Source: Euphorbia lathyris (Eukaryota > Streptophyta > Magnoliopsida > Malpighiales > Euphorbiaceae). Taken from it: a stretch of 64,000 bases of DNA. The position numbers were made by a program, and so were the translations under genes. The stretch spans positions 12,056,001 to 12,120,000 of the forward strand of contig NC_088917.1 in assembly GCF_963576675.1 (NCBI RefSeq), read 5' to 3'. Shown piece by piece: positions 1-64,000 of this stretch; the first letter of the stretch is position 1; each line of letters starts with the position of its first letter. A model generated the notes under the pieces. That model was not told the origin of the DNA. It saw only the letters and a list, made by a program, of their open reading frames with translations, and did not search any database.

Positions 1-143
1 AAGGACAGCCTAAGTGGCATGAGTTTTCAGATAAAAACAAAGCACAAGGTTCTTAAAAAAGAACAAAAAATTCTGCTTTAGGTGCCTACACTTCTTCAGG
101 CTCAGCTCAGAAGGCAACTGAGAGTGGAACATAAAAAGCGGTC

Positions 144-434
144 GAACAACGGCCAATTGGTCAAAATGCAGCAAAAAAAGCCGCTAAAGCTAAAACCACT
201 GCCAATATACCTGATGGCTTAGGTTGGGATGAGTTAAAAGTGGATAGAGAGAAACGACAATCATCTCTTGATATTATTGCTCGTGCAGTTCAACAGCGGG
301 AAGTAAACCGTCTTCAGGAAATTCGTGTACAAGATTTCGCAATCCTCGGTAAAGATACCTCGACTATGGATGATGAAGCTCTAGCATATCACCGTAAAAT
401 GTGCCACTATATTAGGACTAAGTATGAATTTTAA
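144..434 (+). pseudogene. Harbinger accessory (ORF1) protein, C-terminal fragment
   Basis: The frame is open from 144 to the TAA at 432-434. It begins with the EQRPIGQNAAK motif that precedes a lysine/alanine-rich linker and then a helical C-terminus (DREKRQSSLDIIARAVQQRE ... YHRKMCHYIRTKYEF). This layout matches the C-terminal NAM-associated region of plant proteins often mis-annotated as glutathione S-transferase T3-like, which are Myb/SANT DNA-binding partners of Harbinger transposases. The N-terminal SANT domain would lie left of the window or in the frame-broken stretch 1-143. In this family the protein helps bring the transposase to the transposon ends and the nucleus; here it is a remnant. 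Confidence 0.65.
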
Positions 435-829
435 TGTTATGTTATGTTTTTATTTTTATTGTGTTATGTTTTTATTTTTATTATGTTATGTGTATTTATT
501 TTTTTTTTTTTTGGTAAGAATGTTATGTGTATTTATTTAATGAAATTTAATTTTTATTATGTTATGTGTATTTATTTAATGAACTTTATAAATAAATAAG
601 TACTTCATTAACAATACTGAAAATACATTGAAAATATTAAAAATAATAACATTGAAAATACTGAAATAACAACATTAAAAATACTAAAAATACATGGCTT
701 GAAAATACTAAAAATAACAACATTAAAAATAATAACATTAAAAATATAAAAATAACAACATTAAAAATACTAAAAATATATGGCTTGAAAATACTAAAAA
801 TAATATTGAAATTACCAATCCCTCCTATT
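435..829. repeat. AT-rich low-complexity stretch with imperfect short repeats
   Basis: 440-600 repeats a TTATGTTATGTGTATTTATTT theme. 605-810 repeats an AACATTAAAAATACTAAAAATA theme, including two copies of a phrase containing ATGGCTTGAAAATACTAAAA (about 693 and 779). There is no coding potential. It lies between the Harbinger accessory gene and the relic on the other strand. Confidence 0.6.
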
Positions 830-1635
830 GATGGGTTAATGGCTTGGCGACAAATTCATAAATTCATAATCGATATCGTCGTCATCATCTTCATAATACT
901 CCATTTTTTCTGAATTAGCATAAACCCGAACAGACTCCTCTGCAAGATATATCTCTTTATATTCCTCTATTGTGGAGGAATAGTCGTTTGAAAGATTTCA
1001 CCAAGGACCATCATTCCAATTTTGACCAATGAGGTAGTTGTTTTTCTGTGCACAAACTTCTTCCAGTCGTCTAGATACGGAACGATGTTCATCCCATTAT
1101 TCACAAACAGAGAATGGATAAGCTTCATAAATCTCATGAAATGAATTAGATTTTGACAACTTTAGAAAGAATATGGCATGAATTTTCCTTTCCGTCGGGC
1201 GCAATGCACGGTATTACCTTATTTTCACACCCATCAAATTGGTGAACATATCTTTCCATGCATCAATAGGCATAAACCATTTTAGGAATGTCTCAACATT
1301 CGCAGGAATATTACCTCCGATGAAAGCGTTACACCATTCTAGCATGCAAAATTCAAACGGAATGTAATGCATATAACATAAGAACCACACATGTGAAGAG
1401 ATCAGACTGGAAATTGGTCATCGACCGGAAGCTTAAAACAAAACATATATGGGAATAAAGGATGAAACATGCCTGGAGTAACAAAAGTATTTCCATGAAA
1501 ACGAACAACATCATATTGATAAGATAACATGTGTTCAGTGCAAGCTGGTCGGTCGATGGTTTCGACAATACTCTGTTCAGGTGGAAAATTAGGGAAATTT
1601 TCATCTGTATTAGTATTAGGGTGAGATGCAGCCAT
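830..1635 (-). pseudogene. Unidentified eroded reading frame on the minus strand
   Basis: Starting from an ATG at 1635 (MAASHPNTNTDENFPNF) a frame stays open for 77 codons. After shifts, further protein-like stretches follow leftwards on the minus strand: one around 1330-1210 (GGNIPANVETFLKWFMPIDA), one around 1190-1100 (ERKIHAIFFLKLSKSNSFHE), and an acidic end near 850-900 (EYYEDDDDDIDYEFM). I do not recognise the family. It may be a second gene of the Harbinger element or a fragment captured by it. Several frame changes and an internal stop mark it as broken. Confidence 0.35.
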
Positions 1636-1761
1636 TTAGGAATTTTTCAGTTGAACCTTCTTTGAATGTAGAAGTAATTGTTCCGAGTGAGTTATAATTT
1701 ATAGATGTAGGATAAATTATTATTCCTTTCCATGATTTCAATGTTTGCATCATTATTCTTT

Positions 1762-1864
1762 GACTTCAAACTCCCCATAATTATTCGTATGACTTCAAAC
1801 TCCCCATGATTGAAAATTTGACTTCAAACTCCCCATGATTCATAATTTGACTTCAAACTCCCCA
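1762..1864 (+). repeat. 29-bp tandem repeat, four copies
   Basis: GACTTCAAACTCCCC starts at 1762, 1791, 1820 and 1849, an exact 29-bp spacing. The unit continues as ATGATT plus an A/T-rich part. The fourth copy runs straight into the transposase reading frame at about 1862, replacing the N-terminal half expected there. Confidence 0.85.
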
Positions 1865-2313
1865 GTTGCATGGAAGGGGCAATATACCCGAGGAGATTAT
1901 GGATATCCAACAATCATGCTTAAAGCAGTCGCTTCAGTTGATCTTTGGATTTGGCATGTATATTTCGGTGTTGTTGGGTCCAATAATGACCTTAATGTTT
2001 TGAGCAGATCCAATTTGTTCCAAGATAATTTAAAAGGAACAGCACCAACGGTTCAGTTTACTGTTAACAACAAATCATATAATATGGACTATTGTCTAAC
2101 TGATGGTATCTATATAGAATGGGCTGCTTTTGTGAAAAGCTTTCCACATGCTAATGACCCGAAACGAATATGTTACAAACAAAGGTATGAGAGCGCACAG
2201 AAAGATGTTGAACGAGCATTCGGGGTACTTCAAGCCCGATTTGCAATAGTACGTGGACCAGCACGTACTTGGCATAAAAAAACTCCACGACACTATGGAT
2301 GCTTGTGTAATAT
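1862..2313 (+). pseudogene. Harbinger DDE transposase, middle part
   Basis: The translation contains the plant Harbinger/HARBI1-like nuclease signature in order: VAWKGQYTRGDYGYPTIMLK, then VASVDLWIWHVYFGVVGSNN (region of the first catalytic acidic residues), VQFTVNNKSYNM, LTDGIYIEWAAFVKS and a QKDVERAFGVLQARFAIVRGP block. Such enzymes cut and rejoin the transposon ends. The N-terminal helix-turn-helix region is missing; the frame emerges from a 29-bp tandem repeat. A small frame change lies near 2280, after RTWHKKTP, so the conserved DACVI stretch is read in another frame. The gene then stops at the target site of the solo LTR (TSD 2309-2313) and resumes at 3725. Confidence 0.8.
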
Positions 2314-3723
2314 TGTTGAAACACCTTTTCCACAAGATTTTGATTTGACAAAATCATCCATGATTAAGAGGCAATTAAATTTAGATGCTTTGATTTAATT
2401 GTACTAATATGTTTGTTCAATATTGAGTGCAAAAATATATAAAGTAAAGACAGGACAAAAGTCAGCATAAGCAAAGCTGAGTGGAAAGCAACTCAGCATG
2501 ACAGAATGGAAGCTGAGTGGAGTGAAACTCAGAAGCAAAACGAAGCTGACTAAAGTTGAGGATTTCTTCAGAAGCGGTTACACAGAACGGAGCTGACCAA
2601 GTATGCACTCAGCTTAGAAGTCGAACATCCGAAGATTACGAAGAAAGCTGAATGTTAGTCAGGACAGCATGAAGAATCCGTTCACTAAAGGACAAAGTCT
2701 GCCAATCTTTTGCACCAATAATTGGAACCTCGAAGACACCTAAAAAACTAATTCCAAGAGTCATGGGACGTTGGATTATTGGAAACAGACAACTGGCACA
2801 AAAAGACAAGCCAGACGCAAGAAGACAAAATTGTCGCCTGAAGAAAACAGTGAAAGGGAATGGCGGAGCAGTCTGAAGACTAACCAGAAATTGTTCCCCT
2901 AAAGAGCCGTTTTGGTGTTAACGGTAACAACAATTCAAAAGATCCAAATCTGCAATTTCCTTCTATAAAAGGACAATGAAGAACCTTGGATCTGCATCGA
3001 AACATCAAAGAAAAATACAAAGAGAGAAAATTCTGAAAGCACTCAAATACAAAAAGATATTACACCCACTTTTCTATTCTCTGTGTAAATGCTAGATTGA
3101 TTGTTGTATAATCATCTAAAGTGTTCCTTAGTATAAAGAGAACAAGTCTGTGATTAATAGGAATATTGAGAGTGTTAAGCTGAGTGATTGGTTGTAAGCA
3201 TTCAGTGGTAGAGAAATCTAGGTGCTGGGTTGTAGCACTTAGTAGGAGTTGAGTAGACGAATAGAGGAAGGTACTCTTGCATATTCATCTGCCTTGTAAT
3301 TGGTTTGTACTCTACCATTAAAGAGCTCAGTATTGGATTCAAAAAGCCCGGAGGACTCTGGGGACTGGACGTAGGCAGAGATGCCGAACCAGGATAAGTG
3401 ATACTGAGTAATCTCTGAACTCTCTTTTATATTGTATGTGTTGTTTACTATATTTACTCAGCATATAAATTGCCTAAGCTGACCTTGAGTAAATAAGTGG
3501 TGCTGAGTTAAGAAGCTGACCTCCAAGAGTGTCAATTCTCAACTCACAAGAAAACAATTTTAGTCAACATCTGACTAAAGCTGTCTTCAAACATATCTCA
3601 CCAAGCTGACTAAAAAGCTGAGTTAATAAACTCTCAAAATAACTTCCAGTCAGCTTAATTAAAACGCGAAAAAGTTATATTAGTTCCTAACCCCCCCTTG
3701 GAACTAATTACCAGGGACCAACA
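2314..3723 (+). mobile_element. Copia-type solo LTR (copy 1) with 5-bp target duplication
   Basis: It starts TGTTGAAAC and ends GGGACCAACA, and is flanked by a perfect AATAT duplication at 2309-2313 and 3724-3728. Removing the LTR and one AATAT rejoins the transposase frame exactly, which fixes both ends. The sequence is typical of a plant copia LTR: a TATAAAA box at 2964-2970 and, at about 3350-3400, the GGACGTAGGC ... GCCGAACCA block, with many AGCTGAGT/CTCAGC words. No primer site or internal gene adjoins it, so it is a solo LTR of 1410 bp. A second copy lies inverted at 23496-24843. Confidence 0.9.
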
Positions 3724-3724
3724 A

Positions 3725-3961
3725 ATATTACATAACATGATTGTTGAAAATGAGAGGCACGCTTACTCAAGAAACTTTCCAACTGAGGAATTTTCTGAGC
3801 CCATAGTTTCTGATGACATTCAACATGACCCTGTTCCGGATTTTGCTGATTATCTCGTAAGGGATTTACAAATCTGCGATAGAAACATGCACGGTCAACT
3901 AAAATTGGATCTAGTTGAGCACATTTGGGAATGTTTCGAAATCACCGACATTACTACTTGA
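3725..3961 (+). pseudogene. Harbinger transposase, C-terminal part
   Basis: After the solo LTR the frame resumes with ILHNMIVENERHAY and ends LKLDLVEHIWECFEI before a stop at 3959-3961. These are the characteristic last segments of plant Harbinger transposases, the LHNMIVE motif and a terminal LI/VEHIWE helix. It is the continuation of the piece ending at 2313. Confidence 0.8.
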
Positions 3962-4423
3962 ACGTCGGAAAATTTTACTCTTTCAATCATGTTTTTCTTT
4001 TAATTTAATGCATTTACCTTGTTCGTTTTTTTTCAAATGTATGTTTCCTTAATGTATTGCACTTTTGTTAATTACTAAAATCGATTAAAATTCGAAGAAA
4101 ATAAATTATATTTACCTATTAATTTTTTAAATCCAATTAAATAAATTATTCAAATTAAATAAATTTATTCGATTAATATTAAATGTTGGTAGATTTTATT
4201 TAATTAATATTAATTCATTAATGAATTTTATTATTATTATAAAATAAGTTAATTGATTAAAAGTAATGAAAATTAAATATTATATGACGTGTGGGATCCA
4301 TGATTGTGACTAACCATTAGAGATGATTTTTTTTGGAGTTGTTTTGTTAAGAGGGTTATTTAGAAATTGGTGAGGTGGAGTGGTTGGAGGATGTGCAACC
4401 CTCCAACCACTAGAGTTGCTTTA

Positions 4424-4756
4424 ATAAATCTAGATCTAACAGTGGATATGATTAAATTTAATCATTAAAGTTAACGTGGACATCGAAGTTGACAACTAAT
4501 TGCCTCACATTGGTTTTTTGCTTGCATCATCTTGGAATCTTTCTTTGGCTCGGCCAGTTACTACCGATGGTAAAAAGCCCATTAAGAAGCCCATTAAGAA
4601 GCTTTGTAGTGTTGAAGTTGCGTTTGTCAAGAGAATAAATAATGAAATTGATGATGCCAAAGTTGCAATTTCAAAATGTGTTGTAGAATATTTTGCTCCT
4701 TCTTCTCTTTTCTATGTTTGTAATAGAAGTTTTGGATCTATTTTCACAAGTCATTA
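4424..4756. other. No recognisable gene
   Basis: Plain AT-rich sequence. The frame from 4500 to 4757 (85 codons, starting with a non-ATG codon) has no motif I recognise and runs into the target site of the next MITE, so I do not call it a gene. Confidence 0.5.
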
Positions 4757-4765
4757 AACTTCATT

Positions 4766-5325
4766 AAAAAAAAAAAAAAATTAAGGTGCAAAAATACTCT
4801 TAACGTTTTGGATCAGGAGCAATTTTACCTCTAATGTTTGTAGCCAAGAGCAACTTTACTCCTAATGTTGATAATTTGGGACAATTTCAAACATTATTAT
4901 AAAACACAAATATTTTTGTTCCTTATTTTACACAAATTTCATATCAATTCGTTCTAAAAAAAGGATTTCATGCTTTTGTAATTTAATAGTAGAATTGAAG
5001 ATTAATATTTATAAATTCGGTGAATTTTTTGAATTTTTTTTTTTGTCTAATTCGTACAAAAGACAGTATTTTTTTTTATTTTTTTCACATCCCAACATAT
5101 ATTTGTGATTTGTTAGTGTTAAAATGACGCACGTGTGAAGTGTAGATGGTAAGATTCATGACCAAGCAGACAGTATGATGAATTATTTCTGAAATTGACC
5201 CAAATTATCAACATTAGGGGTAAAATTGCTCTTGGCTACAAACATTAGGGGTAAAATTGCATCATTTTAAACGTTAGGGATAAAATTGCTCCTGACCCAA
5301 AACGTTAGGGGCATTTTTACACCTT
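4766..5325. mobile_element. Mutator-like MITE with 9-bp target duplication
   Basis: Inverted ends: AAGGTGCAAAAATACTC (from 4783) against the reverse of GGGGCATTTTTACACCTT (to 5325). These are followed on both sides by words of the GGTAAAATTGCTC type (TTTACCTCTAATGTTTGTAG on the left and its mirror on the right). AACTTCATT occurs at 4757-4765 and 5326-5334, a perfect 9-bp duplication as made by Mutator-type transposases. The left end carries an extra A15TT run. No coding capacity. Confidence 0.75.
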
Positions 5326-5334
5326 AACTTCATT

Positions 5335-6037
5335 TTCTTTAAACTTTTCTTTTATTTCTTCATTTTGTTTGAACTTTTATTTTATTTCTATAAAGTTATT
5401 CCTATCAAAATAGTGATGCGGCAGATATATTAAAAATTACTGATTTTTTATTTACTCAATTCAATTAGTTTTACACACCATCTATGAATATAATCTTTTA
5501 TTTTCTATAACTGACATGTGATATGTGATTGTCATGTCGTACATAAAAATAAATCTCTCCCAACGTGAATACCACATTACTATTCCCACTATTTTTTTCC
5601 ATCTGAATTGACCAGAATGATTTTATTAAAATAAAAAAGAAAGTTCAAGAAAATAAAATTTAACGAACTCTGTGAAACAAACCACAAACTTAATGAAACC
5701 TTTGTGAAAAAACCCTCAAACTTAAGTAACCATAGGTGCAATGGAATTTACACACCATTTGACATCTTAATAATTTTTTGTTGTTGCATTTATTTACATA
5801 ATAAATTACACAACACGATTATGACACGATAACTAGTTTCGACACCCAATTAACCTAAGAAACAGAGTCATAAACAGGGAAAAACTAAGCCATAGAAAAT
5901 GCAGAAAACCAAGTATTGACTTAAACTTAGCATAGATCACTTCTTTCTACTGCAAGCAGGCATACATGTCTGTAAAAAGCCAGTGTTTCAAGAGCAAAAT
6001 CAGTAAGCTTGGTATCCAAAAACAATAAACATAACAG
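5335..6037. other. No recognisable gene
   Basis: AT-rich sequence without a frame or repeat that I can name; its right part may be 3' flank of the DOMON gene. Confidence 0.4.
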
Positions 6038-6306
6038 TAAGGGTCAAGCAACAGATCAGTTTAGCCAAAATCGAAATTTAGGTAAGCAGACAGTTCAATT
6101 TAGCCCAAATCAAAATTTATGTATATCAACTCAGTCCCGAAGTCGCCAAAATTGACAAATTAGCCCAAAAGCAATCAGTTTTAATACCTAAAAGTTTGTC
6201 AAATTTGGGTTAATCTATCAAGTTTTAACAATTTCGGGACTGAGTTCATACCGAAACTTCAATTTGGGTTAAACTGACCAACTTCAGGGGGCCATTTTGA
6301 CCCTTA
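6038..6306. mobile_element. Short TIR element (MITE)
   Basis: The ends TAAGGGTCAA (6038) and TTGACCCTTA (6306) are inverted copies. Inside, the phrase about CAGTTTAGCC...AAATCGAAATTT is mirrored by AATTTGGGTTAAACTG, and CAACTCAGTCCCGAA by TTTCGGGACTGAGTT. At 269 bp without coding capacity it fits a non-autonomous DNA transposon. The superfamily is uncertain. Confidence 0.65.
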
Positions 6307-6544
6307 ATTCAAAATAACAGAGAGCAAAACATACTTGCAGCACAAATATATGGTAGGCAAAAACTGATATGATCTTCACTGTGTAAAAAAAATGTATTAA
6401 GTATACAAAACTACACCGTTTCGGGTGATTACTCTTCGAGTTGAGGAGCAAGAAGACCACATTATGCCTGAAAACAGAAAAATTCCAAGCATCCAATACA
6501 AACAAACAAGCCCCCCAATTGTGAAGAGTGGTTAGCTTATATAT

Positions 6545-9262
6545 CTATCTATTAAGAGGTTCTAATTGAACTTCCATTCTTAGAGAGTGTTGTTGCAGAT
6601 CTTTTTGTACAGCAGCCCCTGTTGGACTTAAGAGATCAATTGAATCCTCTTCTTCAAGGTTACCCAACACCCAATTGCTTCTACCGAATACCCTCTCCCT
6701 TCTCCGCGCCTTTTCTCGATATTCGAGATAGATTACAATCAAAACACCCATCAAGAACCAACCAATCAATGCCCAACTATATCCATGGAAGTTTTCGCTT
6801 CCATATCGGTCTTTCAAATGCTTAATTCCACTGAAAAGTGCTGCGATTCCAGCAATCGCAGCACATCGGCCGGTGATCATGTGACTATACTCCCAAAGGA
6901 GCCTCTTTGAGGATACTTCCTCTCCGTTTGGAGGTCTTTTAGGCCTTATGGAAGCATTTATAGGTTGTGCACATGCCAAAAATATTGCAGTAAGACCAAA
7001 TTTAACATGTAATGAACTTAGATAGAAGCCACCGAGTTCCGCTACTGCGAAAAGAAGGCCAAGGAAGACTATTGCTAAACCTGAGTATTGCAGATAAACG
7101 TGGATTTGGTACCAGCCGTCTCCTTTCACGTGTTTGAGGTATCTAGCGGATAGAATTCCACCAGGAAGCAAAATGCCCCAGGCGAGGAACATCATGAACC
7201 CGTGAACAGCTAACACAGGTCGTAAATCTTGCTCAGCTTCCGTAGAACCACGCATAAGTAACACGCGAACAGGCCTACGACTAGTGACAGAATGCATATT
7301 GCTCTCGCTTAGTCGCCCGTCTGTCCATTTACTACCCATTGCCCATATGACCTTTAAAGGACTCGAAGGATCGATGATGTTTTTACAGTCCGGGTCATCA
7401 CTATGACTACATGATGGTTTCAAGGACCGTGTGAACTCGAATGTAATGATGCCATCTTCGGATTTGCATCTTACGTCAGTCAAATTCTCATTAGTTGGGT
7501 GAATACCTGAGGCGTCCATTCCGGTAATCCAATACGAGTATACATGGCCAATGCCATTCTCATCAACCCAGCCAACATATGCATAACTCTTTACCATTCG
7601 AGTTCCGAATCCTATTGCAATATAACCGCTCTTTTTCTCGCCTCGAGCTGCAATAGATATCCTATCTTTTGCCAATGTCCAGAAGAAAGTTACTTGCTGA
7701 TCATCCAAAACAACACTATTATTATACATATCAGATAAACCTCCATCGACAACCTGAATTTTCCACCCCATTTTCGGCTGATACACCGAATGATAATACA
7801 CTAAATCTGGAGTATTCCTATCTGGTTCCCAGACCAAATCAGTCGGACTAGCCAACACGCCCTCAGCTTCAGGCCCTCCGGCATAAATAGTCTCTGTCTT
7901 ATTCCTCAACGTGGAGTTCCCACCGATAAAATCAGATGTTATGTACAATGCAACATCATGTCCAGCCTGCACAGAGAATGTCACTGGCACCCCTCTTTCA
8001 ACTCTCAAAACCGGAGCCTCCTTTTTATTTATGTACAAAACCTTTGTAGGATTAGGCGGATTCGGATAATGCATTGCTAAACCGGAAGTAACAACAAGAG
8101 GAACCTTTGCATCAGCAACAATCAAGTCTTGATCTTCCTTGTTATTTGCATCCAAAGGTCCAAAACAATCGTTTACCTTCTCCGATACATTAAGTCCGAG
8201 ATAACCATAAGCGGAAGATTGCTGAGCTCCATGAAACTGTGGGAGATAGTAAGGGCGAAGAATATCCGGTGGCCTCATTAACCCCAATGCCCAAATCACA
8301 GTCATATTAGCAGTAGCATTCACAGGCACATCATACTTCTTATCCTTCGTGGCCAATGGTCTCCGGTATCTAATAAACGAAACTCCATCCCTCCTATGAC
8401 CATAAATAAACTCTGTATTATTGGTTAATCCAACAGGGTCAAGCCCTTCATATATGGTATCAGGGCAAACACCGTGGGCTGAACCATCCTTGTCGATCGT
8501 ACACTCACTGTATTTGTTGATGAAAAAATCATCAGCAAATGGAATTCCCACCTCCGTGAAACCAGTCACCGCCACATCAGCACCGATCATAATCTCCGTG
8601 CTTGAGTTCGGATTCGCCCACCCAAATGCCATGTAATTCTGAAACCCAGTAATGGCCTCTAATCCTATATCAATAAAACCCTTATCTACACTCAAATTCC
8701 ATCTAACCCTATATCTCTCAGACAATACCTTGCAGTTATCAAGCATCGTCGGCGCCGCAGAAAGACTCCAATTTTTGCTTCCCTGACTAGCAGTATCATT
8801 ATTGGACGGCGATGGGGCCAAACCGGGGATCAATGCAGATTCATTCGTGAGAATTACGTGGCCGAAATCGGAGGCCGTCGGAATATCCCAAACAGAGATA
8901 ACTCGGATCCGATCCCAAGTAATATTATTGCTTAATTGAACTACAAAAGAAGCATTTCTATATGTACCGTTAAGCAATCGATCAGAAATAATAAAGCCAT
9001 TAGTAAGGTTACCAAAATCAAGTCCGATCGCGCCCCACCACCGGACTTCACTTCCTGAAATCATATCAAAATGTGAAACCCTAAAAGAGCAATCGTCGAT
9101 TATAGTCATAACTCCCCGGAGCTGATTTTGGACCATGGTGAATCCGGATTCAAACCCGACGTGTGAACTCGTATTCGTACATGATTTTTCTCCCGGATCC
9201 GCATGGCAAAGGTAGAAGAAGATAAACCCTAACAGAAGAAATAATCGCCTGTCGTGGTACAT
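6545..9262 (-). CDS. DM13-DOMON-cytochrome b561 domain membrane protein (At5g54830-like)
   Basis: This 905-residue intronless frame matches the plant protein family of Arabidopsis At5g54830, which is about the same length. I chose the third in-frame ATG (9262) because it begins a normal signal peptide (MYHDRRLFLLLGFIFFYLCHA); the frame is also open from ATGs at 9328 and 9295. Domains in order: DM13 about 35-145, DOMON about 180-325, a linking beta-rich region 360-510, second DOMON about 520-645, and cytochrome b561 about 680-850. The b561 core has several membrane helices and four likely heme histidines: H687 (LAVHGFM), H721 (YQIHVYL), H752 (SSLHVKF) and H794 (EYSHMIT). Family knowledge suggests transmembrane electron transfer, with ascorbate a likely donor and heme-binding DOMON domains facing the apoplast or lumen; the substrate is unknown. 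Many N-x-S/T sites agree with an extracytosolic N-terminus. The cytosolic tail is basic (EKARRRERVFGR). No lesions seen. Confidence 0.93.
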   Translation of the reverse strand: MYHDRRLFLLLGFIFFYLCHADPGEKSCTNTSSHVGFESGFTMVQNQLRGVMTIIDDCSFRVSHFDMISGSEVRWWGAIGLDFGNLTNGFIISDRLLNGTYRNASFVVQLSNNITWDRIRVISVWDIPTASDFGHVILTNESALIPGLAPSPSNNDTASQGSKNWSLSAAPTMLDNCKVLSERYRVRWNLSVDKGFIDIGLEAITGFQNYMAFGWANPNSSTEIMIGADVAVTGFTEVGIPFADDFFINKYSECTIDKDGSAHGVCPDTIYEGLDPVGLTNNTEFIYGHRRDGVSFIRYRRPLATKDKKYDVPVNATANMTVIWALGLMRPPDILRPYYLPQFHGAQQSSAYGYLGLNVSEKVNDCFGPLDANNKEDQDLIVADAKVPLVVTSGLAMHYPNPPNPTKVLYINKKEAPVLRVERGVPVTFSVQAGHDVALYITSDFIGGNSTLRNKTETIYAGGPEAEGVLASPTDLVWEPDRNTPDLVYYHSVYQPKMGWKIQVVDGGLSDMYNNSVVLDDQQVTFFWTLAKDRISIAARGEKKSGYIAIGFGTRMVKSYAYVGWVDENGIGHVYSYWITGMDASGIHPTNENLTDVRCKSEDGIITFEFTRSLKPSCSHSDDPDCKNIIDPSSPLKVIWAMGSKWTDGRLSESNMHSVTSRRPVRVLLMRGSTEAEQDLRPVLAVHGFMMFLAWGILLPGGILSARYLKHVKGDGWYQIHVYLQYSGLAIVFLGLLFAVAELGGFYLSSLHVKFGLTAIFLACAQPINASIRPKRPPNGEEVSSKRLLWEYSHMITGRCAAIAGIAALFSGIKHLKDRYGSENFHGYSWALIGWFLMGVLIVIYLEYREKARRRERVFGRSNWVLGNLEEEDSIDLLSPTGAAVQKDLQQHSLRMEVQLEPLNR

Positions 9263-9328
9263 GAAGGAAATGAAAAAGGATCCAGATCGGATCATAAAAT
9301 GGTGGGAATAAACAATTGGAATTTCCAA

Positions 9329-9480
9329 TTAGGGCAAAATTGGGGAATTAGAAAGGAAGAAGAAGAAGAAAGCGAGGTGACTCAGTGATAGCAGCGAGTC
9401 GGAGAAAGATTTAGACTTTCCTTTCCTGTTTGAAGAGGGAAGAAGATGGTTGTGGTTTCACACTCCTTTGGTTACACCTA
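9329..9480 (-). promoter_or_regulatory. Probable 5' leader of the DOMON-b561 gene
   Basis: Upstream of the gene the minus strand is pyrimidine-rich (the plus strand reads GAAGAAGAAGAAGAAAGCG near 9357), as is common in plant 5' untranslated leaders. I could not pick a convincing TATA box or start site. Confidence 0.35.
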
Positions 9481-9792
9481 CGCTAACGACTCTTTTTCGT
9501 TAAAATCAAATCAACAAATGTAAGTTTTGTTCTATGTTTTGTTTCCTATGCAAGAAGAAAACATGGTTAGTGGAGATAACAATAAGATAAAAATAGTTAT
9601 TAACTTTTTGAAATAAAGCCTCTCGTGTTAAAGTACAAACATGTTCTTATTATTGTCATTAGGATTGGCAACGGGTACGGATTTTTCAATATTCGATTGA
9701 TATCACACTATTAATCATATTATATATATGCCAATAAGATATTTCCGTTCTTAATACTAACAGCTGAAATCACATGAATCAGTTAAAAGATA

Positions 9793-10107
9793 CCCCTCCA
9801 TTCTTTTTTATATGTCGTTTAAGGTTTTTCATCAAGACCAATGCAATATTAATGAGACTATTAAAATGACTAATGTACTCTTAATACTTTTCTCCTGGAT
9901 CTCTACTTTCTATGCAAAATTTCTCTCTCTTATTAATTTTTATGACTTAATTAAGATAATTTGCATTAATAACTATATCTCTCTCTTACAATAAATAGGG
10001 GCAAATTAGAGAAAGTATTGTAAAAAGTGCATTGATAATACAAAACAACATATAAAAATGAACAAATTCAAAAGTCCAAAACGTCATATAATAAAAAACG
10101 GAGGGAG
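9793..10107. mobile_element. Stowaway-type MITE
   Basis: The ends CCCCTCCATTC (9793) and GAGGGAG (10107) form the CTCCCTCCGT-type inverted terminus of plant Stowaway elements. They continue inwards as TTATATGTCGTTT against the mirror of ACGTCATATAATAAAAAACG. The element is flanked by TA on each side (9791-9792 and 10108-10109), the target site of Tc1/mariner transposases. Confidence 0.8.
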
Positions 10108-10550
10108 TATCTAATATTATACACATTCCTACCTAAGTCTAACATCTTGATTTATGGAACCACAAATGCAGTCATTACGATCATTTTAGGTTGATCTCTA
10201 TATCATTTGAGCTTTCAACAAAATCGGTTCCCAAGAGTTTTATCGATAGACATCCTTTGTGAATACTATTTGTTCTTGTGATATTTCCATTCGGCCATGC
10301 TATTGTTAACGATGTCATTCGACAAACCTCAAGTAATGTATTTTCCTTAAATTCTATCATTAGCCGTCGATCGCCTATTTAATTCAACGGAGAGTGGGGG
10401 GGGGATTCTCCTTTCTAGGGCCCTCATCAGCATTCTCGTGGTCTTCGAAGGGAATAACTCAACCCACAACTAGAAGTAGGCATCTAAATGCTTCTCCCTA
10501 AGCTTCCGTAAGAAAAGTGTTTGATAATGATTCATCCTCTAGTGTTGTAA

Positions 10551-11530
10551 TTAGTGAGTTGTCTCCACATCCACATTCAGCTGCTCTACATTATTCTGAA
10601 AGGTGGAAGATCTTTCTCTATCTTTGTTGATATCTCTTATAAGGGTAGTCATGTGACCTTTCTCCATCTCCAATACTTGCTCAAAGCGTTCATCTCTCTC
10701 TTTGAGAGCATAAGTCTCATTTTTAAAGAGGTTGCACGCCTTTCGGAAGTTCTCAGACTCAGACTTAGTGCGATGGAGGTCATACTTTAAAATCTTCACA
10801 TTGGCAATATGGGTCCGGATGATTTGGTAACATTAGGAAATGATACTCCCCACCTCGTCTATATGGGAGGCTTTTTGTAGGTCAATCTTCCCATTATTCA
10901 TGGCTTCGACTTTCGATGTCCACGAATCCTCAGCTGCCTTATTAGCAGCAGTTAAGTCTTGCTCCAATACTTTCACTAAAGGAATGGTCTCTTTGGTAAT
11001 CTTAGTTGCTGCTCCAACTCAGTTTGCTTCTTCAAGTAAACTTCAGCAAAGTTAGAGAGCTCTTGACAAACTTCAGAAGTGATGTATAAGTTATGTATCT
11101 ACAAAAGTATAAGAAAAGCCCAGACCCGAGAAAAAAAAATAGCAAATCTGAGGGAATCGCCTTTGTAGCACGAGATAGGATTAAGTCAAGCAAGTCGCAA
11201 AAATATTTGCTCTAAAAATTCTCATTCTCTTGAGGAACCAACGCCAAGCAGCCCAAGTCCTTCTTCATAGTAGGATTGTTCAAGGTGGTGTGTTCCCTAT
11301 ACAAACGATCCCACAACTGAAATTCAAAAATATAATTGGGTCAACAATTCTATAAATGAATCTTATTCAAAGTTTCAATCGAGGTTGAAGGGAAAACATA
11401 CCATAATATGATCCTAATTGTGGTACATCGTCTCCTCCTCCTTAATCAGAGGCTCTAGGACAAACTTCAATCTCCCCTTCTCTGCCTCCGCAACCTTCAT
11501 CTTTTTAAACACAAGCTTAGATGAATTAGA
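10551..11530 (-). pseudogene. Relic coiled-coil gene with intron-like gaps, possibly retrotransposon-derived
   Basis: Read leftwards on the minus strand: a coding-like piece near 11510-11404 (MKVAEAEKGRLKFVLEPLIK), then a donor-like GTATGTTT after ATG at about 11402. A TTTCAG acceptor at about 11322 opens a piece LWDRLYREHTTLNNPTMKKD. A further intron-like gap ends at about 11102, before HNLYITSEVCQELSNFAEVY. The last piece, 10799-10551, is strongly coiled-coil (KSESENFRKACNLFKNETYA). Frame changes near 11015 and 10835 break it. The layout recalls the C-terminal coil of plant proteins labelled putative gypsy-type transposon, but I cannot name the family with confidence. Confidence 0.4.
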
Positions 11531-11545
11531 ATATCTACTATAGCC

Positions 11546-12746
11546 TTTTTCTCTGTTCTCTTACCAAAGGGAGTAATGAATATTTCGGAAAACGAATTTG
11601 GCTTTATGCCGGGAAGCTCAACTATGGAGCCCATCCATCTAATGAGACAATTAAAATGGAGCACAATCGAAATAAGAAGAAAGATTTGCATATGATTTTC
11701 ATTGACTTGGAAAAGGCATGTGATAAGGTATGAAGGGAAGTACTTTGTGGGCCTTAATAAGGAAAGACATTTCGTGGAAATATATTGACATCATAAAGGA
11801 CATGTATGAGGGAGCGTGTACGAGTGTACGTACCAGTGTTGGAAAGACTGAAGAGTTCCCTATTATGATTGGAGTGCCTCAAGGTTCCGCACTTAGTTCA
11901 TTTCTTGTTGTCGTCATTATGGATGAATTAACGAGTTCATTTCAAGATGATATACCATGGTGCATATTGTTTGCAGATGATATTGTGTTGGTTGATGAGA
12001 CGAAAGAAAGTGTGGAGAGAAATTGGAACTATGGAGACAAACTTTAGATTTTAGAGGCTTTAAGTTGAGCCGAAGCACAACAGAATATTTGGAGTGTAAG
12101 TTTAGCGATGACAGAAGGAGGGAGGCAGGGACAATCACCCTGGATGGGAGGGTAGTCTAGGGCTCAGATTGCTTCTGTTATTTAGGGTATATTATTCAAA
12201 CAGATGGAGAAATGGATGGAGATGTTGCTCATAGGATTAAATGTGGTTGGTCGAAGTGGAAGAGTGCTATGAGTTTCCTTTGCAACCCGACATGCCTAAT
12301 AGATTGAAGGGAAAATTCTACCGCACGACAATTAGACCTGCATTGTTATATGGTACAGAGTGTTGGACAATGAAACACTGTCACATTCATAAGATGTCGG
12401 TGGTGGAGAGGCATATGTTGCGATGGATGTATGGTCATACGAGAAAGGATTGGGTGAGTAATTAAATAATTCGGACAAAAGTAGGTGTTACATCTACTGA
12501 GAGGGAAAACCGACTAAGGTGGTTTGACCATGTAAGACGAAGAGCGTTTGATGCATTGGTTAGAAGGATTGAAGAGCGGTAAAAGGATGCAATGGTGAGG
12601 GGGTAGGGGAAGGCCTAAGCAAACTTAGAAGAGGGTGATATTGAGAGTGATATGAGTTTATTGGAGATTGAGGAAAATATGGTTGTGGATAGAACGGAGT
12701 GGAGGGAAAGAATTTATGTCGCTAACATGACTTGATTTCACGGTTC
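11546..12746 (+). pseudogene. RTE-type LINE reverse transcriptase, 5'-truncated and broken
   Basis: Fragments in order match the plant RTE polymerase: NEFGFMPGSSTMEPIHLMRQ, MIFIDLEKACDKV, IGVPQGSALSSFLVVVIMDE, then the catalytic FADDIVLVDE box near 11970. Next come YLGYIIQTDGEMD, the thumb region TTIRPALLYGTECWTMK and RHMLRWMYGHTRKD, and a C-terminal RLRWFDHVRRR. Several stops and frame shifts separate the pieces (for example near 12045, 12160 and 12465). The enzyme would copy its own RNA at nicked target DNA; this copy cannot. Its 3' end continues after an insertion, at 13734. Confidence 0.8.
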
Positions 12747-13728
12747 TGTGGAAATGTGTTATCTTGCATTTTTATATAGTTTTTAATATATTTTAATTCT
12801 ATTAATCATGCATTTTAAGATAGTTTTTAATATTTTATAATTATTTTATGTTTAGTTTTATGTTTTAAGAACTAATGCTTGTTATATGTGTTTTTAGGTA
12901 TTATTTAGGGCAAAAATGCATTTATGGAATCATTACTCAAGTAAATAAAGTTGTCCGGTCAGAACTCCCTCTAGTTGGTGACCTCCTAGCAGTTCAAGAA
13001 TGAAGAATCTATTACTCTTTAAATAAGTCTTTACTGTTATAAATTCCTCAATAACCAACCAATGAATGTTATGACTATTTGAAAAGTCTTTGAATGCTTA
13101 AGGGGGAGTTGCACTACTTAATGCTCCTTTAATGCTCTCTTTAATTGCATTAAAGTTAAGAAGTTGCAAAAAAAAATTCAACTCTCCATTAATCTTTTCC
13201 TTAATGGTATTAAAGTTGGAGGTTATAAGGAATGCATGAAGGCATATAAATACCTACATTGGGAAGTATGAGAGTAGACCTGGAACACACGTGGAACATG
13301 GCTCACCACACTCCCTTTATCTTTCTCTTTTAAAATTTTTGTAGTTTTCTTTTTGTTCATTTCTTTTCTACCTTTGAAGTCGATATAGTTTTTATTTCAA
13401 AGTTTATTCTTTGTTTATCTTTTCTTCTCTTTTAGTTTAACAAATTAATTATGTTTTTTAGTTTGTTTTTTATTAACTTTCTTGTTTTCCTTCCCTCTAC
13501 CATGAACTAACTCCTCCATAGCTAGAGTTGTGGCGGAACTTAAACAATAAAGAATTTCACCTCATTCCTTTCGCGAATGGAGGTTTAGGAAAATCCTACC
13601 GATAACAGTGGAGCCCGAGAATTGATGTGTATTCGGATCATATGGGTAATATAAAAGTGTGTAAACTATAAAAACGAGTCAAAGTGAATTGTCCTACACT
13701 AGCAGTTCCCCGTAATAACTCGTATGAT
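12747..13728. mobile_element. ~980-bp insertion in the RTE element, possibly a solo LTR
   Basis: GGTTC is duplicated at 12742-12746 and 13729-13733, and removing the segment restores the usual RTE 3' sequence. The segment starts TGTGGAAATGTG. Its AT-rich start and its unspliced leader-like end (CCTACCGATAACAGTGGAGCCCGAGA at 13598-13623) resemble gypsy LTR and primer-site sequence. However, its last bases do not read CA, so the class stays open. Confidence 0.4.
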
Positions 13729-13733
13729 GGTTC

Positions 13734-13795
13734 ATGTTAGCCGTCCCTGAATCATTTCGGGACTAAGGCTTTGTTGTTATTGTTGTTTGTTGTTG
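13734..13795 (+). mobile_element. 3' tail of the RTE LINE
   Basis: ATGTTAGCCGTCCCTGAATC and TTTCGGGACTAAGGC, followed by a TTG-rich run to 13795, form the signature 3' end of plant RTE elements, which end in TTG repeats rather than poly(A). It belongs with the polymerase relic ending at 12746. Confidence 0.75.
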
Positions 13796-14260
13796 GTATG
13801 TCCACTGTTCACTAGTAACGATTTGAGCTAAAATCTAAAAAAATTTAGTCCAATTTGACATTTATAATATCTAATTAGACAGTTAAATAACAGTCAAACC
13901 AATATTTTTAAAATTTTGGAATGACTAATATGACAATTAAATAACAGTCAACCCAACCTTTGAAATGTCTCATATGACAGTTAAAAAATTCAACCCAATT
14001 TGACGTTCGGAATGTCTTATATTTTAGTTAAATAACTATCAAACCAACATTTTCAAAATTTTGGTAACACGGGGTAAATTGATCATTAGGGACGGTCTTG
14101 ACATTTTATTGGCTTAGGCGAAATAAGAGATAAGGGATTCATAATAATAAAAATTGTACTTAAAAATTTAAAATAGAAACCAGATCCATTGTAGACCTAA
14201 AATATCATATTATTTGGTCTCATTTTAGGCCTAAATGGATATTGTAACTACATTTATAAT
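13796..14260. other. No gene; imperfect repeats
   Basis: 13830-14060 repeats a theme of the form AACAGTCAACCCAA...TTTGACGTTTG...AATGTCT about three times (near 13850, 13930 and 13985). The rest shows nothing I can name. Confidence 0.4.
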
Positions 14261-14274
14261 AATACTATATACAG

Positions 14275-14377
14275 TCTCTGAGTCTGTTCGTGGAGAGTGG
14301 GCATGTCCACCTCCGTTCCTTAATGACATTCTTTTAGCCGATTCGGCTTTCTAATAAAAGCAGTATTCTTTAAAAAA
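14275..14377 (+). mobile_element. 5'-truncated retroposed LINE/SINE tail with target duplication
   Basis: About 100 bp ending in a short A run (14372-14379). It is flanked by AATACTATATACAG (14261-14274) and AATACTATATACGG (14378-14391), a 14-bp duplication with one mismatch. The body (TTAGCCGATTCGGCTTTCTAATAAAAGC) looks like the 3' end of a plant LINE transcript. Confidence 0.65.
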
Positions 14378-14601
14378 AATACTATATACGGTAAAAAAAA
14401 AAGACTCCTTTTGACCATGAGTCATGGCGAGCCGCACTCCCAGCCAATGTCCAGGATCGGCCCTGTTAACGTAGATGGATGATTCCATTTTTGGTTAAAA
14501 ATTGGTAATGTATAGTTAACTATGATTGATCGGTCATTTTTACATGTCGTATGTTTTAATGGATGGTTACCATAAGGTTGTGTAGTTTTATGTATATAAT
14601 T

Positions 14602-15114
14602 GGCTTAATACATCATTTGCCTCCTGAATTTGTCCAAAAAGCTTGATTGGCCCCTGAACTTTCAAAGTATCCCGATAGCCTCATCAACTTACATAAAATA
14701 TTCAGTTAGCCCCCTGAACTTGCATAAAATGTAACCAATTGATCACTCGATTGTAAAAAAGTGTGTTAAATGTGGAATATGTATCCCACACATTTTAGAA
14801 TGTTATTACATAATTCAAAAATAGATTAAAAACGAAGTTATTACTTGCTAAACTATAAAACCTGTATTTTCTAATATTAAAACTGTATACCCTGATTTTG
14901 GTCGTTTTATTTTTTTTAAGACACGTGCAATAATTCTTCCGTATTTAACGCATTTTTTTACAATCGAGTGACCAATTGGTTACATTTTACGCAAGTTCAT
15001 GGAGTTAACTGAACATTTTATGCAAGTTAGAATGGCTATCGGGACACTTTGAAAGTTCAGGAGGGGTAATCAAGTTTTTTGGACAAATTCAGGAGGCAAA
15101 TGATGTATTAAGCC
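14602..15114. mobile_element. Intact GGCTTAATACATCATTTGCC MITE
   Basis: The ends GGCTTAATACATCATTTGCC (14602) and its mirror (to 15114) extend as long inverted repeats of about 170 bp. They include TTGGCCCCTGAACTTTCAAAG against the mirror of CTTTGAAAGTTCAGGAGGGG. No gene. It serves as the reference for a second copy now split between 27485-27732 and 49247-49497. Confidence 0.8.
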
Positions 15115-15123
15115 TATACAGTC

Positions 15124-15243
15124 TTGATCACATGTACCTTAATAATCATGTAGAATTTGCTCATTCACCGTTAAATTTAAGTTTATTAGAATCGTAACGG
15201 TGAATGAACAAATTCACTTGCTCACTATGATGCATGTGAAAAT
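15124..15243. mobile_element. Small palindromic MITE (related to 40846-41023)
   Basis: TCACATGTACC...GCTCATTCACCGTTA on the left mirrors TAACGGTGAATGAACAAATTC...GCATGTGA on the right. The ATTCACCGTTA word is shared with the elements at 40846 and 43333. Confidence 0.5.
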
Positions 15244-15439
15244 TTCTGTAAGCCTATATAACCATATATGTATTTTGTTTGGATAGTTTGTCTGATTAAA
15301 ATTATATTACATTCCAAGCCAAAATCTTAGAAAGTTAAGGTCTTTAATCATTGAAGTTAAACCTTATTTGAAACCGGGGCAGTTAATTAGTGGAATTTGT
15401 GGTTATATTAGTTCCGAAGGAATAAAAACAAAAGTAGGA

Positions 15440-17870
15440 TTTAGAGAAGGCCTATGATCGAATTAATTGGGATTTCTTGATGGAGAGCCTTGAGAGAGCT
15501 AGAATCCCGGACAGTTGGAGAAGTTTAATTAAGGTATGTATTTCTTCTCCTGTGTTTCAAGTTATGGTCAATGGGGATATGTCGGAGGAATTTTCCCCGG
15601 GCAGAGGAATCCGTCAGGGGGATCCTATGAGCCCTTTCCTTTTTGTTATTGCTATGGAGAGGCTCTCTCACCTGATTCAGGATGCGATTGATAATGGGAG
15701 TTTCCACCCTGTGGCGATCAACAGCTTCTGTCCCCAGGTGACTCACTTATTCTTTGCAGATGATGTCCTTATCTTTCTTGAGGGTAATGAGGAGCAGTTG
15801 AGAGTCATTATGGATATTCTGGATTGTTTTTGTTCGGCCTCTGGGCAGAAGCTTAATATCCAGAAATCTAGGATGATGTGCTCTAAGAATATGAATCAGA
15901 GAGTCTGTAAGAGATTAAGTGATCTCTCAGGTATTCCTCTTACTGATTCTCTTGGGAAGTATCTGGGCGTTCCCCTCCATAGTGAGCGTGTGTCTAAAGG
16001 CTCCTTCAAAGAGACTTTGGATAAAGCTAATTCGAAGTGTGCCATTTGGAAAGCCAAGACTCTGTCTCTCGCTGGCCGCCTCACGTTAATTCAATCTGTT
16101 AATTGTGCTGCTCCCAATCACATCATGCAGGCTTGTAAGCTTCCGGATCCTGTGCTTAATGATCTTGACAAGATTAACCGTAGGTTCCTGTGGGGGGAAG
16201 CTGCGGAGGGCAGGAAGATCCATCTTGTGCCTTGGAGTGAGGTTTGCCAGCCTAAAGATTCTGGGGGTCTGGGTATTAGGAAAGCAAAGGACAATAATAA
16301 AGTTTTATTAATGAAACTCCTTTGGCGTATGTGGCAAAACCCTTCCTCTCTTTGGGTTCGCCTCCTTTGTGGTAAGTATCGGAAAGACAAAATCTTCGGG
16401 GGCCCGAAAGAGAGAGTTGCTAATTGTTCCTTCCTCTGGAAAGGACTTAGTGCTGTGTTTGATGAGTTCTGCTTGGGAGTTGGCCTGGAGGTGGGGAATG
16501 GTAAGTCCATTAGTTTCTGGTTTGATAACTGGATTGGGGATAAACCGTTAATTGAGGTGTGTTCTTCCCCCCCGCCTAGTGATATACGCAACTGGAGGAT
16601 TGCCGATATGGTTGACTCGGAAGGGGACTGGATCTGGTCAAAGTTTGATACTTTCTTTAGCCTTGAGACTCTCCTTAGAATGCGGGGAGTGAAGGTGAGT
16701 AATCAAGAGGAAGACTTGGATAGGCACTGTTGGGCGCTGACTAACAATGGAGTTTATTCTTGCAAATCGGCCTTTGAAGCTTTCTCTCTCTTTAGATCTG
16801 ATCCTCCCTCGGATGTGTGGAAGTCGATTTGGACCCTTAAAGTTCCTTTCCGTATTAGGAGTTTCCTGTGGCTGGGCGTTAAGGACAGGCTTCTTACTAA
16901 TTCGGATAGGCACAGAAGGCACTTGGCTGATTCTGGAGCTTGCAGTAGATGCAGAGGCCATGTTGAGACTTTGTGCCATGCTCTTAGAGATTGCTCTAAT
17001 AGTAAAGAGGTTTGGAGGAAAATTCTCCCACACCATATTTTCTCTTCCTTCATGGCACATTCTGAGGTCGACTGGTTCTCTGATGGTGTTAGAGGAAAGT
17101 TGCTTCCATACATGGAGCATGGTGACATTTTCTTTGCTATTATCTGTCACCAAGTTTGGAAATGGAGAAACGAGGAGATTTTTGGAGATAAAACTGTTTT
17201 TATGACAAACTTAGCTGATTTCTTCTCGAAAAAACTTTTCTCTATTATCGATAGTTTCAAAGGAGAGTCCCTTGCCAGAGCCTCTCAGTGTTGTGATGTC
17301 CATCTCGTGGGATGGAGCAGGCCAAGAGAGGGGGTTGTGAAGCTGAATACTGATGGTTCCTGCCTCAGTAACGGTAAGATTGCGGCTGGAGGTGTGCTTA
17401 GAGATGTAGGGGGCGTCTGGCTTTCTGGGTTCTCCCAGAATTTAGGGTTGGGTTCTTCCTTTTCTGCGGAGCTCTGGGCTATTCTTACTGGAATCAATCT
17501 TGCTAAAAGGCTGGGTGTTAAGAGGCTCTCTGTGGAGTCTGATAATTTGGAAGCAATCAAAATGATTTCTGAGAATCATTCTATGGGTCTTAACAGTCGT
17601 AACCTCATCAAAGCTATTATAAGGCTTTGCTCCTCCTTTGAGTTCGTAGAGTTCAGACACATTTTTAGAGAGCAGAATCGTGTTGCTGATCGCTTGGCGG
17701 CGGCGGGCCATGAAGGGACGTTAGGCGTTACTACCCTTCCTGTTTCCCCTAGTTTCATCTCTCATCTTCTCTTAGAAGATAGGATTGGGGTTAGCTTCCC
17801 TAGGCTAATTCCTGGGTAGTTTGTTGTTATTCGTTTTTCTTTTCCTTTTCTACCAAAAAAAAAAAAAAAA
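15440..17870 (+). mobile_element. L1-type LINE (copy 1), 5'-truncated, with target duplication
   Basis: The copy begins in the reverse transcriptase (frame LEKAYDRINWDFL at 15441) and ends CTTTTCTACC plus a poly(A) run. AACAAAAGTAGGA lies at 15427-15439 and again directly after the poly(A) (17870-17882), a textbook target-primed insertion. The same family is present at 56572-58604, 18333-18588 and as a 68-bp tail at 26793-26860. Confidence 0.9.
15441..17819 (+). CDS. LINE ORF2 remnant: reverse transcriptase, zf-RVT and RNase H
   Basis: Open for about 790 codons with no lesion, from the truncation point to TAG at 17817. The first ATG is at 15480. In order: end of the palm with GRGIRQGDPMSPFLFVIAME and the catalytic FADDVLIF box at about residue 95; the thumb (GKYLGVPLHSERVSKGSF, INRRFLWGEAAEGRKIHLVP); a zinc-binding RVT domain about 440-520 (FRIRSFLWLGVKDRLLTN, SGACSRCRGH, CHALRDC). 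A plant-type RNase H follows, about 620-750, with acidic residues in LNTDGSC, SAELWAI and VESDN. The endonuclease and RT fingers are missing, so the protein cannot transpose alone. An undamaged frame this long suggests a recent insertion. Confidence 0.9.
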   Translation, partial: LEKAYDRINWDFLMESLERARIPDSWRSLIKVCISSPVFQVMVNGDMSEEFSPGRGIRQGDPMSPFLFVIAMERLSHLIQDAIDNGSFHPVAINSFCPQVTHLFFADDVLIFLEGNEEQLRVIMDILDCFCSASGQKLNIQKSRMMCSKNMNQRVCKRLSDLSGIPLTDSLGKYLGVPLHSERVSKGSFKETLDKANSKCAIWKAKTLSLAGRLTLIQSVNCAAPNHIMQACKLPDPVLNDLDKINRRFLWGEAAEGRKIHLVPWSEVCQPKDSGGLGIRKAKDNNKVLLMKLLWRMWQNPSSLWVRLLCGKYRKDKIFGGPKERVANCSFLWKGLSAVFDEFCLGVGLEVGNGKSISFWFDNWIGDKPLIEVCSSPPPSDIRNWRIADMVDSEGDWIWSKFDTFFSLETLLRMRGVKVSNQEEDLDRHCWALTNNGVYSCKSAFEAFSLFRSDPPSDVWKSIWTLKVPFRIRSFLWLGVKDRLLTNSDRHRRHLADSGACSRCRGHVETLCHALRDCSNSKEVWRKILPHHIFSSFMAHSEVDWFSDGVRGKLLPYMEHGDIFFAIICHQVWKWRNEEIFGDKTVFMTNLADFFSKKLFSIIDSFKGESLARASQCCDVHLVGWSRPREGVVKLNTDGSCLSNGKIAAGGVLRDVGGVWLSGFSQNLGLGSSFSAELWAILTGINLAKRLGVKRLSVESDNLEAIKMISENHSMGLNSRNLIKAIIRLCSSFEFVEFRHIFREQNRVADRLAAAGHEGTLGVTTLPVSPSFISHLLLEDRIGVSFPRLIPG

Positions 17871-17883
17871 ACAAAAGTAGGAA

Positions 17884-18332
17884 GTTTGGTGATCCAGCTC
17901 AGCATTACACTTCCATCCCAGAAAACACGCATGTGATTCACGCCGACCAAGAGCTGCGCCGCTGCCTGGTGAAGGTTTCTATGAATTTCTATTTTAATTT
18001 TTTTTATATTATTTGAATTTTGTACTTTTGTATTTCTATAGTGTTCCTGACATAATTTTACTAAAGAATATAATTCAAATATTTTGATATATAAAAATAA
18101 AAATATTTTTCTCAAAAATTATAAAAATAAAAATAGTATTATTAAGTGTAAAATTAAAACTTAAATACACACTAATGTTGAATATTTTTAAAATAATATT
18201 ATTTTAATATTTTTATTTTTATATTAAAATATTTGAATTATATTTTTTATTAAAATATAGGAGAAAAAGACATTGAGAATATTTTTTTCTTACTTTACAA
18301 AAACTTAAAAATACAAAATATATTTTTAATAG
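17884..18332. other. No recognisable gene
   Basis: Highly AT-rich sequence (TATTTTTATTTTTAT-type runs from 18060). Nothing I can name. Confidence 0.5.
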
Positions 18333-18588
18333 TCTCGAAGCTATCAAAATGATATCAAATGATAATGCTATTTGTTTGAATAGTCAAAGGTATCAAAATG
18401 ATTTGTTCTTCTTTTGAATCCATCAATGTTGAGCCATATTTTCAGAAAACAGAACCGGGTGACGGATCGTTTAAATTAATAAAATAATTAAATTATTTGT
18501 TTGTTTATTTTTTCCTTTCCTTTTTGGTTAGGTCTCTTTTTGGTTTTTTTGTTTGCTTTTTCCTTTCCTTTTCGTACAAAAAAAAAAA
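18333..18588 (+). mobile_element. LINE remnant (same family), 3' end only, internally deleted
   Basis: The translation contains SLEAIKMIS, CLNSQ, MICSSFES and a HIFREQN-like remnant, matching the RNase H end of the LINE at 15440. The tail TTTCCTTTTCGTAC plus an A run (18578-18588) matches its 3' end. It lies 460 bp downstream of copy 1 and is far more decayed, so it is an older insertion. Confidence 0.65.
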
Positions 18589-18968
18589 GTTTAAATAAAA
18601 AACAATCAAGTCATTTAAATTAATAAAATAATTAAATTGTTGAAGAGATAAAAATTAAAAACTTTATAATATAATATATTATTAAAATACATGTTACTTA
18701 TAAAATCCTATAAAATTATATAGATTTTTTTTCCACTAGATCTCGAATTCTAATTTAACATACACAAAAAACTTTAATGGGATAAAAATCCGTCTAAAAT
18801 CTTGAACTGAAGAATCACACAAATTAAAAAAAAAAAAACATATTAAATCATATATTAATAAATTCCAAATTAATTATTAATTCTTCAAATTCCAAATTAA
18901 CTATTATCTCCTCTTCCATAACTATAATTTAAAAGAATAAATTCATCAAATCGTTATTACTAACAAAT
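18589..18968. other. No recognisable gene
   Basis: AT-rich sequence with no frame or repeat that I can assign. Confidence 0.45.
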
Positions 18969-19181
18969 TCACTTAAGTTTCTCACGAGACTTGAACCTAT
19001 ACATATTCATCATGAGTAAGTCACCAACGTCACTCTCATCCTCTTCATCTTTAAGGTTTTCAATCTCGTATTCATCTACAAAGTCGGATTTCTCTACCTT
19101 CTCATCTCTAAGGATCATAATAGTTCCTTTCTCGAACACTAGAAGATTACACTTTAGCCTTCTAGATCGTGATTGTAACAA
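18969..19181 (-). pseudogene. Short acidic frame, possible gypsy gag/protease junction relic
   Basis: A 70-codon minus frame with LRDEKVEKSDFVDEYEIENL followed by an acidic run. It resembles the stretch after the zinc knuckle in gypsy gag proteins, where a metal-binding motif is followed by an acidic linker, but the zinc knuckle itself is absent. The evidence is weak. Confidence 0.25.
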
Positions 19182-19409
19182 CCACTTTTTAACTTGATCT
19201 CCAACAAAACATATAGCTTATAAAATTGGGCCTCAACACGCCTATAGCAAGCCGTGCGCCGCCTCTTGAAGTGAGCATGCCTGCCTTTTGGCTTTTCAAT
19301 CGACATGTCAGGAGCCTAGCATCTTAGGCACACTTTTGATAACTATATAGAGCTTTCAAGTGTAACTTAGTAAAACCATCCCTAATTCTTAGAATGACGA
19401 GCAAATTAA

Positions 19410-19556
19410 GGGTCCGTTTGGTGATGGGCATTAGATGTTAGTTGATTTTTCTACTAAAAACAATTATTTCGAAATTTTGCCAAACACTTTCCATCTCCTC
19501 TTTAGAATTAAAAGGTAAAAAATAGTTCAGTAAAATGAAAACGAACAATGGGGCAC
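19410..19556. mobile_element. Possible short hAT/Harbinger-like MITE
   Basis: GGGTCCGTTTGGTGATGG on the left and AACGAACAATGGGGCACT on the right are approximate mirrors. The interior word AAAACAATTATTTCGAAATTTTGCCAAAC also occurs, inverted, near 41400-41440. No clean target duplication found. Confidence 0.35.
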
Positions 19557-19770
19557 TAAGACTTGCTTGCATTACATCAAACCCTCAGCTAAGCCATATA
19601 GCCTGACCTGAGTCCTGCAATCACAGAAAACTTCAAACAAAAGAGGAAAATGAGCATTAAAAGCCTGGAGACGAAAATGACTCTAATATTTAAAAAGAAA
19701 GAAAACAGGTAATCAAATTTCAAAACGAAAATGAGCCGGATACGAAGGACCTGTTGCACTCTCAGTCACC

Positions 19771-20332
19771 GAAATCTACCCTAAGATACATACACAGTAG
19801 CAGAAGGAGGAGTGCACAGAAGGTCTGTTGCATTCCCAGCCACCTAAATCCATCCTAAGATACACATACAGTATCGGAAGGAGGAGCGCACAGAAGGTCT
19901 GTTGCATTCCAGCCACCGAAATCCATCCTAAAAGGGGTGTTCCAGGCAGCCCGGGGATGCTGAAAATGCATCCTTAAACCGTCTTCCCTAGCTACTCCAC
20001 TGATTGCACAATTAACAAGCGATTGCTAGCCCTTTGTTTTGAGTTTGCACGGAAATCTACCCTAAGATACATACACAGTAGCGGAAGGAGGAGTGCACAG
20101 AAGGTCTGTTGCATTCCCAGCCACCTAAATCCATCCTAAGATACACATACAGTATCGGAAGGAGGAGCGCACAGAAGGTCTGTTGCATTCCAGCCACCGA
20201 AATCCATCCTAAAAGGGGTGTTCCAGGCAGCCCGGGGATGCTGAAAATGCATCCTTAAACCGTCTTCCCTAGCTACTCCACTGATTGCACAATTAACAAG
20301 CGATTGCTAGCCCTTTGTTTTGAGTTTGCACG
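19771..20332. repeat. 281-bp direct tandem duplication with inner repeats
   Basis: Unit 1 is 19771-20051 and unit 2 is 20052-20332. They are almost identical (one visible difference: AGCAGAAGG against AGCGGAAGG). Each unit itself starts with two degenerate copies of a ~76-bp phrase (CTAAGATACA...GGAAGGAGGAG...AGAAGGTCTGTTGCATTCC). It lies about 0.8 kb beyond the stop codon of the CAF1 gene. Moderately GC-rich compared with its surroundings; function unknown. Confidence 0.9.
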
Positions 20333-21110
20333 GACAAGGAAACGAAAACAGAACAAACACAGAAACACTACTAAAGAGGAGTTTCCGTGCAACATAGCTT
20401 CAAATTAACTAATTAATCATCACAAATTGACTAGATATTTGAACAAACCTCATTCAGCTAGCACTCCAATGTACACAAAAAGCACCCGCTCCGCTCCTAC
20501 ATAATCTTGGAAGGCCCGCTGCAACAGAAATGGCATAACTAAACTGATATATAGAAGATGTATCACTACTACTTATGCAACACCATAGCCTTGTTTTCAA
20601 TAGAAAGAAAAAGATACCAAAAAGACGCAGATGGAGCATCAAAAGTCCGGCAAACTCAGTATCCATTTAGTTCTCTTTGTAGCGCTTTTTTGTTATTGCT
20701 TTTTACTCCAAACGTAGATATAAAGTGTTTGATCAGAATCGAAAAAAACACCTAAAACAGCTGAACCAAAAACAGCTGAACCAGAGCCCCTGAATCCCAC
20801 CAAGTAGCCCCTGAATCCCACAGTCCGTTTACAGTGAATATTCAAGAATAAGCTCAATGAACAAAAAGAGATCAACATAAGAGAAATGCCAAAGAAATAA
20901 AATTATTATTGAAGCACTAACTGCACTAATGTACAACGACTCCAAGCTACAAAACCAGTTAAGGTTTCAGTCACAAAGAAGCAAATTAAAAATAAGTCAT
21001 CACTAAAACAACAACCTTTGTTGCCACAAAGTATACAAGGAAGAGAATTGAAATGATAATCTCACACTCAAGTAGTCTACAAATATATCTGCAAATTATT
21101 GCTTATATTA
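20333..21110. other. 3' flank of the CAF1 gene
   Basis: No gene seen. 20760-20830 has a short doubled phrase (CCCCTGAATCCCAC twice). Part of this stretch is likely 3' untranslated region of the CAF1 gene. Confidence 0.4.
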
Positions 21111-21935
21111 TCAATTAGTATTTTGACCATTTTCGACACCGAGACCGTAAAGAACACCTGCATACTTCTCTGTTGAACCATTGAAGAAGTTGTCTCTCAA
21201 CTTCCTAAATGTGCAAGAAGTAAGCAAACTATCAGAGCCTGCTTGATGGCAAACTCCAACTCTTTCAACCTCCAAAAGTTCAGCTAACTTGTTCAAACCA
21301 CCATGAAGACTATTGCAGAACTTCATCAAATGTTTGATATCATATACCATTGGAAAGTACATCTTAATCAAATCGAAGAACCCCGATTGTGTCTCAGGCA
21401 ACATCCTGCAAGTTAAAAGCTTAAGCAAGTAACCGAAATCGTATCCGCTATGAAATGTAACCCAATTAACACTATCATTCAACACAATGCCTGAAGACAT
21501 TAGAAGCTCCCCGAATCGACTAACATCAATACCCTTTTCGCTATTCATCTTGAAATCAATCCCGCATTGACGCAGTAATTCGATTGAATCACTAGCGAAT
21601 ATGTCATCAGTGATGTTGAATTCACGGAAATTGAACTGCCATATGCAAAACTTATCCGTTCCACAAGTAGGCAAATTCCCGTTCTCATCAGAGAAAGTTA
21701 GACCCAACTGGATCAATTTCAACATGTCAACGTTATCCTTCAACGTTTGATAATTATAATCGTTGATGTTCTTGAAATTCCCCACCGGACGAAGAACAAC
21801 TCCGGGGAACTCAGTATCCATAGCTACATAACTAAATTCATCAACAATTTCTCGAATCAAAGTAAATTCCTCCTCTAGATTATCATTCCACACCTCTCGA
21901 ATATGAATAGAGTCGCCCTTTGGTAGAATTGACAT
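21111..21935 (-). CDS. CAF1: CCR4-associated factor 1 (CAF1/POP2) deadenylase
   Basis: A 274-residue protein that shortens mRNA poly(A) tails as the catalytic subunit of the CCR4-NOT complex in cytosol and nucleus. I start at the ATG of [16 protein letters not shown] (21935), which matches the conserved plant N-terminus and the usual 270-280 length; the frame is open a further 23 codons upstream. The DEDD exonuclease residues are all present: D40 and E42 in AMDTEFPG, D166 in [11 protein letters not shown], and D235 with H230 in [11 protein letters not shown]. Other family blocks are [40 protein letters not shown] and the end [11 protein letters not shown]. It resembles the Arabidopsis CAF1-6/7 group most. 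Some positions are less conserved than usual ([21 protein letters not shown]), so it may be a diverged paralogue. The coding part has no intron, as is normal for this subgroup. Confidence 0.95.
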
Positions 21936-22100
21936 TTCAAACACCGATCCCAAATCAAACACAGCTGCTAATACTATATAAACCTCAGATCTGAAGGACA
22001 ACAAGCATAACCACTAAGAACCTGAACTTAATCCACTCCGGAGTTCGAATTTCAAGAACTTGTCGTCTTTCCACCTTCTCCGATTAGAGGGATCTGAATC

Positions 22101-22219
22101 TAAACGAAACAAGAAAGAGAAACAAGAATTTTAAACTCGGTAACATGAGAAACGATAAAACCCTAGAAAAACAAACTGATTAAACTGCAAAACGAGCAAA
22201 AGAAGAAACAAGATCTAAC
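22101..22219 (-). other. Probable intron in the 5' leader of the CAF1 gene
   Basis: On the minus strand a donor (TTGAG/GTTAGATC) at about 22219 and an acceptor (TTTCGTTTAG/ATTCAG) at about 22101 bound an intron of about 120 bp upstream of the start codon. Leader introns are common in plant CAF1 genes. Inferred from splice-site appearance only. Confidence 0.5.
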
Positions 22220-22688
22220 CTCAAGATTGATAAATCCGAAAGTGCAGTGAATAGATCTTGAACCGATGATGAACAAATTGAAGTTCTGAAATAATTAGGT
22301 CAACTAAGGAAGGGAGACTCGGATATATGGATAGAGAGGGAGAGAGAGAATGCAAAGGTTGAGCCTTCTTTCACTCTGGTTGTCTTCCTAAAGAACTGAG
22401 AGAAGAGTGCAATAAAAAGAGAAAGTGACGTCGGAAAGGAACCAGTCAAAAACGGGGGCGTTTACACGATGTTTCTACATCAGTTGAAACGACAACGTTT
22501 TCTTGTATTTTTCAAAGGTTGTCAAAATAGGCTCAACCCGACAGCATCCGGTAGGAAAAATTGGTCCGAAGAAGAGCGTAAAATTTTTGTTCTATAAAAT
22601 CGGTAAAAATTAGTAGTACTTTTTTGTTGTTTTAATAAAAAAAACAATGCATTAATAAACCAGATCATGACAAAATTGTAACCATAAA

Positions 22689-23300
22689 TTAGAAACAGAA
22701 CTCGGTAATAAATTTTTTAAAAAAGCAAGTGGATAAACGAGAAGACTGTGTTAACACATATGATATCTCATTCGCTTGCCGACGTATCCATTTGACCGAG
22801 TAAGAGTCATTTGATGTTAGAATCGATCGTATTTGAATAATTCTATCCCAAAATTTAGAATGATCAACAAAAGTAGAATTTATTGCATCAATCACTTGTT
22901 TAGCATCAGATTCGAAAACCACATTTCTCATTTCATCAGCTTCTAGCAATTGCATAGCCTGTAATAGAGCTTCGACTTCACATTCTTGTGTTGTTGGACA
23001 ACATAACAGACCCGCACATCTCCACATTACAAACTGCTCATATGCATCTCGTAATATTGCTCCCATCCCTGCACGACCATCAACGCTAAAACATGCAGCA
23101 TCAACACAACACGAGAGAAATCCTTCCGATGGCGGGTGACAAGCCGTGCAACCAGCAAATGAAATATTTGCTGCTACTGTATTTTCGATCTGCTGTTCCC
23201 CCCGTACCAGTCCGATTTCTCAAAGCATTTACTTCTGACCAATCATTAAGTACTGTGCAAGCTTGAACCACTGTTTGATCTGTTGTACGAATCTCATGCT
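22689..23300 (-). pseudogene. Retroelement-type RNase H fragment
   Basis: The translation reads ACHPPSEGFLSCCVDAACFS, then VDGRAGMGAILRD, ECEVEALLQAMQLLEADE, VVFESDAKQVIDAINS and VKWIRRQANEISYVL. This is the order of the plant RVT_3 RNase H domain (first Asp in CCVDAA, Glu in CEVEALL, Asp in FESDA). Upstream, a shifted frame gives TVVQACTVLNDWSEVNALRN. Such pieces are ends of LINE polyproteins. The usual NxxAD/xLA ending is lost (NEISYVLTQ), the reading frame shifts once, and no poly(A) tail is visible. Confidence 0.7.
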
Positions 23301-23495
23301 GTCAAATTGTTATTTTATTATGTTAAATTTATTAAATTTATATCTTAAAATATTATAAATTAGTATTGAAAGTAATAGTATAATTTTTTCATAAAAAAGT
23401 AATGATATCATTTTTGTTAATATTATACTATATTATAAAATAAAATTAAATGAAAATAAATTTTTTATTTTTATAGAATTATTCAAACTGTAGTT

Positions 23496-24843
23496 TGTTG
23501 GTCCCTTGTAAGGTTGCAAATATAGTTCCAAAGGGAGGTTAGGAACTATTTTACCTTTTTAAAATGATTAGGGCAGATTTCTTTCCTTTGAGAAAAGATT
23601 ATGTAACAGCGGCACTTAGCAATCAGCAAGACACTGGCTTAGTCAACTAGTGACTAGGTCAGCTTCGTTGCTTAGGTCAGGAAATAGCACTTAGAGTCTA
23701 TTCCTGAATTAACTCATTGGTAGCGCACAACTCAGCTTGACCTCTTTTACTTTGTCAGTTTTAGTTTGTTTTAAACAAGCAATATATTAAGGAGTTAAGG
23801 GTTAGAAATACTTCACTCAGCGGAGCTATCCAGGTTCGGCTTCTTCTAAGCCTACGTCCTGTCCCCGGAACACGTTCCGAGATTTTCAATTCACTACTGA
23901 GCTCTTTAAAGGTAGAGACTCGAAAACCCTTTACAAGTCAGAAGCTGAGTATAACAAGAGTACCTTCCTCTATACCTCTACTCACTTCTATTCTAATTCA
24001 CTAAGTACTAAAACCGAGTACTTAGCTTCTCCTTTCTATTCCTAGAAATGATTAAGATTTGTCCTAAACAACAATTGCTAAAACACCTTAGATGATTGAG
24101 GATCAATCACTCTAGACTTTTACACAAATGAATAAGCTTGTAGTGTAAGAATTTGCTTTGCTTTTGATGGAGAACTTTTATACACGTTTGGTCAGCGTAA
24201 CGGCTTTAGCTCAAAGTTCTCTGTTGAATGTGGATTCTGAATGCTCTATTTATAGAGAGCTGTGAGAGCTTTTGGTTATTTCGAATTTCGAAATAACCGT
24301 TGGAGGGAAACGGCTACAGGTCGTTTTCACTCAGTCTGTCAGCAGTTCTCTTGGCCAATCAGATTCCAGCATCTTCTGTTCTTCGGTCAGTGTGACAGTA
24401 TGTTCCTCCATTTTAGGTAACGTCAACCAGACAACTTGCTGCGTCTTCTGATCTTTACTAAAAGAGGAAATACTTTGTCTGGAAGCTGTCTTGTGGTCAG
24501 CGGCTGTCTTGTACGTTTTGTCGAGACAGCTCAGCAGCTTCTAGCCGAAGTTGTCTACGTGGATCTTCTAGATCCTTCTTTGCTCAGCATGCGTTTCATC
24601 ACTTCAACGGCAGCGTTTTGAAATACGCGGGCTGAGTGATCTTGGGCTTGTTTGACTTGGACCTTGACTTCCATATAGGGCTTGAGCCTTATGATCTTTA
24701 TGTCTTATAATAAATTATAAACTCAACATTGAACAAACACATTAGTAACAATAAATCAAAGCATTTAAACTTAGTGTGTTGTAGAATATTTAATTTCACT
24801 TAATTAATTTTGTCAAATCAAAATCCGGTTGAAAGTTTCAACA
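23496..24843 (-). mobile_element. Copia-type solo LTR (copy 2), inverted, with 5-bp target duplication
   Basis: On the minus strand it starts TGTTGAAAC (24843) and ends GGGACCAACA (23496), exactly like the LTR at 2314-3723. TAGTT flanks it at 23491-23495 and 24844-24848. It shares the GTCC...CGTAGGC block, CTGAGT/CTCAGC words and a TATAAATA box (24246-24253, minus). At 1348 bp it is 62 bp shorter than copy 1. No internal region, so this is another solo LTR. Confidence 0.9.
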
Positions 24844-24848
24844 TAGTT

Positions 24849-25425
24849 GAACTTATTTGATTTTATTCTTTTTCGATTTTTTGTTTGTCAACCAGATTTT
24901 GACAATTGTACTTTAAAACAAATTTGAGTTTGGTGAATTTACACGATGATTTTATAAATTCTTTACATCTATTTTTAATATCTTTAATCTTTTGTAATTA
25001 ATATATATAGCTTAAATAATTAAGTATTTATTATACTAGTAGATCGAAAAAAAAAATTAAATGATTATAATTATTTAATTAAATTATAAATTATTAATAT
25101 TAATTAAAAAATGAGTAAATATCAAGTTAGACCATGTTTTTTTATTACTAATTGAACTGAATGCTACTAAATTGAACTGACGTGAACTGAATGCTACTAA
25201 ACTAAACTTAACAATAATGATAACATTAGACTTAAAAATAACAATAATTAAAATAAATAAGTTTATAATAATAATAATGGTTATAATAATAATAAATTAT
25301 ATATGAATAATTATAATTATAATAAATAATGATAAATTACTAAACTGAATTGAATGCTACTAAATTGAACTGAATTAAATACTATTAAATTAGATTGAAC
25401 TGGAATTAAGTGAAACAAAGTCTTA
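24849..25425. other. No recognisable gene
   Basis: AT-rich, with a loose repeat of TGAATGCTACTAAATTGAAC at about 25157, 25183, 25345 and 25371. Confidence 0.5.
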
Positions 25426-25703
25426 GGCCTTGTTTGATAACTAATTACATCATTTAAATTAAAATATTAAGCACTTATTTAATTAAAGTGCGTTTGATAA
25501 CGATTGTTTCTTCACCACTTAAATTAGTTAATTAAGTTAAAAATCACTTATTTTGATAAGTCAAAATATTTAACTTAACATTTTAAGTTAAATATTATCA
25601 ACTAATATTTTTATAAACATTAAATCATTCAATATTTTCACCACTTATAATATTCAGCACTTATTTTTTCAACACTTAATTTTCAGTTTTATCAAACAAC
25701 ACC
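25426..25703. mobile_element. Tourist-like MITE
   Basis: The termini GGCCTTGTTTGATAAC and the mirror of TTATCAAACAACACC, flanked by TTA at 25423-25425 and 25704-25706, fit a PIF/Harbinger-derived Tourist element of 278 bp. Confidence 0.75.
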
Positions 25704-25776
25704 TTAGTGATGGTAAAAAAAAAAAGTTAGTGACCGTTTGATAAATAAAAAGATTGTTTTTCTTTATTTAAAAAGT

Positions 25777-25953
25777 GTCTTGTGGTTAGATAAAAGATAG
25801 TTGTAGCATGAGGTTGCGCTTGGTAGGACGGTCTCAGGATCGATCCCCCACAACAGCGATTGGGAGGGGTTTAAATACCATAATCCTTAGACCCGCTCTG
25901 AATCCGGATTAGTCGGCCAATGTGGTTCGGAGTACCGGATGGTTTAACCAAAA
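25777..25953 (+). mobile_element. tRNA-derived SINE
   Basis: It has a tRNA-like head with an A-box-like TGTGGTTAGATAAAAG and a B-box-like GGATCGATCCC. The body then carries the plant SINE words TCCGGATTAGTCGG, GTTCGGAGTACCGGATGGTT and a short A run. The 7-bp AAAAAGT occurs at 25770-25776 and 25954-25960, a weak low-complexity duplication. It would be transcribed by RNA polymerase III and mobilised by LINE enzymes. Confidence 0.7.
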
Positions 25954-26437
25954 AAAAAGTAAGCATTAATTAAAAAATTACCGGAAGCAATTGGAAAGAA
26001 GTTGAGAAGAAGTTATGAGGAGGTAGATATAATTGGAAACTTTCTTCACTTTAAGAGTATAAAAAATCTTTGTAATTACAAATTATTTTTTGGGGCGAAT
26101 ACATAAATATCATAATTAAGTATAAAATTACAACTAAGTCATATCACCAAACTTAATTCTTAATATGTCATTATTCTCTATATATTATGATTTTATATTA
26201 TAATTTAAAAAATCTAGACTCCAATTCATAAATCATAAAATCTCGAAAATATATTCTAGACTTCTAATTTATAAATTTCAATCCTTAAAATAAATTAAAA
26301 GTACTGATTTTACTAGTTTGACATAATCCAAAATTATGACTTGATATAGTTGTAAATAGTTTTTAAAATATGAATTTCTGTGTAATTTCCCCTTATTTTT
26401 TTATAAGAAAACCCAACCGAAACATTGACAATACAAA

Positions 26438-26547
26438 GGCCTAATGTTTTCCCATCCCCCTTAACTTGTCCAGATTGGTCATTTTACCCCTCAACTCATC
26501 GAATGTCCTATTTACCCTCTTAACTCCATAAAAGTGGTATTTCTCAC
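26438..26547. mobile_element. Left fragment of the 48266-type MITE
   Basis: GGCCTAATG followed by CCCCCTTAACTTGTCCAGATT and GGTCATTTTACCCCTCAACT matches the left arm of the element at 48266. It breaks off at CAGGACCGGCTCCAGG (26548), which looks like the CAG-type end of a hAT insertion; no right end was found. Confidence 0.5.
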
Positions 26548-26792
26548 CAGGACCGGCTCCAGGGGGAGTTCCCCTAGGCTGGTGCCTAGGGCCTCAGAAT
26601 TTTGGAGGCCTCAAATTTTTGAGAAGAGAAGCTCTGTGGCGGCTGAAAATGGAGGACTGTTGAAATTTCATTAGGTTTAACTTTAGGAAGAAGATGGTGT
26701 ACATTTAATCTTTATTTGCTTCTAAAAAAAGTAAAGTCAAACGGTGCGTTTCACAAGTGTTTATAACACCGTTATGGAATGGAACACTTCAT

Positions 26793-26860
26793 TTTTTTTG
26801 TAGAAAAGGAAAGCAAAGCAAAGCAAAACAAGCAACTACACCGGGATTAGCCTAGGAAAA
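26793..26860 (-). mobile_element. 68-bp LINE tail insertion with 15-bp target duplication
   Basis: On the minus strand: CCTAGGCTAATCCCGG, a GCTTTGCTTTGCTTT run, then CCTTTTCTAC and poly(A). This is the last part of the LINE found at 15440. AATGGAACACTTCAT lies at 26778-26792 and again at 26861-26875. It is an extremely 5'-truncated but perfectly bounded insertion. Confidence 0.85.
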
Positions 26861-26931
26861 AATGGAACACTTCATAAATATTAAAGCAAATTCTTATCAC
26901 GTTTTTCAATCCTAAATTACTAAATTCCTAT

Positions 26932-27414
26932 TGGGTAAATTACACTAATGGCCACCGAATTTTACCAATCTTAACATTACAGTCACTGAACTTTAATTTT
27001 TAACAGTATAGCCACTGAGCTTTATATTTTTTTAATATTGGTGGTCACTCAACTTTAGCTAACTTCTCAAAATGGCCTTTAACGACATCAGAATAAAAAT
27101 ATTCAAGAATTAAATTTATTCAGAATGATATAAACCATGAAATCACATTTTCTATTTTTCAAAATCACATTTTTTGGAGCATTTTCTCTCAAAATTCACT
27201 ATCTCTCATAACCAAACAACACTTAAATGACCTCAAAACGAAATTTTTTAAGAATTAAAGTTTCTTAAAATATCATTAACTCTTCGAATTTTTTATTTTG
27301 AAACCATCAACGGTCGTTTTGAGGTATTGAGTGGCCACCAGTGTTAAAAAAATGTAAAGTTTAGTGACCTTACTATTAATAATTGAAGTTCAGTGGTCAT
27401 GGATGTAATTTACC
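26932..27414. mobile_element. Mutator-like MITE (GGGTAAATTAC ends)
   Basis: GGGTAAATTACAC...GGCCACCGAA on the left mirrors TTCAGTGGTCAT...GTAATTTACC on the right. AATTCCTAT before and AAATCCTAT after are a 9-bp duplication with one mismatch. Its centre (CAAGAATTAAA..., TCTCTCATAACCAAACAACA, TTTAAGAATTAAAGTTTCTT) matches the centre of the MITE at 60425. Confidence 0.75.
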
Positions 27415-27484
27415 AAATCCTATATTTATTAAAAGATTCCAAACATGTAAATATATTGAAAAATGAAATTTATTAATAGACATA

Positions 27485-27732
27485 CGACTTAATGCATTAT
27501 TTGTCCCGAACTTGTCCAAAAGCTTGATTGCTTCCCTGAAATTTTTAAAGTGTTCTGGTAACTCCTTCAACTTGTATAAAATATTCAGTTAGACTCTAAA
27601 TTTGTGTAAAATATAACCAATCAATCACTCAGTTGCAAAAATATAAGTTGGATGTAGAAGATGTGTTGCACATGTTTTAGAATATTATTACATAAGTCAC
27701 ATAATTGATTAAAAATAAAGTTCTTACTAACT
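27485..27732. mobile_element. Left half of a GGCTTAATACATC MITE, cut by the Tekay-like LTR
   Basis: It reads like the left half of the intact MITE at 14602 (TTGTCCAAAAGCTTGATTG, AAAATATTCAGTTAG, ACATGTTTTAGAATATTATTACATAA) and stops at TAACT where the LTR begins. The missing right half is at 49247-49497 on the other strand. Confidence 0.85.
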
Positions 27733-29308
27733 TGTCACGACCCAATCCGCGGATTGTGACCGGCGCTAGGGAACGGGTAAGCTTAAGCCACCAGAACCTG
27801 TAGCAAGCCTAATTTAACTTAAATAAACTATATACAGTTAATTCTTTTAAAAAATTATACATATTAAACATTGGATCATTTTCAAATATAATTTAATAAA
27901 TTCTTGTATATCTGGTACTGCGATCTAGAATTAGAATTTTATATTAATTAAAAGGATTATATATAATAACGATAGGTGTGTCGCCCGGAGGAAGATATTG
28001 AGCCGCAACAGACTTCTAGTCACCTGAAAAATTAAAGGGAGTCAAACCTCCCGTAGTGAATTAATTATATGCAATGCATAAGTAATCTAACATCCATGCA
28101 CAAAAATATATGTTTGAAAAACAAATTGATTAAGTGTATAATATATATAAAATTAGAATTGAATACATAGACATATATTTATATATATGGTTTAATACGT
28201 GTTGGACCCTAAACCTCAACACTCAGTCTAATACTCCACCAATAATCATAATTCCACTTATATCCAATAATTGGGGGACCGAGAATAACTCAACCGACCA
28301 CACGCCCAGTAGCTGGAGGTCCGAGAATAACTCAACCGATTCCGTACCCAGCCTCACTTAAATCCAAAATTCACATATCATATAGCCCGAGAATATCTCA
28401 ACCGGGCTCATCCATATATCAAAACATTCACAACATTAGCATCCCGATATTACCCGTGCGCACAAGGTCCTGATGCCGCTCATCAGGTAGCATGTCCATA
28501 ACACGCATTTATACCATAATTATAAATATATATATAAACTGAAATCAAAAATATAAAACATACTTTAAAAAAATGACACATCATTATTATTGAATGCTTA
28601 TGAAATGCTTTTTGTGAATGCAAATGCTAAATTAAAATGCATAACATATAATTAACTCACAAATTGCTCCTAGCTGACTGTTATATTTTTCAGGTACTGC
28701 TCCTCCTCCTACTGGTTGAGTATCTGTCAGAAAATTACATCGATCACCGGAATCCTTCCATCAGAAAATCTGAAATTGATTGTATGGAAACAACAATTAT
28801 ACCACCTTGCTCCATACCATTTAAATAGTCTAGAAACACCCGTAGACACTTAATTTAGATCGGAAAACTCCATGATTTGAGATGATTAACGATTTTCCGG
28901 CGAGACTCCGTTCACCGGTGGAAAATCCTTGCATGCTCCGATTATTAACCTACCCAAAGGTTTTCCGGCCTCATGTGCTTGTATATGAGTTCAAGAGATT
29001 CGATTTGGTATAAAGAATGTGAAAAACGGTGACCGAATGAGGGAGAACGGAAAGCCGTCCGCGTTGAATTGTGGGAGCCGAATTGCTGGAATAAAATGAA
29101 GAAGAATAGAAATAGTTACTGTGCTCATCTACTTACACATATATAAATGTGTAAAACTCCACTTTGCCCCTTATTCTTTTCAATTTTATATTAATATTCC
29201 CTTTTATTTATTAGTATGATTAATACTTTCCTCTAAAACAACTATATACTAACTTAATATTTAACATTTAGATCTTATATTTTATTATATATATATTTGG
29301 GTATTACA
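27733..29308 (-). mobile_element. 3' LTR of a Tekay/Del-like gypsy element
   Basis: On the minus strand the LTR runs from TGTAATACCC (29308) to ATCGTGACA-like sequence (27733). It is the near-identical inverse of the 5' LTR at 49498-51089 (1576 against 1592 bp). The polypurine GGATGGAAGAA stands just before it on the minus strand (29311 onward), so this is a 3' LTR. The outer 5-bp flank (minus strand AGTTA, 27728-27732) equals the outer flank of the 5' LTR. Confidence 0.9.
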
Positions 29309-29616
29309 ATTCTTCCATCCTTATAGAAATTCGTCCTCGAATTTGAAATTAAAGAACTAACCTCATAATTATAATAAATAAGGATAGTAGCTCTGCGTTT
29401 CCAATTGAGATTCACAAAGAACACTTTTCCAAGGAATGATTACTCCATACCACCTTCACCATCGGGATGAATTTTGATCGAAAACTTCACGATCCATAAT
29501 TGCCACTATCAATTGAGATTCACAAAGAACACTTTTCCAAGGAATGATTACTCCATACCACCTTCACCATCGGGATGAATTTTGATCGAAAACTTCACGA
29601 TCCATAAGTTCACCGG
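29309..29616 (-). pseudogene. 3' end of the Tekay-like polyprotein: chromodomain remnant
   Basis: Read on the minus strand: LMDRE, IPMVKVVWSNHSLEK and, after a frame change, CESQLETQSYYPYLF, then AATTCGAGGACGAATTTC before the polypurine tract. This is the chromodomain and 3' leader of the Tekay/Del lineage, which targets integration to heterochromatin. It is the continuation of the coding sequence that ends at 55599 on the plus strand. Confidence 0.75.
29402..29608. repeat. 108-bp direct tandem duplication in the chromodomain remnant
   Basis: CAATTGAGATTCACAAAGAA starts at 29402 and 29510, and the copies stay identical through ACTTCACGATCCATAA. The second copy is about 99 bp. It duplicates part of the chromodomain coding region. 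Confidence 0.9.
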
Positions 29617-29981
29617 TTTTTTATGATTTATAAGAAAATGGGGATGATGAAGAGTTTTTATCATCGCTAGGGCATCTATTATTTGGATGTAATGATGATT
29701 TTAAAAAGACGGTGCGTGTAAGCGTTACCATGACCTCATCATTACCGACATAATGATGACATTACGAACGAATGAAGCCCTAAAGAGCTTTTCAAATAAC
29801 ATTGGAATTGGTCTAAGGCCCAGACCCATTAAGCGATCAAACATCAGCCCAGCGGCCAAACATCAGTTCAACCCACTTAAAAAACTCTTTTCGAAAAGAC
29901 AGATCAATAAAACACATGAATAAGGAGAATCTTCGTATTCCAAAGGGCTCACTTAACACTGCCTGAGCATGGAATAATAGG
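29617..29981. other. Flank of the Tat-like element, possibly part of an older LTR
   Basis: No gene. Together with 39990-40330 it forms the site into which the 10-kb element inserted. The right part carries a TATAAATAG box (40056-40064) and leader-like sequence, so the pair may be one older LTR split by the insertion. Confidence 0.35.
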
Positions 29982-30221
29982 GTCCTGTTGGGGGCTAATT
30001 TAATTTTTTGTGTTTTAGCATAGGTTATAATTTTTAGTCTATAGTTATTTTATTTTAATTAAATTCATTTTGCAATCAAATAAAAATAGAAAATAACATC
30101 AAAAGATTAGGGTGTTGTTAAACCCAGCCCCAAATTTCCACCCCTAGCCCCGTGAAAGGACGAAAATACCCTTTTATGGGTTTTGGGGAGGAAAAAACTA
30201 TTTTTTTGCTCTCCCGACACG

Positions 30222-30386
30222 CGGGCGTGTGACTATCACGCCTCACCATGTGGTCGGGCGTGATAGCCCCACGCCTCACCGTGTGGTCGGGCGTGATCGC
30301 TACACGCCCGACCACACGGTGAGACGTGGGGCTATCACGCCCGACCACACGGTGAGGCGTGATAGTCACACGCCCGCGTGTCGGGA
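30222..30386. repeat. 33-bp tandem array forming a 200-bp palindrome
   Basis: Five units of 33 bp of the type CGGGCGTGATNNNNNCACGC plus CTCACCGTGTGGT. The orientation flips in the middle, so 30198-30401 is a near-perfect inverted repeat with arms of about 100 bp and a spacer of a few bases. The minus strand is open through it (30369-30118) and encodes an 11-residue repeat (TSHRVVGR-like). Confidence 0.9.
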
Positions 30387-30720
30387 GAGCAAAAAAAATA
30401 GCTAGTCCGCTATTGAATTAAATCCGTAAATACCTGTTACGTAAAAAAATTAGTCCGTTGTTGAATTAAACCCGTAAAAAAATTAGTCCGCTAGTCCATA
30501 TCTAGACGGCGAGCAGGTGACGGGACGGATTTCCCCCCGATAGTAGGCCTTCCGTCTATAAAATTACACTAAATTAATCTAAAAATTTAACATATAAATT
30601 ATAATCGAATTAATATCAAAATTTCATATATAAATTAAACCCCAAATTAATGTAAACATTTAACAATTTAATTAAAACGTAAATATAATTTTTTTTTTTA
30701 AAAACATTTCAAAAACCCCT

Positions 30721-30918
30721 CGGGCGTATGAACATCACGCCCGAACAATAGGTCGGGCGTATGAACATCACGCCCGACCTATGGTGCGGGGGTATGAATA
30801 TCACGCCCGACCTATGGTGCGGGCGTGATAGCCTCACGCCCGAACCACAGGTCGGGCGTGATATTCATACGCCGGAACCGTAGGTCGGGCGCGATGTTCA
30901 TACGCCCGACTGCGATTC
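30721..30918. repeat. Second array of the same 33-bp unit, six copies
   Basis: Unit starts at 30721, 30754, 30787, 30820, 30853 and 30886, each beginning CGGGCG or CGGGGG and holding CACGCCCG 15-22 bp later, so every unit is self-complementary. The first units read CGGGCGTATGAACATCACGC and the later ones CGGGCGTGATATTCATACGC, which shows a switch in orientation. Confidence 0.9.
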
Positions 30919-31609
30919 CGGCGTTTTTAAAAAAATCACCCACAGATTCAATTTTTAACTTAAATCAAAAAAACAAAAACGGTAAATCTTATTATTTTTT
31001 TTCTTTCCCTTTACGGTTATTGTTACACTCCATGTTTTGGTTCACAAATAGTCCGGATTTGATCAAAGAGTGTGTAGGGTATTTGAGAGGTTTTGTGTTT
31101 TTTCAAATTTTGGGTAAAGGGTAGTTTGGTCTTTTTACGGGGCTAGGGGTGGGAATTCATGGATGGGTTTAGTAATCCACAAAGATTATTATAAAAAGAA
31201 AATAGAAACAAAAAGAAAAGAAAAAGAAATAATAAAAATCAGAGGTAAATTTGCACCATTTTTTTCAGTAGCCCATCCAGCAACTTCGGCGATGAAAACG
31301 GACCCCGAAACGGAAAGATATCAGATAGTTATTATTTTTTTTCAAAAAGTTCGGGATGTTAGCTTTCCGGAATGTAAAAAACGGAGCAAAACGGAGCTAA
31401 AACGAAGCCGGTAGAACTTTTCAAAGGGAAGTAGTGCTGAAAAACGGGTTTGAATATGTCTACACATTACAGGAACGTATTTCACGAAATTACCTCCATT
31501 CTTCCAACTCCCAACTCAGCCATTTTCTTTCTTCAACTTATGGGAAGGTAATGGGATCATGGGTGAGAAATTCAAGGGCCACTAACATGAGATTTGTTAC
31601 CCAAAATCC

Positions 31610-31617
31610 TATAAATA
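31610..31617 (+). promoter_or_regulatory. TATA box in the 5' LTR
   Basis: CCTATAAATAGAGC, in the usual U3 position; the same box is at 38395-38402 in the 3' LTR. Confidence 0.65.
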
Positions 31618-33189
31618 GAGCTTAACTCTTTCATTCCAATCCCCACTCAAAATCAATCAAACACAGACAACTCAATTTTTCTCTCAAATTCTCTGCCAAA
31701 ATCGGCCTTTTTGTCAATCCTTAGGTTCGTAGAAATCGTTCTTTAGCATCTAATTAGTCTAAACAAGGTCTGAATTCTCAGAATTAGTTGTTTAATCTTC
31801 CGTTCCTCGGAAAAGCTTCCAATTTTCAGAAACTTCAAATCCGAAATTCTCTTAGTTTAATCAACCAATTCTCAAATCGTTTCTTGCAATCTCTTAGTTA
31901 AGTCAGTAAAATCATTACCCAATCCTCGGTTCAAGCTTTCTTAGTTTAAATCAAATTTCACAATTGTTATATTCTTCAAAGCTTCAAGCATTTTCCGTGA
32001 AGCCAAGATCACCGAAACCCCATTTTCGAGTCATTCTTAGTTTACACACCTATTCCAAATTTCGTTTAGAAACTTTTTATTGATTTCAATCAATTAAAAA
32101 GACCTAGAAACAACCTTTTGAGTTTTTCATTATTGAAAAATTCATCAAACAACTTTTCTGGTGAGCCGTTTTCCAAGTTTTATTTAGAGATCGTTAGCTG
32201 ATCATTTTAGCCCAAATTAATTTTAATCTCTTTATTGACATCAATTCTAGAACTCTGAATTTTTATTTCGTAAAAAACGACATCCTATAGCCTTCTAAAT
32301 TGCCCCTAAAGTACCCTCCACGAAACAGAATCAAGCTTTTGGTTTTTTCAACCATCAAACAATTATTCTGTTGCCCAATTTTCAATAATCTATTCTGATT
32401 CATTTACTCGATCTTTTTCTAAAACTCCAGTTCTAAACTCTTCCTTCGCACACTAACTTTAAATACTAGCCTTCTTTTCGTTATAATCCGACCTCTATAG
32501 CTCCCGAAATTGAGCCCACAAAAGCATCAATTTAGTCCCATTTTGCTATTGACTTGGTGGTAAATTTCTGCTCAAGTCTCTGAACTCTCCGAATTACTTC
32601 AAATTCACCCAGCACTACTCGGACAACGCAACAGCCCCCGAGCCGATTTTCTGGAGGTCCAATCCTCAATTTCACGCATCCCAACGACATCAAAGAGATC
32701 GGTTAATTTTATTTCATCCCGTACATATTTGTTCTTGTGACTTATCTACATTTCTAGCTTTAAAGTTATTATTTCTTTTAAGTTGTAATTTTCATGCTTT
32801 ATTTTTATTTGTAATAAAAAAAACATTGAAAAATATTTACAAAATCAATAAAAATATAAAAGAAAATTAAAAAATTTATATCTTTGTGTTGTTTTATTGC
32901 CTTTATTTTTAGTACTTATCTTAAAAAATTGTTTTTCCGACCAACCTGTCAAGTAACGTCGGGACCCAAGACCGTTGTTTTTATTTTCAGTCCTTGTAAC
33001 GGTTGTCAATCGTTTTTCGTTTAGAATTCAAGTAATTTAGGCGCATTTTATTTATTTACTTCATTCAATTACCATTTTACCCTTTGAGAACTAGCTTCTC
33101 TGGTACGCCCGCATTATTTTTACCATTTTAATCCCCGCAAACGCGTATCAAGGTTAAAAATTGGGATATTTCGAAAATATCGCCAACAA

Positions 33190-33211
33190 TTTTTGGCACG
33201 CCCAGTGGGAC
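33190..33211 (+). promoter_or_regulatory. Primer binding site, first copy
   Basis: TTTTTGGCACGCCCAGTGGG directly after the LTR is the tRNA primer site type seen in plant gypsy elements. Confidence 0.8.
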
Positions 33212-33351
33212 CTAAAAAACATTTTTTTATTAATACCAAAACTACGGTTTCTTAAGCTTTGCCAAAAATTTTACAAACATTTTTCTTTAACATTTTTTTT
33301 TGTGTCAGACTCATTTCTCGCCCCACTATACTATCACCAAAATTTATTAGC

Positions 33352-33385
33352 TATCGCCAACAATTTTTGGCACGCCCAGTGGGAC
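33352..33385 (+). repeat. Second copy of LTR end plus primer binding site
   Basis: The 34 bases 33178-33211 (last 11 bases of the LTR plus the primer site) recur exactly at 33352-33385, 174 bp downstream, in the untranslated leader. Confidence 0.9.
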
Positions 33386-33585
33386 TCGAAACACTTTTTT
33401 TCTAGTACCGAAAATTTTTCACCAAATTTTTTTCTATTTTTAGGCTTAATTTTTTTTTCCATTTCTAAATTATTTAACCAAAAGTTAATTATTTTGGTAG
33501 TGTATTTATGTGGTATTTTATTGCCGTGATATTCTACTTTAGTATTTTATTTCCAAACTTTCCTAAATATTATTTGTTGTTTACA

Positions 33586-35946
33586 ATGCCACCCAAGAAA
33601 AATACAAGTCGAGAATTACACGTTCCGGAGTCTGATGAAAATCAGAAGAGGAATGAAGATACAAACGTGGACACGAATATGCCCGAAGGATATGTTGCCG
33701 ACACCGTGAGCCATTTGGAAGATGTTCATCGGACATCAATGCGACAACCAGATTTCGATGCATTCTTTGCGCGACAAGAGGCTCATATGCGCAACGTAGA
33801 AAGGCTTGTAGCCGAGATGTCGCAAAATGTTAAAGCTCAAATCGAGATGATGCAAGCTTGGAGACAACCCAATTTGGAAAACATGATTAATAATCTCACT
33901 GACGAGATAAATAATATCCCGGATAGGTGTGGTGAAATTTATGTTAAAAATTTGAATTCTCATAATGTTTCAGATAACACAAGGGAAGGCACTCCCCAAG
34001 GCGACCGATATAGGCCACCGCCTAGTCGTGAAGAAAACATAAGATTCAATGAGCGAGGAGATCGAATAACCTCGGAGCAATTTTCAATACCCCCAAATGC
34101 GCCTCATTTTAGGTCTAACACCGGACCTAATACCCACTCGGAGCACTATGGTGACAACAATGCCCGTGGTTTGGGGGGCATGTGGAAAAATCAAGACCGT
34201 GATCATACCCGCGAATACACTCGTGAAAATATTCGTGAGAATCCCCGTGATAATAATATATCTCGTGTTTCAGGTGTGAGAAGCGAAATATGTAATGAAG
34301 CGGAGGATAGGCAACGTATTCGAAACATTGTGCAAGAAATTTATGGACCTACGGTTCGTGAAGTGTACCGCCCGGAGTTTCAGAAAGCCTATCCTAGGGA
34401 ATACGACCCGCAATACCCATTTCCTCATAATTTTAGAATTCCAGATTTTTCTTTATTTTCAGGTGAAAGTGGACAATCTACCATCGAGCACGTTGCTCAA
34501 TTTTCATTTCAATGTAGCGGGATTAGTGCGGAGCAAGACTTTGATATGCTTCGTTTGCGTTTATTCCCTGGATCACTAACTGGACCGGCTTTCACATGGT
34601 ATACGACATTACAACCTGAATCTATCAGAAGCTGGGGTCGCATGGAATAATTATTTCATGCTTAGTTCTATCGAACTGAGCCCGAGGTATGTGTCGCTGA
34701 ACTATCTCGTATGGTTCAGCGCTCAGGTGAGTCCGTTGAAAGTTTTATTAATCGTTTCAAGAAAATGAGGCATAGATGTCGAGTTAATATTCCTGAAATA
34801 GAATTTGTTAAAATTGCTCAACGTGGCTTAGAGTTTGAAAACAGGAAGAAATTCCAAGGCATTGATTTTTATGATTATTACGAACTTGTTGCTAAAGTAT
34901 CGGAATATAAAGAATTAATGCATGAGGATAATCGTAGGAAGAAAAACTCTGTAGGTAGTTACCATCAGGATGTAGAAACCAATGAAGCACATGAGGTAGC
35001 TATAGCCGAACTAACTAGAACAGGATCCCGCGTTTGTCCAATGCTAACAAAAAGTCCAAAAGCTCCCGAAGTGGTTAGACGAAATACGAATGTGCAATAT
35101 ACATTTGATGTTTCTAAAACCGAGGACCTTTTTGATTATTTGCTAAAGGAAGGTTTTATCACCTTACCACATGGACACATTATTCCATCGAGAGATGACA
35201 CCAGTGGAAAAACTTATTGTAAATATCATGATAGTTGGAGCCACGACATACAATCTTGCTTTGTTTTTAAGAATGCGATGCAGGATAGAATAAACAAAGG
35301 CGTGCTTAAATTTCCTGAAAAGAAAGAGAGCATGTTGATTGATGATGATCCATTTCCAGCCGCTACAATGATAAATGCAACTTCCATCGAGATACCACCT
35401 CCTAAGGGTAATGTCCATAGCAACACCTCGAGTCAAAGAAAAGGGCGCCCCGACCACCCAAAGACAAAACAAATTTGGGTACCAAAGGGCACTTTGCCAG
35501 CCGCTAAGGAGAAAGAAAAGCCACAGAGAAAACGAAAGCCAATAAATAAAAATAAAAGTGGCACAAACCAAGGTCGATCACGCTTCGTTACTCCACCTGC
35601 GCAAGTTCCCCTCGAAAAATGGTTCATCAACCGACATAAAAAATTTCCACAACCTCTCTCAAAAAATGCAAAAAGAAGAATAAGAAAGAGAGATGCAGAA
35701 AAAAGAAGGAAAAGTGAAATGGAGTTTTCTAGTGTCGATTCTAGCAACGTCTCGAAAGAAAAAATAAAAGAAAAGAAAAATGTGAAAATTCATGTTGGAG
35801 ATTTCATTATCCAAGCTGGTTGTGCTGCTACTTCTTTAATTTTACCAATAAATTTTAGAAGTAAAGATCCAACGGGGAGGTACACGAGATTCAAGAAGAC
35901 CGATGAAGTGGCGTCACAATTAAAGCTTTGTCGGAAGATCGGATGA
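33586..35946 (+). pseudogene. Gag of the Tat-like element, two in-frame stops
   Basis: Start ATG at 33586 (MPPKKNTSRELHVPESDENQ). One frame runs to TGA at 35944-35946 but is interrupted by TAA at 34648-34650 and TAG at 34663-34665. Without them it would be about 786 residues. It contains a glutamine/arginine-rich N-terminus, the retrotransposon gag core (FRIPDFSLFSGESGQSTIEH, MLRLRLFPGSLTGPAFTWYT, SGESVESFINRFKKMRHRCR), a CKYHDSWSHDIQSCFVFKNA zinc-like motif and a very basic end. Gag packages the element RNA. The stops lie in the middle of the core, so no full protein is expected. Confidence 0.85.
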
Positions 35947-36563
35947 AGCAGGTTTATTTTGACAAACCCACTCTAAAGATGACACGCCACATTAACCCAT
36001 TATACATCAAAGCACGCATTGATGGCAAGCCTTTATCGAGAGTTCTAGTTGATAACGGTTCAGCCGTTAACATTATGCCATTAAAGATGGCACTCGCTCT
36101 CGGGAAATCTGTAGGTGATATAATAACGTCAGAAATTTCTGTTTCAGCTTTTACCGGTGAAGTTGCTAAAACCTATGGGGTTTTACCTTTGCAACTTACC
36201 ATCGGTACCCAAACCACTACGGTGGAATTTTTTGTGGTGAACTCTACAGCAAGTTATCAAGCTTTGCTCGGTCGAGATTGGATTCACTCTAACTCATGCA
36301 TTCCGTCATCTTTGCACCAACTTTTACTACTTTGGAAAGGGGATGACGTTGAGGTGATTCAGGCAAATGAAAAACCTATTGAGACACATTCGGATATGGT
36401 GGAGTCTCGATTATACGAAGATAACATTGGTCCAATCAAGATCAAGACTAAAGGAAAAAGCAAGTCCTGCACCAATCAAGTGAAGAGCATCTTCAAGACG
36501 AGCACCATTTTGTCTTACTATAGGCCAGTTAGCAATGAACCTCTCATGGAAGAGGTTCAATGA
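35928..36563 (+). pseudogene. Aspartic protease of the Tat-like element
   Basis: It overlaps the end of gag by 19 bases in another frame, so it would need frameshifting; the first ATG is at 35943. The active-site region reads VLVDNGSAVNIMPLKMALAL (D-N-G in place of D-T/S-G). Further on are AFTGEVAKTYGVLPLQLTIG, VVNSTASYQALLGRDWIHSN and IPSSLHQ, the standard plant gypsy protease order. After the protease the frame stops at 36563, with nothing of the polymerase following. Confidence 0.8.
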
Positions 36564-37839
36564 TTTTGTCACAGCCAAATGACAAAGCGGTGGCATCAGT
36601 CGCTATAGAAAAAATAAAGATGCGATAAGGTACGAGGTGCCTTTTATTTTTGTTTTGTTCCTTTTTTGCATCATTTTACATTTTAGTTTTTCTTTTAAGC
36701 TATTAATTAGCATCATTGATTTTTTTAGCATGCTTAGAGGTAATAAAGCATCCATTTCAAAAAAAAAGTGTAAAAAACGAAATGATAAAAGACATAAATG
36801 AAAAGAAAAAATAAAAATGAAGAAAAACAATAAAAGTCCATCTACATGTCCCAAAAAATTAAAAAAGAATAAAAAAGTTGTGAGAGATAAAAAAAAGCCA
36901 TCGCTACAAAGAAGCTCGGTGTAGCCTTTTCCACCAGATCCTTCGTCCACTCGCTTAGTTTTGTCCCCATCAAATACGAGACAACAACATGTGCAGCACT
37001 GATGGCATCCAAACTCGAAGACGTCGGGGGGGGGGGGGGGGGGGGGCAGGTTCCGTCATGTACGATATATCCATATCATCAAATGGATTCTCAACTCCAA
37101 GCTCAAGAGGTTCAAGACGGATATTAGCCATTCATGATTCTTAAGAAAAAGAAGTGACAATTCAATTTATTTCCGCCAATCAGTAGCTCAAAGAAGTTTA
37201 TTAACAACGGAAGTGAAGTCGCGAATTCATAGACGGAGTTAAACCAATTTCAGCAAGCAACGGATCTATATGGATATAAATCGGATTCAACTTTAACATT
37301 TTTCAGGAATAAGCTCAACTTAAAATCAATTTTTATATAATTTAAATAAAATGGCTGTAGCTATTTTGTTTAAATGAGCAGGAAAAACCGATTGCAAATT
37401 GAGCCTTGTTACAAAGGAAAATAGAGGCAGACACGAGCTTATTCAGCATCAACAAACATAGCGTGATTGATGAAAATTTCAGCAGCAGCGAAGCATATTA
37501 GTCAAAGCCGAAGCAAGCAAAAAATCGAGATTCCAATATCAGAAAATGCAGCAGCAGATGGACATGTCTTGTAATTCAAAGAAAAATTCAACAAGTCATC
37601 CAGCAATTTCATCACACACCGTCAATTTTCATACAAATTTACCTCGGTGATCTTTATTTTCTTTCTGAGCCATCAACCAGCAGAAATCATGTCTGAAAAT
37701 GACGAGGAAGCTGCAAAGAACACAATTTCAGCTTCAACAAAATTAGTACTGACGGGTAAAAAAAAAAAATTTAATAAAAGACTTATTTTATGTGCAAAAT
37801 TCATTTTCAAATCTTTTACACATAAAATAGGGGGGCAAT
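36564..37839. other. Non-coding 3' internal region of the Tat-like element
   Basis: It holds a G21 run at 37026-37046 and ends in the polypurine tract ATAGGGGGGCAAT. No reverse transcriptase, RNase H or integrase motif in any frame. Confidence 0.75.
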
Positions 37840-39989
37840 TGTTGGGGGCTAATTTAAGTTTTTGTGTTTTAGCATAGGTTATAATTTTTAGTCTATAGTT
37901 ATTTTATTTTAATTAAATTCATTTTGCAATCAAATAAAAATGGGATAAAAATAGAAAATAACATCAAAAGATTATTATAAAAAAGAAAATAGAAACAAAA
38001 AGAAAAGAAAAAGAAATAATAAAAATCAGAGGTAAATTTGCACCATTTTTTTCAGTAACCCGTCCAGCAATTTCGGCGATGAAAATGGACCCCGAAACGG
38101 CAAGATATCAGACATTTATTATTTTTTTCAGAAAGTTCGGGATGTTAGCTTTCCGGAATGTCAAAACGGAGCAAAACGGAGCTAAAACGAAGCCGGTAGA
38201 ATTTTTCAAAGGGAAGTAGTGCTGAAAAACGGGTTTGAATATGTCTACACATTACAGGAACGTATTTCACGACATTACCTCCATTCTTCCAACTCCCAAT
38301 TCAGCCATTTTCTTTCTTCAACTTATGGGAAGGTAATGGGATCATGGGTGAGAAATTCAAGGGCCACTAACATGAGATTTGTTACCCAAAATCCTATAAA
38401 TAGAGCTTAACTCTTTCATTCCAATCCCCACTCAAAATCAATTAAACACATACAACTCAATTTTTCTCTCAAATTCTCTGCCAAAATCGGCCTTTTTGTC
38501 AATCTTTAGGTTCGTAGAAATCGTTCTTTAGCATCTAATTAGTCTAAACAAGGTCTCAATTCTCAGAATTAGTTGTTTAATCTTCCGTTCCTCAGAAAAG
38601 CTTCCAATTTTCAAAAACTTCAAATCCGAAATTCTCTTAGTTTAATCAACCAATTCTCAAATCGTTTCTTGCAATCTCTTAGTTAAGTCAGTAAAATCAT
38701 TACCCAATCCTCGGTTCAAGCTTTCTTAGTCTAAATCAAATTTCACCATTGTTATATTCTTCAAAGCTTCAAGCATTTTCCGTGAAATCAAGATCACCGA
38801 AACCCCATTTTCGAGTCATTCTTAGCTTACACACCTATTCCAAATTTCGTTTAGAAACTTTTTATTGATTTCAATCAATTGAAAAGACCTAGAAACAACC
38901 TTTTGAGTTTTTCATTATTGAAAAATTCATCAAACAACTTTTCTGGTGAGCCGTTTTCCAAGTTTTATTTAGAGTTCGTTAGCTGATCATTTTAGCCCAA
39001 ATTAATTTTAATCTCTTTATTGACATCAATTCTAGAACTCTCAATTTTTATTTCGTAAAAAATGACATCCTATAGCCTTCTAAATCGCCCCTAAAGTATC
39101 CTCCACGAAACAGAATCAAGCTTTTAGTTTTTTCAACCATCAAACAATTATTCTGTTGCCCAATTTTCAATAATCTATTCCGACTCATTTACTCGTTCTT
39201 TTTCTGAAACTCCAGTTCTAAACTCTTCCTTCGCACACTAACTTTAAATACTAGCCTTCGTTCCGTTATAATCCGACCTCTACAGCTCCCGAAATTGAGC
39301 CTGAAAGTCCCACAAAAGCATCAATTTAGTCCCATTTTGCTGTTGACTTAGTGGTAAATTTCTGCTCAAGTCCCTGAACTCTCCGAATTACTTCAAATTC
39401 GCCCAGCACTGCTCGGACAACGCAACAGCCCCCGAGCCGATTTTCTGGAGGTCCAATCCTCAATTGCACGCATCCCAACGACATCAAAGAGATCGGTTAA
39501 TTTTATTTCATCCCGTACATATTTGTTCTTGTGACTTATCTACATTTCTAGCTTTAAAGTTATTATTTCTTTTAAGTTGTAATTTTCATGCTTTATTTTT
39601 ATTTGTAATACAAAAAAAAAAAACATTGAAAAATATTTACAAAATCAATAAAAATATAAAAGAAAATTAAAAAATTTATATCTTTGTGTTGTTTTATTGC
39701 CTTTATTTTTAGTACTTATCTTAAAAATTTGTTTTTCCGACCGACCTGTCAAGTAACGTCGGGACCCAAGACCGTTGTTTTTATTTTCAGTCCTTGTAAT
39801 GGTTGTCAATCGTTTTTCGTTTAGAATTCAAGTAATTTAGGCGCATTTTATTTATTTACTTCATTCAATTACCATTTTACCCTTTGAGAACTAGCTTCTC
39901 TGGCACGCTCGCATTATTTTTACCATTTTTAATCCCCGCAAACGCGTATCAAGGTTGAAAATTGGGATATTTCGAAAATATCGCCAACA
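37840..39989 (+). repeat. 3' LTR of the Tat-like element (2150 bp)
   Basis: From TGTTGGGGGC to CGCCAACA; TATAAATA at 38395-38402. It differs from the 5' LTR by scattered substitutions and small indels (for example an extra GATAAAAATGG-type insertion at about 37940) and lacks the nested MITE. Confidence 0.9.
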
Positions 39990-40845
39990 TGTCCGAAACT
40001 AACGAGGGACTGACACGTGTATGAAGCATAAGCCCACTTGTAAACAATATTTTCCTATAAATAGCTGAGAAATTAGAGACACATGTACATAACTAAATAC
40101 TCAATTCTCTCCTATAACTCTACTTTCAAGTTGGTATTCTTGTTAGATACCTCACAGACTTAAGCATCAAAGAGGGGTTTTCGTACTTCGGCCCCTATCT
40201 GACCGTGTATTGTATTCTCAGGTCAACTAAAGCAATTTACAAGAAAGATTCTGATATACCGATATTACTATATAAGTTTACTTAACTCTTAACCCTAAAG
40301 CAAATCAATCAATTAACCTAGAAGCAAAATATTGCTCTTCCTCTCCCTTACAAGTCGTGGTTGTCACCGTCTCCTCCTCTCCCCTCCCTCAATCCATCAT
40401 TCTTAGTTCTTGTATCGTCGTCTCTTTTCCAAGTGTGTTTCAGTGTAGTTGATTCGTGATCGATGATATACAATCTTAGTTCATTCTTTTACTCCAATAA
40501 TCTAAACAGATTATGTACTATAAAAGGTAACCCGTGAATCCGCTACAGTATTCGTATATAAATACAAATCCCAACCTGTATCCACTATTTATAATAAAAC
40601 AATAAAAAGAATGAACCAAACGGGTATATAATTTAACTGTTTCAAAATCTAAATATTAACAAAAAAAAATTACAATTTTTATCAAATAGATAGGCTAAAT
40701 TTTGACTTTTACCAATAAGCCGTTTACTTTTCATGTGTAGAGTCAATATAATTCTTGATTCAAATGAGTTAACTAGCAAGTGAAAAAAAATATTTTGCGA
40801 AAATCAAGTTGGATTTTGTTTTAAAAAAAAAATTGAGGATCTATC

Positions 40846-41023
40846 AGTTGTGTTCACATGGACCCTGATGACCATGTAAATGTGGTCATTCACCGTTAGA
40901 TCTAGGTAGATTGAATATAAGCCTTAGGATGTTTTGAATGTTCACCTTAGGATTTTAATCCGTCTAGATCTAACGGTGAATGACCAAATTTACGTGGTCA
41001 TCAGGGTCCATGTGAACACAACT
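40846..41023. mobile_element. Palindromic MITE, 178 bp
   Basis: AGTTGTGTTCACATGGACCC, then TGATGACCA and GTCATTCACCGTTAGATCT, mirrored almost perfectly on the right (to 41023). The element is one large hairpin with a ~60-bp core. Relatives at 43333, 44868 and 15124. Confidence 0.8.
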
Positions 41024-42355
41024 GGAGGACGCATTGCATTCCGATTGAAAAAGATTTTTTAAAGTGTAATTTTTAGAGTTTTTGATGATTTTTTTCGGTA
41101 AAAGAAAGTTTACTAGGTCTACCAATTTCAAGGTGTAAACCACAAATCTCGATGGCAGTTTAAAGTGGAATTTACAAATTATTTATAAATAAAAGCTAAA
41201 TTTTAACGGAGTAGTGAATCAAACTTCAAGCCTAACAAGTAAAGATTCAACTCCTTACCTCTCGTACCAACCCTCATTAGTGTTTTTGATGGATTTTTAA
41301 TTACTTTTTTTTTGTAGATTTCATAAATTAAGTGGCTGGTTGTTTTCATTTTCCAGAATTACTTTTTGTTTTTTAATACTGAATAGAAGAAATAAAAAAA
41401 AATGTTTGGTAAAATTTCGAAATAACTACTTTTAGTAGAAAATTCAATTAATATCTATCAAATATTAATAATAACAAACAATAAACAGCTAACACTAACA
41501 GTAAATGGGAAGAGGTGAACCAAACGGACCCTAAAAATAATGCTTCTATGTAGTCCCATGTCCACGAGGGCCATGTATGATAGTATTCCAATATTCTTCT
41601 CTTGCATTTCATCAAACCATTTATAAGCTTCGATCATTATCCCACGTTTCTATCCAAATGTTTAGCTTCACTCTATAAACCAAGTGTCCATTTGTTTTCA
41701 TTTTTTGAAACTATTTTTTTTTTTATCTTTTAATCCTAAACAGAGTTAAAAAGTGTGGTAAAAAAAATTAGCAAAAAAATTAGCTAACATTTACTATCTA
41801 TCAAACCTCAAATAGCAAATAGACATATGGAAAACCAAACGACCCTAATATATCCAAAAATGAGAAAATTGCATTGTACTTGTAATGATACACAAGGGGA
41901 CATATGTATATGGGTTGCAGACGGCCTATCTATCCTCTAACTCCGAGAAGAAAATAACGAAAATTCAAATTAAAGAATTTCAGATCACTAACAATCTAAA
42001 ATATGTTTAGCATTCAAGAGCTGATACCTGTCCTCCTAGGAAACTAAGGAGAGATTCGAACATCGACCGACAGTTTTACCCATGAGCTTCCTATAAATAG
42101 AATACGCCTTCATAAGTCAAAGTACATACAGATATCTATCGCAATTACTCTAAATAAATTTTAAACTCTCATAACTTAGACATCGGAGTGAAATCGTTGA
42201 TCAACGGCCTTGCTTTGATCTTTTTTTCTTTTTCTTATTTCAAGTGTTAGAAAAATCCTCTCAGATGTCGAAGCATTTCTCTACACTAAATATCAAATAA
42301 TATTCGATTATTAATTTACTGCTTCAGTAAAGTTTTCTAAGAACTGTTTCAGTAA
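41024..42355. other. No gene; two possible hAT-like MITEs
   Basis: About 41330-41535 ends ACCAAACGGACCCT and has TTTCGAAATAACTACTTTTAGTAG inside. About 41690-41850 has GTCCATTTGTTTTCATTTTT on the left and GGAAAACCAAACGACCCT on the right. The mirrored ends suggest short DNA transposons; target duplications are not clear. Confidence 0.35.
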
Positions 42356-42722
42356 CAGAGCGTTTGGTATTCTATTGGGATAGGGATAAGGATAAATCGT
42401 TGTAATATGGATAAAAATATGATAGTCGATAATTATTATTCAATGTTTGGTATGTGGAATATGGATAGAGATAAAATAATACATTTTACTATTTTAACCT
42501 TATTTAAACTACATAATATTAATTTGATGGATAAGATAGACTTTCACATCCTATTAAAATCGCAGGATCTTATCCCACCTCCTTATACCACCCCCTCTTG
42601 TGTAATAAGAAGCGTATCCCTCATCTATTTCACTCTTCTATCTCTCAAACAAACACGGGATAACTCATCTCATGTTTTTTATCCATATCCCACCTCCTAT
42701 ATCCCTTCTAACAAACATCCGG
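42356..42722. mobile_element. Tourist-like MITE, 367 bp
   Basis: AGAGCGTTTGGTATTC on the left mirrors TTCTAACAAACATCCGG on the right, and both arms continue into GGGATA/TATCCC words. TAA at 42353-42355 and 42723-42725. Confidence 0.7.
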
Positions 42723-43332
42723 TAAAGTTAATTATAAAGGGTACTGTGTGAAAAAATATTTACTATGAGAATATAATATTTGAAATATTAATTATTGATA
42801 TAGAACAAAAAAAAGGGGTTATATTATGTCACACAATTAATCTAATTATTAAATTAATTAACACGTTTACATAGTAATCTCCAGCTAGGTGTGATGTGGT
42901 CAAATTCAATGAACATATCTAAAGTGACATGGCGTGTACTTATACAACACGTGGCAATTTACTATTCATTAAATTCCTTAATTTTTAATCTTCCCCACCA
43001 CAAATAATTGAAGGTCTAATCATTTCAATAAGCAATTTTTTAAATATCAATAAAATTATACATTTTGACAAATTAGATCAAATTATTTTTCTAAAATTAA
43101 TTAATTATTTTTGGACTTATTAATATGACAAGTGAAAATCAAATAAATTTTCTAAATAATTATTTTTTGGACTTATTAATTCATAACAAGTTAAAAATAC
43201 CTAAATACATGTAATTTTATATTTTATATAGAGTAAATTAATATTTAGTTGTTTAAGTTAGATATTTTCTTTTTAGTGCATGTACAAAATATTATATTTA
43301 TTATATTGGCAAAAAAATATATATACAATATT
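42723..43332. other. No recognisable gene
   Basis: AT-rich sequence without any assignable element. Confidence 0.45.
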
Positions 43333-43499
43333 TTTCACATGGACCCTGATGACCACGTGAATTTGGTCATTCACCTTTAGATGTAGGCTAATTAAATCTA
43401 AACCTTAAGATACTTTGAATCTCCACCTTAGGATTTTAATCAGCTTCCATCTAACGGTGAATAACCAAATTCATTGTGGTCATTAGAGTCTATGTGAAA
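43333..43499. mobile_element. Palindromic MITE, second copy
   Basis: TTTCACATGGACCCTGATGA on the left and the mirror of TCATTAGAGTCTATGTGAAA on the right; same family as 40846-41023. Confidence 0.75.
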
Positions 43500-44867
43500 C
43501 TACTGTATATAATTAAGTCTCTTAACTTCAATGAAACTCTTAATGAATTTTTTATATATATTGAGTCATTAAGCATTAATTTTGTTGTGGATATCCTTAT
43601 TTAACTTTTCTGACAAGTTTGGTCGACAAGCGTTATTAAGGGATTCAGTCTGCTGACGTGGATATTTTTACTTCTATATGGATAAATAAAAAAGTTAAGT
43701 TGTTTGATTAGGAGAGGGAGTAAAAAGTGAAAAGAAATTACAGAAATCGATTTCCAGTAGGTTTTTCTAAGCTCGAAATCGAGTATGAAAGAACCTGTTG
43801 GAAATGGATTTTGGTGTTAGAGGAAAAAATCGATTTGACGATTCTAATGCTGGAACTCATTAAATTGGAGAGGAGAAGATCGAGTTTGGAAGAATTTATT
43901 GGAAGTTAATTTCTATAATTTCTATTTATTTTTTAATTTTTTTTTATCTCTCATAGTTAAGAAACTCTTATTTTTATTTGTCCATGTCAACTAGCCGAAT
44001 CACCGTGCATATATGCAGCCCAAACTCGACGGAAAAATTAAATAAAGACCTGATCCATAACATAATCAATGATTAATGGTTTCATATAAAAAAATAATAG
44101 AAAAATAATTGATCTTTAAAACATGCAAAGTTTGGAAGTTTAATTATGTTTTTTACAATTTATATTTTGTCTAGAGTAAAATATATTTATGACCTCTAAG
44201 TTATAATAATACTAATATTATAACTCTAAATTTTATTTTTTACATTAAAATTCTTAAATCTTATATTGTAACATCCAAATAAAAGTTCATGGACAATTTT
44301 ATTATATTATCAACAAAGTTTATCATAAATGTAAGGTTAATTAATTAAATTACTTGGTCCTAAAACTAATTTATAAAAAAAAAAATTGAGTATATCTATT
44401 GAGAGGGCACAAGTTGATCATTTATTTTAATATTTATAACCTATAGTTTAACACATCATTTTCAATCCTCTGTATTACTTTAATCACATCCAATTGAGAT
44501 CAATTAGTCATTGAAAGAGACATTGCTTTAAAGACAAGGCTTGACATTTTCATGTTATGCTTTTCAATTTAATTTAATATAATTAATTCTTCAATTTATG
44601 TTATCTAATGTTTTTTAATTAATTTAATCATTACATGTCATTTCCAAATATTGGTATTTTGTAGGTTTATTATTATTAGACTAATTATATTTCCCAACAT
44701 TATTATTGACTCATGTCTCCATCACTTTGTATCAAACAAATTACACTTGAGCTTATCATAATATAAGCAAGTGTATCAAAAATATATTAATGAATGTGTT
44801 AGCGGTTTATAGTATTCGTGAATTAAGAAATATATTAAATTTGATTCAGATGATTAGTATGAATATA
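43500..44867. other. No recognisable gene
   Basis: AT-rich. The 60-codon frame at 43727-43909 (ERRRSSLEEFIGS end) has no family match that I know. Confidence 0.4.
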
Positions 44868-45023
44868 CGGTGGTGAGCCAGATCAGCGACTAACTAAGTA
44901 AATTTGATCAGTCATTATTAGATCAAAAAGGTGTAAATCTCAACCTTACGATTTTAATATGTCCAGATCTAACAGAGACTAGCCAAATTCACTTGGTCAG
45001 TCACTGACTAGGTAAAAATTACT
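44868..45023. mobile_element. Palindromic MITE relic, third copy
   Basis: GATCAGTCATTATTAGATC on the left and AGATCTAACAGAGACTAGCC on the right, with CAACCTTACGATTTTAAT in the middle as in the other copies. More diverged. Confidence 0.5.
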
Positions 45024-45041
45024 GTATGAATATAAAGGAGT

Positions 45042-47903
45042 TGTTTGCATTATTTACGTCGCAGGCCGAATAGTTTCGCATGTAATAATAAAGGAACAAT
45101 CCATCTAAAAATATGGAGAATTAAGGTTAGAATTCGACTTAATCTTTAAACTATAAATAGATAGCTTAAGCCACTTAACTTATAAGTTATTTATTCAGTT
45201 TAAGAGAGATAAAACAGTTGCCTCCTTTTGACTATCTCTCTTTGTGATATCCTCTCTCTCTATTTTAGTCGTCATCTCTTAGCTCATGGACTTACTGTTT
45301 TCATATTCCGATTAACCACAACATGGATGATTTGTGATCGTGATATGAGATCGTGGTAATCCGTTCTTTTGTTGCAATCTTCTCAACAAGTTCTTACTCT
45401 ATCAGAGATAAGTCTTAAACTCGTATTCATGCTTGGATTATTATGGATAATCCCTTTATTGGTACCAGAGCCATACATTTCATTTTCTGTTAGTTAATCT
45501 ACAAACATGAAGAAATTCGATGTTTTATTGATTAAAAATTAAGATAATAGTTGTTTTGATTGTATTATTGGTGAAAACTATTTTTTTTGATTTTTTGGGC
45601 TGTTTAAAAGGTTTAATGAGACTATAATCGTTTAATATACTGATTTCAACGATTTAAAAATTTTCATATTCGGATCTGTATAGTTCCAATCTCCACAAGG
45701 GGTGCGTGATTCATAAACTCCACCTTTTGTATGTTGTATGGATGAAGAGACCACACTATCGTGATTGGAGACACCGCAAATCCTACAAAGAACGGAATTT
45801 GAGAGTCAAGCTACACACTGCACTCGGATAGATGCAGCTAGCGCACGCCTTGCCATGTTTTGTGTGACAATTACCATGTTGCATTTTCACGTGCAACATG
45901 GCAAGCCCCTGACCACCCTACGTACGCCATGTGGTATGCGTGGAGGCAATTATCGAACCCGTTTTGTCCTAAAAAATTTCAAACCCCATTTCTTAAATTT
46001 CTAATCTTTTGATGTATTTGATTTAACTTTTGATAAACATAATAGTTTTTTTAGTTCTTAAATATTCCAAAATCATATAAAAATTCGAGAATATATTTTT
46101 AAATATTTAGAAATTGTAAATATTTTATAAAAAAATCCAAAAAATCATATATAATTTGCAAGAGTGCTTTGAAACAATCAAAATGTGTCTTTGATTGATA
46201 AATGTGTTTGTATCAGTACTTTAACCATTTTCTCATTACTTTTGATATTAGTGGCTATTGTGAAACATACTCCGTTGGTACCTGGAACTCCTATATAATT
46301 TGCTAAGTTGTGAAATTTAAGAAAAAAAGATCAAGAATTGCAAAATGACTCGATACGTCAATGGGATGATATCGATACAATTGTGCTTCATCTAGTTAAA
46401 ACACAGAAACTAATACAAGAGTGTATATTTGCTAGTGGTTTAGGTCAAGCGCAGAACTATAACATTCTCTTTAATAAGTTGAAAAAATCCTTTTGAGCAC
46501 CAAAGCTTAAGTGATTGCTCATTAGAAGTTGGATTGAAGAAATGACGGATTATGTAAAGTTCATGATTGTCTTATGGATCAGTTAAACAAATTGTGTGTC
46601 ACAACAATCGTGGGCCATTACGAGATGAAGCTAAGTTCTGAAAAATTTCTTAGTGCACCAGGTATAAAAAGGAGTTTATTTTGGTTCCATACGATTTATG
46701 TTTTGACGTTGTCAAGACTATTTCGATCAAAGTGATTTATGTTTATAGTAATTCGTATATATCTCTCTTAATCCGAAAGTGATGGACGCTTAATTTATTA
46801 TCCAACTACTTTGCAACTACTTCATGTAATACCCAATAAGTGTCACGAGCAAACCCTATTTATAGAGCATCGCGATGAAATTTAAAGTATTACAATTCGT
46901 AGTTCAAGATTACAATGATGATTATTTGAGTCTAAGGATTAGTTATACTTAAACACCATGAGATTAGTTAATGTCATTCATGATTCTTTATCCATTTAGA
47001 ATCTCATGACGAGTCTCCAATACATATGAACACATTCATAAATACCTATGTAACTATCTAGATATCTATATACCTACAGCTTGTGAGACCAACTACCTAC
47101 TTAAAATAGGAAACATATTACATGCAAGTCTTTACAGCCTGATACTACTCCTATCGTATAATGCATCAACTTGGATTTATTTAAAACTATTATCATTTAA
47201 GTTATAATATAAATTTTTGTCTCACTTCATCTTGTATTCACACTTTGTGTGATGATGATAATCTATGAATTCTTTTATCTTTATAATATGATAAAAAAGA
47301 CTATAGCCTTACAATCTAAAATCACAACTATATTAAATCAAAACAATAGTTATTAAATAAAAATATTTTAAAACATAGATTGTCTATAAGACACATTTTC
47401 CAACAGGTCGTACGAACTATTTTGCAAAAGTATGCACGAAATTGAGACGAGACTTATAATTTTTTCAATTATGTGCGAGTGGAAGATGTTAACATTATTC
47501 GGGCTATGGACCGAATAATAGTTATGCCCGTAATGATAATAATAATAGGCCAGATCCATCTAATGAAATGGAGAATTATGGCCAGGATTCCCCATAATCC
47601 TTAAGTTATAGATAGATAGTTTAAGTCACCTAAAATGCTAATCTCATAAGTTTCCTGTTCAGTCTAAGAGACAAATCAGCTTTCTCCTTCTCACTCCCTC
47701 TCTCTATCGTAGTCGTCCATTCTTAGTTCGTGGACTTAATCATTTCCATCTCTTGATTAACCTCGACGAGGATGGTTTATGATCAATAATACGAGATTAT
47801 GGTGATCTATTCTTCAACTACAATCTTCTCAACATATTCATGCTCTATTAAAAAAAAAGCTTGAAATTCATATTTATATTTAGATTATTATAGGATAATC
47901 CCT
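45042..47903 (+). mobile_element. Small decayed copia-type element
   Basis: Two related LTRs of about 415 bp: 45042-45456 (from TGTTTGCATTATTTACG) and 47487-47903 (from TGTTAACATTATTCGGG). Both carry ATAGATAGNTTAAG and TGGAGAATTA words and end near GGATAATCCC. After the first comes TTGGTACCAGAGCC (45458-45471), one base off the initiator-Met primer site. The interior of about 2 kb shows only a gag-like remnant around 46370-46670 (EMKLSSEKFLSAPG, MDQLNKLCVTTIVGHY). No polymerase. Target duplication not resolved. Confidence 0.65.
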
Positions 47904-48265
47904 GAGGAATAAATAATTCCTAAAAGTTTAAATTATCAACAACTAAATAAAAATAAAGTAAAATAAAAATTATAAGAATATCTCTGAAATTAATAGAAAA
48001 ACCGAAGTGAAAGATGTAAAAAATAAATCTAAATTGATTGTATAAACTAAAAACTACAAAGAAAAAAATATGATGCATAAATTCAAAATTGAATTACAAG
48101 GGTCCATGATATTACTGATGTTACAAAAGAAATTCGAGATTTGTTACTTATTCGCGCAAATTATTGTGCGACTCTTTTTCTTAGATTAGCAAATGGTATA
48201 ACTCATCATCATTTTTGTTCCAATGCTAATTTTTTTAGTGATGTTGTTATTCCTGGTTATTTAAA
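47904..48265. other. Unassigned sequence
   Basis: A short frame near 48100-48260 reads ITDVTKEIRDLLLIRANYC and LRLANGITHHHFC. I do not recognise it. Confidence 0.3.
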
Positions 48266-48840
48266 GGCTTAATGCTTCTCCAGCCCCCTTAACTTGTCCA
48301 AATTGGTCATTTTACCCCTCCAACTCATCGAATGTCATATTTACCCCCTTAACTCCATAAAAATGGTATTTGTCACCCCCTTAACTTGTCCAAATTTGTC
48401 ATTTTACCCATTCTCAACTCATCGAATATCCTATTTATTCTCTTAACTCTATAAAAGTTGTATTTCTCACCACTTATGATCCTATTTACTTTCTTAACTC
48501 CATAAAAATGGTATTTCTTATCCCTTTATATTAGTAAAAAAAGTTGAAAAGAGAAAGAACGAATAAAAAATACAAATAACAAGAACATTAATATAAACAA
48601 GTTAAATACATTATATGTAGGGATAATGTAACAAAATAGGCCTATGATTTTTTAGGAAGTATCAATTTAGGTTCCACTTACAAAATAGCATAAATATAGG
48701 TTTAACGTTTAAAAAAGTTATCAATTTAGGCTTCGATAATGGATTGTAAGGGGTGAAAAATACCACTTTTATGGAGTTAAGGGGGTAAATAGAACATTCT
48801 ATGAGTTGGGGGATAAATAGACAAGTTGAGGGGTGAGAAA
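48266..48840. mobile_element. MITE with CCCCCTTAACTTGTCC ends
   Basis: Left arm GGCTTAATG...CCCCCTTAACTTGTCCAAAT, partly repeated at 48376. The right arm mirrors it (ATGGAGTTAAGGGGGTAAAT, ACAAGTTGAGGGGTGAGAAA). A truncated relative is at 26438. Confidence 0.65.
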
Positions 48841-49246
48841 CAGGAGCGTCTTCAGTATTCTGGAGGCCCTAGGCTATTTTGATGCTATTAAATATTGATT
48901 TTGGCGAATCTGAATTCAATTACAAATTAGAATTATTTAAAGACGGAGGTAAACAATGAATCAATTATTCTATGATTGAAGAGGAGTAGAAGAGGTTTGT
49001 TATATTATATGAGCAATGAAAATAAACCAATCATAAAATCCTATTTCATAAAACTAAATACGTTTATTTTATTTTAGAAATAATAATATACAAATAGTCT
49101 AATAACAAATGAAGGAAGAAGGAAGTGATGCAATGACAGATAAATCAGATTCAAATATTTTCATAAACAATTATGTAGATAAAAAGTTTTTGAGAGAAAA
49201 AAAACTTCCACCACAGCTTTATAAAATTTTACAAGTGTTTTTTAAA
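48841..49246. other. No recognisable gene
   Basis: 48846-48880 has a GGAGGCCCTAGGC phrase resembling a hAT-type end. The 60-codon frame at 49109 has no known family. Confidence 0.35.
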
Positions 49247-49497
49247 GGCTTAATACATCATTTGCTTCGTGAACTTATCCAAAAAGATTAATTGTCTATT
49301 TGAATTTTTAAAGTGTTCCAATATCCCCCTCAACTTATATCAATTGTCTACTTAGCTCTCTGAATTTATGTAATTGTAATCAATTAATCATTTCGTTGCA
49401 AAAAAAAAAAGTTCAATACAAAAGATATATTGCATGTGCATAAAAAGGTAAAACGACGGTTCTAGTATTAGAGAAGACAAGTTTTATAGTTGAGTTA
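49247..49497. mobile_element. Right half of the split GGCTTAATACATC MITE, inverted
   Basis: In reverse complement it reads like the right half of the MITE at 14602 (CTATAAAAC, TCTCTAATACTAGAACCGT, then GTTTTAC). It starts at the TAACT duplication and ends with AAATGATGTATTAAGCC. It exactly complements 27485-27732. Confidence 0.85.
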
Positions 49498-51089
49498 TGT
49501 AATACCCAAATATATATATAATAAAATATAAGATCTAAATGTTAAATATTAAGTTAGTATATAGTTGTTTTAGAGGAAAGTATTAATCACACTAATAAAT
49601 AAAAGGGAATATTAATATAAAATTGAAAAGAATAAGGGGCAAAGTGGAGTTTTACACATTTATATATGTGTAAGTGGATGAGCACAGGAACTATTTCTAT
49701 TCTTCTTCGTTTTATTCCAGCAATTCGGCTCCCACGATTCAACGCCGACGGCTTTCCGTTCTCCCTCATTCGGTCACCGTTTTTCACATTCTTTATACCA
49801 AATCGAATCTCTTGAACTCATATACAAGCACATGGGGTCGGAAAACTTTTGGGTAGGTTAATAATCGGAGCATGCAAGGGTTTTCCATCGGTGAACGGAG
49901 TCTCGCCGGAAAATCGTTAATCATCTCAAATCATGGAGAGTTTTCCGATCTAAATTAAGTGTCTACGGGTGTTTCTAGACTATTTAAATGGTATGGAGCA
50001 AGGTGGTATAATTGCTGTTTCCATACAATCAATTTCAGATTTTCTGATGGAAGGATTCCGGTGATCGATGTAATTTTCTGACAGATACTCAACCAGTAGG
50101 AGGAGGAGTAGGAGGAGGAGCAGTACCTGAAAAATATGACAGTCAGCTAGGAGCAATTTGTGAGTTAATTATATGTTATGCATTTTAATTTAGCATTTGC
50201 ATTCACAAAAAGCATTTCATAAGCATTCAATAATAATGATGTGTCATTTTTTTAAAGTATGTTTTATATTTTTGATTTCAGTTTATATATATATTTATAA
50301 TTATGGTATAAATGCGTGTTATGGACATGCTACCTGATGAGCGGCATCAGGACCTTGTGCGCACGGGTAATATCGGGATGCTAATGTTGTGAATGTTTTG
50401 ATATATGGATGAGCTCGGTTGAGATATTCTCGGGCTATATGATATGTGAATTTTGGATTTAAGTGAGGCTGGGTACGGAATCGGTTGAGTTATTCTCGGT
50501 CCTCCAGCTACTGGGCGTGTGGTCGGTTGAGTTATTCTCGGTCCCCCAGTTATTGGATATAAGTGGAATTATGATTATTGGTGGAGTATTAGACTGAGTG
50601 TTGAGGTTTAGGGTCCAACACGTATTAAACCATATATATATAAATATATGTCTATGTATTCAATTCTAATTTTATATATATTATACACTTAATCAATTTG
50701 TTTTTCAAACATATATTTTTGTGCATGGATGTTAGATTACTCATGCATTGCATATAATTAATTCACTACGGGAGGTTTGACTCCCTCTAATTTTTCAGGT
50801 GACTAGAAGTCTGTTGCGGCCCAATATCTTCCTCCGGGCGGCACACCTATCGTTATTATATATAATCCTTTTAATTAATATAAAATTCTAATTCTATATC
50901 GCAGTACCAGATATACAAGAATTTATTAAATTATATTTGAAAATGATCCAATGTTTAATATGTATAATTTTTTAAAAGAATTAACTGTATATAGTTTATT
51001 TAAGTTAAATTAAGCTTGCTACGGGTTCCGGTGGCTTAAGCTTACCCGTTTCCTAGTGCCGGTCACAATCCGCGGATTGGATCGTGACA
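49498..51089 (+). mobile_element. 5' LTR of the Tekay/Del-like element
   Basis: From TGTAATACCC to ATCGTGACA, followed by the primer site. Outer flank AGTTA at 49493-49497. It differs from the LTR at 27733-29308 by scattered substitutions and by a 12-bp GGA-rich expansion (AGGAGGAGGAGTAGGAGGAG, near 50100). Confidence 0.9.
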
Positions 51090-51091
51090 AA

Positions 51092-51104
51092 GTTGGTATC
51101 AGAG
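51092..51104 (+). promoter_or_regulatory. Primer binding site (initiator tRNA-Met type)
   Basis: TTGGTATCAGAGC two bases after the LTR end. Confidence 0.85.
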
Positions 51105-52600
51105 CCTAGGTTAGAAATTCTGAACCTAGGGTAATCGAAGTTCTGGTTACTGCGGAATTAGGATTGTGAATCCATTTTTGATAGTCTTCTTTTAGTTAGA
51201 TCCAGCGTATTGTAAGAGTCTTATTATTTGCAAATACCTTTTATTTGTTCACAAAATGAGGCAATCAATATCTAAAATAGTTTAAACCGAATTAGTAAAT
51301 CAAGCAATTACAGTGATTTAGATGATGTGATTTTGTTCGCAAAAAGTGTAATGATTTATTACCCTAACTACCTCCTATGAGATAAAGATACAGATTTAGA
51401 AGGCAAACGAACTAGAAAACTAAATAAGTGTAATCTTATTTGAACCTGCAAGTTCGGTAATAAAAAATATTTTTCTCTAGAAATGAAGACGATTTAAAGT
51501 TCAATCAATTATTTTTCATTGTCCTTCATCTTTTCTTTTAGTATTAAATTTCTCCTCAAACTTCGACCTACCAAGCTGCTATTATATTTTCTTATGAATT
51601 ATAACTTCAATGTCTTACATTAAAGCTTATCTCATTTTGCCCTCAATTCCTGAGTGCGACACATATATTCATAACTTGGTTCGTTTTCTTTCATGTCTTT
51701 AACGAACCTAGAACTTATTTCCTATTGATCATCTACTAACCCTCGTACCACACACACAACTATTCACCTCAACTGAACTTGTAAATTTTTTTGAAAGGAT
51801 GATAGCAGATTAGTGGAAGTTATTGCGGTTCATATCAGTTGAAAGGTTTTTCAGAATGATGCATACCATGTATGATGGTGTCATAGGTGACCCTATGGAC
51901 TAACTAAATTAATTACAGAAAAATGCAAAGATTGTCTTACTATCCATATGGTAGAACACTCTTTTGAAGAGTGATGTATGAGTATGATTCAACGATAATA
52001 TTCAAACTTAAATGGAAAGTATCATTTGGGCTAAATTGAAGAAACTATTTAATGAAGACTTCGCTATATATAATAAAGAACAAAAACAACCATAAAAAAA
52101 GATAATAATATTCATGGCATAAATTGTCATGGTCCTTATTATGTTACAACTAGTAGATATTCGTAAGCCGTGTGGGTATATGTTGGCCAAGGAAAAAAAA
52201 ATTTAATTAACCTCATTTTTCAGAGGTCTTTATGTAGTGCATTAAGACAAAACTTTTTATTCAAATTGAGAATCTTTCTACATCATCAGTTTCAGAATAT
52301 GCGTGGGAGTGGGTCAACCGAGTCATTTTGTTTGTAGAGACATGACAGTTGGCAGAAATTTGTAGTTTGAACAGGGACAAGCTATAATGTAATTCACTCT
52401 TACTCCACAAGATAATGAGACTTGAAATGTTTCATGAGATGCTACAATATTTTGGTTCTTGGTGTTACTCATTCTTTTATTGCTCGTTGCTTTCCTATAA
52501 TAATAAATATAACTCCAGAAAGGTTAGAGTTCTCCTTATCTTAGCTACTCCATTAGCAACTCATTAGAAACATATGTTGTGTTTCCTTCTTATTCTATTA
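51105..52600 (+). pseudogene. Decayed gag region of the Tekay-like element
   Basis: Scattered gag-like words only (for example FLRMMHTMYDGVIGD at about 51850-51900). No frame longer than 60 codons. Confidence 0.45.
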
Positions 52601-55599
52601 CTCTAGAAGGAAGAGATCTACTAGCATATTTGATTTTGTTAGATGTGATTGATTTTAATTTCATCTTGGAAATGGATTAGTTATCTCAATATTTTGCCAC
52701 TTTAGATTGTCGTGGAACGGTGGTAAGATTTAACATACCAGGAGATGCTGAATTCGAATTCAAAGGGAATAAAAATACTTCCTCTTTGATTTTGATATCA
52801 GCTATAGAAGCTAGAAAGTTGCTGCATAAAGGGTGTCAATGATATTTTGCCTTAGTAAATGATACAATGGTAAATGAGGGTAAAATAGAGAATGTTCCTG
52901 TTGTTAATGAATTTCTAGATGTTTTTTCGAGGAATTTCCAAGGTTACCTCTTGAAAGGGAAATTGAAATTTGTATTAACTTAGTTCCTGGTACTACCCTA
53001 ATATCCATGCTACCTTACATGATGGTGTTAGCAGAATTGAAGGAGTTCAAGGAAAAATTGCAAGATTTAATTGATAAAGGCTTCAATCGACCTAGTGTGT
53101 CTTCATAGGGTGCTCCTGTGTTGTTTGTTAAGAAGAAAGATGGATTGCTTCAGCTTTGCATTGATTATAGACAATTTAAATAAGGTGACAATCCGCAACA
53201 AATACCCTCTTCCTCGAATTGAGGATTTATTTGATCAGTTGCAAGGTGCGTGTCACTTCTCTAAAATTGATTTGCAGTATAGGTATCATCAGTGGAGAAT
53301 CAAAGGTAAAGATATACCGAAGACAAAATCCAGAGCACGATATGACCATTATGAAATTTTTTACCAACGCACCAGCATCATTTATAGATCTCATGAATCA
53401 GGTGTTTAAGCCATTTCTAGACCGTTTTGTGATTATGTTTATAGATGATATCTTGGTATACTCACGAAGTAGAGAGGAACACGTACACCATTTGAGAATG
53501 GTATCACAAACATTGAGAGAACATCAACTTTATGCTGAGTTCTCCAAATACGAGTTTTGGCTGGATAGTGTGGCTTTCTTGGGGCATGTGGTGTCCAAAT
53601 ATGGAATCCAAGTTTATCCTAAGAAGGTTGAAGCAATCACCAATGGGAAGAGACCGACTACAGTGACAAAGATTCATAGTTTCTAGGCTTAGTCGGTTAT
53701 ATTAGGAGATTTTTTCAAGATTTCTCTGAGGTAGCAACACCTTTTACAAAGCGAACTCAGAAAAATATTCCTTTCGTGTGGTCGAAAGCATGTGAGAACA
53801 GTTTCCAAAGGCTTAAGGAATGCTTGACTTTAGCACCAATACTTACCTTACCAACTAGAGCAGTAGGATTCACTATTTATTGCGATGCGTCTAGAGTTGA
53901 TATGGGCTATGTTTTGATGCAAAATGGTAAAGTTATAGCTTATGCTTCGAGACAATTAAAGAAGCACGAACAAAATTACCCAGCCCATGATTTGGAGATG
54001 GCGAGAGTAGTTTTTGCACTAAAAATGTGGAGATATTATCTTTATGGAGAAACTTGTGAGATCTACACTGATCATGAAAGTCTTAATACATATTCCAGCA
54101 AAAGGGTTTGAATTTAAAGCAGAGACGTTGGATGAAACTCTTGAAGGATTATGATTATGCCATTTTATATCATCCGAGTAAAGCTCATGTCGTGGCAGAT
54201 GCTCTAAACATGAAGTCTTTAGGAAGTTTAGCTCATATTAGCTCAGAAAGAAGGCGTTTGATTAAAGAAATACGCGATCTATATGATTCTGGAGTGCAAC
54301 TAGAGTTGAATCATCATGGTACATTCTTATCTCACTTTAAGGTTAGATCGGTGTTACTTGATAGAATCTAGGCACCTCAAATAAGAGATCCTCCGTTGCA
54401 TAAGATTGCATATGAATTGAACGATGCCGAGGCTCGGGATTTTAAAATTGATTATGGTGGATGTCTACGCCATGGAGACTAATTGTGTGTTCCCAATATA
54501 GATGATTTGAGGAAAGAGATCATGGAAGAAGCACACTTTGCAGCTTATAATGTGCATTCAGGCTCTACAAAGATGTAGCAAGATCTTAAGAAGTTGTACT
54601 GGTGGAATGGTATGAAACGAGATGTAGCAGAGTTTGTATCTCGATGTTTGACTTGTCAACAAGTAAAATTTGCATAACATAAGCCTTCAGGATTGCTACA
54701 ACAACTACCTATTCCAGAGTGGGAATGGGAGAAAATAACAATGGGTTTTGTAGTTGGATTACCTTGCATGTTTACTGGTTATGATTCAATCTGGATGATA
54801 ATTGATAGATTGACTAAGTCGGTGCATTTTCTACCAGTGAGAACAACCTATTCTGTAGCAAAGTTAGCAAGATTGTATGTGGATAGGATTGTGTCTACAT
54901 AGAGTACCGATGTCTATTGTGTCATATAGAGGCTCGCTGTTTACTTCAAAATTTTGGGAAAAAACTTTAAAAGTGCTCTAAGCACTAGATTAAATTTTAG
55001 CACAACTTTTCATCCATAGACAGATGGTCAATCTGAAAGAACAATCCAAACAATGGAAGATCTGTTGAGAATGTGTGTGTTGGAGGTTGGTGGTCAGTGG
55101 GATATACATATGCCTCACATTGAATTTGCATATACTAATAGCCACCACTCGAGCATTCAAATGGCTCCTTGTGAAGCATTATATGGTAGGAAGTGCAGAT
55201 CTCCTTTATGTTGGGAAGAAGTTGGTGAAAGGAAGCTTACTGGTCCCGAGATAATACAAATAACTTCTGAAAAGGTTCCCTTCATTCGTCAAAGATTACA
55301 AACTGCCTTTAGTAGGAAGAAAAACTATGTGGATCCAATGAGAAAGGACGTGGAATTCATGGAAGGGGACGATGTTTTTATCAAAGGAATCATGAAATTT
55401 GGAAAGAAAGGAAAGTTGAGACCTAGATGTATTGGACAGTTTGAGATTTTAAAGAGAATACTCGAAGTTGCATATCAACTAGCATTGCCTCCTAACTTAT
55501 CACTGGTTCATCTAGTGTTCCATATATCTATGCTAAATAAATAGGTTCCCATGTTCTCAAGTTATAGAAGTTAGGGAAGATTTATCTTATGCAGAACAA
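52601..55599 (+). pseudogene. Tekay/Del-like gypsy polyprotein: protease, RT, RNase H, integrase, start of chromodomain
   Basis: Pieces in order: protease end at about 52640 (LLDVIDFNFILEMD); RT entry at about 52900 (VPVVNEFLDVF); RT at 53160-53690 with [20 protein letters not shown], the catalytic FIDDILVYSRSREEH box near 53440 and FWLDSVAFLGHVVSKYG; RNase H at 53776-54240 ([34 protein letters not shown]); integrase at 54520-55540 (IDRLTKSVHFLPVRTTYSV, CEALYGRKCRSPLCWEEVGE, VFHISMLNK). EVREDLSYAEQ at 55567-55598 is the chromodomain entry. At least ten stops or frame shifts are visible (for example 53108, 53684, 54111, 54371 and 54901). The coding sequence is cut at 55599; its end is at 29309-29616 on the other strand. 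Confidence 0.85.
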
Positions 55600-55931
55600 C
55601 TATTTTATACCAAGTTTTTATCACAAAATTAAAACCTAACTTCAAATTATGATTTTGTACACCTCTTAGGTGTTGATAATTTGAAAATTAGGGGAATAAA
55701 TATATTCTAAAAAATTCATATGGGGAAATAAAATAAAATAAAAAGAACAAGTTTTGCAATTATTGTCGATGCATATAGTCGTGCATTCCACTTCCAAAAA
55801 GTTAATTTCGATATTTTTAAATATCCAATTTAGTATTATTTATTCTTTCCTTTATTAGATATATTATAAATTATAACCAACTATTAATATGGTCTTATTG
55901 TTCAAATAAAATGTAGCAATTTTTTGTGTGG
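55600..55931. other. Unassigned sequence beyond the inversion breakpoint
   Basis: AT-rich; not gypsy sequence. If the inversion is real, this was once adjacent to the sequence now at 29617. Confidence 0.4.
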
Positions 55932-56524
55932 TATATACGGGAGTTCTTATATTAAGCACTGAGTTTTCCATATCATTCGGAGAACCCCCAATTCACATTT
56001 GGACATGTGTATTGTCAGAGCCGCCTTAAACTTTTTTGAGGCCCTGTTCTAAATGAAAAAAATGGGCCTTATTCATTAAAATAAATAAATAATTTCATAT
56101 AATAATAATGTTTCTACAAAATGAAACATCAAGATACTTTTAACTTGATTTTTAATATAATAAAAATAATTAAATTAGATATTGTATAATAATAAAAAAA
56201 TTGGGCCCCTTAAGACTCTTGTAACGTTAATTTTCTAGATAAGTTAACTTTCACTTAATTTTTCAGATAATAATTAATAACAATCATTTATTTAGATTTG
56301 TATAATAAAAAAAATTAGACCCCTTAAATTTGGAGCCCTGTGCGGGAGAGCTTCTTGTACATCCTTCTCCTACTCCCCTGTGTATTGTGATCCCATATAA
56401 TAATTAAAATAGTGGAGCCTCTTATAAAATATGTGGGTCCATGTTACACGTGTCAAAATATGTATAGAAGGTTCTCCATTTGATATGGAAAACCGGGTGC
56501 TTCTAATCATTTATCGTATATACG
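55932..56524. mobile_element. TIR element with ~85-bp ends, itself interrupted
   Basis: GTATATACGGGAGTTCTTAT, then GTTTTCCATATCATTCGGAG on the left, mirrored on the right by TCCATTTGATATGGAAAAC and GTATATAC (to 56524). A hAT-type MITE occupies 56016-56380. Confidence 0.65.
56016..56380. mobile_element. hAT-type MITE nested in the previous element
   Basis: Starts CAGAGCCGCC, ends CTCCCCTG, and is flanked by TGTATTGT at 56008-56015 and 56381-56388, the 8-bp duplication typical of hAT transposases. Confidence 0.75.
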
Positions 56525-56571
56525 GCCTCAATTTACTAGTTACCGCCCTCATTTGGACTTTTTTTTCCTTC

Positions 56572-58604
56572 TCATAATATCTGGCCAGAAGATTAACATC
56601 CATAAATCCCGTATGCTTTGTTCCAAGAATATGGATAATAGCTTGTGTAGAAGACTGAGTGAGATGTCTGGCATTCCCCTGACTCAATCGTTTGGGAAAT
56701 ACCTTGGGGTCCCTCTTCATAGTGACAGGGTGTCCAAAGCCTCTTTTAAAGACATTTTGGACAAATCTAACGGTTTGTGTGCTAGCTGGAAAGCTAATTC
56801 TCTTTCCCTTACAGGTCGCCTTACTTTAATCCAGTCTATCAACTGCGCTGCTCCAAATCACATCATGCAAGCCTGTAAGCTCCCTGAGCCGGTCCTCAAC
56901 GACCTTGATAAAATTAATCGGCGTTTTCTGTGGGGAGAGTCTGGGGATGGGAGGAAGATTCACCTGGTCCCTTGGAAGGAAGCCTGCCAGCCTAAGAGCA
57001 GGGGGGTCTTGGTATAAGGCAAGCTAAGGACAATAATAAAGTCCTGTTAATGAAGCTTCTTTGGAGAATATGGCAATCCCCCTCCTCCCTTTGGGTTCGT
57101 CTTCTGTGCGGCAAGTATAGGAAAGATAGAATCTTTGGTGGCCCGAAGGAGAGGGTTGTCAGCTGTTCCTTCCTCTGGAAAGGGCTTAGTGCTGTTTTTG
57201 CTGAGTTCTGTACGGGGATTGGCTTGGAGGTGGGTAATGGGAGATCCATTAGTTTCTGGTATGACACCTGGATTGGTGACAAACCGTTGATTGAGGTGTG
57301 CATCGCCCCTCCGCCGAATGATCTCCTCTCCTGGAGAATTGCTGATGTGGTGGACTCGGAGGGAGACTGGATCTGGTCTAAGTTCGACTCCTTTCTTAGC
57401 CTGGAGACCCTCCTTAATATTAGAGGTGTGAAGATTAGTAATCAGGAGGAGGATAAGGACAGACACTGCTGGGCCTTGACTAATAATGGTTCTTATTCTT
57501 GCAAATCGGCCTATGAAGCTTTTACCCCTAATAGGGCTGATCCTCCCTTGAAAATTTGGAAGTCCATTTGGGCCCTCAAAGTCCCCTACCGCATTAGGAG
57601 TTTCCTATGGCTGGGAGTCAAAGACAGGCTCCTCACGAATGCAGATAGACACAGAAGGCACTTGGCTGTATCTGGTGCCTGTAGCAGATGCAGCGGCCAT
57701 ATGGAAACCTTGTGCCATGCTTTGAGGGATTGCCCGAATAGTAGAAAGGTTTGGGAAGGGGTCCTTCCTCACCACATCCTTCCTTCCTTTATGGGGTTCT
57801 CTGATATTGACTGGTTCTCTGAAGGCGTTAATGGGAATTTGTTGGCCAGTATGGAGCACGGGGCTATTCTCTTCGCTATTATTTGTCACCAAATGTGGAA
57901 ATGGAGGAATGAAGAGTTATTTGCTGAGAAGACTGTCTTTATTCCTGACCTCCGGTTTTACTTCTCGAAAAAACTCTCTGTTATTACAAAGAGTTTTGAA
58001 GAAGAGCCCCTGGTTCACCCCTCCCCGGTTAAAGAGGTCCAGTTAGTTGGTTGGAGGAAGCCCAGGGAAGGGGTTGTCAAGTTGAATACGGATGGCTCCT
58101 GCCTTAGTAATGGCAGAATTGCTGCTGGTGGAGTTCTTCGAGATGCTAGTGGCGCCTGGCTGGCTGGGTTTACCCATAACTTAGGTACGGGCTCCTCCTT
58201 TACTGCGGAGCTCTGGGGGATCTTGTCTGGCATTAAACTCGCCATTCGCATGGGTGTTAAAAGACTTTCGGTGGAGTCTGACAATTTGGAGGCTATCAAC
58301 AGGATTTCGGATAGATAGGCTGTTTGTCTTAAGAGTCAGAATCTCATTAAAGCCATCTTGAGGCTTCGTCCTGCCTTCGATTCTCTTACCTTCTCCCATA
58401 TTTATAGGGAGCAAAACCGCGTGGCGGATCGCTTGGCAGCTGCTGGGCATGGGGGGATGTTAGGTGTTTCTACCCTTTCCGTTCCTCCTTCTTTTCTGTT
58501 ACCTTCTCTTCTTGAGGATAGGATTGGGGTCAGTCTTCCTAGACTGATCCCGGGTTAGGTTTTTGTTTGTTTGTTTTTTTTCTTCCCTTCTTACCAAAAA
58601 AAAA
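56572..58604 (+). mobile_element. L1-type LINE (copy 2), 5'-truncated
   Basis: Same family as 15440-17870, truncated further 3' (enters at SGQKINIHKSRMLCSKNMD). It ends CCCTTCTTACC plus an A run (58595-58604). A clear target duplication was not found. Confidence 0.85.
56576..58558 (+). pseudogene. LINE ORF2 remnant with one frameshift and one stop
   Basis: About 660 codons of RT thumb, zf-RVT and RNase H, closely similar to the frame at 15441. A one-base change in a G run near 57002 shifts the frame (QPKSRG to GIRQAKDNNK). TAG at 58316-58318 cuts the RNase H after NRISDR; the same frame continues to 58558 with the HIYREQNRVADRLAAAGHGG and PRLIPG end. RNase H residues are in LNTDGSC, TAELWGI and VESDN. 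Confidence 0.85.
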
Positions 58605-58689
58605 AGATAAAAAACTAAAAATTCTTTCTCCAAAATCACAAACTCGAACAACAATAATTGAAATTATGAAAATAATTGATATGTGACAA

Positions 58690-58959
58690 TCTGAATCTCG
58701 AAAATGGATGATTATGAGTTGGAAACATTAAAATTTATATTTTTTTAATCAAAAAAATCATGAACATATTTTTTTGTGACGATTAGCATTTTTCGTCACA
58801 AAAAACTGGAGAAATTTGTATTTTTCATCGTAAAAAATTAAACAATTTAACATTTTCCGTCACTATAAAGTCTACAACTGTGTCTAGGCCCAATTTTGGT
58901 CTAGGAGGGTGTCGGATCCGCCCAGCATCCGCCTTGGCACCCTCCTAGATCAAAATTGG
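58690..58959. other. CACTA-like fragment and a strong hairpin
   Basis: 58766-58805 has TTTTTTGTGACGATTAGCAT and TTTTTCGTCACAAAAA, the subterminal words of plant CACTA elements. 58890-58911 and 58938-58959 are inverted copies (CCAATTTTGGTCTAGGAGGG) with one mismatch and a GC-rich loop. Confidence 0.4.
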
Positions 58960-59948
58960 CGTTTTTTCTCAAAAATTTTAAATTTTTTTATCAAAAGGGT
59001 AAAATTATCCAAATGAGGCAGTAATAAGTAATTTGAGGACGGTAAATAGTAACACTTTTTTTTTCACTACCTTAATTGGTGTCTTAATAAGAAAATTCAT
59101 TTCATAAAAAAAAAAGAATATTCATAAAATATTTATCATTTAAAAACATCAAGAGAAATTTAATAAAAAAAATTCAAATTGATCATTTCGTAAATTTAAC
59201 GTTGATTACAATCAGGCCGGATCTGGGTATAGTCTAAGTTTGCAGCCACCCAGGGTGCCAAAAGAAGCTCAATTTTTATTATTATTACTGTATATAATAA
59301 TTTTTTTTATTACAAATGTAGTTATTAAACTAAAAGAGTACCAAATAATATGATATTTAGATCGAAAATAGGTCTAAGTTTATATTTTAGACTTTTAAGT
59401 ACAATTTTTATTTATTAAAAGTCTATTATCTTTTATTTTGCCTAAGATCCATAAAACGTTTGACTGACCCTGATTACAATAAAATAAACGTGTTTAAAAT
59501 TTCAGAAAAAAAATTACTCTCTAAATTCTGAATTTTTTTCATGTAAAACAAATAGTCTTTTTTATTTCAAAATGTTTATCATTTTATAAAAATAAGAGAA
59601 AATTTAACAAATTTTTGAAAAATATATTATTGCATATAATATTTATTACAATAAAATAAAATACGATTAGTATTACTAAAATATTAAGATTAAAGTTAAG
59701 ATATTTTAATGATTTTTTCAATTTATATACCAAAACTTTAAATGACATCCTTTAAAAAACAAAGGAACTATGATATTTTAGTAAAACAATATTATAATTT
59801 ATAAAACATCTTAATAACTTTTTTAATCCATAACATCAAAACCTGAAAATGATATAATTCAAAAATCGAAGGAAGTAAATATGTTTTTGTATGTGTTGTT
59901 GTTAGAAAATAAAGTATATATAGATACAAAAGTAACACATAACAAAGT
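58960..59948. other. No gene; AT-rich
   Basis: Nothing recognisable apart from a phrase near 59220-59290 (CCGGATCTGGGT...CACCCAGGGTGCC) of the kind seen at hAT-type repeat ends. Confidence 0.4.
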
Positions 59949-60022
59949 GCTTTCATAGCTCAGTTGGTTAGAGCACCCGTTTAGTAAGCGGGAGGTCTTG
60001 AGTTCGACTCTCAATGAAAGCA
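59949..60022 (+). tRNA. tRNA-Thr (anticodon AGT)
   Basis: A 74-nt cloverleaf. Acceptor GCTTTCA pairs with TGAAAGC (discriminator A). D-arm AGCTCAGTTGGTTAGAGC, anticodon stem CCCGT/GCGGG with loop TTAGTAA (AGT at 34-36), T-arm with GAGTTCGACTCTC. A and B boxes are intact. Upstream is a CAA motif (59943-59945) within AT-rich sequence, as is usual for plant tRNA genes. No intron and no encoded CCA. Confidence 0.97.
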
Positions 60023-60029
60023 ATTTCTG

Positions 60030-60039
60030 TTTTTTTTTT
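60030..60039 (+). terminator. RNA polymerase III terminator of the tRNA gene
   Basis: A run of ten T, eight bases after the tRNA end. Confidence 0.85.
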
Positions 60040-60269
60040 GTCTAACTTTATCAAAACGACGAGTATATATTACTAAACGCAGTTGCAAACCTTTTCCTAA
60101 CCCAATAAGCAGTCTTAAGAGACGGCTTGTCGTTTTAGAACCATTTTTTTTTCTACAACTACAACCATCCAAAATTGCCTACGTGGTGTTCACAATAATA
60201 ATAAAAAAAAGGCAAAAACCATCTAGAGTCCCTCATTTTTTATTGTTTAGTGAATTAAACCCTAAATTT

Positions 60270-61165
60270 TTTATTTAAACATATTAAACCTCTGATCTTT
60301 TATTTTCTACCATATTAAACCCTTGATTTTTTTTATTTAGACACATTAAAACTCGGATAATTTAGTGTTATTCATTTCACATGCATCCGAAATTTTTATT
60401 TTTAACAGTCCAAAATAGTTTTTAGGGTAAATTTCAAATAAAACCTCTGTGGTTTCACTAATTTTCAGATAAAGGACTGTGGTTTACTTTTTGTCAAAAC
60501 GAGGATTGAGGTTTCACACTTGGATTAATGCTATTAAAACCATCTTTAACGACCTGAAAATGAAAATTTTCAAGAATTAAAGTTGTTCAATTTCATATTT
60601 TTTTTTATAGAACTACATTTTCGATTTTCAAAAATAATCTTTTTAGAACTTTCTCTCTCTAAACATTAACTTTCTCTCTCTTTACCAAACATCATCTAAA
60701 TAATCTCGAAATAAAAAAGTTGAAGAATTAAAGTTGTTTAGAATATTAGTAGTTCTTAAAATATGTCATTTTTGAAGTCGTTAATGGTGATTTTAATAGT
60801 ATCAATCGAAAAAGTCCTTATTTTGCTAAAGTTGAAAACCCCAATCTTCGTTTTGACAAAAGGTAAACCACAATCCTTTATCTGAAAATTAGTGAAACCA
60901 CATGGGTTTTATTTGAAATTTACCCTAGTTTTTAATATGTGTAATGTGATTATAGGAAAACTGTAAAAATCTTATTAAACATATTAAGCCTCTAATCTTT
61001 TATTTTTTACCATATTAAACCCTTGATTTTTTATTTAGACACATTAAAATTCAGTTAATATAATGTTATTCATTTCACCTGTATCCAAATTTTTTTTTTT
61101 TAACAGTCCAAAACAGTTTTTAATATGTATATTGTGGTTATAAGAAAACTTTAAAAATCTTATTT
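60270..61165. repeat. Diverged direct duplication of about 190 bp, one copy split by a MITE
   Basis: The phrase from ACATATTAAACCTCTGATCT through CATTAAACCCTTGATTTTT to AACAGTCCAAAATAG occurs at about 60274-60420, continuing at 60926-60985. It recurs at 60978-61165. The MITE at 60425 lies in the first copy only. Confidence 0.75.
60425..60925. mobile_element. Mutator-like MITE, 501 bp, perfect 9-bp target duplication
   Basis: GGGTAAATTTCAAATAAAAC on the left is the mirror of GTTTTATTTGAAATTTACCC on the right. TAGTTTTTA is duplicated at 60416-60424 and 60926-60934. The uninterrupted second copy of the surrounding repeat confirms the insertion site. Confidence 0.9.
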
Positions 61166-61250
61166 CGAGTTGTAAAAAATATAACTTCAAACACACATGA
61201 ACTGAATAACATTTTTTTAAATAAATTAGATATTCACAACTAATTAATTT

Positions 61251-61627
61251 GGCATAACACTCATTTGGCTCTTTAAACTAAGTTTTTAAAATCAATTAGG
61301 ATCCTAAACTATCAAAATCATCAATTAGGTCCCTGAACTAGCTAAAAATCATCAATTGAGTTCATATTCTAAACAAAAATCATCGATTGAGGCCTCATCG
61401 AAAATCATTTGGTTGATCAGTTTCAGACTTTCTTCCTCAAACCCATTTTAAACCAACACGGAGATTATTACAGTCTATATCAAATAGTCACCTTCCGATT
61501 TTAGGATAAGATAGAGACTCAATTGATGATTTTTACTTAGTTCATGGACCTGATTGATGATTTTGATAGTTCAATATCCTAATTGACTTTAAAGCTTTAG
61601 TTTAAAGATCCAAATGGATATAATGCC
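61251..61627. mobile_element. TIR element (MITE), 377 bp
   Basis: GGCATAACACTCATTTGG...CTTTAAACTA on the left and the mirror of TAGTTTAAAGATCCAAATGG...ATAATGCC on the right; inner words (ATCATCAATTAGG) are also mirrored. Confidence 0.7.
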
Positions 61628-61782
61628 TAAAATGATTCAAAATCTTCTAATTTATTAATGTTTTGAGTGAAATTTTTTATTTTTATAAATACAGAAAAAT
61701 TCAGATCCGTATTTATAAAATTTTAAACCATATAAACATTTTACATATTTACAAAATTTAAGAAATTCTTAAATTTATTTGG

Positions 61783-61900
61783 AATAAGGTGTAAATCTGC
61801 TCCTAACGTTTTTGGGAAGTACAGATTTACCTCTAACGTATTTTAACAGTGTTAATTTATCTCTAATATTATCAAGCAAGATCGATTTTACTCATACCTA
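61783..61900. mobile_element. Left arm only of a 4766-type MITE
   Basis: AAGGTGTAAATCTGCTCCTAACGT and related repeats match the end of the element at 4766-5325; no right arm follows, so it is truncated. Confidence 0.45.
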
Positions 61901-62097
61901 ACATAAAATTTAAACAAACTGTTTTACTGTTATTTAATTATCGTATCAAAAAATTTCAAACATCAATTATGTCTAAAATATTTATTCAGTTACTATATTT
62001 ATTCAGTTACCAACACATGTTATAAACAACCTATCGAAATATTTAAATCTTCTAGATACAAGCTAATCATAAATAAATGCATAAAATGTTTATTATG

Positions 62098-64000
62098 TTT
62101 TTTTTGAATGAAGGTTGGGACGCGAAGGCAGGCCGGGCATCCCAACGAGGTTGGCACCCCCAGCACAACCGACAACCCTTTTATTAAAAAAGAATAAAAA
62201 ATACAGAGAGGAGAGGGGGAAAAGGAAAAAAAGAAAGAAAGAAAAGTAAAAGGATTACATAGCACGAATATGCGCTACATTGCATAAGTCGTCAAACACG
62301 AGAGCCTGACAGAAGTAGGGAGCCGAGTGCCACCAGCAAGGAGAAGCTGCCAACTGCCCATGGTTCGCGAGTCTATCTGCTGCCTGATTTCCTTCCCTAA
62401 AGATATGAGTAGCTCTCCAATTCATTGCTGATAGAAGCCTTCTGCAGTGCTGCCATTCTCTTTTGATTTTCCAGGGAACCTCAGCCTGGTTATTATTCAA
62501 CAGCTGTACTGCATACCTCGAGTCAGATTCAATCCAGATGCTATGCCAATTTCTGTCCCACGCAGCTTCGACAGCATAGACAATTGCCTTGAGTTCAGCG
62601 ATGTGGGCCTGCGCATTCGGAATCGGAAAAGCGAAGCATCCGACTACGAAGCCTCTTGAATTTCGAAACAGTCCACCAGCTCCTGCTTCATCAGTAATAC
62701 CGGATGCACCATCAGTGTTTACCTTCAGCGAATTAGCCGGGGGGGCAATCCAGCGAACAGTCACAAAGTCAGGTTCCGGAGGCGGGCGGGCAGCATTAAC
62801 CGCCACTCCTCTGAACTCGTGTATCAGACGAAACAGTCTGTGCTTAAGAGTTTGGATTGAAGGAAGCTCATTCTCAAAAATAGCTTGGTTCCTTACATGC
62901 CATATGAACCAGATATAGGAAATCACAGCAAAAACCCAAAACTTTCTTCTACTACGCCTGATCCTATATTCACGCAACATATTAAAAAAATCCTCAAAGC
63001 AAGCCGAGTACCTGGTGTTAAAATCAAATATATCGAATATGCTGTTCCAGAGCTCTTTCGTAACAATACAGTTCACAAAGAGATGGGATGCAGATTCATC
63101 ATGAGCTCTGCACAGTTCGCATCGTTGGGCAAGCGCAGTTCCGCGAGCTTGCAGCAGCGGTTGAATTGCGAGCCGACCGTGCAGCAGCTTCCAACAAGTA
63201 GCAGCTCGCTTAGGAGGAACGAAGGGATTCCATACGAACCTACTCCAACTCACCTTATCCCCTTGAACAAGGTTCGAATAAACAGACTTTGCTGTAACCT
63301 TTCCGGAGTCCGACGGCTGCCATACGCACAGGTCAGAACCATCAAAAGCCACCACTTGATGGATATTAGACTGTACTTGGACAGGTAGCTCATGTAAATT
63401 GACCCAAACCCCATTGAATCTGTAATTCTGAATAGGTTCAACCAACTTAGCCTGTAGTTTTATGGGAATGTTGACTTGATCTGCAACTGACGGCACAATC
63501 CATTTGTCAGTCCAGAAGTTCAACCCCGAGTTCTCCCCAAACCACCAGACAACATCATCTTTTATTAATTCAAAATTGGCTCTAAGCGAGGACCAAATGG
63601 AGGAATTAGAGATGTATCTTTTAGCCATACTAGAGGGCTCCAGGAATCTGTGACGGACCAAACTGATGATGAATCCTTATCCCTGAATGAGATCCCAGAT
63701 GAACTTCGCAAGCAAGGCAGTGTTAAACATTTTCAAGTCTTTGATACCTAATCCACCATGAGCAATTTGCTGGCAGCAAATTTTCCAAGGAACCACTATG
63801 TGATTTCTTTGATCCCTGTCGCCGGACCAAAGGAAATTACGAATAGCTCTGTTGAGTCTTGTTAACAGAGCACTAGGCCATCGATACAGAAGAAATGAGT
63901 GCACGAGCGCTCCTGTCAGAGCAGATTTGATCAGCGTAAGCCTGCCAGCAAAAGAGAGAGAGTGACCCTTCCAGAGACTGAATTTAGAGAGAAATCTATC
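62098..64000 (-). mobile_element. Second L1-type LINE lineage, minus strand, off the right edge
   Basis: The 3' end is at about 62098, with a short A run on the minus strand after GCGTCCCAACCTTCATTC. The frame runs in from the window edge. It is a different lineage from the LINE at 15440: the tail and protein differ clearly. Confidence 0.85.
62255..64000 (-). pseudogene. LINE ORF2, C-terminal part, one in-frame stop
   Basis: Minus frame from the right edge: FLSKFSLWKGHSLSFAGRLT, RAIRNFLWSGDRDQRNHIVV and GGLGIKDLKMFNTALLAKFI (RT thumb). TAA at 63677-63679 follows LIQG; then the same frame goes on to 62255. Further on are GENSGLNFWTDKWI, the zf-RVT block (FVPPKRAATCWKLLHGRLAI, CELCRAHDESASHLFVNC) and a plant RNase H with LKVNTDGASG, HIAELKAIVYAVEAA, IWIESDSRYAVQLL and IFREGNQAADRLANHG. 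Only this single stop is visible in about 580 codons, so the copy is fairly young. The endonuclease and RT palm lie beyond the window. Confidence 0.88.

Follow-up and report, generated by a model that had tools for sequence, protein, structure and literature searches.

The window analysed here, a 64,000-nucleotide stretch of Euphorbia lathyris DNA, contains two near-identical LTRs in opposite orientation, and the question it raises is whether they belong to one element and, if so, how that element came apart. Very probably, a single Ty3/gypsy LTR retrotransposon was inserted in a palindromic MITE and was later cut; the two halves are now separated by 20 kb and face opposite ways, an arrangement best explained by one inversion of about 26 kb.

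LTRs and target site of the split element

The 3′ LTR of the gypsy element (27733–29308, minus strand, 1576 bp) has no partner on its own side. The 5′ LTR (49498–51089, plus strand, 1592 bp) has the same TG...CA ends. A purine-rich run, which we take to be the polypurine tract, adjoins the 3′ LTR, and a sequence presumably corresponding to the primer site adjoins the 5′ LTR. The two LTRs were identical at 1549 of 1576 aligned sites, with 27 sites differing and three gaps. These are the only two copies in the window, where a search for a third found none. A genome search with the 3′ LTR yielded 54 family matches, including the window's own, and, when 40 of 350 candidates were scored with this LTR as the query, the 5′ LTR was the best other match, with no closer partner for either half among those scored. 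The pair diverges by 1.67 %, compared with 3.0 and 3.6 % against the next best copy. Read in the orientation of the element, the five bases outside the two LTRs are the same, forming a target-site duplication; the chance that a random pair of sites in the window shares the same 5 bp is 0.0018. Near-identical TG...CA LTRs with a 5 bp duplication are characteristic of a Ty3/gypsy element, here with the LTRs now oppositely oriented. Neither a complete element nor an LTR pair with exchanged duplications was found at each breakpoint. Recombination between two transposon copies is therefore not indicated, because there is a single LTR on each side and the duplication matches.

The left half of the target MITE (27485–27732, plus strand) ends in one copy of the duplication, and the inverted right half (49247–49497, minus strand) carries the second at 49493–49497. 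An intact related MITE (14602–15114, plus strand) served as a yardstick. Positions 27488–27728 of the left half aligned to 14604–14845, positions 49494–49243 of the right half aligned to 14848–15118, and the two halves, when put together with the 5 bp retained once, aligned to the intact MITE without a gap across the insertion point. The first-pass annotation had cited the lone, near-identical, oppositely oriented LTRs, their shared outer 5 bp and the fit of the MITE halves as signs of a split element, and all three were confirmed. The MITE is 75 % identical to its reverse complement, and because of this palindromic structure the assignment of left and right is a preference only, with scores of 252 against 195 for the left half and 192 against 164 for the right. 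A left-plus-left chimera scored nearly the same (450 against 460), which weakens the MITE as a sign. No target duplication of the MITE's own was found for the split copy, and nothing convincing for the intact copy. MITE-like units are common in the window. A candidate third nested layer (26435–26549 compared with 48263–48472) was rejected, as the right-hand sequence belongs to a unit that itself has inverted arms.

Internal region of the element

The decayed internal region at 51090–55602 (plus strand) extends from reverse transcriptase through RNase H and the C-terminal part of the integrase to the start of the chromodomain region, where it ends at the break (55599–55602). Pfam identified RVT_1 in open reading frames at 53.2–53.7 kb, RT_RNaseH at 53.7–54.1 kb and the integrase C-terminal SH3_Tf2-1 at 55.4–55.5 kb, and integrase homologues matched 54978–55550. 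The order reverse transcriptase, RNase H, integrase is that of Ty3/gypsy elements. The 3′ end of the internal region, up to the break, is found at 29309–29509 (minus strand). Neither internal piece gave a Pfam match to a chromodomain, both being short. Among the 120 listed out of 2133 homologues found, 12 carry the domain (PF00385), and the second piece was matched weakly by tblastn in 33 of the 111 homologues with hits.

Relatives of the element were taken from the LTR matches, and the pieces of ten were fetched. Seven matched the piece ending at 55.6 kb, and in six of these seven the two internal pieces are contiguous. Judged by these relatives, the second piece is the continuation of the first. 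The halves of one element, contiguous in relatives, are here oppositely oriented, as a single inversion would leave them.

The left junction and the 98 bp copy

Between the 3′ end of the internal region and the neighbouring repeat lies an extra direct copy of 29402–29499, found at 29510–29607 (minus strand, 98 bp, 100 % identical), directly at the junction. This unit is present once in all seven matching relatives. The 10 bp between the two copies at first considered as filler proved, by comparison with the relatives, to be mostly native gypsy sequence.

According to the first-pass annotation, the left break fell at 29616/29617, with the chromodomain coding sequence resuming cleanly at 29616. 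This join at first seemed exact, as 46 of the 48 homologues that have the motif show a proline at the in-frame position. Nucleotide comparison with the gypsy relatives and the neighbouring repeat spoke against it, and it was rejected. Bases 29608–29616 match the repeat at eight of nine positions in four of its ten other copies (random expectation 0.0008), as against four or five of nine in the six gypsy relatives and four of nine in the element's own other copy. A point against is that the remaining six repeat copies match these bases poorly (4–6 of 9). Since the nine bases fit the repeat better than the gypsy element, the 'P-V' reading that seems to resume in frame at 29616 most likely reflects coincidence. 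Of the seven matching relatives, six continue across the site without a break. The left break most likely lies at 29607/29608, where the extra gypsy copy gives way to the repeat. Of the original claim, the continuity of the two pieces stands, supported by the relatives, while the coding resumption and the exact breakpoint do not, 29510–29607 being an extra copy and 29608–29616 most likely repeat sequence.

The 98 bp copy at the cut is probably a repair scar. Possibly, though we think it doubtful, it predates the inversion as an ordinary tandem duplication, with the break falling later at its edge and a few bases lost. Tandem duplications of about this size do arise on their own, and the final sequence would be identical. 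Against this, the break must by chance have hit within 0–9 bp of the duplication edge, and the unit is single in every matching relative.

The right junction and the second ancestral junction

The right inversion junction, where gypsy sequence meets AT-rich DNA, lies at 55599–55603, with three bases uncertain, and the break is most likely at 55599–55602 rather than at 55599/55600 as first placed. The 3 bp overlap at the originally proposed breaks is not above chance (P 0.069), and no long homology was found between the two breaks, as expected of end joining.

Comparison of the flanks of the second ancestral junction revealed no significant similarity, and no exact direct repeat of at least 7 bp was shared by the predicted flank (71 bases) and the far end of the repeat (111 bases). 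In other copies the repeat cut at 29608 continues further. Its upstream part is absent from the window and from 20 kb on either side; therefore, this site either lost DNA or held a repeat that had been truncated beforehand. Re-inverting the segment restores the gypsy/MITE side and leaves the cut repeat unrestored. The first-pass proposal of one inversion splitting one gypsy insertion remains the best explanation, and the within-genome comparison (the LTR best match and the pieces contiguous in relatives) adds to its strength, but its exact left break, clean join and implied full reversibility are not supported.

Alternative explanations

Assembly misorientation, with a contig flipped or chimeric and the plant carrying an unbroken element, is very improbable. 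The locus is rich in repeats and includes a 1.6 kb inverted LTR pair. However, the junctions lie outside the inverted LTRs, there is no inverted repeat within 29300–30200, self-comparison shows no repeat connecting the two junctions, and both are ends of the same gypsy site, one with a 98 bp extra copy. The window contains no Ns and is held in an 88 Mb contig.

Equally improbable is a sequence in which LTR–LTR recombination reduced the insertion in the MITE to a solo LTR and released a one-LTR circle, the circle was opened at the chromodomain region and captured nearby, and the inverted LTRs then flipped 20 kb. The same final order results on paper, and inverted LTRs could recombine, but three events are needed instead of one and the sequence gives no reason for the extra ones. 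Least credible is the reading that one family inserted twice, independently, into separate MITE copies and that each insertion was truncated later. The family does have other copies and MITE-like units are abundant, but the 5′ LTR is the best other match to the 3′ LTR among the candidates scored, the 5 bp flank and MITE insertion point are identical, and the first internal piece stops where the second starts, at one and the same site.

Contents of the inverted segment and proposed course of events

In addition to the repeat part cut at 29608 (29608–29985, plus strand), which continues past the insertion that interrupts it, the inverted segment includes a putative Tat-like LTR element, so labelled earlier (29986–39989, plus strand). 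An aspartyl protease domain was found in it, and about 1.07 kb of sequence has been inserted into its 5′ LTR. The rest of the interrupted repeat follows at 39990–40265 (plus strand); other copies of this target repeat run through without interruption. The inversion plausibly took the Tat-like element with it. Between 39990 and 49246, two open reading frames of at least 70 aa were found, neither with a Pfam match, though short exons could be missed. Nothing in the inverted segment was recognised as a host gene, so the inversion is not expected to affect the plant.

The proposed course begins with one insertion of the gypsy element, on the minus strand, into the MITE. A double-strand break would later have cut the element between the chromodomain region and the 3′ end, a position indicated by the contiguity of the pieces in relatives. 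After a second break about 26 kb away, 29608–55602 would have been rejoined in reverse, as the anatomy suggests, the ends being joined without long homology. At the gypsy end, 98 bp of neighbouring gypsy sequence is observed a second time beside the break, with its orientation kept, and this duplicate was probably made by the repair in the same event. At the second site the join would not have been clean, with DNA loss or a pre-existing truncation of the repeat.

Comparison with known inversions

An inversion that splits a plant LTR element is already known from African rice. In the account of the Orp region of Oryza glaberrima (PMC3060143), an inversion breakpoint lies inside the LTR retrotransposon R16, which is separated into two fragments as here, and a deletion flanks the other end, which we count as a further likeness. 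R16 is described there as having lost about 4.3 kb, whereas here at most a few bases were lost and a 98 bp copy was gained. The uninverted state of the Orp region was seen in other accessions, whereas the inversion described here is read from one assembly. The rice pan-genome inversion index, as outlined in PMC10030860, reports enrichment of Ty3-gypsy elements; it is a population survey, in contrast to the anatomy of one split element. The hk4S inversion on Arabidopsis chromosome 4 is likewise linked to a transposable element, but its account (PMC7474074) suggests a model of Vandal-type element activity, and we saw no sign of a transposase. The Galileo-generated inversions of Drosophila buzzatii (PMC2775673) share oppositely oriented transposon sequence at the two breakpoints. 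As described there, two copies recombined and exchanged target-site duplications, unlike the single cut element here, with halves that carry one matching duplication.

Significance

Nested transposons allow a local inversion to be read from a single genome: the LTRs provide an age for the host element, and the point at which it is split locates the break. At assumed substitution rates the LTRs give an upper bound of about 0.7–1.2 My for the age of the inversion. It turned a direct LTR pair into an inverted pair (1.6 kb, about 98 % identical) flanking 20.2 kb (29309–49497). There is a small chance that this segment flips recurrently through LTR recombination, which would make it a switch, created by one repair accident and polymorphic within the species. 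A perfect-looking join at the protein level can be wrong by nine bases, an error that comparison with relatives from the same genome puts right. The 98 bp copy at the cut offers a usable illustration of error-prone repair in a plant outside the usual models, and the value of the locus is a fairly exact map of cut and repair.

The LTR pair and its target site

The 3' LTR of the gypsy element (27733–29308, minus strand, 1576 bp) and its 5' LTR (49498–51089, plus strand, 1592 bp) both start with TG and end with CA. They differ at 27 of 1576 sites (23 transitions and 4 transversions; K2P 0.0174), plus three gaps, and the near-identity reported in the first-pass annotation was borne out, with 1549 of the 1576 sites identical. 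Neither a third copy of the LTR nor additional internal sequence of the element was found elsewhere in the window. When the 1.02-Gb assembly (33 contigs) was searched with the 3' LTR, the 5' LTR was the top match after the query itself among the 40 of 350 first-look candidates that were scored, and a copy on contig C5 (L023, C5:79161000–79169500) ranked second. Over 1556 shared sites, the window pair has 26 differences (1.67%), whereas the C5 copy has 47 and 56 differences from the two window LTRs (3.0% and 3.6%). Because the 5' LTR ranks first and the pair is closer than the C5 copy, the sequences indicate that both are very probably the LTRs of a single insertion. The C5 copy is a solo LTR within the 8.5 kb fetched and is itself interrupted. 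Substitution rates for LTR dating are 1.3e-8 or 7e-9 per site and year, giving insertion ages of 0.67 My and 1.24 My, respectively, which are upper bounds for the age of the inversion.

The outer five bases are the same at both LTRs when read in element orientation, as had been noted; the chance of this for two random sites in the window is 0.0018. The left flank aligns to the intact MITE at window positions 14604–14845 and the right flank, reversed, at 14848–15118. Joined with one copy of the five bases, the flanks gave 382 identities, 108 mismatches and 35 gap positions against the intact MITE, with no gap at the joint. As the MITE is palindromic (75% identity to its own reverse complement), each half also fits the opposite half (scores of 252 versus 195 for the left and 192 versus 164 for the right), and a left-plus-left chimera scored 450, over a slightly longer stretch, versus 460 for left-plus-right. 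The proposed fit of the halves thus held at the joint, and their assignment to left and right is favoured because, in the best alignments, the right half's initial 41 bases have a counterpart in the MITE's right side and none in its left.

Position of the breaks

Between about 53.1 and 55.5 kb the plus strand encodes, in several frames, reverse transcriptase, RNase H and the C-terminal domain of integrase, in that order. Homologues of the last piece place the start of the chromodomain region near 55.56 kb and its continuation at 29.4–29.6 kb on the minus strand, where 33 of the 111 homologues with hits match. Pieces of ten relatives from the same genome (L024 and L029–L037) were fetched, mostly aimed at the 3' internal end, and the piece ending at 55.6 kb was matched in all but L031, L033 and L037. 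In six of these seven, the alignment ran unbroken from this piece into the minus-strand sequence starting at about 29508, while in L030 the break site was outside the aligned part. The two chromodomain pieces had been read as one split sequence, and this contiguity upholds that reading but not the exact join. Past 55599, the window has three bases in common with three of the six relatives and one with the other three, which places the right break most likely within 55599–55602, with 55602 favoured.

The left break had been placed at 29616/29617. This join looked perfect at the protein level, with proline next in 46 of 48 motif-bearing homologues, and was corrected by the nucleotide relatives from the same genome. 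Bases 29608–29616 match the neighbouring repeat at eight of nine positions in four of ten copies (L018, L020, L021 and L022), at six in four, and at five and four in one each; the match is only four or five of nine in six gypsy relatives and four of nine in the element's own distal copy. The probability of an 8/9 match in a random 22-base stretch is 0.0008. The BLAST alignment of the repeat extends to 29606–29608 in six copies (L004, L017, L018, L020, L021 and L022) and to 29611 in L019; in L007, L012 and L016 it stops at 29617 or at a later position. The left junction is therefore most likely 29607/29608, resting on these nine bases, and 29616/29617 is unlikely. With this junction the inverted segment is 25,995 bp.

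A 98-bp unit is present twice beside the left junction, at 29402–29499 and 29510–29607, with no difference between the copies, and is single in all seven matching relatives. The gene therefore continues in the junction-distal copy and 29510–29607 is the extra one, which starts at the junction in the same orientation as its source. Since only 0–9 bp separate the duplication edge from the break, we favour a copy made while the break was being repaired; Vaughn and Bennetzen reportedly treated repair-derived tandem duplications in rice in 2014. An older tandem duplication ending at the break by chance is a less likely alternative, as it leaves that coincidence of edges unexplained. The identity of the copies gives no firm date, since zero differences in 98 bp would have a probability of about 0.18 (from K 0.0174) even at the age of the LTR insertion.

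The second junction

Positions 29608–29985 and 39990–40265 are one repeat copy split by the Tat-like element, while other copies are uninterrupted. There are 29 genome matches to 29617–29985, including the window's own. In four copies (L025–L028) the repeat has a further 0.6–1.2 kb upstream of the position equivalent to 29608, and its total length reaches about 1.8 kb in the longest seen (L025–L027); several shorter 3' versions begin at the place matching 29813. The ORFs of the repeat were listed from one copy only.

A balanced inversion through an intact repeat copy would put its upstream part at 55603 onward. This part was absent there, from the rest of the window and from 20 kb on each side, and no exact direct repeat of at least 7 bp was found between 71 bases of predicted flank and 111 bases at the repeat's far end. 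Re-inverting the segment, as the first-pass annotation proposed, thus explains the gypsy side but leaves the upstream part of the repeat unaccounted for. Because the extent of the repeat varies among copies, the one in the window may already have lacked its upstream part before the inversion; otherwise, DNA would have been lost at the second break. A MITE-like unit with 58-nt inverted ends (55954–56502) adjoins the right junction.

The carried segment and its surroundings

The LTRs of the Tat-like element have a K2P of 0.0249 on 2006 sites of the main part and 0.0081 on the first 124. The main part is no younger than the gypsy element, the difference being not significant as estimated from standard errors, so this element was probably already within the segment at the time of the flip, as had been suggested. 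Its 5' LTR includes an insert of about 1.07 kb (30110–31180) that has no counterpart in the 3' LTR and contains 33-bp palindromic tandem units in arrays at 30222–30376 and 30720–30909. Neither of the two ORFs of at least 70 aa in 39990–49246 had a Pfam match, and the segment appears to carry no recognised host gene, though short exons could be missed. A partly tandem MITE-like unit at 48263–48812, with inverted arms at 48317–48379 and 48750–48812, resembles 26435–26549.

The window (C8:12056001–12120000, on the 88-Mb C8) contains no Ns. It is plant DNA, since the gene at 6545–9328 (minus strand) encodes an At5g54830-type DM13/DOMON/cytochrome b561 protein, whose best listed match is a Euphorbia peplus protein (88% identity). 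Other features include tandem repeats at 19751–20334, with one 287-bp pair 99% identical, and three LINE-like reverse transcriptase/RNase H regions (15477–17819, 56553–58318 and 62255–63661), the first two sharing about 75% identity. There is also a tRNA match at 59949–60022 (Rfam RF00005, 68.4 bits) and an ORF at 1835–2398 matching PF04827, a plant transposon protein family.

Origin of the arrangement

A single inversion splitting one gypsy insertion, as first proposed, is the best explanation; two breaks followed by end joining would account for the gypsy side in one event. A circle that was excised and re-inserted, followed by a later flip, would give the same final order, but that route takes three events and is very improbable. 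An assembly error is equally hard to credit, as a misplaced contig would not be expected to produce junctions that end at a single gypsy site, nor a repair-like copy at one of them. Ectopic recombination between transposable element copies, as described for Galileo (PMC2775673), would leave an element copy at each break and swap the duplications, whereas this locus has a single LTR per side and one duplication that matches.

In rice, 1277 of 1769 inversions are reported to have transposable elements in at least one of their breakpoint regions (PMC10030860). PMC3060143 describes an African rice inversion that divided an LTR retrotransposon into two fragments and also has deletions, comparable to the possible loss of DNA at the second break here. 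The locus is not a new kind but a further, closely mapped case of an LTR retrotransposon split by an inversion.
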